Assembly (NCBI GenBank): GCA_904394215.1
Contig: CAJFNF010000046.1
Span: 1 to 37,969 of the forward strand
Origin: an uncultured Faecalibacterium sp.
GTDB taxonomy: Bacteria > Bacillota > Clostridia > Oscillospirales > Ruminococcaceae
Direction: 5' to 3'
DNA length: 37,969 nt
Shown here piece after piece: positions 1-37,969 of the stretch; the stretch's first letter is position 1; every line of letters begins with the position of its first letter. The notes beneath the pieces were generated by a model. It worked only from the letters and a program-made list of their open reading frames with translations, was not told the origin of the DNA and searched no databases. A program made the translations under genes and the position numbers.

Positions 1-195
1 ACTCTAAAACGGCGGCGGCATTTTTCTTAACGGCCTTTGAAACGCTGCTCTGATCCAAGACCAGCGCCAGCTGTACGCAGGCGCGAGACGTCCTGGGGGC
101 TCCGCTAACTTCTGTATAACTGCTACGCCTCACGGCGGATGCGGTGGCGGGAGGTTTATCTCTCGGCCTGGGGGAACATTTGAACCCACCCACCC
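1..195. repeat. R5 repeat, 3' part, cut by the window start
   Basis: This stretch matches 24430-24600 almost base for base at its start and remains similar to 2455-2630 and 16320-16474. It begins inside the R5 unit and runs to the usual junction with R1 (GAACCCACCCACCCGCCC). No open frame with coding character is present. The GCGCC and GGCGC arms around 66-92 form an imperfect version of the small hairpin seen in the other copies. Confidence 0.7.
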
Positions 196-204
196 GCCCC
201 TTTT

Positions 205-325
205 AGACCCTCTTGCGCTTAGCCGATTTTTGCGGCGCACCACGGCGGGTGCTTGCAAAAATCGGAGCGCTGCGCCAGCGGCTGCTCCCTGTTTCATCCA
301 CTGGACGCGGTCGCCGCCGCTGCCC
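205..325 (-). repeat. R2 structured repeat, copy 1
   Basis: The helices are seen directly. GCGCT (215-219) pairs with AGCGC (266-270). CCGATTTTTGC (223-233) pairs with GCAAAAATCGG (255-265). CAGCGGC (276-282) pairs with GCCGCTG (316-322). The copy lies downstream of the penicillin-binding protein gene, in the same orientation relative to that gene as the copies after groEL and dnaC. No coding potential is seen. Confidence 0.75.
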
Positions 326-515
326 CGCGGCTGCGCCGCCGCCCCCATACGGGGGCTCTGGGCCTCCGACTGCTCCTTCTAGGTTTACGCTGCAGGGGCT
401 TTCCGACTGCGGCAATGCCCATAAAAAAGATGGAGCAGTTTGCCGCCGATCCCCCGGAGGGGGATGTCGCGCAGCGACAGGGGGACACCGCTAAAAGGGC
501 GGGTGGGAGGGCATA
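326..515. repeat. R1-family foldback repeat, variant copy
   Basis: It holds the R1 hairpin CCCCCATACGGGGG near 340, the central GACTGCTCCTTCT block and the right-end block (GGGGGATG, GCGCAGCGAC, GGGGGACACC) ending in GGGCGGGTGGG. It sits between R2 copy 1 and the stop codon of the penicillin-binding protein gene. No gene is seen. Confidence 0.55.
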
Positions 516-518
516 AAA

Positions 519-2120
519 TCATTCCTCCAGCAGCCACAGGGCCTCGCAGACCTGGCCGAAGATGGCCGCACTGGAGCAGGCCGGGTCGGTCTGGCCGTCC
601 TGGAGCACCACCACCGTGTATTTGGGGTCGTCGGCGGGGCAGAAGCCCGCAAACCAAAGGTTCATTTTTTCCTGGCCGTCGGCGGTGAACTGCCCGGTCT
701 GGGCGGTGCCGGTCTTGCCGGCGGCGCTGCCGTGAACCGGGGCGCCCTCGTGGCCGGTGCCCTCGGTCACCACCCCCGCCAGCAGCTCCCACAGCCGCCG
801 GGCGGTCTGTTCCGAAAACACCCGCCGGGAGGTTCCTTCGGGGGCGGCCTCCACCAGCTGGCCGGTGGATTCATCCACCGTGCCCAGCACGAAGGTGGGG
901 GTCCGGTAGACCCCGCCGTCCGCCACTGCGTTCATCATGGCCGCCACCTGGAGCGGGGTGGCCAGCAGCTGCCCCTGGCCAAAACTGAAGTTGGCCAGCT
1001 GGCCGGGAGAATCCAGGGCGCTCCGTTCCGGCAGCACCCCCGCCGCCCCCCGGAGGCTCCCCGCCACGCTGACCGACTGGCCAAAGCCAAGGCTTTGGGC
1101 CGCTTCCAGCACCGCATCGGGCCCCAGGGCCTGGCCCAGCCGGATGAAATAGCCGTTGCAGCTCTTTTCCAGGGCGGCGGCCAGGTCCACCGTGCCGTGG
1201 GCGGTGCCCGACGCGCACCGGAACACCTGCCCATCCACGATGGTATAGCCGGGACAGTCCACCGTCAGGTCATCCAGCCCCGCCTCCATGGCGGCCGCCG
1301 CCAGCACCGGCTTGGACACCGACCCCACCGCGTAGGCCGCCAATGTCCGGTCCAGCAGGGGGCTGCCGGGGTCGTCCAGGCTGGCCGAGACGTCTTCGGG
1401 GTCATAGCCCGGCAGGCTGACGCTGGCCCGCACCTGGGCGGTGGCGGTGTCCAGAACCAGGATACAGCCGGTGGTGATGGTCTCGGCGGCCACCGCCTCC
1501 ACCGCCCGCTGGACCGGCCGGGAGATGGTGAGCCGCACCCCTGCGCCGTCGGTGACGGCGGCCTCATACACCGGCTGGGTGTCCTCCACCAGCCGCCCCT
1601 GGCCGGTGACGGCACAGGTGATGGTATCCCTGGGGCTGGTGCCGGCCAGCAGGTCATCCAGGGCGCCTTCCAGGCCGGCCACCCCCTTCCCTTCCCCGTC
1701 CAGGTAGCCGATCAGGTGCTGGCACAGGGGCACGGTGCAAGAGCGCCGGGGCACCCCATAGCAGTACAGCCCCAGGCCCGACACGTCCCGGCTGACTTCC
1801 AGCAGGAAGGGGGCGGCGGCGTTGCGCCGCTGGTACAGAACCCCCTGGCCGGCGGCGTCCGCCGCGTCATACAGCCGGACGTAGCTGCTCTCCCCCGGCA
1901 GGCAGAGGGCATACCAGGCGGTTTCGATCCCCGTCAGGGGGAGGCCGTCGCAGTCATAGAAGCCGCCCCGCCGGGCGGGCAGGGTCAGGGTGACGGTGCT
2001 CTGGCCCTGGGCCCGGGCGGCGTAGCCGGTATTGCTGGCGGTGAGGTAGAGCCGGCACAGCACCACCGCGAAGGCCAGCACCAGCGCCCCATACAGGGCC
2101 GCGATGCGGCGTGGGGGCAT
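519..2120 (-). CDS. Penicillin-binding protein, class B-like transpeptidase
   Basis: A 533-residue membrane-anchored D,D-transpeptidase that would cross-link peptidoglycan outside the membrane. One N-terminal hydrophobic segment (about residues 8-27) is followed by a dimerisation-like region and the transpeptidase domain. All three active-site motifs are visible: SVSK at 267-270 (serine nucleophile), SCN at 320-322 and KTGT at 469-472. The ATG at 2120 is preferred because AAAGGAG lies 8 nt upstream; an in-frame GTG at 2129 would overlap that ribosome site. At 533 residues it is shorter than most PBP2 or FtsI proteins and resembles the small FtsI/SpoVD-like transpeptidases of Clostridia. It stands alone, without division genes beside it, so the split between elongation, division and sporulation roles cannot be settled. 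Family assignment is firm, exact paralogue is not. Confidence 0.93.
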   Translation of the reverse strand: MPPRRIAALYGALVLAFAVVLCRLYLTASNTGYAARAQGQSTVTLTLPARRGGFYDCDGLPLTGIETAWYALCLPGESSYVRLYDAADAAGQGVLYQRRNAAAPFLLEVSRDVSGLGLYCYGVPRRSCTVPLCQHLIGYLDGEGKGVAGLEGALDDLLAGTSPRDTITCAVTGQGRLVEDTQPVYEAAVTDGAGVRLTISRPVQRAVEAVAAETITTGCILVLDTATAQVRASVSLPGYDPEDVSASLDDPGSPLLDRTLAAYAVGSVSKPVLAAAAMEAGLDDLTVDCPGYTIVDGQVFRCASGTAHGTVDLAAALEKSCNGYFIRLGQALGPDAVLEAAQSLGFGQSVSVAGSLRGAAGVLPERSALDSPGQLANFSFGQGQLLATPLQVAAMMNAVADGGVYRTPTFVLGTVDESTGQLVEAAPEGTSRRVFSEQTARRLWELLAGVVTEGTGHEGAPVHGSAAGKTGTAQTGQFTADGQEKMNLWFAGFCPADDPKYTVVVLQDGQTDPACSSAAIFGQVCEALWLLEE

Positions 2121-2200
2121 GGGGGTCACTCCTTTCGGTTTTCTGTTCCGGGGGAGTATGGGTCAGACTGGGGTAGGTTATGCGGGGGTCTATTGGCAGA

Positions 2201-2295
2201 GGGCGCAGTTTGTGGCTTAGAGCCCCCGTATGGGGGCAGCGGCGCAGCCGCGGGGGAACCTCTGTGGGCGGTGGGTGGGTTTAGATCATAAATAA
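2201..2295. repeat. R1 repeat, right half
   Basis: It contains AGAGCCCC, a CCCCCGTATGGGGG hairpin and the right terminal block GGGCGGTGGGTGGGTTTAG followed by ATCATAAATAAA. It abuts R5 with about 10 bp between, a junction repeated at 24195 and 36560. Confidence 0.65.
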
Positions 2296-2630
2296 AAGTC
2301 CCGGCTTTTGCCTCTAGCGCTGTCCGGCCCGTCCGGCCCGTCGGACGCTGCGCTTGGCCCAGAGGGGGAGGGAGGGTGTTTCGAATCCCCCTCCCTACCC
2401 CCTCTGGACTCCCTACCCTCCCGCAACGACCAGAGGAAACCTCTGGACTCACATCCTAAAACGGCGGCAGATGCATTTTTCTTAACGGTCTTTGACCGCC
2501 GCTCCGATTGTAGAAAAGCGCCAGCTGTGCGCTGGCGCGTGACTTCTAACGTCTGGGCAGACTGCTCTATTGTCTTTCACTCTCACGGCGGTTGTGCTGC
2601 CAAAAACTTTGCCGCTCGGCCTGGGGAACA
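2296..2630 (+). repeat. R5 hairpin-rich repeat, copy a
   Basis: About 330 bp repeated at 16171-16474 and 24202-24600 and partly at 1-195. Visible hairpins are CCAGAGGGGG with CCCCCTCTGG (an extended 18-19 bp stem), CCAGAGG-AAA-CCTCTGG, and GCGCCAGC-TGTGC-GCTGGCGC near 2520. No ribosome site or plausible gene is present. It lies between an R1 right half and a full R1 copy. Confidence 0.75.
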
Positions 2631-2860
2631 TTTGAACCCACCCACCCGCCCACAGAGGTAACCCCCGGCCTGCGGCCGCGCCCCTTGACAGGGGCTCTGA
2701 ACTTTTCACTGCTTCCTCTTTGGTTGGCTGTGCCGCAGCTACAAGGCCCCCGCAGCATAAACCCAGGAGGAGCAGTTTTCGGCTCAGAGCCCCACCGGGG
2801 CGGGCCCGCAGGGCCGGGGGAACATTAAATGGGAGGGGGGCGGGTTTAGATCATAAATAA
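2631..2860. repeat. R1 foldback repeat, full copy
   Basis: Terminal inverted repeats (GAACCCACCCACCCGCCC at the left, GGGCGGGTTTAGATC at the right) enclose a left arm ending CCCCTTGACAGGGGCTCT and a right arm beginning AGAGCCCC. The two halves are largely reverse complements, so the unit can fold back on itself. It has no transposase. Confidence 0.7.
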
Positions 2861-2865
2861 AAAAC

Positions 2866-2910
2866 AATACAAAACAAAAAGCCCCTGCTCCCAAAAACAG
2901 GAGCAGGGAC
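2866..2910 (-). terminator. Terminator for the groESL operon
   Basis: On the minus strand CCCTGCTCCTG, loop TTTTT and GGGAGCAGGGG are followed by CTTTTTGTTTTG: a strong intrinsic terminator. It lies about 240 nt after the groEL stop, with R2 and R3/R4 elements between. Confidence 0.85.
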
Positions 2911-2943
2911 TTGGTTTTTTAGATTGGGCGAGACGGAGCCTTC

Positions 2944-3044
2944 ACGGGTACTCGGGCGCAGCCCAAGCGCCGACTAAGATGCAGGGGTTTGCCGCCCTCT
3001 AGCCCTCACGTAAGCGCGGCCAGAGTGAATGGTACCCAGTGAAA
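2944..3044 (-). repeat. R3/R4 3'-UTR element, copy a
   Basis: Read on the minus strand it opens with CACTGGGTACC and closes with CGAGTACCCGTG, so GGGTAC pairs with GTACCC and CAC with GTG. It lies between groEL and its terminator. The closest copy is at 25146-25246 after prfB. Confidence 0.7.
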
Positions 3045-3126
3045 CCTCTTGCGCTTAGCCGATTTTTGCGGCGCGGGACAGCGCCTGCTTGCATGCCGCA
3101 GGCAGCGCTCGGTTCAGCTGCCTTTG
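3045..3126 (-). repeat. R2 structured repeat, copy 2, internally deleted
   Basis: It keeps TTGCGCTTAGCC and CCGATTTTTGC, but the matching GCAAAAATCGG arm is gone: the sequence jumps from GCTTGCA to the far GCAGGCAGCGCTCGG block. The long helix therefore cannot form here. Confidence 0.65.
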
Positions 3127-4797
<1,671 letters not shown>

Positions 4798-4853
4798 TTA
4801 TCTCTTCCAAAGCGGCTCGCCGCCGCGGTATGTCTTGCTTTTGGGGGGCCGGA

Positions 4854-5141
4854 TTACTCCTCCACGATGGCCAGGATGTCGCCCTGACGGACGATGGTGC
4901 ACTCCTCGCCGTCCACCTTCACATCGGTGCCGGAATACTTGCTGGTCAGGACCTTGTCGCCCACCTTAACGGTCATGGTGACTTCCTTGCCGTCCACCAT
5001 GCCGCCGGGGCCCACGGCCAGAACTTCGGCCACCTGGGGCTTCTCTTTGGCGCTGCCGGTCAGGATGATGCCGCTCTTGGTGGTCTCCTCGGCCTCCACA
5101 GTCTTGATCACAACACGGTCTGCAAGAGGAATAATCTTCAT
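4854..5141 (-). CDS. groES: Co-chaperonin GroES (10 kDa)
   Basis: A 95-residue heptameric lid of the GroEL chamber. The start MKIIPLADRVVIKTVEAEE and the mobile-loop segment TKSGIILTGSAKEKPQ that docks on GroEL are recognisable, and the length is standard. The gene opens the operon; AGGAGGG lies just before the ATG. Upstream on the same strand are a CIRCE operator and a sigma-A promoter, so heat-shock control by HrcA is expected. The leader of about 80 nt between CIRCE and the start carries a GC-rich stem near 5190-5216. Confidence 0.99.
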   Translation of the reverse strand: MKIIPLADRVVIKTVEAEETTKSGIILTGSAKEKPQVAEVLAVGPGGMVDGKEVTMTVKVGDKVLTSKYSGTDVKVDGEECTIVRQGDILAIVEE

Positions 5142-5219
5142 AAGTCTTGCCCTCCTATTTGAATCTAAATTGTAACATTGTCAGGGGGAAGGGCCCCGCC
5201 GGAGGGGGCGCCTTCTTGT

Positions 5220-5246
5220 TTAGCACTCCATTTCCCTGAGTGCTAA
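5220..5246 (-). promoter_or_regulatory. CIRCE operator (HrcA site)
   Basis: TTAGCACTC, a 9-nt spacer and GAGTGCTAA form a perfect CIRCE inverted repeat immediately downstream of the groES promoter -10 box. Confidence 0.97.
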
Positions 5247-5250
5247 GAGT

Positions 5251-5279
5251 ATTTTACTCATCTTGGAGGGAAAAATCAA
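5251..5279 (-). promoter_or_regulatory. groESL promoter
   Basis: Minus-strand TTGATT (-35) and TAAAAT (-10) lie 17 nt apart, with CIRCE starting 4 nt after the -10 box. Confidence 0.8.
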
Positions 5280-5321
5280 GGGGTTCCACCGATTTTTTTG
5301 TTAAGTTTTTATGACAAATTC

Positions 5322-5369
5322 AAAAGGCGGCCCCGCGCCGGGCAAAACCAGCGCAAAACCGCCCTTTTT
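5322..5369 (-). terminator. Probable terminator after the lipid kinase gene
   Basis: Minus-strand AAAAAGGGCGG at the stop codon pairs with CCGCCTTTT, with an inner GC-rich stem. It would separate the kinase transcript from groESL. Confidence 0.55.
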
Positions 5370-6343
5370 CACTTTGCCGCCCGGGCCCGCACCGCCGCCC
5401 GCCGCCGGAAGGCCGGCGCCGGCAGCACCACCCGGGCCGCCCCCGGCAGGACTTTGACCGTCAGCCTGTCCACCGGTGCGCACTCCCCGTCCGCCGTTGC
5501 GATGACGGGGCCCCGGCCGTCGGGGAAGGTGACGGCCAGCTCTTTGACCCGCCGGCAGATGAACCACCGGGCAAGCTCGGGGGCGATGGCCTCCCCTTCA
5601 AAATGCCGGCCCTGCTTGTAGCGGCCCAGCAGGCTGAGGATTTTCAGCCGGCCGGCCTTTTTCACCGCCACCAGGTCCAGCCAGCCGTCGTCGGGGCGGG
5701 CCAGGGGGGCCGCCCGGAAGCCGCCGCCGTAGTCCCGGGTGTTGCAGACAGCGCACAGGAGGATATCCTCTTCCAGCACTTCCCCGTCGGCCTCGAACCG
5801 GAACCGCCGGCCCAACGGCCCGCAGATCTGCCGCAAGGCCGACAGCAGATAGGCGGCCTCCCCGTGGAACAGGGGGTTATGGCGGTAGGCCGCGGCGCCG
5901 CTGGCCACCTGGGCGTCCAGGCCGGCGGCACACACCGCCGCCGACAGGCCCAGGCTGGTGTCCATCAGGTCGATGGTGACCGTCCCGCCCGCCAGCTGGG
6001 CGTCCAGGTCCAGGAACTCTTCCTTGGTGCCGAAGGTGCGGAGGAAGTCGTTGCCGCTGCCGGCGGGGATGCAGCCCACCGCCGCATTGGGATAACCATA
6101 GGCCCCGGTGAGCACCTCATTGAAGGTGCCGTCGCCGCCGGCGGCAAACAAGGTCACGGGGCCCCCGGCAGCGGCGGCCCGGCGGGCCAGCTCTTTGGCG
6201 TGGCCCTTATATTCGGTGCGGCGGATCTCCCAGTCCGGCGCCGGGATCCCGGCCCGGGCCAGGGCGGCACGGGCGGCGGCTTCCAGTTCTTTGGTGCTGT
6301 CCTGGCGGCCGGCGGCGGGGTTGAGCAAAAACAGATAGCGCAT
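5369..6343 (-). CDS. Diacylglycerol kinase-family lipid kinase
   Basis: A 324-residue cytoplasmic or membrane-associated kinase of the DagK/YegS family, expected to phosphorylate diacylglycerol or a related lipid and so recycle lipid headgroup-transfer products. The nucleotide-binding block GGDGTFNEV is at residues 69-77 and PAGSGNDF at 93-100. The N-terminus MRYLFLLNPAAGR matches the typical family start. ATG at 6343 is chosen because GGGAGGGG sits just upstream; a GTG five codons earlier has no ribosome site. The tail is rich in Arg and Ala. It is monocistronic, with its own promoter and terminator, followed on the same strand by groESL. The exact lipid substrate cannot be read from sequence. 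Confidence 0.93.
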   Translation of the reverse strand: MRYLFLLNPAAGRQDSTKELEAAARAALARAGIPAPDWEIRRTEYKGHAKELARRAAAAGGPVTLFAAGGDGTFNEVLTGAYGYPNAAVGCIPAGSGNDFLRTFGTKEEFLDLDAQLAGGTVTIDLMDTSLGLSAAVCAAGLDAQVASGAAAYRHNPLFHGEAAYLLSALRQICGPLGRRFRFEADGEVLEEDILLCAVCNTRDYGGGFRAAPLARPDDGWLDLVAVKKAGRLKILSLLGRYKQGRHFEGEAIAPELARWFICRRVKELAVTFPDGRGPVIATADGECAPVDRLTVKVLPGAARVVLPAPAFRRRAAVRARAAK

Positions 6344-6373
6344 GGGCGCCCCTCCCACTTTTAAGATGGTTTC

Positions 6374-6402
6374 AGTATACCGTTTTGGTTATAAGTTGTC
6401 CA
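6374..6402 (-). promoter_or_regulatory. Lipid kinase promoter
   Basis: Minus-strand TGGACA and TATACT are separated by 17 nt, about 30 nt upstream of the ATG. Confidence 0.7.
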
Positions 6403-6430
6403 GTCTGCCCGGCCCGGGGGGTGATTTTTT

Positions 6431-6590
6431 AGATTAATGATCTAAACCCACCCCCCTCCCTTTATATGTAACCCCAGCCCTGCGGGCTCGCCCCTTGACA
6501 GGGGCTCTAAACCACAGACTGCTCCTTCTTCTTTTGGGTTTGCCGGAGCTTTCAGGCGGCGGGCATTTTAAAATAAAAAGAGCTATTATT
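6431..6590. repeat. R1 repeat, left part
   Basis: It begins GATCTAAACCCACCC and carries CCCCTTGACAGGGGCTCT and ACTGCTCCTTCT, then loses similarity before the lipoprotein promoter. The right arm is missing. Confidence 0.6.
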
Positions 6591-6612
6591 AGAATCTTTC
6601 ACAAAGTTAAAT

Positions 6613-6663
6613 GTCATACTTTACAAAAAAAGATTGCCACACAGCCCACCGATTTGGTATAAT
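6613..6663 (+). promoter_or_regulatory. Promoter of lipoprotein 1 with shared upstream motif
   Basis: TTGCCA (6634-6639) and TATAAT (6658-6663), 18 nt apart, with an extended -10 (TGG before TATAAT). GTCATACTT at 6613-6621 recurs about 12 nt upstream of the -35 box in all three lipoprotein genes. Confidence 0.85.
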
Positions 6664-6681
6664 AAACCAAACGCAACCACC

Positions 6682-6696
6682 CGGGCCCACGGCCCG
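6682..6696 (+). promoter_or_regulatory. 5'-UTR hairpin before the ribosome site
   Basis: CGGGCC-CAC-GGCCCG is a perfect 6-bp stem with a 3-nt loop, ending 5 nt before GGAAGGAGG. The same hairpin, with loop CAC or CCC, precedes all three lipoprotein genes. Confidence 0.6.
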
Positions 6697-6715
6697 CACT
6701 GGAAGGAGGAACATC

Positions 6716-8623
6716 ATGCGAAGAAAAATTCTTGCCCTGCTGCTGGCAGCGGCCATGGCCATCAGTTTGCTGGCGGGCTGCGGCGGCGGCAAAGCGCTGT
6801 CCCAGGTGATTGTTGACCTGCTGGACAACCTGTACAGCAATGTTTCGGTGGAGGCGGACAGTGACCTCACCGCCGCCCTGAAACAGGCTGCGGCTGAGGG
6901 CGGCACCGAGGAGGAAATCCTCTCCCGGATGATCGAGATTCTCAACCACAAGGGCGGCAGCATCGCCTTTACCCGGCTGGGCAACGGCCAGCAGGGTGAT
7001 CACGCGGTGACCCTGTACTTCCAGACCGGCACCGACCCCGACGCCGCGGCCCGCAACGCCCTGGCCCAGTGGGCCGGCACCCTTGGCACTCTGCCCGACG
7101 ACGGCAGCTACCAGGCCGATGTCGCCATGATCGAGTCCGAAAACGGCTACTACATCGCGCTGGACGTGGAAGTGCTCAAGGCGGGCAAACCGGACAAGCC
7201 GGACAAGGATGATGATGACAACCAAGACGACGGCCTCATCCACGCCGACGGCATGGCCTATGATCCGGCAAACAAATCTGCCACCATTTCGGGCGAAAAC
7301 GGCCTGACCTCTTTGGTTGAAACCCTGCAAAAGGTTGCAGACGAATCCGACACTACGCTTGCTGAAGCCATCGGGGAAACCAATATTACCCTGACGTCGA
7401 GTACAACCCTGCCTGCGGACTGGCCCTATGAAGCAACATACGAAGCAACCTTTGACGGCGGGAACAACATCGTCAGCGGTGTAAAAGCCGCAGATGAGAC
7501 TGGTTACAACGCTATGTTTGCCCGGCTTAACGGCACAGTTAAAAATGTGCAGTTTGAGGATGTTGAGATCAGCGGCGGTGATTTTAATGGTGCGGTCGCA
7601 GGATACAACATCGACGGCACAGTCGAAAACTGCGCGGTTCTGTCCGGCACCATCTCTGGTGATAATTCTGTCGGCGGCCTGGTGGGCTACAACACAGGAA
7701 CCATCACCGGGTGCGAATCTGCGGCAATCGTCAACGGTTCGGCGGGGAATACCGGTGGAATAGCCGGCTACAATGCAGGGACTATTTCTGACAGCACCAA
7801 CACCGGCAACGTAGACAGTGCTGGCTGGTTCGTTGGCGGCATTGTTGGGTTGAATGCGGATGGCAGCTCAATCTCCGGGTGTAATGCTTCCGGTGACGTC
7901 ACTGCCGAACAGGAAGAAGTCGGCGGCATCGTGGGCCGTAATAACGGTACGATTCGCAATTCGTCCTTTACTGGCAATAAAGTCCAGGGCGCATACACTG
8001 TAGGAGGTATCGTTGGCTCCAATACTCTGGAAGATGGTATGGCCAACAGTGTTATCGTGGAGGCTTGCCATTCAACTGGCGTCGTTATTAGCAACGGGAT
8101 GGACGCTGGCGGTATCGCTGGAAAGAATATGTCTGCCAGCGTGATTGCGTGCTATTCAACAGCAGATGTTCAAGGCAGTGAATATAACATTGGCGGTGTG
8201 GTCGGGACGAATGGCCAGATCTATGGTTCAACTGTCCTTGGTGTTATTGATACTTGCTATGCAACTGGTAATATAACAGGTGGAACATTTGTTGGCGGTG
8301 TGGCAGGAAGAAATGGTCACTCCAATGATAACGAGGCCAGTGTGAACGCATGTTATGCCACCGGTTCTGTAAGTGGAACAACAACCGGCGGTGTGATAGG
8401 CTCTAACCAAACTTTAAATGTAGTTACTTATTGTTACTGGCAAAATAATGCTGCAAACGGCATTGGAAAAGATGGAGCATATGAAGGCTCGCCTTCCGAT
8501 AGAGGATCTACGAGAGTTGACGATCTTACTACCTGGGAAGCTGCCACCCATGTAATGAACCAGAATTCCAAATCCAGTATTAAGTTCGTGTATTCTGACG
8601 GCGCACCCACCTTGCCGATATAA
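6716..8623 (+). CDS. Secreted lipoprotein 1 with GLUG repeats
   Basis: A 635-residue predicted surface lipoprotein. The signal peptide MRRKILALLLAAAMAISLLA ends in a lipobox (LLAGC), so Cys22 would be lipidated. Residues of about 25-155 form a domain shared with the lipoproteins at 16819 and 27594. An acidic linker (KPDKPDKDDDD) follows, then about 12 GLUG-type beta-repeats of the form GGIVGYNxGTI between roughly residues 275 and 605. GLUG repeats occur in adhesins and other large surface proteins; no enzyme motif is seen. GGAAGGAGG before the ATG at 6716 fixes the start. Base composition changes within the gene: the last 500 bp are clearly richer in A and T than the N-terminal part, which suggests that the C-terminal repeat region has a different origin. 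Promoter, leader and terminator are shared with the two paralogues. The ligand or function is unknown. Confidence 0.9.
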   Translation: MRRKILALLLAAAMAISLLAGCGGGKALSQVIVDLLDNLYSNVSVEADSDLTAALKQAAAEGGTEEEILSRMIEILNHKGGSIAFTRLGNGQQGDHAVTLYFQTGTDPDAAARNALAQWAGTLGTLPDDGSYQADVAMIESENGYYIALDVEVLKAGKPDKPDKDDDDNQDDGLIHADGMAYDPANKSATISGENGLTSLVETLQKVADESDTTLAEAIGETNITLTSSTTLPADWPYEATYEATFDGGNNIVSGVKAADETGYNAMFARLNGTVKNVQFEDVEISGGDFNGAVAGYNIDGTVENCAVLSGTISGDNSVGGLVGYNTGTITGCESAAIVNGSAGNTGGIAGYNAGTISDSTNTGNVDSAGWFVGGIVGLNADGSSISGCNASGDVTAEQEEVGGIVGRNNGTIRNSSFTGNKVQGAYTVGGIVGSNTLEDGMANSVIVEACHSTGVVISNGMDAGGIAGKNMSASVIACYSTADVQGSEYNIGGVVGTNGQIYGSTVLGVIDTCYATGNITGGTFVGGVAGRNGHSNDNEASVNACYATGSVSGTTTGGVIGSNQTLNVVTYCYWQNNAANGIGKDGAYEGSPSDRGSTRVDDLTTWEAATHVMNQNSKSSIKFVYSDGAPTLPI

Positions 8624-8630
8624 CCCCCTT

Positions 8631-8666
8631 CCCCCTGCCTCCCCGCGAGGCGGGGGGATTTGTTTT
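8631..8666 (+). terminator. Terminator of lipoprotein 1
   Basis: CCCCCTGCCTC pairs with GAGGCGGGGGG (one G-T pair), followed by ATTTGTTTTGTTT. Near-identical terminators end the other two lipoprotein genes. Confidence 0.9.
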
Positions 8667-8670
8667 GTTT

Positions 8671-8900
8671 ATTTATGATCTAAACCCACCCGCCGCCCAT
8701 AGCGGTGCCCCCTGCGGCCTGCGGCCGCGCCCCCCTGTGGGGGGCTCGCTGCCGGGGGGGCTGCTCCCTCTTTTTTCAGGTGTGCCGCAGCGTAAGCCCA
8801 GAAGGAGCAGCCACGGGCCAGCTCCCCCCGAAGGGGGGATGCCGCGCAGCGGCAGGGGGGGACACCGATAAAGGGCGGTGGGTGGGTTTAGATCATAAAT
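8671..8900. repeat. R1 foldback repeat, best complete copy
   Basis: A 230-bp unit whose 28-bp terminal inverted repeats (8671-8698 and 8873-8900) match at 27 of 28 positions by eye. Inner arms also pair, including CCCCCCTGTGGGGGG near 8730 and the CTGCTCCCT and GAAGGAGCAG blocks. It has no coding capacity. It sits exactly between the T-run of the lipoprotein terminator and that of the Clp terminator on the other strand. Confidence 0.75.
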
Positions 8901-8910
8901 CAAACCTGGG

Positions 8911-8953
8911 CAAAAACAAAAATCCCCGCTCCCCCAAAACAAGGAGCAGGGAT
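8911..8953 (-). terminator. Terminator of the Clp ATPase gene
   Basis: Minus-strand CCCTGCTCCTTG, loop and GGGGGAGCGGGG are followed by ATTTTTGTTTTTG. Confidence 0.8.
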
Positions 8954-8965
8954 ACTGTGAAACTT

Positions 8966-9062
8966 TGGGCTCACAGGGCCGCAGGCCGGGAGCCTGGGAA
9001 AGAGCGCAGGAGTCTGCCGCCGGCAGGGCCTTGGGAAGCCCAGGCCGTCGGTGGTACCAGGT
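8966..9062 (-). repeat. R3/R4 3'-UTR element, copy b
   Basis: A member of the family at 13614 and 36773, sharing ACAGGGCCGCAGGCCGGGAG and TGCCGCCGGCAGG. It lies between the Clp stop-codon stem-loop and the Clp terminator. Confidence 0.65.
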
Positions 9063-9075
9063 GAAAAGTTTTTTG

Positions 9076-9099
9076 CCTACTTTTTTTCAAAAAAGTAGG
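9076..9099 (-). terminator. A/T-rich stem-loop just after the Clp stop codon
   Basis: CCTACTTTTTTT and AAAAAAGTAGG form a long stem directly beside the stop codon. The same stem recurs at 36884-36908, without a gene, next to another copy of the R3/R4 element. Confidence 0.5.
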
Positions 9100-11400
9100 T
9101 CAGACGGTGGCCGGACGGTCAACGATGAGGGTGACCGAGCCGTCGGCGGCGCAGTCGGCGGTGTAGTGGGCGCCGGGAAGGGCGGTGCCGTCGGCAATCC
9201 GGTCGGCCAGGGCCTGCTCCACCGCCCGGTCCACCTGGCGGCGCAGCTCCCGGGCCCCATAGGGTGAGGCCGCCTTGGCCGCCAGGGCCCGACACACCCC
9301 GGGGGTGTGGGTGAGGGTGTAGCCGCTGCGGGCCGCCCGCTGTTCCAGCTGGCCCAGCAGCCGGTCGGCGATCCGGCACAGGCTGTCACTGCCCAGGGGC
9401 CGGAACACAATCATCTCGTCCAGGCGGCCCACCAGCTCGGGCCGGAAAAAGCCCTTGGCCTCGGCGATGGCGGCGGCCGACTGCTTCTCAAAGGCCGCCT
9501 CCTGCCCCGCCGCAAACCCCAGGGGCGCGCCCTGCCCCGCCAGGCACCGGGCCCCCAGGTTGGAGGTCAGCAGGATGATGGTGTTGGTGAAGTCGGCCTT
9601 GCGCCCCATGGAATCGGTGAGGCAGCCGTCCTCCAGGATCTGCAACAGGATATTCTGGATGTCGGGATGGGCCTTCTCGATCTCGTCAAAGAGCACCACA
9701 CTGTAGGGCCGCCGGCGCACCGCCTCGGTGAGCTGGCCCCCCTCGTCATGGCCCAGGTACCCCGGAGGGGCACCCAGCAGCCGGGCCACCGTGTGGGACT
9801 CCTGGTATTCCGACATATCAAACTTGAGCAGGGCCTTGTCGCTGCCAAACCAGCTGCGTGCCAGGGCTTTCGACAGGGCCGTCTTGCCCACGCCGGTGGG
9901 ACCCAAAAACAGCAGCGCCCCGATGGGCCGGCCCGGCTCCCCCAGGCCGGTGCGGCTGCGCCGGATGGCCGCCGCCACCGCGTGGACCGCCTTGTCCTGG
10001 CCCACCACCTCGGACGCCAGGCGGCTCTCCAGCAGGGCCAGGCGCTCCCGCTCGGCCTCCCCCACCCGCTGGGCCGGGATGCCGCTGGCCCGGGCCACCA
10101 CCTGGGCCATGTCCTCCCGCGTCAGGGCCGGGGAGGTGCGGCCCTCCCGCTCGGCACGGATCCGGGCCGCCGCCGACGCCTCGTCCATCAGGTCGATGGC
10201 CTTGTCCGGCAGGCTGCGCCCCGGCAGGTACCGCACCGACAGCTCCACCGCGTCGTCCAGGGCCTCGGGGGTGATCATCACCCCGTGGTACCGCTCATAC
10301 CGCGGCGCCAGCCCCGCCAGGATGTCCCGGGCCTGGGCCGGGGTGGGCTCCTCGATCTGCACCCGCCCGAACCGCCGCTCCAGGGCGGGGTCCTTCTGGA
10401 TATGGGTCCGGAACTCCTGGTTGGTGGTGGCGCCGATCATCTGCAGCTCGCCCCGGGCCAGCACCGGCTTCAAAATATTGGCCGCGTCGATGGCGCCTTC
10501 GGCGGCGCCCGCCCCCACGATGGTGTGGAACTCGTCCACAAACAAGATGACCCCGCCATCCCGCACCAGCTCTTCCAGCAGGCCTTTCAGCCGCTCCTCG
10601 AAGTCGCCCCGGTACTTGGTGCCCGCCACCAGGCTGGCCATATCCAGGGCCAGCAGCCGCCGGCCTTTCAGGGCCCGGGGCACCTGCCCCGCCGCGATCC
10701 GCTGGGCCAGGCCCTCGGCCAGGGCGGTCTTGCCCACCCCCGGCTCCCCCACCAGGCAGGGGTTATTCTTCTGGCGCCGGCACAAAATCTCGATCATCCG
10801 GTCCAGCTCCTTGTCCCGGCAGAACACCGGGTCCAGCTCCCCTTCCGCCGCGCGGCGGGTCAGGTCCCGGCAATATTTATCGCTGGCCCGGCTGCCCCGG
10901 GGCACGCCGGCCGAGGCCCGGGGCTGGATGGGCAATGTCAATTGCCCCGACATCTGGCGGCACTCCCGCACCGCCTCAGCCAGCTGCATCCCCATGGAGG
11001 CCAGCAGCACCCCCGCCCGGCAGCCCCCATCCTCCAGGATGGCGCAGAGCAGGTGTTCCGGCTCGGCTTTCAGCTGGCGGGCGTTGCGGGCGTCGATCAA
11101 CGCATAATCCATGGCCCGCCGCAGCTCGGGGGCCAGATCCTGCCGGCGCAGACGCCGGGCCGGGCCCTGGCGGGTCTCGGCCAGCTGGCGCCGCACCTCC
11201 TGTTCCCGGATGTTCTTCCCCGCCAGAAACCGGCAGGCCGGGCCCCGCTCCTGCTGGAGGATGGCCAGCAGCAGGTGGCCGGTATCCGCCCGGTCACAAC
11301 CCAGATTCCCCGCCAGCTGGACGGTGCTTTCCAGCACCTGGCCCGCATCGCGGGAAAAGCCTTTGCCCCATCCTGCTCCGAAATGTTCCAAAAATCCCAT
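9100..11400 (-). CDS. ClpA/ClpC-type AAA+ unfoldase
   Basis: A 766-residue Hsp100 ATPase that would unfold proteins and feed them to ClpP. Two Clp N-terminal repeats occupy about residues 1-150. AAA domain 1 has Walker A GEPGVGKT (218-225) and Walker B LFVDE (286-290). AAA domain 2 has Walker A GPTGVGKT (500-507) and Walker B VVLFDE (568-573), followed by the D2-small domain. The coiled-coil M domain of ClpB and ClpC, expected near residue 415, is absent, as in ClpA. LGF at 627-629 sits where the ClpP-binding loop (IGL, IGF or VGF in relatives) is expected. ATG at 11400 is chosen because GGAG lies 6 nt upstream and the Clp_N domain starts there; the open frame extends further upstream only through repeat DNA. 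It is monocistronic. Whether it should be named clpA or clpC cannot be decided. Confidence 0.93.
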   Translation of the reverse strand: MGFLEHFGAGWGKGFSRDAGQVLESTVQLAGNLGCDRADTGHLLLAILQQERGPACRFLAGKNIREQEVRRQLAETRQGPARRLRRQDLAPELRRAMDYALIDARNARQLKAEPEHLLCAILEDGGCRAGVLLASMGMQLAEAVRECRQMSGQLTLPIQPRASAGVPRGSRASDKYCRDLTRRAAEGELDPVFCRDKELDRMIEILCRRQKNNPCLVGEPGVGKTALAEGLAQRIAAGQVPRALKGRRLLALDMASLVAGTKYRGDFEERLKGLLEELVRDGGVILFVDEFHTIVGAGAAEGAIDAANILKPVLARGELQMIGATTNQEFRTHIQKDPALERRFGRVQIEEPTPAQARDILAGLAPRYERYHGVMITPEALDDAVELSVRYLPGRSLPDKAIDLMDEASAAARIRAEREGRTSPALTREDMAQVVARASGIPAQRVGEAERERLALLESRLASEVVGQDKAVHAVAAAIRRSRTGLGEPGRPIGALLFLGPTGVGKTALSKALARSWFGSDKALLKFDMSEYQESHTVARLLGAPPGYLGHDEGGQLTEAVRRRPYSVVLFDEIEKAHPDIQNILLQILEDGCLTDSMGRKADFTNTIILLTSNLGARCLAGQGAPLGFAAGQEAAFEKQSAAAIAEAKGFFRPELVGRLDEMIVFRPLGSDSLCRIADRLLGQLEQRAARSGYTLTHTPGVCRALAAKAASPYGARELRRQVDRAVEQALADRIADGTALPGAHYTADCAADGSVTLIVDRPATV

Positions 11401-11415
11401 GGCCTGCTCCAATCC

Positions 11416-11430
11416 CGGCGCTGTGCGCCG
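11416..11430 (-). promoter_or_regulatory. Inverted repeat in the Clp leader
   Basis: CGGCGC-TGT-GCGCCG lies between the putative -10 box and the ribosome site. It could be an operator or a leader hairpin. No CtsR box is visible. Confidence 0.35.
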
Positions 11431-11446
11431 CTTTGTCAACACCTCC

Positions 11447-11477
11447 AGTATAGCCCACCCGGAAAGAAAAAAATCAA
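11447..11477 (-). promoter_or_regulatory. Possible Clp promoter
   Basis: Minus-strand TTGATT and TATACT with a 19-nt spacer, longer than usual; the -10 box is good. Confidence 0.45.
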
Positions 11478-11496
11478 CTATTTTGCCCGGCCGCTT

Positions 11497-11622
11497 GAGG
11501 CAGCGGCGGCGACCGCGTCCAGTGGACGAAGCAGGGAGGCGCCGCTGGCGCAGCGCTCCGGTTTTTGCAAGTGGGCACCGCCCCGCGCCGCAAAAACCGG
11601 CTAAGCGCAAGAGGAGGCTCAC
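11497..11622 (+). repeat. R2 structured repeat, copy 3
   Basis: CCGGTTTTTGC pairs with GCAAAAACCGG, flanked by GCGCT and AGCGC. The second helix is GGCAGCGGCGGC with GCCGCTGGCGC around GTCCAGTGGAC. Compared with copy 1, a T-A pair has become C-G in the long helix with both strands changed. It lies upstream of the Clp promoter, oriented away from that gene. Confidence 0.75.
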
Positions 11623-11625
11623 AGT

Positions 11626-11730
11626 ACCGGGCAACTGCTCCCACTCACGTTACGCCCTGCGGGCGGGTTCGGCCCGTGACTCTCAGTCGGCGTTTGCCCT
11701 GCGGGCGGGTGTGTCTGTGGGTTGGTTGTT
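11626..11730 (+). repeat. R3/R4 3'-UTR element, copy c, without a gene
   Basis: It begins CTCACAGTACCGGGCAACTG directly after R2 copy 3, the same R2-R3/R4 order as after groEL and dnaC, but no gene precedes it on this strand. CACAG pairs with CTGTG near the end. Confidence 0.6.
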
Positions 11731-11811
11731 GCTTTTTCATGGCGGCCCCCGGGCTGCGGGGGGCGGCGGGGTTGGCTTTTATTTTGCCCCAGGCGGTAAT
11801 CTTTGATTGTA

Positions 11812-12112
11812 TATCTAAACCCGCCCGCCACCCATAGCGGTAACCCCCGGCCTGCGGCCGCGCCCCTTGACAGGGGCTCTAAACCACAGACTTTTCCCTC
11901 CGGACGAGGGAGAAGTTAAACATTTAGTCCCCCGGAGGGGGATGTCGCACAGCGACAGGGGGACACCGCTAAAGGGCGGGAGGGTGGGAGTATAAATCCT
12001 CCTGGCTGAGCGGCAAAGCTGCCGCCACCAGCTCCGCCGTGCGGCGTAAAGGCAGAGGGAGCAGCTAACGGTTTAGAGCCCCCTGACGAGGGGGCGCAGC
12101 CGCAGGCTGTAG
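11812..12112. repeat. R1-family repeats, one full left arm and further arms
   Basis: It contains ATCTAAACCCGCCCGCC, CCCCTTGACAGGGGCTCT, the GGGGGATG / GCGCAGCGAC-type right block, then a second partial right arm (GGTTTAGAGCCCCCT). No gene is seen. Confidence 0.5.
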
Positions 12113-12230
12113 GGGCAAACACAGCGACCGCGTCCAGTGGACGAAACAGGGAGCTGTGTTTGGCGCCGCGGTCTGAATATGCAAGCATCATCCCTGATGC
12201 GCCGCATATTCAGGGCACCGCAAGAGGACA
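12113..12230 (+). repeat. R2 structured repeat, copy 4, most diverged stem sequences
   Basis: All four helices are intact with other bases: CAAACACAGC (12116-12125) with GCTGTGTTTG (12153-12162); GCGGT (12168-12172) with ACCGC (12217-12221); CTGAATATGC (12173-12182) with GCATATTCAG (12204-12213); GCATCA (12185-12190) with TGATGC (12195-12200). The GTCCAGTGGAC loop block is kept. Confidence 0.8.
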
Positions 12231-12261
12231 GTAGGGAGGCCCCCTCCCCCGGTTGTTTATA

Positions 12262-12290
12262 AAGAATAAAAAAATCCCCATTCCTGAAAC
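12262..12290 (-). terminator. Terminator of the dnaD-dnaC operon, T-run half, split by the IS
   Basis: Joined to 13591-13604, the minus strand reads CCCTGTTCCTG, loop, CAGGAATGGGG, then ATTTTTTTA: an 11-bp stem with two G-U pairs. The IS copy lies in its loop. Confidence 0.8.
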
Positions 12291-12351
12291 TGACCTGCAC
12301 CCCATTTGTTAGACAGTATGGTATACTGGATAACAAGTGGGGTGTTTTATT

Positions 12352-12702
12352 ATGCCAAAAGGAATACCGAACAAACGCTACACGCCGGAATTTAAGCAAC
12401 TGGTAGTAGAGACAATGCGAAAGGAACACATAAGTGTTCGCGAAGCGATGCGAAGGTTTGAGATCAACAACCATGGCATCATTGAACGGTGGGAGCGAAT
12501 CTATCTTGAAGAAGGGCCGGAAGGATTGGCGATCGAACGGCGAGGGCGAAAAAATAGCAGCCGGTCTGCCGAGTTGTCTAAGACGGTTGAAGAAGACCTG
12601 ATCGCCGAGAACCAGCGGCTGCGCGCGGAGAACGAATACCTAAAAAATTTGCAAGCCTTGGTTTTGGAAGAAGAGCGACGCCGGCACAGAAAACGCAGGT
12701 GA
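12352..12702 (+). CDS. IS3-family transposase OrfA (helix-turn-helix)
   Basis: A 116-residue DNA-binding subunit of the transposase. The helix-turn-helix spans about residues 8-50 (YTPEFKQLVVETMRKEHISV and following). A leucine-zipper-like stretch (ENQRLRAENEYLKNLQALVL) lies near the C-terminus and ends in a basic tail. The start is the ATG at 12352, after a weak GGGGTG ribosome site. OrfB lies in the -1 frame and overlaps the stop. A slippery A AAA AAT at 12642-12648 could allow a -1 frameshift to an OrfAB fusion: the -1 frame is open from there into OrfB. A GTGA start-stop overlap at 12699-12702 could instead give coupled translation. Confidence 0.93.
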   Translation: MPKGIPNKRYTPEFKQLVVETMRKEHISVREAMRRFEINNHGIIERWERIYLEEGPEGLAIERRGRKNSSRSAELSKTVEEDLIAENQRLRAENEYLKNLQALVLEEERRRHRKRR

Positions 12703-13541
12703 TCCAAACACTGAGGCTGAAATATCCGTTATTGCTTCTGCTTGAAATCGCTCAGCTGCCCAGAGCAACCTTTTACTACTATTTGAAACGGATGCAGCGG
12801 GCAGACAAATATGCAAGGGTAAAAGAAGAAATCGCCGCTATCTACCACGAAAATAAAGGAAGATACGGATACCGGCGTATCACTATGGTACTTCACAGCC
12901 GAGGATTTCTCCTGAACCACAAGACTGTCCAGCGGATGATGAAAGAACTGGGCTTGGTTTGCCGTGTCAGAGTCAAGAAATATCGCTCTTACAAAGGAGA
13001 ATTGGGCAAGATTGCGCCCAATCTGCTGAACAGAAACTTCCATGCGGAAAAACCAAATCAAAAGTGGGTCACCGACGTGACAGAGTTCAGCTTGTTTGGC
13101 CAGAAACTCTATCTTTCTCCAATCCTGGATCTGCACAATGGGTATTTGGTGAGCTATGCTATCTCTGACCGACCGGTTTTAAGCATGGTAACGACTATGC
13201 TCACCAAAGCCTTTGAAACCATACCGGATGCAACTGGACTGGTTCTCCACTCTGACCAAGGCTGGCAATACCAGCACAAGCAGTACCAATGTATGCTGCG
13301 TATGAAAGGTATTCGGCAGAGTATGAGCCGCAAAGGGAACTGTCTGGACAATGCGGTGGCAGAAAACTTCTTCGGCCTACTCAAGAGTGAACTGCTTTAT
13401 CTGCAAGAATTTGAGTCTATGGAACACTTCAAGCAGGAACTTGTGGATTATCTTGAGTATTACAACAACCGCAGAATTAAGACAAAACTAAAGGGCTTGC
13501 CGCCTGCTATTCACAGACAACAAGCCCTTTCGGCTGCTTAA
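12699..13541 (+). CDS. IS3-family transposase OrfB (DDE integrase)
   Basis: A 280-residue catalytic part of the transposase. An N-terminal HTH_21-like region (RYGYRRITMVLHSRGFLLN) is followed by the rve integrase core. The three acidic catalytic residues are visible in VTDVTEF, LHSDQGWQY and DNAVAENFFGLLKSE. The C-terminal YYNNRRIKTKLKGLPP is the standard family ending. It appears intact and so possibly active. Production depends on a -1 frameshift from OrfA or on initiation at the overlapping GTG. Confidence 0.95.
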   Translation: MIQTLRLKYPLLLLLEIAQLPRATFYYYLKRMQRADKYARVKEEIAAIYHENKGRYGYRRITMVLHSRGFLLNHKTVQRMMKELGLVCRVRVKKYRSYKGELGKIAPNLLNRNFHAEKPNQKWVTDVTEFSLFGQKLYLSPILDLHNGYLVSYAISDRPVLSMVTTMLTKAFETIPDATGLVLHSDQGWQYQHKQYQCMLRMKGIRQSMSRKGNCLDNAVAENFFGLLKSELLYLQEFESMEHFKQELVDYLEYYNNRRIKTKLKGLPPAIHRQQALSAA

Positions 13542-13590
13542 ACAATTTTTGCTTTCAAATATTGTCTAACTTTTTGGGGTCACTTCAAAC

Positions 13591-13604
13591 CAGGAACAGG
13601 GATA
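13591..13604 (-). terminator. Other half of the split dnaD-dnaC terminator
   Basis: CAGGAACAGGG on the plus strand is the arm matching CCCCATTCCTG at 12277-12287, across the IS. Confidence 0.75.
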
Positions 13605-13613
13605 AAATATACT

Positions 13614-13718
13614 TTTGGGCGCACAGGGCCGCAGGCCGGGAGCCTCATAAAGAGAACAGGCCTTTGCCGCCGGCAGGACGAAACGTAAGCCGGAGCAGTT
13701 GCCCGGTACTGTGTAAAA
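13614..13718 (-). repeat. R3/R4 3'-UTR element, copy d
   Basis: On the minus strand ACACAGTACCGGGCAACTG opens and GGCCCTGTG closes the unit, so CACAG pairs with CTGTG where copies a and e have GGGTAC with GTACCC. It sits between R2 copy 5 and the split terminator of the dnaC operon. Confidence 0.7.
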
Positions 13719-13719
13719 C

Positions 13720-13835
13720 CTCTTGCGCTGAGCCGATTTTTGCGGCGCACCACGGCGGGTGCTTGCAAAAACCGGAGCGCTGCGCCAGCGGCGGCTCCCT
13801 GTTTCGTCCACTGGACGCGGTCGCCGCCGCTGCCT
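13720..13835 (-). repeat. R2 structured repeat, copy 5
   Basis: Closely resembles copy 1. CCGATTTTTGC faces GCAAAAACCGG, leaving one A-C mismatch; the outer arm reads GCGCTGAGCC. The second helix CAGCGGC with GCCGCTG is intact. It lies in the dnaC 3' region. Confidence 0.7.
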
Positions 13836-13839
13836 TTGG

Positions 13840-13863
13840 TTACTTTTCTTCCAGAAAAGTAAC
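13840..13863 (-). terminator. Stem-loop at the dnaC stop codon
   Basis: TTACTTTTCT, TCC and AGAAAAGTAA form a stem nearly identical to that at the groEL stop codon. Both are followed in the same order by R2, R3/R4 and a G/C terminator. Confidence 0.5.
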
Positions 13864-14840
13864 TATTCCTTCGCTTTTTGCAGGCGGATGTCGTCGCCCA
13901 GGAAGCGGTAGGGCACGAAGGCCGAGATGCGGCTGGCCACCTTTTCGGTGTACAGCTTTTCCAGGAGGGCGCCGTCGGTGATGTTGGTGGTGAGGATGGT
14001 GGGCCGGCGGCGGCCCAGCCGGTCGTTCAGCAGGCTGTACAGGGTGCTGATCACAAAGCTGGAATTGAACTCGGTGCCCAGGTCGTCCAGGATCAGCAGG
14101 TCCGCCCCGCAGACCGTCTCCATCAGGGCGTCCTTCTCCCCCGCCGGGTCGGACCCGAAATGCAATGTCTCCACCCGGCCGAAAAAGTCGGGGCTGGAAA
14201 TGTAAATCACATCATACCCCTTGTCCAGGGCCGCCCCCGCCACCGCCAGGGCGGCGTGGGTCTTGCCCAGGCCGGCGTTGCCGGTAAACATCAGGTTCTC
14301 GCTGTCCAGGTCAAACTCTTCGGCGTAGTCCCGCAGGTCGGCCAGCAGGTCCGCCATGTACCGGCGCACCGTCTGGCCCGTCTGGCCCAGGGGGGTGTTG
14401 GGATAATAATCCAGCTTCATGGTATCAAAGCTGGTGACCGACAGGCTGGACATGGCCTCGATCTCTTCCCGGCGGAGCCGCTGCATCTCGCGGTGGACGC
14501 ACTGGCAGGTCTTGCCCTCCGCCACCCCGGTGTCCTGGCAGACCGGGCAGGTGAATTTGGGCTCCAGGGCCAGGGGCGACCGCCCGCTGGCCGCCAGCAG
14601 GGCATCCCGCTTGTCTTTGGCCGCCGCCAGGGCTGCAGCCGCCTGGGTCCGGTCGGCGCCGCGGGCCCCCGCCAGGGCGCACCGCACCCCGCAGGCCCGC
14701 ACCTCGTCCTCGGCCGCCTTCAGGGCCGGGATGGCTGCCTCCGCCTCGGCCCGGGCATCCTCGGCCCGGGCTTTGGCCATCTGCCGCCGGGCCGAAACCG
14801 TCCGGATGGCGGCCTGGTATAGCTCGTTTCGTGTCCGCAC
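13863..14840 (-). CDS. DnaC/DnaI-like helicase loader ATPase
   Basis: A 325-residue AAA+ protein expected to load the replicative helicase onto DNA in the cytoplasm. The N-terminal third is a charged, Ala-rich helical region. A zinc-binding cluster follows (C98, C101, C112, C114 in CPVC and CQC), then the AAA+ core: Walker A GNAGLGKTH at 187-195, Walker B LLILDDLG at 248-255, sensor-1 TTN at 284-286 and the candidate arginine finger R304. The order zinc cluster then AAA+ fits DnaI of Bacillus. It is last in a three-gene operon, 6 nt after the DnaD-like gene, which supports a joint role in helicase loading. The symbol is left open because DnaC and DnaI cannot be separated by eye. Confidence 0.92.
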   Translation of the reverse strand: MRTRNELYQAAIRTVSARRQMAKARAEDARAEAEAAIPALKAAEDEVRACGVRCALAGARGADRTQAAAALAAAKDKRDALLAASGRSPLALEPKFTCPVCQDTGVAEGKTCQCVHREMQRLRREEIEAMSSLSVTSFDTMKLDYYPNTPLGQTGQTVRRYMADLLADLRDYAEEFDLDSENLMFTGNAGLGKTHAALAVAGAALDKGYDVIYISSPDFFGRVETLHFGSDPAGEKDALMETVCGADLLILDDLGTEFNSSFVISTLYSLLNDRLGRRRPTILTTNITDGALLEKLYTEKVASRISAFVPYRFLGDDIRLQKAKE

Positions 14841-14846
14841 GATAGG

Positions 14847-15761
14847 TTACTCCTTCCGCTTGTGGCGCCGGGGCCGGGTGAGGGCGTCTTCCAGAAAATC
14901 GCTGCCGCTGGGTGTTTCCCGGTCCACCCGCAGGTTCCGGCTGGCGCCGGCCGCCGCCACCGGGCCCCGCACATCCCGCACCGTCCGCAATCCCTTGGCG
15001 TTCCAGGTTTTCAGGATGCTGTTCCAGTACCACAGGTCCCGCTTGGGCCCCGCCTGGACCGCCGCCTCCTGGATCATGGCGTCGTCGTAGCCGTACACCT
15101 CGTACCACCGGGCGATGGCCTTGCGGCCCCCCAGGGTCAAAGCGTCGGTGCCGATCTGGAGCAGCTGGGCCACGTAGGCCTCCCGCTGGGCCCGCAGGTC
15201 CAGCAATTTCAAATGGGCGTCGGCTTCCTCGCCGGTCTGGACCCCTTCGGCCCGCCACACCTTCAATTCATGGCTCAGGGCCCCCATGGTCCGCTTGCCC
15301 CTGCCTGCCAGATAGGCCAGGCAGAGCATCACTACTTCGGGCTCGTAGCCCTCCTGCAGATACAGGGCCACCAGCTTTTCCATCTCGCTGTGGGTGAGGG
15401 CCCGGGCAAAGGTGGTCTGGGCGCAGTCGATGAGGCTGGCGATCATGGGGTCGGTGCGGCTGGCCGCCGCAATCTCGGTCCATTTCATGGGGGTGGGGGC
15501 CGGCTCGCCGCCGGCGGGGGCGGCGTTCTCGTCGTACCGTTCCAGCAAGCCCGCGCCGGCCCAGTAGGCCAGGGCGCTCTCGGCGGTCATCCGGCTGCGG
15601 AGCTTCAAATCCACGCAGAGCTGGTCGGGGTCGGTGATGCCGGTGGCCAGCACATACAGCGCCACCCGGACGCTGGCTTCTTCGGCGGCGCCCAGCCGGG
15701 CAAACACCAGCCGGGGCACCGCCACCGTGTCCCCCTGCTGGGGTTTCAGGCGGTAAATCAT
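14847..15761 (-). CDS. DnaD-domain replication initiation protein
   Basis: A 304-residue protein with two DnaB_2/DnaD-like helical domains. The first spans about residues 108-180 (MEKLVALYLQEGYEPEVVML and following). The second spans about 213-264 and carries the hallmark WYEVYGYDDAMI and WYWNSILKTWNAKGLRT. The N-terminal 90 residues look like a winged-helix region. The basic tail from about residue 285 (DFLEDALTRPRRHKR) is shared with the protein at 19307. Proteins of this family remodel origin DNA and help recruit the helicase loader. It overlaps the upstream gene by 4 nt (ATGA) and precedes the loader by 6 nt, so translation is probably coupled. Confidence 0.9.
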   Translation of the reverse strand: MIYRLKPQQGDTVAVPRLVFARLGAAEEASVRVALYVLATGITDPDQLCVDLKLRSRMTAESALAYWAGAGLLERYDENAAPAGGEPAPTPMKWTEIAAASRTDPMIASLIDCAQTTFARALTHSEMEKLVALYLQEGYEPEVVMLCLAYLAGRGKRTMGALSHELKVWRAEGVQTGEEADAHLKLLDLRAQREAYVAQLLQIGTDALTLGGRKAIARWYEVYGYDDAMIQEAAVQAGPKRDLWYWNSILKTWNAKGLRTVRDVRGPVAAAGASRNLRVDRETPSGSDFLEDALTRPRRHKRKE

Positions 15762-16102
15762 TCCTCGTTTTCCTCCTCCTTGGGCGGGGTCCAGGGCTCA
15801 CAGTCCAGGATGGACGGCGCCGACGCCCACCGGTCGGGGTCGGACTCATAGGTCTGGCGGATCCAGTCCCGGGCCGCCTGCAGTCCCTCCTCGGTGAGGG
15901 GGTAGATCTGCCGGGCCCGGAGGGCCGGGTCGGTATACTCGATGGTCCAGGGCCCCGGCCAGATCTCCACCGTCAGGACCGGCTGGTCGGAGCCGTCCTC
16001 GGCCTTTTGTTTGCCGGGGATGGCCCGGTAGCGCATTTCGGCCTGGTTGGCGGAGTATGTATTTTTGTTCTGAAAGTACAGCAGCCGGGGCAGGTCCAGC
16101 AT
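15758..16102 (-). CDS. Conserved-looking small protein of unknown function
   Basis: A 114-residue soluble protein starting MLDLPRLLYFQNKNTYSANQ and ending in an acidic tail (PPKEEENEE). Trp, Pro and Asp are frequent; no known motif, signal peptide or membrane segment is seen. AAAGGAG precedes the ATG, and the gene overlaps the DnaD-like gene by 4 nt. Being first in the DnaD-DnaC operon suggests a link to replication initiation, but that is inference from position alone. Confidence 0.8.
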   Translation of the reverse strand: MLDLPRLLYFQNKNTYSANQAEMRYRAIPGKQKAEDGSDQPVLTVEIWPGPWTIEYTDPALRARQIYPLTEEGLQAARDWIRQTYESDPDRWASAPSILDCEPWTPPKEEENEE

Positions 16103-16137
16103 GGCGTGGGGTCTCCTTTCGGTATGTCAGTGCTTCT

Positions 16138-16165
16138 ATTATAAGGCATCGGGGGGGAAATGCAA
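16138..16165 (-). promoter_or_regulatory. Promoter of the dnaD-dnaC operon
   Basis: Minus-strand TTGCAT and TATAAT, 16 nt apart, about 35 nt before the first start codon. The -35 box touches the edge of the R5 repeat. Confidence 0.75.
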
Positions 16166-16170
16166 GAGGC

Positions 16171-16474
16171 CGCCGCTTTTGCCTCTAGCGCTGACCGGGC
16201 CGCTCGGCCCGTCGGACGCTGCGCTGGCCCAGAGGGGGAGGGAGGGTGTTTCGAATCCCCCTCCCTACCCCCTCTGGACTCCCTACCCTCCCGCAACGAC
16301 CAGAGGAAACCTCTGGACTCACATCTTAACGGTCTTTGACCGCCGCTCCGATTGTAGAAAAGCGCCAGCTGTACGCTGGCGCGTGACTTCTAACGTCTGG
16401 GCAGACTGCTCTATTGTCTTTCACCCTCACGGCGGATGTGCTGCCGGAAGGTTTGTTTCTCTGCCTGGGGAACA
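16171..16474 (+). repeat. R5 hairpin-rich repeat, copy b
   Basis: Nearly identical to copy a but lacking a short segment (TCCTAAAACGGCGGCAG) before TCTTAACGGTCTTTGACC. The long CCAGAGGGGG stem, CCAGAGG-AAA-CCTCTGG and GCGCCAGC-TGTAC-GCTGGCGC are all intact. Confidence 0.75.
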
Positions 16475-16686
16475 TTTGAACCCACCCACCCGCCCACAGA
16501 GGTAACCCCCGGCCTGCGGCCGCGCCCCTTGACAGGGGCTCTGGGCCTCTGACTGCTTCTTCCGGGTAAAAGCTGCGGCATACCTAAAAAAGAGGGAGAA
16601 GCTACAGCGCTGATCCCCCCGAAGGGGGGATGCCGCGCAGCGGCAGGGGGGACTCCGATAAAAGGGTGGTGGGTGGGTATAGATCA
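16475..16686. repeat. R1 foldback repeat, full copy upstream of lipoprotein 2
   Basis: Left end TTTGAACCCACCCACCC, right end GGGTGGTGGGTGGGTATAG then ATC. The inner CCCCTTGACAGGGGCTCT and CCCCCCGAAGGGGGGATG hairpins are kept. The lipoprotein promoter motif begins about 30 bp beyond. Confidence 0.7.
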
Positions 16687-16715
16687 AATTATAAAAAGAA
16701 TAGGCAAAAGGAAAG

Positions 16716-16766
16716 GTCATACTTCACCAAAAAAGATTGCCACGCAGCCCACCGATTTGGTATAAT
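16716..16766 (+). promoter_or_regulatory. Promoter of lipoprotein 2 with shared upstream motif
   Basis: GTCATACTT (16716-16724), TTGCCA (16737-16742) and TATAAT (16761-16766), with 18-nt spacing and TGG before TATAAT, as in the other two genes. Confidence 0.85.
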
Positions 16767-16784
16767 GAACCAAACGGAACCACC

Positions 16785-16799
16785 CGGGCCCACGGCCCG
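16785..16799 (+). promoter_or_regulatory. 5'-UTR hairpin before the ribosome site
   Basis: CGGGCC-CAC-GGCCCG, same place and sequence as at 6682. Confidence 0.6.
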
Positions 16800-16818
16800 C
16801 ACTGGAAGGAGGAACATC

Positions 16819-18444
16819 ATGCGAAAGAAACTTCTCGCGCTGCTTTTGGCAGCGGCGCTGGCCCTCAGCCTGCTGGCGGGCTGCGGCGGCGGCGAATCCG
16901 TCGCAAGCGCCCTGCTCAAGCTGCTGGACGGCAGATACCCCAACATATCCATTGAGATCGACCCCGACCTGGAAGCCGACCTGCGCCAGGCCATCCGCAA
17001 AGCCGAGGCCGAAAACGCCGGCGACGACGACGCCGTCATCCGTGCGGCCCTGGAAACGGCCCTGGGCTCCACCATCACCTTCCGCTATCTGGGGGACGGC
17101 CAGAAGGGCGAAACCGCCTTTGACCTGATTTTCTATGCGGGCTCCGACCCCGACAAGGCCGCCCAGGCCGCCTACAGCCAGTGGAATATCGTCTTTGACA
17201 ACGTCCCCGCCGACGGCCAGTATGACACATCCCTTGCCATGGTGGAAACCAACAGCGGCGTCTGGATGCTTGTGAAGGCTACGGTGGAGAAGGCCGGGAC
17301 GGTGGATAAGCCGGACAAGGACGATGACGAGCCGGAGCAGCCGGAGCCGGAGGACGAGAAGGTCGAGGGCAACGGCTTCACCTACAACGTGACCAAAAAA
17401 ACCATCACCGTGGAACCGGACGATGGGAAAACAAACGGCCTGCAAGAGCTGTTTTTCAATAGTACCGACCCGGATGTGCAAGCCGCCCGCAACAGTGGTT
17501 TTGAGAAGGTCACCATCGAGCTGGCAGCAAATACAACCTACACCGTCAGCAAGACGTTTACCACTCCCTTTAGGGGCATTCTGAAAGGTGAAGATAAAGA
17601 GACTACCATCATCAAACTCACCGGCAACGGCCTGTTTGCGCAGATTGGTGTGTACGGTAGCGGCCCCGACGAGAACAACGGCGCCGTCAAAGACATCACC
17701 TTTGATGTACAGACAACCATCACCAACACCTACCCCGACAACGAAAATACCAGCAACTACGCCGGCGCTGCGGCGGGCCGCAACTACGGTGAAATCACCA
17801 ACTGCGATGTGACCATAGGCAGCGGCAAAACCATCCATGCCAGCGAAAACACATCCAAAGCCGACGCCGGCGGCCTGGTGGGGTACAACAGCGGCGAAAT
17901 CACCGGCTGCCATGTGACCATATACGGCACCGTCTCCGCCCAAAAGAGAAACAGCAACGGCGCCCGCGCCGGCGGCCTGGCGGGGTCCAACGACGGCACC
18001 ATCACCGACTGCAAGGTAACCATCGAAAACGGCGGCTCCATCCAAACCACCGGCACGAGCGCCAGCGCCAAGGCCGGCGGCATCGCGGGAGATAACATCA
18101 AGGGCAAGATTACAGGAGACAGCCAGGTGACCATAGAGATCGGCGGCTCCATCACCGCCACCGTCACAGGCACCTCCGACAGCGTCTACGCCGGCGGCCT
18201 GGTGGGTCGCGATTTCTTAGGAAACGTAACCGGCACCTACAGCTTCAGCAGCGACGCTCTTGAAACCATCACCGCCCAGGCGGGGCTTAGCGGCGACACC
18301 TACAACGACATCGCCTCTGTGCCCTATAAGGATGAGGAAGGCGTCCTCCATTATACCAAGACGGATGACAACGCCTCCGCCGGCACCAAGTGGGGCGGTG
18401 ACATGTACGGTGAACCGTCGGCACATGACCCCAACAACGAATAA
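16819..18444 (+). CDS. Secreted lipoprotein 2, beta-repeat type
   Basis: A 541-residue predicted lipoprotein. The signal peptide MRKKLLALLLAAALALSLLA is followed by Cys22 in a LLAGC lipobox. Residues of about 25-160 match the N-terminal domain of lipoproteins 1 and 3 (DPDLEADLRQ, GSTITFRYLGDGQKG, AGSDPDKAAQAAYSQWN). An acidic linker (PDKDDDEPEQPEPEDE) precedes a pectate-lyase-like or beta-helix region with degenerate GLUG repeats (AGGLVGYNSGEITGCHVTI). The C-terminus carries a GTKWGGDMYGEPSAH motif, echoed at the end of lipoprotein 3. GGAAGGAGG precedes the ATG. It is transcribed alone from a promoter and leader shared with its paralogues. A surface role such as adhesion or polymer binding is inference. 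Confidence 0.88.
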   Translation: MRKKLLALLLAAALALSLLAGCGGGESVASALLKLLDGRYPNISIEIDPDLEADLRQAIRKAEAENAGDDDAVIRAALETALGSTITFRYLGDGQKGETAFDLIFYAGSDPDKAAQAAYSQWNIVFDNVPADGQYDTSLAMVETNSGVWMLVKATVEKAGTVDKPDKDDDEPEQPEPEDEKVEGNGFTYNVTKKTITVEPDDGKTNGLQELFFNSTDPDVQAARNSGFEKVTIELAANTTYTVSKTFTTPFRGILKGEDKETTIIKLTGNGLFAQIGVYGSGPDENNGAVKDITFDVQTTITNTYPDNENTSNYAGAAAGRNYGEITNCDVTIGSGKTIHASENTSKADAGGLVGYNSGEITGCHVTIYGTVSAQKRNSNGARAGGLAGSNDGTITDCKVTIENGGSIQTTGTSASAKAGGIAGDNIKGKITGDSQVTIEIGGSITATVTGTSDSVYAGGLVGRDFLGNVTGTYSFSSDALETITAQAGLSGDTYNDIASVPYKDEEGVLHYTKTDDNASAGTKWGGDMYGEPSAHDPNNE

Positions 18445-18480
18445 CCCTCCCCCGTAACCCCCGCACCCAGTCATTCTCTT

Positions 18481-18516
18481 CCCCCTGCCTCCCCGCGAGG
18501 CGGGGGGATTTGTTTT
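18481..18516 (+). terminator. Terminator of lipoprotein 2
   Basis: CCCCCTGCCTC and GAGGCGGGGGG, followed by ATTTGTTTTG; identical stem to 8631-8659. Confidence 0.88.
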
Positions 18517-18556
18517 GGGGCCGGTGGGTGCGGCAAAAAAACTTTTCCCCAACCCG

Positions 18557-18585
18557 TTGACAAATCCGCTTTACCATGCTAGAAT
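18557..18585 (+). promoter_or_regulatory. tRNA-Gly promoter
   Basis: Consensus TTGACA and TAGAAT with 17-nt spacing; the tRNA starts 15 nt after the -10 box. Confidence 0.88.
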
Positions 18586-18600
18586 ACTTGAGTAACACGT

Positions 18601-18676
18601 GCAGGGTTAGCTCATCCGGTAGAGCGACTGCTTCCCAAGCAGTAGGCGGCGGGTTCGAGTCCCGTATCCTGCTCCA
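18601..18676 (+). tRNA. tRNA-Gly (anticodon CCC)
   Basis: The acceptor arm GCAGGGT pairs with ATCCTGC and is followed by T and an encoded CCA. The anticodon arm CTGCT-TCCCAAG-CAG gives CCC, reading GGG. The T arm GCGGGTTCGAGTCCCGT is canonical. It has its own promoter and terminator. Confidence 0.96.
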
Positions 18677-18687
18677 GGACCTTTTAC

Positions 18688-18746
18688 CCTATATCCCGTA
18701 TGGGCGCTCGAAAGGGCGTTCATGCGGGGCTTTTTGTTTTTATAGG
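18688..18746 (+). terminator. Terminator of tRNA-Gly
   Basis: CCCGTATG and CATGCGGG, with an inner CGCTC-GAAA-GGGCG, are followed by GCTTTTTGTTTTT. Confidence 0.85.
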
Positions 18747-18784
18747 CCCCCCGGTGGGGTCTTTTTTGTTCTAGCTTCACTTTA

Positions 18785-19110
18785 TTTTTATTTAGATCTA
18801 TACCCTCCGGGTTGCGGTGCCCTGTTTTTGCTGCGCGGGACGGGGCCCGCTTGCAAAAAGCAGACCGCTGCCCCTGCTCCGCCTCGCCTGTTTCTGCCGC
18901 AGGCAGCGGCTCAGCTACGCAGCCAGCTTCGCCTCGCTGTTTCTGCCGCAGGCAGCGCTCGGTTCAGCTGCCCCCCTTCGGGGGGAGCTGGCCTGTGGTT
19001 TCTCCCTCACCCAGAAGGAGCAGCTCCCGGTTTAGAGCCCCGGCAGGGGCGCGGCCGCAGGCCGGGGGGTTCATCTAAGGGCGGCGGGCGGGTTTAGATC
19101 AAAAAATAAA
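18785..19110. repeat. R1 repeat arms enclosing R2 copy 6
   Basis: The left edge is ATTTAGATCTATACCC. The right part is AGAAGGAGCAGCTCCCGG, GAGCCCC and GGGCGGCGGGCGGGTTTAG. An R2 copy (18812-18982) replaces the left arm. No gene is seen. Confidence 0.6.
18812..18982 (-). repeat. R2 structured repeat, copy 6, with duplicated end
   Basis: The outer arms are GCGGT and ACCGC, and the long helix CTGTTTTTGC faces GCAAAAAGCAG. The block TTTCTGCCGCAGGCAGCG-CTC occurs twice (near 18890 and 18945), so the second helix region is duplicated. Confidence 0.65.
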
Positions 19111-19142
19111 ATCATCCAGTACGCCCCCCGCCTAGGGCGGAA

Positions 19143-19306
19143 TTGGCCAGGCTATACGCAGCCGCTCGCGAGCTCAGAAGGAAAATGCCAGCAGCAACGT
19201 ACATCCGCGAAACAGTCCAGGCCCTGCCTGGCAGGCTATACGCAGCCGCTCGCGAGCTCAGAAGGTAGATGCCGCGGCAAAGGTAAATCCGCGAGTGGGT
19301 CCAGGC
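19143..19306 (-). repeat. R6 module, two tandem copies after the DUF6291 gene
   Basis: On the minus strand the unit starts within a few nt of the stop codon as GCCTGGACCCACTCGCGGAT and ends GGCTGCGTATAGCC; a second copy follows directly. Related single copies lie at 27155 and 36006. CTCGCGAGC is a perfect inner palindrome. Confidence 0.7.
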
Positions 19307-20125
19307 TCAGCCTGGACGCTTGTGCCGCCGGGGCCGGGTGAGGGCGTCCGCCAGGAAGTCATTGCCGCTGGGGGCGGCCCGGTCCACCCGCTTGTCCGCG
19401 CCCGATGGCCGCTTGCGGGCCTGCCAGGCCGCCAGGGTGAAAATCCCCTCCCCCTGGCACCGGTCCAGGATCTTCTTCAGATAGGCCGCCGGGGCCTTCA
19501 CCTGATGGGCGGCCGCCTCTTCCATGGCCTGGATGATCAGCCCGTCCTCCATCCCTGCCTCCCGGTAACCCTGGATGGCCTGCCGGATCACCGGCCCTGC
19601 CTGTTCCCCAAGTCCCAGGGCTACCCACTGGGCTTCCGGTGTAGGAGCATTTCCCTGTTCTTTTTCGCTGGATGGCGGCGGCAGCGGCGGCGCGCCGTCA
19701 GGCGCTTTCTCTATGGCAGCTGCTGCTGCCCCAGGAACAGGTACAGGTTCAGGGACAGGTACAGGCTCAGGAACAGGCTCAGGAACAGGTACAGGTACAG
19801 CTTGATTTGCTTGACTTTGCTTGACGGATGAAGCATTTGCTTGATTTGCTTGATTTTCCACTCGCTGCCGGCCGCCCATGCGCCCCGCCCTCTGCCGCTT
19901 GAGCCGGGTCTCGTCCCATTTGTCCAGGTTGCTGTCAAGGCGCATCTTGATGAACTCCCAGGCCATGGCCGCGCCCGGGCTGTCGAAGGCCGGGGCTTCG
20001 CCGGTGGCGGTGTAGTCCAGGATGGCCAAAAACAACCTGCCTGCGTCATCCAGCGGCAGGCACCGCAGGGGCCCCGCCCAATCGGTGTACAGCAGGACGC
20101 TTGTCTTTTTCTCTTGCTTTTTCAC
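19307..20125 (-). CDS. DUF6291 / DnaD-like protein with PVPEP linker
   Basis: A 272-residue protein. Residues of about 8-85 resemble DUF6291 (LLYTDWAGPLRCLPLDDAGR and following), a domain often found with phage or plasmid replication-like proteins. A Gln/Asn/Ser stretch (88-109) and a Pro-Val-Glu linker (110-131) follow. Residues of about 165-235 resemble a DnaD C-terminal helical domain (AYLKKILDRCQGEG). The last residues PSGNDFLADALTRPRRHKR match the tail of the DnaD protein at 14847. The start is the GTG at 20125 with AGGGAAGGAT just upstream; no other start has a ribosome site. The gene stands alone. A role in replication initiation is likely by family, not proven. Confidence 0.82.
   Translation of the reverse strand: MKKQEKKTSVLLYTDWAGPLRCLPLDDAGRLFLAILDYTATGEAPAFDSPGAAMAWEFIKMRLDSNLDKWDETRLKRQRAGRMGGRQRVENQANQANASSVKQSQANQAVPVPVPEPVPEPVPVPEPVPVPGAAAAAIEKAPDGAPPLPPPSSEKEQGNAPTPEAQWVALGLGEQAGPVIRQAIQGYREAGMEDGLIIQAMEEAAAHQVKAPAAYLKKILDRCQGEGIFTLAAWQARKRPSGADKRVDRAAPSGNDFLADALTRPRRHKRPG
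19736..19800. repeat. Hexamer-type microsatellite in the linker
   Basis: Degenerate 6-bp and 12-bp repeats of the GGTACA / GGAACA / GGCTCA type encode the Pro-Val-Pro-Glu linker. Gain or loss of units would keep the frame. Confidence 0.75.
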
Positions 20126-20278
20126 GGTATCCTTCCCTTCTGCCCCGCCGGGTGGGGGCGGGGGCGATGGCTGTTTTGTGGTTGGCTCTAGTGTACCGCC
20201 CCCCGGGCGCCGGCGGCAGGGCGTACTTTGGGGCGCTGTTTGGGACTGGAAAAAACTCTTTTTCTTTGGCCCCAACCG

Positions 20279-20287
20279 TGGTATACT
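20279..20287 (+). promoter_or_regulatory. Extended -10 promoter of the hydratase gene
   Basis: TGGTATACT gives an extended -10 about 80 nt before the ATG; no good -35 box is seen. Confidence 0.5.
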
Positions 20288-20366
20288 ATATAAATAAAGC
20301 GGCCGCCCCCCTATGGCACCGGGACGGCTTTGGGAAACAAAGAACTGTGAGAGAGAGGCGAGTGAC

Positions 20367-22634
20367 ATGATCGAGTGCACCAGCACCGGCGCATATCTGG
20401 CCCGGGGCCAGTGGGTGATGGCCGATGCCGACGCCCCGGCCGCCCTGGCGGCCCTGGGCTTTGACGGGGCGGCTGCGGCCCGGGCCAAAGAGGGCACCAT
20501 TGCCTGGGGGATCCTCCAGGCCCACAACACCAGCGGCGACCCCCAGAACCTGAAAATCAAGTTTGACGCCATGGCCAGCCACGACATCACCTTTGTGGGC
20601 ATCATCCAGACCGCCCGGGCTTCGGGGCTGGAAAAGTTCCCCCTGCCCTACGTGCTGACCAACTGCCACAACAGCCTGTGCGCCGTGGGCGGCACCATCA
20701 ACGAGGACGACCACCGGTTCGGCCTGTCCGCCGCCAAGAAATACGGCGGCATCTTTGTCCCGCCCCACCTGGCGGTGATCCACCAGTACATGCGGGAAAA
20801 ATTCGCCGGCTGCGGCAGGATGATCCTGGGCTCCGACTCCCATACCCGGTACGGCGCCCTGGGCACCATGGCCATCGGCGAGGGCGGCGGCGAGCTGGCC
20901 AAGCAGCTGCTGGGCCGCACCTATGACGTGGCCTGCCCCGGCGTGGTGGCGATTTATCTGACCGGCGAGCTGCCCGCCGGCTGCGGCCCCCACGACGTGG
21001 CCATCGCCCTGGTGGGGGCATTGTTCAAGAGCGGTTATGTGAAGAACAAGGTGATGGAGTTCATCGGCCCCGGCGTGGCCAGCCTGCGGCAGGACACCCG
21101 CAACGCCATCGACGCCATGACCACCGAGACCACCTGCCTGTCCTCCATCTGGGCCACCGACGAGACGACGCAGAAATATCTGGCCGCCCACGGCCGGGCC
21201 GCCGACTACAAGCCCCTGGCCCCGGCAGACCTGGCCTATTACGACGGCGTGGTCAAGGTGGACCTGTCGGCCATCCGGCCCATGATCGCCCTGCCCATGC
21301 ACCCCTCCAACGCCTTCACCATCGAGGAGCTGAACGCCAACCTGGAGGACATCCTCCACGCCTGCCAGGAGAACGTCCAGAAGCTGGTGGGCCGCAGCGA
21401 CGTCAAGCTGGACCTGTGCTCCAAGATCGAGAACGGCAAACTGCGGGTGGACCAGGGGGTGATCGCCGGCTGCGCCGGCGGCCTCTACGACAGCATCTAT
21501 GAGGCTGCCGCCATCCTGAAGGGACACACCGGCGGCTGCGACGAGTACGCCCTCAGCGTCTACCCCGCCAGCCAGCCGGTCATGATGGCCCTGGACAAGG
21601 CCGGGGCCCTGTCCAGCCTGATGGCTTCCGGCGCCACCATCCGCACCGCCTTCTGCGGGCCCTGCTTCGGCGCCGGGGACGTGCCCTTCAACGGGGCTTT
21701 GTCCATCCGCCACACCACCCGGAACTTCCCCAGCCGGGAGGGCTCCAAGCCGGGTGCCGGCCAGCTGGCGGGCGTCGCCCTGATGGATGCCCGCAGCATT
21801 GCGGCCACCACCCTCAACGGCGGCATCCTGACCCCCGCCACCGACATCGACTACGACCCCACCGTCCCCGACTACGCCTTCGACGACAGCAGCTACAAGG
21901 CCCGGGTCTACCAGGGCTTCGGCAAGGGGGACTATGACGCCCTGCTGAAGCTGGGCCCCAACATCAAGGACTGGCCCGAGATCGCCCCCCTGGGGGACAA
22001 CCTGCTGCTGAAGGTGGCCTCCTACATCACCGACCCCGTCACCACCACCGACGAGCTGATCCCCTCGGGCGAGACCAGTTCCTACCGGTCCAACCCCCTG
22101 GGGCTGGCCGAGTTCACCCTCAGCCGCAAGGACCCCGCCTACGTGGGCCGTGCCAAGGAGGTCCAGGCCCAGGAGGCCGCCCGCCGTGCCGGCGACGGCG
22201 ACCCCGCCCTGCTGGCCCAGATCCAGGCGGTGCCGGGCTGTGAGGGCCTCACCTGGGACGATGTGCAGATTGCATCCACCATCTTCGCGGTGAAGCCCGG
22301 CGACGGCTCCGCCCGGGAACAGGCCGCCAGCTGCCAGCGTGTGCTGGGGGCCGGGGCCAACATCGCGGTGGAGTACGCCACCAAGCGGTACCGCTCCAAC
22401 CTGATCAACTGGGGCATGCTGCCCTTCCAGATCGCCGGGCCCACCCCCTTCGGCCTGGGGGACTACATCCTGATCCCCGGCGCCCGGAAGGCGCTGGCCG
22501 GTGACCTGTCCGCCATCCCCGCCTACGTGCTGGGGGGCAAGCCTGTGGCCTTCAACCTGTCCATCGCGCCCCTCACCGACGACGAGCGGCAGATCCTGGC
22601 CGACGGCTGCCTGATCAACTTCTACAAACACTGA
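20367..22634 (+). CDS. Aconitase-family hydratase (YbhJ-like)
   Basis: A 755-residue [4Fe-4S] hydro-lyase of the aconitase superfamily. The cluster ligands are probably C369 (GCAGG) and the two cysteines of CGPC (430-433). The motifs [22 protein letters not shown] (residues 153-174) and [10 protein letters not shown] (451-460, the equivalent of the catalytic NRNF-GR block) are clear. Length and sequence style resemble the single-chain YbhJ type rather than citrate-cycle AcnA or AcnB; the substrate is unknown. ATG at 20367 is preferred over an upstream ATG at 20313, because a purine-rich GAGAGAGAGGCGAG precedes it. A GC hairpin separates it from the PHP gene, and the three genes 20367-23882 may form an operon. 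Confidence 0.9.
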
Positions 22635-22639
22635 TATCC

Positions 22640-22682
22640 CCTGCCGCAGACCCTGCCCTCCGGGGCGGGAGCTGCGGCAGTT
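22640..22682 (+). terminator. Intergenic hairpin, possible attenuator
   Basis: CTGCCGCAG, CCCTGCC, GGGGCGGG and CTGCGGCAG form a long stem, but only TTGATT follows, so termination would be partial. Confidence 0.45.
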
Positions 22683-22711
22683 GATTGTCCCGGAAAGGAG
22701 GCACTTTCGCC

Positions 22712-23563
22712 ATGCCTGGCGATCTGCACAATCATTCCACCTGTTCCGATGGGTCGGTGCCCATCTACCGTCTGGCCCCCATGGCGGCCCGGGCGGGGCT
22801 GGACACCATGGCCCTGTCCGACCACGACACCTTTCTCAGTGCGGCCTACTGCTACGCCCACCCGGTCCAGGAGGGGGTCCATCTGATCCCCGCCGTGGAG
22901 CTCACCGGCTACGATTACGAGCGGCAGCACCGGGTCCACCTGCTGTGCTACTGGCCCCAGGACTGCCCCCAGCTGCGGGCCCACTGCGACACCATGCGCC
23001 GCCGGCGCAACGAGTGCTGCCTCCAGAGCGCCCGGGAGATCGAGGCCATGTATCCCCAGTTCCGCACCGAGCAGGCCCTGGAATACGCCAAAGACAGCGG
23101 CGTGCTGTTCAAGAGCGGCATCATGCAGGCTTTGCAGGAGCTGGGCCTGTGCCAGGGGATCTACGGGGAGCTGTACCACTATCTGTTCGGGTGGAACCCC
23201 CGTGGGGTGGTGCTCCACTCCCCCGAATACCTGCCGGTGGAGGAAGTCATCGAGACGGCCCGGGCGACCAGGGGCGTGCTGATTTTCGCCCATCCCACGG
23301 TGTACAAGAGCATGCCGCTGGTGCGGCAGCTGGTGGCCGAGGGCAAGCTGGACGGCATCGAGATCGACCATCCCCGGAACAGCGAGGAGGACAAGGCCGA
23401 GTGCCGGGCCCTGTGCCAGCAGTACGGGCTGATCGTGACGGGGGGCACCGATTTCCACGGGTCCAACGTGGCTCATCCCCATCCGGTGGGGACCTGCGTC
23501 ACGGCGGACGACCAGATTGCCCGGATCAACGACCTGGCGCGCCGGCGCCAAAACAATGGTTGA
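22712..23563 (+). CDS. PHP-domain metal-dependent phosphoesterase
   Basis: A 283-residue soluble protein of the polymerase and histidinol phosphatase superfamily. The metal-binding N-terminus DLHNHSTCSDGS and the later LSDHDTF, HPTV and GGTDFHGSN segments give the histidine and aspartate ligands of the TIM-barrel-like site. Relatives (TrpH/YciV-like) hydrolyse 3',5'-nucleoside bisphosphates or short RNA ends; the substrate here is not determined. AAAGGAGG before the ATG at 22712 sets the start. It follows the hydratase by 77 nt and precedes the TSCPD gene by 55 nt. Confidence 0.9.
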   Translation: MPGDLHNHSTCSDGSVPIYRLAPMAARAGLDTMALSDHDTFLSAAYCYAHPVQEGVHLIPAVELTGYDYERQHRVHLLCYWPQDCPQLRAHCDTMRRRRNECCLQSAREIEAMYPQFRTEQALEYAKDSGVLFKSGIMQALQELGLCQGIYGELYHYLFGWNPRGVVLHSPEYLPVEEVIETARATRGVLIFAHPTVYKSMPLVRQLVAEGKLDGIEIDHPRNSEEDKAECRALCQQYGLIVTGGTDFHGSNVAHPHPVGTCVTADDQIARINDLARRRQNNG

Positions 23564-23618
23564 GGGCGGCGCTTGCCGCCATCACATAGAGAAAGAACGA
23601 AAAGGAATGTGAACGACT

Positions 23619-23882
23619 ATGACTTATACGTTTCCGAACCAGGGGACCTGTTCCCGCATGACCATGATTGACCTGGCACCCGACCACACCATCCAGTCCA
23701 TCCAGGTGATGGGGGGCTGCAACGGCAACCTGAAGGGCATCTGCCAGCTGCTCCAGGGCATGAAGGCCGAGGACGCCATTGCCCGGATGGAGGGCACCAC
23801 CTGCGGCACCAAGACCACCAGCTGCCCCGACCAGATCGCCAAGAACCTCCGCAAGGCTCTGGCTGCGATGGAAAATCAGTGA
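23619..23882 (+). CDS. TSCPD-domain small protein
   Basis: An 87-residue protein that is essentially one TSCPD domain (the TIGR03905-like group). The motifs VMGGCNGNLKGICQLLQG and the name-giving TSCPDQIA near residue 67 are visible, with four or five cysteines that could bind metal. The same domain occurs at the C-terminus of some ribonucleotide reductases; the function of the stand-alone form is unknown. AAAAGGAATG precedes the ATG, and a strong terminator follows. Confidence 0.88.
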   Translation: MTYTFPNQGTCSRMTMIDLAPDHTIQSIQVMGGCNGNLKGICQLLQGMKAEDAIARMEGTTCGTKTTSCPDQIAKNLRKALAAMENQ

Positions 23883-23903
23883 TTTTCCATTTTGCATGAG
23901 ATG

Positions 23904-23935
23904 AAAGCAGTTCCCGCAAGGGGACTGCTTTTTTT
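23904..23935 (+). terminator. Terminator after the TSCPD gene
   Basis: AAAGCAGTTCCC-GCAA-GGGGACTGCTTTTTTT: a perfect stem and T-run. Confidence 0.93.
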
Positions 23936-23959
23936 GATTGCAAACGTTGGGGTGGGGCG

Positions 23960-24045
23960 CCGTGGCCTGCATCCAGGAGGAGCAGCTCCCGGCTCAGAGC
24001 CCCAGCAGGGGCGGGCCCGCAGGGCCGGGGGGTTCATCTAAGGGT
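23960..24045. repeat. R1 repeat, right arm
   Basis: AGGAGGAGCAGCTCCCGG, CAGAGCCCC and GGCGGGCCCGCAGGGCCGGG are followed by GTTCATCTAAGGGTGGTGGG, where R2 copy 7 is joined. Confidence 0.6.
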
Positions 24046-24165
24046 GGTGGGCTGCGCAGCCGAGCGCGTCCTGCGGACGATGCAGCGAGGCGTGCTTGGC
24101 GCCGCGCTCCAATTTTCACAAGGGCGCTGTGCGTCCCGCAGGGAAAATTGGCTAAGCGCAAGAGG
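24046..24165 (+). repeat. R2 structured repeat, copy 7
   Basis: GCGCT (24104-24108) pairs with AGCGC (24155-24159), and CCAATTTTC (24109-24117) with GAAAATTGG (24143-24151). The small inner hairpin reads GTCC-TGC-GGAC in place of GTCC-ACT-GGAC. Confidence 0.75.
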
Positions 24166-24201
24166 TTTTAAAAGGGCGGCGGGTGGGTTTAGATAAATTA
24201 T

Positions 24202-24600
24202 AAAGTCATAGGCTTTAGCCTGCAGCGCTGTCCGGGCCGCTGGGCCCGTTTGGTCGCTGCGCTAGGCCCAGAGGGGGAGGGAGGGTGTTGCGACTCCCCC
24301 TCCCTACCCCCTCTGGACTCCCTACCCTCCCGCAACGCCCAGAGGCTAGCCTCTGGACTCAAAAGAGGAAGTCGCAGCGGACAAAGGCCTAAAAAATGCA
24401 GATACACCTGGCCCGTGCAAACTGTCAGCACTCTAAAACGGCGGCGGCATTTTTCTTAACGGCCTTTGAAACGCTGCTCTGATCCAAGACCTGTGGTCGC
24501 TGTACGCTCCCACGAGACGTCCTGGGGGCTCCGCGAACTTCTGTATAACTGCTGCGCCTCACGGCGGATGGCGTGGCGGAGACTTTGCCGCTCGGCCGGT
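24202..24600 (+). repeat. R5 hairpin-rich repeat, copy c, with insertion
   Basis: The long CCAGAGGGGG stem is kept and the second stem reads CCAGAGG-CTAG-CCTCTGG. About 65 bp of extra sequence (24360-24425) sits before CTCTAAAACGGCGGCGG. In place of GCGCC with GGCGC, the small stem uses GTGG with CCAC (24490-24515). Confidence 0.7.
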
Positions 24601-24960
24601 GGGATTTAGATTCCCGCCCTCCCGCCCGCAGAGGTAACCCCCAGCCTGCGGCTGCGCCCCTTGACAGGGGCTCTAAACCAAAAGCTGCTCCTTCTGGGTG
24701 CAGGCTGCTTGCAGCCGCAAAGCGCCCACCTCATCACAGCGGCACAGCCTCCGGATGAAGGAGCAGCTGCACGTTCAGAGCCCCGCCGGGGCGGGCCCGC
24801 AGGGCCGGGGCCACATCTATGGGCGGCGGGCTGCGCAGCCGAAGCGCTGCCTGCGGCAGATGCAGCGAGGCGGAGCAGGGGCAGCGGTCTGCTTTTTGCA
24901 AGGGCGCTCCTGCGGCCCGCTGCAAAAACAGGGCACCGCAACCCGGTGGGTTTAGATAAC
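24601..24960. repeat. R1 repeat enclosing R2 copy 8
   Basis: The left arm (CCCCTTGACAGGGGCTCT, AGCTGCTCCTTCTGGGTG) and right arm (GAAGGAGCAGCT, CAGAGCCCCGCCGGGGC) are both present. R2 copy 8 lies between the right arm and the terminal GGTGGGTTTAGAT. With 23936-24600 this makes about 1.3 kb without any gene. Confidence 0.6.
24830..24943 (+). repeat. R2 structured repeat, copy 8
   Basis: The outer arms are GCGGT and ACCGC. The long helix CTGCTTTTTGC pairs with GCAAAAACAG with one unpaired base. The second region carries CTGCC-TGC-GGCAG. Confidence 0.65.
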
Positions 24961-24981
24961 AAATCAAAAAATACAAGCTTT

Positions 24982-25030
24982 CCGGCAAAAGAAAAACGAC
25001 CCCACCCTGCCGGGTGAGGGGGCAGTCTTC
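24982..25030 (-). terminator. Terminator-like hairpin on the minus strand
   Basis: Minus-strand CCCCTCACCC-GGCA-GGGTGGGG is followed by TCGTTTTTCTTTT. It may back up the prfB terminator. Confidence 0.5.
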
Positions 25031-25082
25031 TGGTACCGAGCCCCGCGGGGGGCGCGGCTGCAAGCCGCAGGGGGGCAAAACA

Positions 25083-25122
25083 ACAAAAAATCCCCCTGCC
25101 TCAAAGGAGAGGCAGAGGGAAA
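25083..25122 (-). terminator. Terminator of prfB
   Basis: Minus-strand CCCTCTGCCTCTCC, short loop, GAGGCAGGGGG and ATTTTTTGTTGTTTT. Confidence 0.85.
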
Positions 25123-25145
25123 CGATACTTGGCAGAACGGGCGTA

Positions 25146-25246
25146 CATGGGTACTCGGGCGCAGCCCAAACGCCGACTAAGATGCAGAACCTGGCCGCCC
25201 GCCAGGTGTAGCGTGAGTGCGGCCAGAGTTGCCCGGTACCCAGTGA
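25146..25246 (-). repeat. R3/R4 3'-UTR element, copy e
   Basis: It starts 1-2 nt after the prfB stop codon. On the minus strand CACTGGGTACCGGGC pairs with GCCCGAGTACCC. CTTAGTCGGCG is shared with copy a. Confidence 0.72.
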
Positions 25247-25247
25247 A

Positions 25248-26369
25248 TCAGGTCTCGGCCAGCTCGCCCCGGCTGGCGGCCTTCAGATAGGCGAAGATGA
25301 AGCCGTCCAGGTCGCCGTCCATGACGGCGTTCACGTTGCTGGTCTCGAAGCCCGTCCGGTGGTCCTTCACCATGGTGTAGGGCATGAACACATAGCTGCG
25401 GATCTGGTGGCCCCAGGCAATCTCGTTCTGGACGCCCTTGATGTCCTCGATCTTGTCCATGTGCTGCTGCTTGGCAATCTGGTACAGCTTGGCTTTCAGC
25501 ATCTGCATGGCGTAGTCGCGGTTCTGGAACTGGCTGCGCTGGGTCTGGCAGCTGACCACAATGCCGGTGGGCTTGTGGATCAGGCGGACGGCGCTGGAAG
25601 TCTTGTTGATGTGCTGGCCGCCGGCGCCCGAAGAACGGTACACCTGCATCTCAATGTCCTCGGGCCGGATGTCCACCTGGATGTTGTTGTCCAGCTCGGG
25701 CATCACTTCCAGGGATGCAAAGCTGGTCTGCCGCCGCGCGTTGGAGTCAAAGGGACTCACACGCACCAGGCGGTGGACGCCGTTCTCGCTCTTGAGCAGG
25801 CCGTAGGCGTTGTCGCCCTTCACCATGATGGAGGCGCTCTTGATGCCCGCCTCGTCGCCGTCCTGGTAATCCAGCACTTCCACGTTCATCCCGTGGTTGG
25901 CGGCCCAGCGGTTGTACATCCGGTACAGCATCTCGGCCCAGTCCTGGGCCTCGGTGCCGCCGGTGCCGGCGTGGAAGGTCAGGATGGCGTTGCTGTGGTC
26001 ATACTCGCCGTTCAGCATGGTCATCAGCTGCAGCTCGTCCACAGCCTTGCCCACGGCGTTCACTGCCTCTTCGCCCTCCGGGATCAGGGAGGGGTCGTTC
26101 TCCTCCTCCAGCATCACCAGCATGGTCTGGGCGTCCTCGTACAGGCCCTGCAGCTTCTCGTACCGGCCCAGCTTGCCCTTCAGGTCACCCACTTCGTCAA
26201 AGACCTTCTTGCTGGCCTCGGCATCATCGTAAAAACCCGGCCGGGTCATGGTGTGCTCCAGCTCCTGCACACGCTTCTTGCTGGCCTCGATGGCCAGCGC
26301 CTCTTCCAGGTCCTTCACCGCTTTGCCCTGCTCGGCCAGCTGGACCTTCAGTTCGTCAATTGTGATCAT
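25248..26369 (-). CDS. prfB: Peptide chain release factor 2
   Basis: A 373-residue release factor for UGA and UAA codons. The tripeptide SPF (205-207) that reads the stop codon and GGQ (250-252) that triggers peptidyl-tRNA hydrolysis identify RF2 rather than RF1. The N-terminal coiled-coil domain is complete. The whole protein is encoded in one frame from MITIDELKVQLAEQ; the autoregulatory in-frame UGA with +1 frameshift found in many prfB genes is not present. A promoter overlaps the end of the upstream sugar transferase gene. The 3' region holds an R3/R4 element and then a terminator. Confidence 0.98.
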   Translation of the reverse strand: MITIDELKVQLAEQGKAVKDLEEALAIEASKKRVQELEHTMTRPGFYDDAEASKKVFDEVGDLKGKLGRYEKLQGLYEDAQTMLVMLEEENDPSLIPEGEEAVNAVGKAVDELQLMTMLNGEYDHSNAILTFHAGTGGTEAQDWAEMLYRMYNRWAANHGMNVEVLDYQDGDEAGIKSASIMVKGDNAYGLLKSENGVHRLVRVSPFDSNARRQTSFASLEVMPELDNNIQVDIRPEDIEMQVYRSSGAGGQHINKTSSAVRLIHKPTGIVVSCQTQRSQFQNRDYAMQMLKAKLYQIAKQQHMDKIEDIKGVQNEIAWGHQIRSYVFMPYTMVKDHRTGFETSNVNAVMDGDLDGFIFAYLKAASRGELAET

Positions 26370-26407
26370 AGCTACCTCTCACACTGTTGTGGTTGTACAT
26401 CCGATTC

Positions 26408-26436
26408 AGTATACCCGGAACCCCGGACAAAATCAA
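26408..26436 (-). promoter_or_regulatory. prfB promoter
   Basis: Minus-strand TTGATT and TATACT with 17-nt spacing. The -35 box overlaps the stop codon of the sugar transferase gene. Confidence 0.7.
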
Positions 26437-27050
26437 TCCTTGCCCTCTTCCTGGTGCAGGGTGCCGGTGCCCCCCTCCACCACGCCGTCGTGGCGCACCA
26501 CCGCGCCGATGGTGCCGAAAAACAGCTTCACATCCCCCCAGAAGGTGATGTGGGCTACATAGTCCCCGTCCAGCTTGGCCTTGACCGGGATTTCCAGCTC
26601 GTCCCGGCCGTGGATCTGGGCCAGGCCGGTGAGGCCGGGGCGCACGTCGTTGGCGCCGTACTTGTCCCGCTCGGCCAGCAGGTCGTACTGGTTCCACAGG
26701 GCGGGCCGGGGCCCGATCACCGCCATGTCCCCCACCAGGATGTTCCACAGCTGGGGCAGTTCGTCCAGGCTGGTTTTCCGCAGGAAATGCCCCACCCGGG
26801 TGATATACTGGTCGGGGTCGGCCAGCAGGTGGGTGGGCATATCGTGGGGGGTATCGCTGCGCATGGTACGGAATTTCAAAATCCAGAAGTGGGTTTTATG
26901 GATGCCCACCCGCTTCTGTTTGAAGAACACCGGACCGGGGGAATCCAGTTTGATGGCCACCGCCAGCCCCAGCAGCAGCCAGGACAGGCAGACGATGCCG
27001 CACAGCGCCAGAAAGGCGTCCAGCGCCCGCTTGCCAACCTTCCGATACAT
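26433..27050 (-). CDS. Bacterial sugar (undecaprenyl-phosphate) transferase
   Basis: A 205-residue membrane phosphoglycosyl transferase that would move a sugar phosphate from a nucleotide sugar to a polyprenyl phosphate, the first step of making a surface glycan. One N-terminal membrane helix (about residues 10-33) precedes the catalytic block with KFRTM (59-63), the KTSLDELPQLWNIL segment (92-105) and GPRP (113-116), all typical of the family. ATG at 27050 follows GAGGTGCGGG. The length is that of a monotopic, single-helix enzyme without the extra N-terminal domain. No other glycan genes are nearby, so the product is unknown. Confidence 0.92.
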   Translation of the reverse strand: MYRKVGKRALDAFLALCGIVCLSWLLLGLAVAIKLDSPGPVFFKQKRVGIHKTHFWILKFRTMRSDTPHDMPTHLLADPDQYITRVGHFLRKTSLDELPQLWNILVGDMAVIGPRPALWNQYDLLAERDKYGANDVRPGLTGLAQIHGRDELEIPVKAKLDGDYVAHITFWGDVKLFFGTIGAVVRHDGVVEGGTGTLHQEEGKD

Positions 27051-27099
27051 ACCCGCACCTCGCTTTTGTTCCGCGGCGCAACCCGCGCCGATCCAGCTT

Positions 27100-27128
27100 A
27101 TTATAACATAGTTTGGACTATTCCACAA
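27100..27128 (-). promoter_or_regulatory. Sugar transferase promoter
   Basis: Minus-strand TTGTGG and TATAAT, 17 nt apart, with TGT just before TATAAT (extended -10). Confidence 0.72.
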
Positions 27129-27154
27129 GATTTATCATCGAATCCCGCCCCCAG

Positions 27155-27243
27155 GCAGAGCCTGGACCATCTCGCGGATTTACGCCTGCCGCGGCATCTG
27201 CCTTCTGAGCCCGCGGCTGTTTCGTATAGCGATGGCATCTGTG
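27155..27243 (+). repeat. R6 module, single copy
   Basis: GCCTGGACCATCTCGCGGAT at the left and GGCTGTTTCGTATAGCGATG at the right match the units at 19143 and 36006. Here it does not follow a stop codon on its strand. Confidence 0.65.
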
Positions 27244-27249
27244 CCGGGG

Positions 27250-27365
27250 GCAGCTGAGCCGAGCGCTGCCTGCGGCAGAAACAGCGAGGCGAAGCTGGCG
27301 CAGCGCTCCGGTTTTTGCAAGCGGGCGCCGTCCCGCGCCGCAAAAATCGGCTAAGCGCAAGAGGT
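27250..27365 (+). repeat. R2 structured repeat, copy 9
   Basis: GCGCT with AGCGC; CCGGTTTTTGC with GCAAAAATCGG (one G-T pair); second region CAGCT with AGCTG enclosing CTGCC-TGC-GGCAG. It joins an R1 end (GGGCGGCGGGCGGGTTTA) at 27371. Confidence 0.72.
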
Positions 27366-27440
27366 TTTATAGGGCGGCGGGCGGGTTTATAAAGTTATAG
27401 CCTTAGCCTATAGCGCTGGCTGGGCCTGGCCGTGGGCTGT
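27366..27440. repeat. R1 right end plus R5 fragment
   Basis: GGGCGGCGGGCGGGTTTATA is followed after about 10 bp by TAGCCTATAGCGCTGGCTGG, the truncated start of R5. The rest up to 27489 holds nothing recognisable. Confidence 0.45.
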
Positions 27441-27489
27441 TTCCTCTGGTTTTGCACGGCGGGGGTGCGCCAAAAAGCAGCATTAAAAA

Positions 27490-27540
27490 GTCATACTTCA
27501 TCCAAAAGGATTGCACCAACTGCATATTCTTTGGTATAAT
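27490..27540 (+). promoter_or_regulatory. Promoter of lipoprotein 3 with shared upstream motif
   Basis: GTCATACTT (27490-27498), TTGCAC (27511-27516) and TATAAT (27535-27540), with 18-nt spacing and TGG before TATAAT. Confidence 0.85.
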
Positions 27541-27559
27541 GAGCCAAACAAGCCACCCA

Positions 27560-27574
27560 CGGGCCCCCGGCCCG
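27560..27574 (+). promoter_or_regulatory. 5'-UTR hairpin before the ribosome site
   Basis: CGGGCC-CCC-GGCCCG: the stem is the same as at 6682 and 16785, with a changed loop. Confidence 0.6.
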
Positions 27575-27593
27575 CCCTGAAAGGAGGAACATC

Positions 27594-29642
27594 ATGCGAA
27601 GAAAACTTCTTGCCCTGCTGCTGGCAGCGGCTATGGCCATCAGCCTGCTGGCCGCCTGCGGCAGCAGGCAGCAATCGGCTGCCCGGGTCCTGCTGAACCT
27701 GCTGGAGGGCAAATACCAAAACGTCTCGGTGGAGATGGACCCCGACCTGGAGGCCGACCTGCGCCAGGTGCTGAGCGAAAATGAAAATGACGACGAGGCC
27801 GCCATCCGGGCGGCCCTGGAAAAGGTGCTGGGTTCCACCATCACCTTCACCCGCCTGGGGAAGGGCCAGCAGGGCGACACCGCCTTTGACCTGGTGTTCT
27901 ATGCCGGCTCCGACCCCGACAAGGCGGCCCAGGCAGCTTACACCCAGTGGAACCCCGTCTTCTCGCGCCTGCCCGCCGACGGCAAGTACGCCGCCGGCCT
28001 GGCCCTGGTCCAGACCGAGAACGGCTGCTGGCTGCTGGTGAAGGCTACCGTGGAGAAGGCCGGGACGGCGGACAAGGACAAGCCTGTCACCCTCAAGAGC
28101 CTTTCGGTGACCGGGCTCACCACGACCGGCTACGAAGTTGGAGATAAATTCGACCCTGCCGTCATAACTGTCAGCGCCGTTTATTCTGATGGACATTCTG
28201 AACCGCTTCTGTCAACAGATTACACCATTACGATCAACGGCAGCGCCCCCGGTACAGACTACGTCTTCAAAAAAGCAGGTTCCTATACCCTTAAAATAAC
28301 TTATAAGGGCCAGGAGCTTACCCAAACAATAGAAGTAAGCAACAATTCCAACGGATACTATCAGAGCGCCGACGGCAGCTATGTTGTCACAGGCTCCGAC
28401 GGCCTGCAAAATCTGTTTAGTGAGCCTAGCATCGATGCTACAAAGGCTGACATCACCCTGGAACCCTTGGAGAGTGGCCAAAGCTACACCGTCACCAAGC
28501 AGCTGACCGATACTTTTAGCGGCAAGCTGACCAGCGACGGCGGCCAGGCCAAAATCAAGCTTTCGGGCGGCGCGAGCCTGTTCGGGACGATTGCCAGCGG
28601 CGCCGAGGTGTCCTATCTGGATATTACGGTGACAGAGGGCATCAGCGTCAGCAAAACAGACGGCAGCGACAGCGACGCCGGCGTTGTAGCGGGCCAAAAT
28701 TATGGCAAGATCACCGGCTGCGATGTGACCATCAACAATGGCAAATCCATCACAGCTGACCCCAGCTCCGGCTCTGGCGCTGCCAACGCCGGCGGCATCG
28801 TGGGCCAAAATAAAAGCGGCGGTAAAATCAGCGATTGCACCGTCACCGGCGGCACCATCCAATCTGGTAATCTCTCTGTCTCCAGCGACCACGTCTTCGC
28901 CGGCGGCATTGCAGGTAGCAATGATGGCACCATCGAAAGTAACTGTAAAGTGGAAGATACCAGCGTCTCCGCCACCACCAATAGCGCCGACTACCGCGCC
29001 TGCGCCGGCGGCCTGGTGGGGTACAACACGAGTACGGTGGACGGCACCTACAGCGGCAGCGGCAAGATTGCCGCCACAGGCCAGAACATCACCGCCGCCG
29101 GCGGCCTGGTGGGGTTCAACACGAGTACGGTGACCGGCACCTATAACGGCAGCGGCACCGTCCAAGCTTATGGCAGCTACACCTCCGCCGGCGGCCTGGT
29201 GGGGTACAACATGAGTACGGTGGACGGCACCTACAGCGGCAGCGGCACCGTCCAAGCCACAATTGATCCAAATGGATCGAGCGAAGCATGGGCCGGCGGC
29301 CTGGTGGGGTACAACGCGGATACGGTGAGCGGCACCTACAGCGGCAGCGGCACCGTCCAAGCCGAGAACACCGCCTTCGGTTCCGCCTACGCCGGCGGCC
29401 TGGTGGGGTACAATATCAGAGATATCGACAGCGTGACCGCCAACTGGATTCCCAAAAACGGAACCCAAAACTTGCAAAAAACCATCCGGGCCAAGGCCGG
29501 GGATGATACCGCCGCTGTGCCTTACATCGATAGCAGCAACGTTCAACAAGGAATTCAAAAAAATGGCCGAGCCTACGCCGGCACCAAGTGCGGCAGTGAA
29601 AACAGCGGTGACCCGTCGTCACATATCACCACTGGCGGCTAA
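27594..29642 (+). CDS. Secreted lipoprotein 3 with Ig-like domain and tandem repeats
   Basis: A 682-residue predicted lipoprotein. The signal peptide MRRKLLALLLAAAMAISLLA precedes Cys22 (LLAAC lipobox). The shared N-terminal domain spans about residues 25-160. Unlike the paralogues it then has a bacterial Ig-like domain (about 165-250; SVTGLTTTGYEVGDKFDPAV ... GSYTLKITYKGQELTQTIEV). A beta-helix region with GLUG-type repeats follows. Between 29004 and 29400 five near-identical units start with AGGLVGYN and continue TVDGTYSGSGTVQA, spaced 93, 90, 105 and 99 bp. The end (AGTKCGSENSGDPSSH) resembles that of lipoprotein 2. GAAAGGAGG precedes the ATG. A surface role is inferred. Confidence 0.9.
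   Translation: MRRKLLALLLAAAMAISLLAACGSRQQSAARVLLNLLEGKYQNVSVEMDPDLEADLRQVLSENENDDEAAIRAALEKVLGSTITFTRLGKGQQGDTAFDLVFYAGSDPDKAAQAAYTQWNPVFSRLPADGKYAAGLALVQTENGCWLLVKATVEKAGTADKDKPVTLKSLSVTGLTTTGYEVGDKFDPAVITVSAVYSDGHSEPLLSTDYTITINGSAPGTDYVFKKAGSYTLKITYKGQELTQTIEVSNNSNGYYQSADGSYVVTGSDGLQNLFSEPSIDATKADITLEPLESGQSYTVTKQLTDTFSGKLTSDGGQAKIKLSGGASLFGTIASGAEVSYLDITVTEGISVSKTDGSDSDAGVVAGQNYGKITGCDVTINNGKSITADPSSGSGAANAGGIVGQNKSGGKISDCTVTGGTIQSGNLSVSSDHVFAGGIAGSNDGTIESNCKVEDTSVSATTNSADYRACAGGLVGYNTSTVDGTYSGSGKIAATGQNITAAGGLVGFNTSTVTGTYNGSGTVQAYGSYTSAGGLVGYNMSTVDGTYSGSGTVQATIDPNGSSEAWAGGLVGYNADTVSGTYSGSGTVQAENTAFGSAYAGGLVGYNIRDIDSVTANWIPKNGTQNLQKTIRAKAGDDTAAVPYIDSSNVQQGIQKNGRAYAGTKCGSENSGDPSSHITTGG
29004..29408 (+). 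repeat. Tandem GLUG units inside lipoprotein 3
   Basis: GCCGGCGGCCTGGTGGGG starts at 29004, 29097, 29187, 29292 and 29391. All spacings are multiples of three, so unit gain or loss keeps the frame. Confidence 0.85.
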
Positions 29643-29661
29643 CCCTACCCCATAAACCCTA

Positions 29662-29700
29662 CCCCCTGCCTCCCCCGAGGCGGGGGGATTTTGTTTTGTT
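29662..29700 (+). terminator. Terminator of lipoprotein 3
   Basis: CCCCCTGCCTC, CCC and GAGGCGGGGGG, then ATTTTGTTTTGTTTG. Confidence 0.9.
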
Positions 29701-29707
29701 TGTTTTT

Positions 29708-29956
29708 AATCTAAACCCGCCCGCCGCCCTCTTAGCGGTTCCCCCGGCCCTGCGGGCCCGCCCCCATACGGGGGCTCTGGGCCTCTGACTGCTCCCCCAC
29801 CCGGCGGGCGGGCCGGAACTTTCAGGCGCGGGGGTGCGGCTGCTGCGCAGCCTGCACCCAGAAGGAGAAGTTTGTGGCAGATTCCCCCCGAAGGGGGGAT
29901 GCCGCGCAGCGGCAGGGGGGACTCCGCTAAAAGGGCGGCGGGCGGGTTTAGATCAA
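29708..29956. repeat. R1 foldback repeat, full copy after lipoprotein 3
   Basis: The left end ATCTAAACCCGCCCGCCGCC and right end GGCGGCGGGCGGGTTTAGAT are exact reverse complements over these 20 bases. Inner hairpins CCCCCATACGGGGG and CCCCCCGAAGGGGGG are present. Confidence 0.75.
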
Positions 29957-29984
29957 AATAGAAAAAAGACATCCCCAAGAACAA

Positions 29985-30024
29985 AAAGACTCCCCTGCCC
30001 TGCCCGGGCAAGGGAGCCTTTTTC
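29985..30024 (-). terminator. Terminator of the phospholipase-like gene
   Basis: Minus-strand GGCTCCCTTGCCC and GGGCAGGGCAGGGGAGTC are followed by TTTTTGTTC. Confidence 0.8.
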
Positions 30025-30027
30025 AAA

Positions 30028-30861
30028 TCAAGAATCTTCTTCCGCGTAGCGCTGCATCAGCTCGGGCACCGGCCCGTAGGTGCGGTCGAAGCGGCTGGAC
30101 AGGGGGGTGCCGTAGGCGATGTGGTCGCACAGGCTGTCCATCAGATCCAGGGCCACCGGCACCGCCCCCTCCGCCAGCTGCGCCAGCCGGGCGCTGCTCC
30201 GGGCGTAGGCCGGCCGGTCCAGGGCGTAGATCAGCAGCCCGCCCAGCACGTCCCACTTGCCCGCCAGCTCCAGAAACCGCTGGGTCAGGTAGTTTTTGGT
30301 GCGGCAGGAGGGCATCAGCAGCCGGTTCATCCGCTTCATGTTGGCCAGGCTGGCGCGGATCTGCCGCCGGCTGGCCGGCAGGATCCGGGCAATCACACGG
30401 ACATTGGTCTCGTTCACCGCAATGTACCCCGCAGGGTTGTGGGTGGTCCAGTCCACCCCGTCCGCCTCCATCAGGGCCCCTTCCAGGGCCGTCTCGATGG
30501 CAATGTGTCCGTGGCCGCTGCGCTGGATCTCGTACTCCACATAGCTGTGGCACTCGCTGTCCAGGGCAAAGTGGCAGACAAACCCCAGCAGGTAGCTGAG
30601 CACCGCCTGGCCCTCCGCCAGGCCGTTGACCCGGGCCGCCGCCGCTTCAAAGAAGGGCGCCGCCGGCGCGTCGTGCATGGCGTTCCCCGCATCCTTGCAG
30701 GGGTTGGACCCCAGGGGGTCGCAGTAGAACAGCAGGTCGGGCCCCTGGAGCCCGATCTGGTACAGGACCGGGAATCGCTGGATGGCGGCGCGGGCCATGG
30801 GATTTTCACAGACGGCCAGCACCTGTCCGCCGAACCGGCGGTGTGCGTAAACAGCAGGCAT
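30028..30861 (-). CDS. Zinc-dependent phospholipase C-like protein
   Basis: A 277-residue protein resembling the zinc-dependent phospholipase C / S1-P1 nuclease fold. Candidate metal ligands lie in YAHRRFG (near the start), GLQGPDLLFYCDP, MHDAPAAPFF and GFVCHFALDSECHSYVEYE. No signal peptide is seen, so the protein would be cytoplasmic, unlike secreted clostridial alpha-toxins; many Clostridia carry such intracellular versions of unknown substrate. It follows the MFS gene by 22 nt and is probably co-transcribed. The call is firm at the family level, weak for actual lipase activity. Confidence 0.85.
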   Translation of the reverse strand: MPAVYAHRRFGGQVLAVCENPMARAAIQRFPVLYQIGLQGPDLLFYCDPLGSNPCKDAGNAMHDAPAAPFFEAAAARVNGLAEGQAVLSYLLGFVCHFALDSECHSYVEYEIQRSGHGHIAIETALEGALMEADGVDWTTHNPAGYIAVNETNVRVIARILPASRRQIRASLANMKRMNRLLMPSCRTKNYLTQRFLELAGKWDVLGGLLIYALDRPAYARSSARLAQLAEGAVPVALDLMDSLCDHIAYGTPLSSRFDRTYGPVPELMQRYAEEDS

Positions 30862-30883
30862 ATCGGTTCACCTCATTTGGATG

Positions 30884-32155
30884 TTATACTTCGGATGCGT
30901 TGGCCTTCCGGCCCTCCCGCACCGCTTTACGGAACGCAAGGAACCCCAGCAGGATCAGCGGCGCAATCACCATGACCCCCACCGAGGTGCTGCCCGAAAT
31001 CTGGGTCATCAGGCTCACCAGGAAGGTGCCCACAAAGGACGCGCCCTTGCCGCAGATGTCCAGCAGGCCATAGTATTCCCCCGACTTTTCGGGGGGGATG
31101 ATCTTGCCGAAGTAGGACCGGGACAAGGACTGGATGCCGCCCTGGAACATGCCCACCCAGACCGCCAGGATCCAGAACTGGGTCTGGCTGCGCAGGAAGA
31201 TGGCGTAGGCGGCGATGCCGATGTAGGCCACGATGGCGATGGACACCAGCAAAGCGGTGTCCACCCGGCGGGACAGCCACCCGAACAGCAGCGCAAAGGG
31301 GAAGGCCACAATCTGGGTCACCAGCAAAGCCAGCAGCAGGCCGGTACTGTCCAGGCCCAGGGCCTGGCCGTAGGCGGTGGCCATGTCGATGATGGTATAC
31401 ACGCCGTCGATGTAGAGGAAGAAGGCGATCAAAAACCACAGGACCTGTTTATTGCCCTGGATGTCCCGGAAGGTCTCCCCCAGCCGCCGGAAGGCGCCGG
31501 CCACCATGTGGCCCTCGGCGGGGATGCTGTACTTCTGGCGGTAGCGGGCCAGCAGGGGCAAAGTGCAGCACAGCCACCACCCGGCGTTGATCAGGAAAGC
31601 GATGAGCATGGCGGCGCCCAGGGTGAGGCCGATGGCCTCATACCCCAGCACGATCACCAGGCTGACCACGAAGGGGATGCAGCTGCCGGCATAGCCGAAG
31701 GCGTAGCCCACCGCCGAGACCTTGTCCATCCGCTCGGGGGTGGTGACGTCGGTGAGCATGGAATCATAGAACACCAGGCTGGCGCTGTAGCCGATTTTGG
31801 CGATGATGAAGCAGCCCAGAAACCACACCCAGGAGCTGAGGGCCCCCATGACGGCGCAGCCGATGACGCCCACCGCCACGCAGAGGGTGAAGAGTTTCTT
31901 TTTCATGTCGGGCAGGTCGGCGATGGCCCCCAACGTGGGGCCCAGCACCGCCACCACCACCGTGACGAAGGAGGCGGCGTAGCCCCAGAAGGCCAGGTAC
32001 TGTGCGTCGGACAGGCCGGCGGACTCGGCCAGGCCGTTGAAGTAGATGGGCAGGATGGTGGAGATCAGCAAAGTGAATGCCGAATTGCCCACGTCGTAGA
32101 GGACCCAGCGTTTTTCCAGCCGGGTCATCTTATCCTTTTGCTGCTGTTGTTCCAT
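30884..32155 (-). CDS. MFS transporter, UMF1/Atg22-like
   Basis: A 423-residue integral membrane protein with about 12 hydrophobic helices. The N-terminus (WVLYDVGNSAFTLLISTILP) and the block after helix 2 are typical of the UMF1 branch of the major facilitator superfamily, related to the vacuolar effluxer Atg22. The FQGGIQSLSRSYFGKIIP block in the second half is a strong signature of that branch. Substrates of bacterial members are mostly unknown; amino acid efflux is inferred from the yeast relative only. It is the first gene of a pair with the phospholipase-like protein. AAAGGGTG precedes the ATG at 32155. Confidence 0.92.
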   Translation of the reverse strand: MEQQQQKDKMTRLEKRWVLYDVGNSAFTLLISTILPIYFNGLAESAGLSDAQYLAFWGYAASFVTVVVAVLGPTLGAIADLPDMKKKLFTLCVAVGVIGCAVMGALSSWVWFLGCFIIAKIGYSASLVFYDSMLTDVTTPERMDKVSAVGYAFGYAGSCIPFVVSLVIVLGYEAIGLTLGAAMLIAFLINAGWWLCCTLPLLARYRQKYSIPAEGHMVAGAFRRLGETFRDIQGNKQVLWFLIAFFLYIDGVYTIIDMATAYGQALGLDSTGLLLALLVTQIVAFPFALLFGWLSRRVDTALLVSIAIVAYIGIAAYAIFLRSQTQFWILAVWVGMFQGGIQSLSRSYFGKIIPPEKSGEYYGLLDICGKGASFVGTFLVSLMTQISGSTSVGVMVIAPLILLGFLAFRKAVREGRKANASEV

Positions 32156-32188
32156 AGATACACCCTTTCATGGTTTTTGGATGGTTTC

Positions 32189-32214
32189 AGTATACCACGG
32201 ATTTGTAAAATCCG
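32189..32214 (-). promoter_or_regulatory. MFS promoter with palindrome in the spacer
   Basis: Minus-strand TGGTATACT is an extended -10. Directly upstream CGGATTT-TAC-AAATCCG (32198-32214) is a perfect 7-bp inverted repeat, a candidate operator. Confidence 0.5.
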
Positions 32215-32340
32215 CGGCCCGATTGATGCAAAATCCAAGGCTATGATAACACAGACGGCGGTGCAGTTCAAGAATTTGAATTTTTTTACACACATCAGTG
32301 GGCGGGTCTTCTTTTCTTTTGGTATTTTGATCTATACTTT

Positions 32341-32462
32341 CCCTCTTGCGCTTAGCCGATTTTTGCGGCGCGGGACGGAGCCCGCTTGCAAAAACCGGAG
32401 CGCTGCGCCAAACACAACTCCCTGCTTCGTCCACTGGACGCGGTCGTTGTGTTTGCCCCGCG
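32341..32462 (-). repeat. R2 structured repeat, copy 10
   Basis: GCGCT (32348-32352) with AGCGC (32399-32403). CCGATTTTTGC (32356-32366) with GCAAAAACCGG (32388-32398), one mismatch. The second helix CAAACACAAC (32409-32418) with GTTGTGTTTG (32446-32455) is a perfect 10 bp, replacing CAGCGGC with GCCGCTG of copy 1. Confidence 0.78.
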
Positions 32463-32502
32463 GCTGCGCCGCCGCCCCAAAGGCCAGCTCCCCCCGAAGG
32501 GG

Positions 32503-32618
32503 GCAGCTGAGCCGAGCGCTGCCTGCGGCAGATACAGCGAGGCGAAGCTGGCGCAGCGCTCCAATTTTCACAAGGGCGCACCGCCGCCCGCAGGGAAAAT
32601 TGGCTAAGCGCAAGAGGA
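32503..32618 (+). repeat. R2 structured repeat, copy 11
   Basis: CCAATTTTC with GAAAATTGG, flanked by GCGCT and AGCGC; CTGCC-TGC-GGCAG in the second region. It faces copy 10 as an inverted pair about 40 bp away. R1 end sequence (GGGCGGTGGGCGGGTTTAG) follows at 32651. Confidence 0.75.
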
Positions 32619-32707
32619 CCGCCGCCGCAGGCGGCAGGGGCACCGCTATGGGCGGTGGGCGGGTTTAGATCATAAATAAAGAAAAAACACACCCAAACAA
32701 AAGCACC

Positions 32708-32736
32708 TTGCAATTCAGGGCATAATATGATAAAAT
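32708..32736 (+). promoter_or_regulatory. SRP RNA promoter
   Basis: TTGCAA and TAAAAT with 17-nt spacing and TGA before TAAAAT (extended -10). Confidence 0.78.
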
Positions 32737-32741
32737 ACCTG

Positions 32742-32965
32742 TATGCTCCCAGCTGCGCTGTGGAGCACACCAGGTCGGACAGCGCCTTGCTGCGCGGTTC
32801 GGCATACGGATGCGGGCCCTGTACGACCGGGCCGCTGTGAACCAGGTCAGGTGGGGAACCAAGCAGCCTTAAGCGGCGTGCATGGTGCGTTTCAGCCAGC
32901 CTGCATTCGTATGCCGAGCTTCGCAAGGCGGGGGATCTTCCCCCGCAGCGCTGTCCGCTTTTTTT
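32742..32965 (+). ncRNA. ffs: Signal recognition particle RNA
   Basis: The conserved domain IV hairpin is unmistakable: CCAGGTCAGGTGGGGAACC followed by AAGCAGCC, closed by GCTGTG... and ...TAAGCGGC. Flanking helices are seen: CGGCATACG with CGTATGCCG, and CGGACAGCGC with GCGCTGTCCG. At about 220 nt it is larger than the 4.5S type, consistent with the Gram-positive form with an Alu part. Its place directly before dnaX matches Bacillus. It ends at a GCGGGGG-ATCT-TCCCCCGC hairpin and TTTTTTT; exact ends are estimated. Confidence 0.92.
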
Positions 32966-32988
32966 ATGTGTGTGAGGGAGGTGTCAAG

Positions 32989-35019
32989 ATGTACCGAGCG
33001 CTCTACCGCAAATGGCGCCCCCAGCGTTTCGAGGACGTGGTGGGCCAGCGTGCCACCGTGGCGGCGCTGAAAAACCAGGTGTCCGCCGGGCGGGTGGGCC
33101 ACGCCTACCTGTTCACCGGGGTCCGGGGCACCGGCAAAACCACCTGCGCCAAGATCTTCGCCAAGGCGGTGAACTGCCTCCATCCCCAGAACGGCGACCC
33201 CTGCGGGGAATGCGCCGTCTGCCGGGGCATCGACGACGGCTCCATCCTGGACGTGGTGGAGATGGACGCCGCCTCCAACAACGGCGTGGACGACATCCGG
33301 GACCTGCGGGACGAGACCGCCTACACCCCCACCAGCTGTACCTATAAGGTATACATCATCGACGAGGTGCACATGCTCTCCACGGCGGCCTTCAACGCCC
33401 TGCTGAAAACCCTGGAAGAGCCCCCCGCCCACGTCATCTTCATCCTGGCCACCACCGAGATCCAGAAGGTGCCCGCCACCATCCGGTCCAGGTGCCAGCG
33501 GTACGACTTCACCCGCATCAGCCCCGAGGACATCGCGGGGCGGGTGGCCCAGGTGGCCGCCGCCGAGCAGCTGAACCTCACCGACAAGGCCGCGGCCCTC
33601 ATCGCCCGGCTGGCCGACGGCGCTTTGCGGGACGCTTTGTCCATCCTGGACACCTGCGCCGGCGTCACCGCCGACATCGACGAGGGGGTGGTGCGGCAGA
33701 TGGCGGGCGTCACCGACCGGGGCTACCTGTTCCGGATGTCGGATGCGGTGGCGGCCCGGGATGCCGCCTCGGCCCTGGCCGAGCTGGCGGCCTTGCGGCA
33801 GCAGTCGGTGGACGTCAAGCGCCTCACCGAAGAGCTGATCGCCCATTACCGGAGCCTGATGCTGGCGGCCCTGCCCGGCGGGCGGGACCTGCTGAGCGGC
33901 GTCTCCCCCGACGAGGAGACCCTCTACCTGGAAAAAGGCCCCGCCCTGGGCCGGCGGGAAGCCATCCGGGCCATCCGGGCCCTGGGGGCGGCCCTGGAGC
34001 ACATGGCCCGGGGCAGCGACCAGCGGATCGAGCTGGAACTGGCCCTGTTCAGCCTCACCGAGCCGGCCCAGAGCCAGCAGGCCCCGGCGGTACAGGCGGC
34101 GGTGTCTGCCGCCCCGGCCCGGACTGCGGCCCCCCAGCAGGCGGCCCGGCAGGAAGTGCGGCCCTTTGCGGCGGCCCCTGCCCCCTTCCAGTCGGCCCCG
34201 GTGACGGCCCAGGCCGCACCGGCGGCGCCGTCCGCGCCCGCCCAGGCAGCCGACGACCTGCCGCCCTGGGAGGAACCCGCGCCGACTGCAAGCCAGCCCG
34301 CAGCAAAGTCCACGGCGGCATCGTCCGCGCCCGTCCAGGCAGCCGACGACCTGCCGCCCTGGGAGGAAGCCGCCCCGACTGCAAGCCAGCCCGCAGCAAA
34401 GTCCCCGGCGGCATCGTCTGCGCCTGTCCAGGCCTCCGACGACCTGCCCCCCTGGGAAGAACCCGCGCCGGCCGCAACCCAGCCCGCGGCAAAGGCCCCG
34501 GCGGCATCGTCTGCGCCTGTCCAGGCCTCGGATGACCTGCCCCCCTGGGAGGGCCTGGAACCGCCCCCCGAGCCGGGGGCAGACCCCACACCCGCCCCCC
34601 AGCCTGAGGCCCAGCCGGCCTACACCGCCGACCCCCAGCTCAACAAGCCCCGGCGGGTGGCGGACCGGAGCGTCAACCCCTATCCCCAGTGGGGCGAGGT
34701 GGTGGACAAGATCCGTGAGACCGACCCCATGCTGTACGGCTACCTGAAAAAGTCGAAGGCCTACTTTGACGGGGTCCGGGTGCTGATCGACGGAGGGAAG
34801 ACCTTCCGGGACTTCATCCGGGTCAACAAGGGCAGCCAGCGGCTGATCAAGAAACTGATTGCCCAGGTGTCGGGGATTGCGGTGCCCATCGGGCCCTACG
34901 AGCCCGAGAAGGCCGCCGCAACCCGGCCCAAAACCAACGCCGAAGAGTCCCTGCACAAGCTGGAGGCTCTGGGGCTGGATGTCACCATCGAGGACAGCGC
35001 CCGGCGGCGCCAGTCCTGA
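32989..35019 (+). CDS. dnaX: DNA polymerase III subunit gamma/tau
   Basis: A 676-residue clamp-loader ATPase that loads the sliding clamp and ties the polymerase together. Residues of about 1-180 form the AAA+ core: Walker A GVRGTGKTT (44-52), zinc-binding cysteines C63, C72, C75 and C78, Walker B IIDEVH (123-128) and the SRC motif (167-169). Helical domains run to about 360. A Pro/Ala-rich linker of about 190 residues follows, holding four copies of a 31-residue unit with DDLPPWE; the polymerase-binding tail covers about 545-676. ATG at 32989 follows GGGAGG. It is the first coding gene of dnaX-ebfC-recR and may use the SRP RNA promoter by read-through. No clear slippery site for a short gamma form was identified. 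Confidence 0.97.
   Translation: MYRALYRKWRPQRFEDVVGQRATVAALKNQVSAGRVGHAYLFTGVRGTGKTTCAKIFAKAVNCLHPQNGDPCGECAVCRGIDDGSILDVVEMDAASNNGVDDIRDLRDETAYTPTSCTYKVYIIDEVHMLSTAAFNALLKTLEEPPAHVIFILATTEIQKVPATIRSRCQRYDFTRISPEDIAGRVAQVAAAEQLNLTDKAAALIARLADGALRDALSILDTCAGVTADIDEGVVRQMAGVTDRGYLFRMSDAVAARDAASALAELAALRQQSVDVKRLTEELIAHYRSLMLAALPGGRDLLSGVSPDEETLYLEKGPALGRREAIRAIRALGAALEHMARGSDQRIELELALFSLTEPAQSQQAPAVQAAVSAAPARTAAPQQAARQEVRPFAAAPAPFQSAPVTAQAAPAAPSAPAQAADDLPPWEEPAPTASQPAAKSTAASSAPVQAADDLPPWEEAAPTASQPAAKSPAASSAPVQASDDLPPWEEPAPAATQPAAKAPAASSAPVQASDDLPPWEGLEPPPEPGADPTPAPQPEAQPAYTADPQLNKPRRVADRSVNPYPQWGEVVDKIRETDPMLYGYLKKSKAYFDGVRVLIDGGKTFRDFIRVNKGSQRLIKKLIAQVSGIAVPIGPYEPEKAAATRPKTNAEESLHKLEALGLDVTIEDSARRRQS
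34252..34551 (+). repeat. 93-bp tandem repeat inside dnaX
   Basis: The DDLPPWE codons begin at 34252, 34345, 34438 and 34531, exactly 93 bp apart. Unit sequences differ slightly (QAADD or QASDD, EEPAPT or EEAAPT). Confidence 0.92.
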
Positions 35020-35046
35020 AAATAAGATTATTGGAGGAAATCCGCG

Positions 35047-35391
35047 ATGAAAGCAAGAATGCCCGGCGGCTATGGCCGCCCCGATATGAACAGCCTGATG
35101 CGTCAGGCCCAGAAGATGCAGAGCGAGATGCAGGCCAAGCAGGCCCAGCTGGAGCAGACCGAGTACACCGCCAGCGCCCCCGGCGAGATGGTGACGGTGA
35201 AGATGAACGGCAAGCACGAGGTGCTGGCCGTGACCATCAAGCCCGAGGCCGTGGACCCCGACGACGTGGAGATGCTGCAGGACCTGGTGGCGGCGGCGGT
35301 GAATGCCGCCGTCCAGCAGGTGGACGAGGCTGCCGCCGCCGAGATGGGCAAGCTGACCGGCGGGCTGAACATCCCCGGCCTGGGCCTGTAA
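35047..35391 (+). CDS. ebfC: YbaB/EbfC-family nucleoid-associated protein
   Basis: A 114-residue small protein that forms dimers and binds DNA. A central helix ([20 protein letters not shown]) and the core [20 protein letters not shown] are typical. The C-terminus [12 protein letters not shown] matches the family ending. GGAGG lies 8-10 nt before the ATG. The place between dnaX and recR is conserved across bacteria, suggesting links with replication and recombination repair. Confidence 0.95.
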
Positions 35392-35404
35392 GGGAGGCCG
35401 CGGC

Positions 35405-36004
35405 ATGAGCAATACCGCCGCGCCGCTGGAAGTGCTGATCGACGAGCTGAAGCGGCTGCCCGGCCTGGGGGACAAGAGCGCCACCCGGCTGGCCTACCAG
35501 CTGATGAACCTGTCCAGCGACCAGACCGAGCGCCTGGTCAGCGCCATCCGCGGGGTGCACACCAAGCTGCACCGGTGCCGGCTGTGCCAGAACTACACCG
35601 ACGGGGAGGTCTGCCCCATCTGCGCCGATCCCAAGCGGGACCATTCCACCATCTGCGTGGTGGAGACGGCCCGGGACGTCCAGGCCATCGAGCGCACCCG
35701 GGAATACCGCGGGATGTACCATGTGCTGTACGGGCTGATCAGCCCGGTGAAGGGGATCGGCCCCGAGAACTTAACCATCCGGGAGCTGGTAAACCGGCTG
35801 GCCGACACCTCGGTGAAGGAGGTCATCATGGGCCTGCCCCCCAGCGTGGAGGGGGATGCCACCTCGATTTTCCTGGCCCGGACCCTGAAGCCCCTGGGGG
35901 TGCGCACCACCCGGCTGGCCTCCGGCGTGCCGGTGGGCTCCAAGCTGGAGCAGGCCGACCGCCAGACCATCTTCCGGGCCCTGGAGGGCCGGCGGGACTT
36001 GTGA
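35405..36004 (+). CDS. recR: Recombination mediator protein RecR
   Basis: A 199-residue protein that works with RecO and RecF to load RecA at gaps. A helix-hairpin-helix (LKRLPGLGDKSATRLAYQL, about residues 14-32) is followed by the four-cysteine zinc finger (CRLC and CPIC, near 58-74). A Toprim domain begins at ICVVETARDVQAIE, and the C-terminal Walker B-like end (TRLASGVPVGSKLEQADRQT) is complete. It starts 13 nt after ebfC with GGGAGG as ribosome site. An R6 module directly follows the stop codon. Confidence 0.98.
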   Translation: MSNTAAPLEVLIDELKRLPGLGDKSATRLAYQLMNLSSDQTERLVSAIRGVHTKLHRCRLCQNYTDGEVCPICADPKRDHSTICVVETARDVQAIERTREYRGMYHVLYGLISPVKGIGPENLTIRELVNRLADTSVKEVIMGLPPSVEGDATSIFLARTLKPLGVRTTRLASGVPVGSKLEQADRQTIFRALEGRRDL

Positions 36005-36005
36005 C

Positions 36006-36108
36006 CTGGCCAGGCAGAGCCTGCCAGGCAAAGCCTGGACTATTTCGCGGATTTACGCTGCTGCTGGCGTTTACCTGCTAAGCTCGCGGCTGCTGCGTAT
36101 AGCCGAAT
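36006..36108 (+). repeat. R6 module directly after recR
   Basis: AGCCTGGACTATTTCGCGGA and CTCGCGGCTGCTGCGTATAG mark the unit. It starts within a few nt of the recR stop codon, as the tandem pair does after the DUF6291 gene. A short duplication of CCAGGCA-AGCCTG lies at its start. Confidence 0.7.
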
Positions 36109-36194
36109 CCGACCAGGCGGCGGAGGCTTCCCTCCCACCCGCTCCCTTTCCTGGCACCACTGCGCCCCACAGCGGATGGGTATGTTTTTGATTT

Positions 36195-36565
36195 TTATCT
36201 AAACCCACCCTCCACCCTTTTATCGGTGTCCCCCCTGCCGCTACGCGGCAGTCCTCTTGCGCTTAGCCGGTTTTTGCGGCGCGCCGCGGCGGGCGCTTGC
36301 AAAAATCGGAGCGCTGCGCCAGCTTCGCCACGCTGTTTCTGCCGCAGGCAGCGCTCGGCTCAGCTGCCCCCCTTCGGGGGGAATGTACCAAAAAACGCTC
36401 CTTCTGGTTGCAGGCTGCGCAGCAGCCGCAAATGCCACTGCCTGACAGTTCCGGCAAACCCAAAAACAGAAGGAGCCGTTAGAGGCCCAGAGCCCCCACA
36501 GGGGGCGGGCCCGCAGGGCCGGGGGAACCGCTATGGGCGGCGGGAGGGTTTAGATCAAAAATAAA
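36195..36565. repeat. R1 repeat enclosing R2 copy 12
   Basis: The left end is ATCTAAACCCACCCTCCACC, the right end GGGCGGCGGGAGGGTTTAG followed by ATC. R2 copy 12 (36250-36368) is inserted in the left arm. The interval 36005-37000 holds no gene; 36109-36194 shows nothing recognisable. Confidence 0.62.
36250..36368 (-). repeat. R2 structured repeat, copy 12
   Basis: CCGGTTTTTGC faces GCAAAAATCGG (one G-T pair), with GCGCT and AGCGC outside and CAGCT with AGCTG in the second region. Confidence 0.72.
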
Positions 36566-36770
36566 AGTCTAGGCTTTTGCCCGGACCGCTGCCCCCTGTT
36601 TCTGCCGCAGGACGCGCTTCGGTGTGCTTGCCCTTGACAGGGGCTCTGAACCAATAGCTGCCCCTTCGTCCACTGGACGCGGTTGGTTCAGCTGCCCTCC
36701 TTCGGGGGGAATGTACCCAAAAACGCTCCTTCTGGTTGCAGGCTGCTTGCAGCCGCATAATTTGACAAAA
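36566..36770. repeat. Fragments of R5 and R1
   Basis: TAGGCTTTTGCCCGGACCGC is the truncated start of R5. CCTTGACAGGGGCTCTGAAC and GTCCACTGGACGCGG are R1 and R2 fragments. No gene is seen. Confidence 0.45.
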
Positions 36771-36772
36771 CC

Positions 36773-36872
36773 CTGGACTCACAGGGCCGCAGGCCGGGAG
36801 CCTGCGAAAGAGAATCGGACTTTGCCGCCGGCAGGGCCTCTGTGAAGCCCAGGCCGTCAGCGGTACCAGTTG
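36773..36872 (-). repeat. R3/R4 3'-UTR element, copy f, without a gene
   Basis: Close to copy b, including ACAGGGCCGCAGGCCGGGAG and AAGCCCAGGCCGTC. The A/T stem-loop beside it (36884-36908) is the same as at the Clp stop codon, but no minus-strand gene lies upstream; smpB starts on the other strand. Confidence 0.62.
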
Positions 36873-36883
36873 AAAAGTTTTTT

Positions 36884-36908
36884 GCCTACTTTTTTTCAAA
36901 AAAGTAGG
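36884..36908 (-). terminator. Orphan A/T-rich stem-loop
   Basis: CCTACTTTTTTT and AAAAAAGTAGG, identical to 9076-9099 but with no stop codon beside it. It lies directly before the smpB promoter. Confidence 0.45.
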
Positions 36909-36936
36909 TTGCACTTTCAAAAAGTTGTGGTACAAT
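36909..36936 (+). promoter_or_regulatory. smpB promoter
   Basis: TTGCAC and TACAAT, 16 nt apart, with TGG before TACAAT (extended -10). Confidence 0.75.
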
Positions 36937-37000
36937 ATCTACACGCCTGAATGTGCGCAGGGCCGCCGGCCCATCATCAAACGGAAAGGAGGCGCGCTGG

Positions 37001-37480
37001 ATGCCTGGAAAGGAAAAGCCGGCCACCAAAACCATCGCCACCAACCGGGAAGCGCGCCACGAATACTTTGTGATGGAAGCGCTGGAAACCGGCATCGAGC
37101 TGAAAGGCACCGAGGTGAAGAGCCTCCGTGCCGGCGGCGTCAACCTGAAGGACAGCTGGGTGGACATCGACGGCGGCGAGCTGATCGTCAAGGGGATGCA
37201 CATCACCCCCTACGACCACGGCAACATCTTCAACACCGATCCCACCCGGGAACGGCGGCTGCTGGCCCACAAAAGCGAAATCCGCCGCCTGCACCAGCAG
37301 TGCAAGCTCCAGGGCTACACCCTGGTTCCCCTGTCCCTCTACTTCAAGCACGGACGGGTCAAACTGGAGCTGGGCCTGTGCAAGGGCAAAAAGCTCTACG
37401 ACAAGCGGGCCGACGCCGCCAAGCGGGACGCCAAGCGTTCCATCGACCGGGCCCTGAAATCCAACGGACGTTTTTATTGA
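37001..37480 (+). CDS. smpB: SsrA-binding protein SmpB
   Basis: A 159-residue partner of tmRNA that binds its tRNA-like part and helps it enter stalled ribosomes. IATNREARHEYFVMEALETG, ELKGTEVKSLRAGGVNLKD, ITPYDHGN and KLYDKRADAAKRD are hallmark blocks, and the basic C-terminal tail is present. ATG at 37001 follows AAAGGAGG. The tmRNA gene starts 61 nt after its stop codon, so the two parts of the trans-translation system are adjacent. Confidence 0.98.
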   Translation: MPGKEKPATKTIATNREARHEYFVMEALETGIELKGTEVKSLRAGGVNLKDSWVDIDGGELIVKGMHITPYDHGNIFNTDPTRERRLLAHKSEIRRLHQQCKLQGYTLVPLSLYFKHGRVKLELGLCKGKKLYDKRADAAKRDAKRSIDRALKSNGRFY

Positions 37481-37541
37481 TTCACACCGGGCAAAATTGC
37501 CCTTCCCATCACCTGCCCCGCGCCGCAAGGCGCGTTGACAT

Positions 37542-37868
37542 GGGGGCGTAAAGGTTTCGACGGGGGGAGCGAGGCCTGGGCAGCGGGTAGCAGCGGGGGA
37601 CCTGCTCTAAAATCCTCCAAAACAATAACTGACAACACTGAGTGCTGCGCGTTCCGCCCACTCTTGTGTCGTGTGGGGTCGGGGCGTCCTTTAGACACAG
37701 ACCGTGAACGGACCTAAGCTTTGCGGACCGTCATGAACTCATGAAGCTACTGAAGCGTTAGCCTGGCGACCGGCGTGACGCAGAGGGAATGTTGTTGATC
37801 GCCTGCACCCGGAGATACTCACGCTGAACTCTTTTCGGACATGGGTTCGACTCCCATCGCCTCCACCA
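37542..37868 (+). ncRNA. ssrA: Transfer-messenger RNA (tmRNA)
   Basis: The 5' end GGGGGCGTAAAGGTTTCGAC and the 3' end GGGTTCGACTCCCATCGCCT then CCACCA are diagnostic. GGGGGCG pairs with CGCCTCC as the acceptor stem, and CCA is encoded. Pseudoknot 1 is visible as GCGGGT with ACCTGC and GGGGG with TCCTCC, ending near 37618. Counting about 12 nt on, the tag frame should start near 37628-37633 (ACT GAC AAC ACT GAG). The expected short tag ending in -ALAA and a stop is not seen; that frame stays open to TAA at 37715. At 327 nt the RNA is slightly short for the family. Confidence 0.93.
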
Positions 37869-37872
37869 CGAA

Positions 37873-37911
37873 AAACAGCCTAGGAACGCAAGTTTCTGGG
37901 CTGTTTTTTTG
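37873..37911 (+). terminator. Terminator of tmRNA
   Basis: AACAGCC and GGCTGTT enclose a loop and are followed by TTTTT. Confidence 0.85.
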
Positions 37912-37969
37912 GTTTTGACCGCACTTTTGACCGCACCTCCAGTTTATCCGTGCGCAAGCAGCCTCGAAA
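37880..37969 (-). CDS. Possible C-terminal end of an integrase, cut by the window edge
   Basis: The minus strand is open from the window edge to TAG at 37882-37880. It reads ...LRTDKLEVRSKVRSKPKKQP..., a basic, low-complexity tail. The 3' end of tmRNA is a common attachment site, and tyrosine integrases often end beside it, so this may be the last 29 codons of one. TTTTGACCGCAC is repeated twice here. Too short for a firm call. Confidence 0.25.
   Translation of the reverse strand, partial: FRGCLRTDKLEVRSKVRSKPKKQPRNLRS

Follow-up and report, generated by a model that had tools for sequence, protein, structure and literature searches.

In integrons, what the enzyme recognises in an attC site is the folded bottom strand, in which the stems vary and the unpaired bases are conserved, and the attC boxes follow the consensus GTTRRRY...RYYYAAC. 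MITEs such as RUP and Nezha are non-coding, dispersed and parasitic elements found in spacers. The REP, BIME and REPIN sequences of the TnpA-REP (RAYT) system are short hairpins that occur between genes in high copy number and whose stem irregularities are conserved; where PMC8266576 treats TnpA-REP, it describes action on a folded single strand, and it remarks on the folded bottom strand of attC as well. The pneumococcal BOX element (boxA-boxB-boxC) is presented in PMC3049150 as modular, structured and intergenic, with a variable number of modules and an unclear mobiliser. The repeat described here, R2, shares the irregular hairpins of REP, the modular structure, intergenic position and variable module number of BOX, the non-coding, dispersed and parasitic character of MITEs and, as read here, the folded bottom strand, conserved unpaired bases and variable stems of attC.

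R2 is a non-coding repeat of about 120 bp with two unlike hairpins whose stems alter their sequence in step, and dozens of R2 insertions lie in the gene spacers of gut bacteria, namely Faecalibacterium, which is among the commonest bacteria of the human gut, and its relatives. Judging from sequence, we lean towards the reading that R2 is a non-autonomous mobile element that spreads as a folded bottom DNA strand (GGC...GCAAGAGG), read by its shape by a putative recombinase encoded elsewhere. A covariance model trained on 49 copies, 9 of them from the window (the whole 37,969-nucleotide stretch of DNA analysed), gave 81 matches in the source genome. Of 31 Faecalibacterium genomes, 29 contain matches, as do 14 other genera of the family, a reach that the original prediction missed. 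Copy number varies from 0 to 94 between species, with 94 matches in G169, 64 in G164, 57 in G157, 47 in G151 and 36 in G154. Our literature search found no paper on R2 repeats; the supplementary motif tables of PMC8040213 may include them, and its main text never names Faecalibacterium.

On viral contigs, a 15-base pattern matched 51 stretches, of which an HMM confirmed only L287, while a second R2 pattern gave 7 matches and a third none. The covariance model confirmed L287, L301, L403, L404 and L407 among the nine viral stretches given to it; of the 51 stretches matched by the first pattern, the other 49 were judged by HMM only. Because these contigs may contain host DNA, R2 matches on them carry no information on phage carriage, and a phage origin was set aside.

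The window contains 12 covariance-model matches at E <= 3e-7, one of them rearranged (39.3 bits) and the other 11 of full length, with scores from 77.7 to 143.8 bits, in agreement with the 12 copies originally predicted. The helices named in that prediction are all present and were placed correctly within a few bases (the helix put at 215 begins at 223). Seven additional matches have E values between 0.0004 and 0.66 and represent fragments or chance hits. The copies and associated features are as follows.

206..327, plus strand: full-length R2 (136.3 bits) within an R1 host repeat; top strand CCTCTTGC...GCC; an empty R1 counterpart exists
3042..3165, plus strand: rearranged R2 (39.3 bits), the 5' half of hairpin 1 joined to the 3' half of hairpin 2
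11496..11617, minus strand: full-length R2 (133.8 bits)
12111..12230, minus strand: R2 (114.0 bits) with outer arm GCGGT:ACCGC and stem CTGAATATGC:GCATATTCAG
13716..13837, plus strand: R2 used as the alignment reference row (143.8 bits)
13725..13780, plus strand: hairpin 1 of the reference copy (model positions 10-65), with arm P1a, a 3-nt bulge, stem P1b and inner stem P1c
13786..13832, plus strand: hairpin 2 of the reference copy (model positions 71-117), with stem P2a, the TC/TC loop, P2b, the TGTTT bulge and P2c with a 3-nt loop
18805..18927, plus strand: R2 variant B (GGGTTGCGGT...; 77.7 bits), followed by an additional hairpin 2 at 18922-18974
24047..24168, minus strand: full-length R2 (101.0 bits)
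24826..24948, minus strand: R2 variant B (82.9 bits), lying within the terminal part of an R1 host repeat
27246..27367, minus strand: full-length R2 (134.2 bits)
32339..32460, plus strand: R2 (139.5 bits) with hairpin 2 stem CAAACACAAC:GTTGTGTTTG
32499..32620, minus strand: R2 (131.0 bits), inverted neighbour of the copy at 32339..32460
36250..36371, plus strand: R2 in an R1 host repeat (133.8 bits), sharing its junction with the G169 copy for which an orthologous empty site exists
36005..37000, no strand: recR-smpB spacer filled by R1, R2 and fragments, about 100-195 bp long in 24 other genomes

Coupling between R2 columns is far above chance level: among 7,021 column pairs in 93 copies less than 95% alike, 16 of the 19 most strongly coupled belong to the R2 structure. 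Locus L341 was left out of one analysis step. As a null for the covariation we evolved sequences along a tree of the R2 copies, taking E <= 0.05 as significant. Significant structure pairs numbered 11 of 38 in the Faecalibacterium set, 4 of 38 in a second Faecalibacterium clade and 13 of 37 in other genera, against 2, 0 and 0 pairs outside the structure. Both of the latter are immediate neighbours of true R2 pairs. A covariance model and a covariation test of the kind proposed with the original prediction yielded significant pairs above phylogenetic background, and its claim that both strands change together holds in all three sets with few false pairs. It had called this the mark of selection on folding; the paired change is right, but covariation alone does not discriminate between RNA folding and DNA folding.

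The stems take many different sequences in near-perfect Watson-Crick pairing, with few single-sided intermediates, while the loops and bulges are largely fixed. The unpaired bases keep one pattern of TC/TC internal loops, a TGTTT bulge and a 3-nt bulge, which is retained across clades. The two hairpins are combined almost independently of each other, normalised mutual information being 0.057 between hairpins and 0.156 within them. Neither the fixed pattern nor this assortment had been noticed in the original prediction. Matched stem changes could also arise without selection, if one arm were copied onto its partner by replication slippage, as in quasi-palindrome correction, and the hairpins were shuffled as repeats recombined. 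The near-perfect stems, the scarce intermediates, the independent assortment and the location of repeats in recombining arrays all fit such a process, but arm copying would erase non-complementary loops, and the TC/TC, TGTTT and 3-nt irregularities persist across clades and genera. Slippage also predicts no strand preference, yet among the tandem mismatches described below TC/TC outnumbers GA/GA by 79 to 0, and we consider this explanation improbable.

We counted pair types in three sets, namely set 1 (which includes one copy from viral contig L287), set 2 (the second Faecalibacterium clade) and set 3 (other genera), after removing near-identical copies (95% or 97% rule). Copies at locus ends were left out as well. 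On the top strand, G-U and A-C pairs numbered 20 and 74 among 3,508 cells in set 1, 13 and 29 among 1,979 in set 2, and 38 and 34 among 1,585 in set 3. The RNA controls gave 146 and 7 among 1,092 cells for tmRNA, and 44 and 4 among 576 for tRNA. On either strand, G-U accounts for 0.6-2.4% of R2 cells; in the same genomes it reaches 13.4% for tmRNA and 7.6% for tRNA. R2 does not show the tolerated G-U intermediates that are expected of a structured RNA.

The tandem non-standard doublets point to the bottom strand as the folded form of R2. TC/TC on the top strand, which reads GA/GA on the bottom strand, makes up 19 of 55, 55 of 70 and 5 of 23 doublets in sets 1, 2 and 3, whereas top-strand GA/GA is absent from each set (79 versus 0 in total). 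The low share in set 3 counts against the bottom-strand reading. The strand asymmetry between G-U and A-C reaches significance in set 1 (p = 0.006; 21 of 27 unequal pairs) and not in sets 2 and 3 (11 of 19 and 10 of 19); the pooled p-value is 0.025.

R2 copies largely avoid genes, with called-gene overlap in 6 of 153 copies and, in the second clade, 11 of 93. The 92 placed copies comprise 32 in convergent, 8 in divergent and 52 in same-direction spacers, where the R2 top strand runs with the genes in 27 cases and against them in 25. For these counts the gene caller was seeded with four named genes, duplicates were removed only within each of three sets, and the G169 genome is present again in the named set. 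In the second clade, 6 of 87 copies lie in divergent spacers, and same-direction copies run 23 with and 24 against the genes, or 33 against when 9 permease-stop copies are included. These nine introduce an exceptional group: R2 lies at the stop codon of an ABC permease at 11 loci in 9 Faecalibacterium genomes and at 1 locus of another genus, and the R2 bottom strand provides the TAA stop. R2 fixed at these stop codons looks like a kept 3' UTR element, and an RNA role for this group is possible.

R2 could be a cis-acting RNA regulator or terminator held at gene 3' ends, as the scarcity of divergent, promoter-to-promoter spacers and the permease-linked copies would suggest. Outside the permease group, however, orientation in same-direction spacers is unbiased, and copy number swings from none to 94 between species, which makes this account extremely improbable. 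The suggestion of a structured RNA often found in 3' UTRs fails as a general rule, orientation being random and G-U scarce, and survives only at the permease stops. The Rfam check proposed with it also came back empty: Rfam 15 has no family matching R2 at gathering score, with two sub-threshold chance matches only.

Purine-rich loops are typical of folded RNA. A mobile structured RNA would offer another account of R2, in which a bottom-strand transcript folds, the RNA form is selected or even copied back to DNA, and the permease copies are its settled 3' UTR form. The bottom-strand loops are indeed purine-rich (GA/GA, AAACA), the permease-stop loci extend to a second genus with the bottom strand giving TAA, and the insertion ends, one precise and one ragged, are compatible with this route. 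Against it, bottom-strand G-U reaches just 2.1%, 1.5% and 2.1% of cells in sets 1 to 3, far from the control values, and the ratio of G-U to A-C is about 1:1 to 4:1, compared to 11:1 to 21:1 in the RNA controls. Unbiased gene orientation and the lack of an Rfam match further argue against a mobile RNA, which we regard as doubtful.

R2 mobility is well supported by empty sites. After copies with R2-array-like flanks had been removed, 388 copies were tested, counting duplicates between loci, and 138 of them had an empty counterpart, representing 46 distinct host contexts. Most of these counterparts are further copies of the host repeat and do not come from orthologous loci, so some of them can be explained by gene conversion between host repeats with and without R2; a few of the 46 contexts are weak or lie beside R2 arrays. 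At one orthologous site, a 1-bp gap corresponds to a 116-bp gap with R2 in G169, between flanks that share 98.5% and 94.9% identity. The recR-smpB spacer is filled in a species-specific manner: it measures about 100-195 bp in 24 genomes, and two close genomes have a spacer of about 1 kb that contains R2. Together, these observations support the originally suggested hairpin-based mobile element.

Across the 46 contexts, mismatch rates at positions +1 to +3 of the right junction are 0.24, 0.04 and 0.04, and those at -1 to -4 of the left junction are 0.70, 0.70, 0.52 and 0.35, with 0.07-0.17 beyond. No multi-base target site duplication occurs in these contexts; one of 1-2 bp (C or CC) is compatible with them. 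R2 arrays include 13 head-to-tail neighbours and 6 nests in the order hairpin 1 - variant - hairpin 2. Placement of R2 in the loops of host hairpins was rejected, flank complementarity being no higher than for mismatched flanks (5% of 42 and 7% of 94 copies lie past the null's 5% point), and ARAGORN found no tRNA gene as R2 host in the 6 loci given.

In the mechanism that we propose, R2 likely moves as a single folded DNA strand, the bottom one, and a recombinase encoded elsewhere would recognise the fold by its shape. The fixed bottom-strand loops (tandem GA, AAACA bulge and 3-nt bulge) would serve as protein contacts and the stems as duplex; G-T and A-C mismatches would be rare because that duplex is DNA. 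Insertion would be precise at one end, the top-strand right end or bottom-strand 5' end GGC, while about 3-4 host bases would be exchanged at the opposite end, as in the patching-in of a single strand.

A more familiar mobiliser would be an IS200/IS605-type enzyme (Y1, TnpA-REP) moving R2 as an ordinary REP or palindrome-associated hairpin repeat. As PMC8266576 describes, TnpA-REP acts on single strands folded into hairpins whose stem irregularities are conserved, and Y1 genes are present in 11 of the 31 Faecalibacterium genomes. The Y1 family (PF01797), however, has no match in the source genome (7% of which is missing), where control genomes are positive, nor in G169, G157, G151 or G154, and G164 holds only a stop-bearing fragment. 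Within 14 nt of an end, GTAG or GGAG tags occur in 18 of 301 copies and CGTC in none. With Y1 missing from the R2-richest genomes and the tags mostly absent, we rejected Y1/RAYT as mobiliser and hold this reading very improbable. An integron attC identity was likewise rejected, attC boxes being found in 0 of 301 copies and integrase TIGR02249 above its cut-off in 0 of 31 genomes (the best two pieces, in G174, reach 87.5 and 79.6 bits against a cut-off of 265).

If the folded-strand reading is true, R2, which rewrites the spacers of a genome with up to 94 matches and can exchange its stems while keeping the fold, would amount to a natural collection of substrates for a recombinase that reads shape. 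Strong intergenic covariation, the usual mark of structured RNA, could then arise from DNA folding, and the ratio of G-U to A-C and the polarity of tandem GA would help to separate the two.

The hallmarks of Y1/RAYT, integron, REP and MITE systems fail for R2. Unlike REP, it has two unlike hairpins, 283 of 301 copies are without GTAG, GGAG or CGTC, and its richest genomes are without Y1. It differs from BOX in structure and lineage, its modules being whole hairpins that nest within one another. Unlike MITEs, it has neither multi-base target duplication nor terminal inverted repeats (0 of 301 copies when the first 8 nt are compared with the reverse-complemented last 8, allowing at most 1 mismatch). 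We offer only tentatively the broader proposal that R2 founds a class of mobile DNA, one in which a single folded strand would be recognised by shape alone, with fixed bottom-strand purine loops, freely exchangeable stems, no target duplication and a putative enzyme unlike the Y1, integron and DDE machines.

A search with a covariance model (built from 49 copies, 9 of them in the window) located 12 copies of R2, the two-hairpin repeat, across the window, the same number of structured elements as in the original prediction. On its top strand, R2 is about 120 bp long, starting with CCTCTTGC and ending with GCC. Hairpin 1 comprises, from the outside inward, the arm P1a, a 3-nt bulge, the long stem P1b and, after a short unpaired step, the inner hairpin P1c; P1a reads GCGCT:AGCGC or GCGGT:ACCGC, both forms of the outer arm having been predicted. 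Hairpin 2 comprises P2a (~10 pairs), a TC/TC internal loop, P2b (2 pairs), a TGTTT bulge facing a single C, and P2c, a hairpin of five pairs capped by a 3-nt loop. Just past the right end of R2, adjoining gene ends, many loci carry a ACTTTTCTTCCAGAAAAGT hairpin (window 3127-3150 and 13840-13865) that is probably a terminator.

We characterized the stems in three alignments: set 1, with 152 distinct copies (93 less than 95% alike); set 2, drawn from a second Faecalibacterium clade (96 matches in ten genomes, 80 distinct); and set 3, drawn from 14 other genera (53 matches, 50 distinct). In sets 2 and 3, which were aligned to the covariance model and are biased toward it, 90.5% and 90.6% of cells were paired, as compared to 28.3-57.6% and 36.3-43.8% with partners slid, and two-sided changes occurred in 27/38 and 34/38 structure pairs, respectively. 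The predicted covariation was recovered in every set: against a tree-conditioned null modelled on R-scape's idea, 11/38, 4/38 and 13/37 structure pairs were significant in sets 1 to 3, respectively, alongside 2, 0 and 0 non-structure pairs. The two hairpins themselves show very little linkage (normalised mutual information averages 0.057 across hairpins, ~0.156 within a hairpin and 0.747 for base pairs), and each of the two main P1b types is found with all four main P2a types; the table of P1b by P2a types is not independent when its 'other' class is included (Cramer's V 0.32).

BLAST found R2 in 24 of the 31 genomes of the genus and in 5/148 of the family, four of these weakly. The covariance model found it in 29 of the 31 (81 matches in the window's genome, 94 in G169, 64 in G164, 57 in G157; none in G167 or G081), in 15 of 119 genomes of a family sample (the window's genome and 14 of other genera, including G059 with 29 matches), and in all 11 genomes of one further search, including the BLAST-negative G150 and G162. 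R2 is also present on five IMG/VR contigs classed as viral (L287, L301, L403, L404, L407), where it may lie in phage or in flanking host DNA.

Empty counterparts were found in 46 distinct contexts over all R2 copies; across these, insertion is precise at the right end of the top strand and exchanges 3-4 bases at the left, and no multi-base target duplication was found. In 24 genomes having both genes, recR and smpB are separated by an R2-free spacer of 103-193 bp; in the window's genome and G169 this spacer is ~1 kb and contains R2, differently arranged; G164 carries R2 there on a contig that stops short of recR, and one further genome has no recR match. In G169, R2 occupies a copy of R1, the second repeat family, that is empty in the window's genome (flanks 98.5% and 94.9% identical), and G059 has the host sequence GGTCCCCCTCC|CTTTGACAAGG both empty and filled. 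Arrays are common, with 13 head-to-tail neighbours and six nests.

R1 has GATCTAAACCCACCC...GGGTGGGTTTAGATC as its boundaries and G-rich ends (window 36194-36566, 182-520, 2618-2860 and elsewhere), and harbours R2 at several fixed positions, plus hairpins of its own. Another host repeat, GGTAGACATTCCTA...GTTCGAGTCC (L328, L329, L331, L356), resembles a tRNA D arm plus T arm; ARAGORN found no tRNA at these loci.

A Y1 enzyme was not found in the window's genome, G169, G157, G151 or G154, and no integron integrase exceeded the cut-off in the 31 genomes of the genus. Among 301 R2 copies, the REP tags GTAG/GGAG and CGTC were present at the ends of 18 and 0, respectively, and attC boxes and inverted ends in 0. 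An IS3-type transposase pair (HTH_28; rve, rve_2) lies at window 12337-13541, flanked by two R2 copies, and G174:C1:2474714-2475522 contains an integron-integrase-like gene that is broken into two fragments, one of them carrying a TAG.

Called genes are overlapped by 6/153 copies and, in the second clade, by 11/93. The 92 placed copies comprise 32 convergent, 27 with, 25 against and 8 divergent; the second clade's 87 comprise 25, 23, 33 and 6, respectively, and nine of those 33 have a bottom strand starting at a permease stop codon, leaving 24. R2 starts at a GAVKG-stop in eight Faecalibacterium loci and in L420 of another genus (10/149 rows, two being one locus; L323, L314, L315, L317, L318, L320, L327, L338 and L420 are among the stop-codon loci), and GGVKG-stop precedes it in L313 and, as read from the flanks, in L312 and L324. 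Both loci searched, L313 and L420, encode a PF00528 (ABC) permease. At the stop-codon loci the bottom strand begins GGCTAA, thereby providing the TAA stop, and this start disrupts hairpin 2 at its second pair (A-A in 6/54). These copies may be retained for a 3′ UTR role, the stop codon possibly being a recurrent target or the seat of a settled 3′ UTR element. Elsewhere in the window, three GLUG-repeat proteins (PF07581; 6611-8623, 16630-18444, 27594-29642) are encoded by genes whose 5′ regions have DNA repeats in common (families D5 and D9).

Top-strand G-U cells number 20/3,508, 13/1,979 and 38/1,585 in sets 1 to 3, one pair accounting for 20 of the last 38; A-C cells, equivalent to bottom-strand G-U, number 74, 29 and 34 of the same totals. 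Of the three sets, only set 1 reaches significance in the bottom-strand sign test. Tandem mismatches are a clearer strand signal: TC/TC occurs in 19/55, 55/70 and 5/23, and top-strand GA/GA in none of the three sets. Top-strand TC/TC is GA/GA on the bottom strand, and in both DNA and RNA GA/GA pairs stably in the sheared form. We infer, as the least certain step, that R2 acts as a folded bottom DNA strand. As comparisons, tmRNA of the genus has 146 G-U and 7 A-C among 1,092 cells (12 non-redundant sequences, with the structure taken from RNAalifold, a method that favours G-U), and tRNA has 44 and 4 among 576 (only the acceptor and T stems, in 48 tRNAs that passed a filter of 8/12 Watson-Crick pairs). 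G-U pairs are rare in R2 relative to both, and R2 is therefore unlike RNA of the same genomes.
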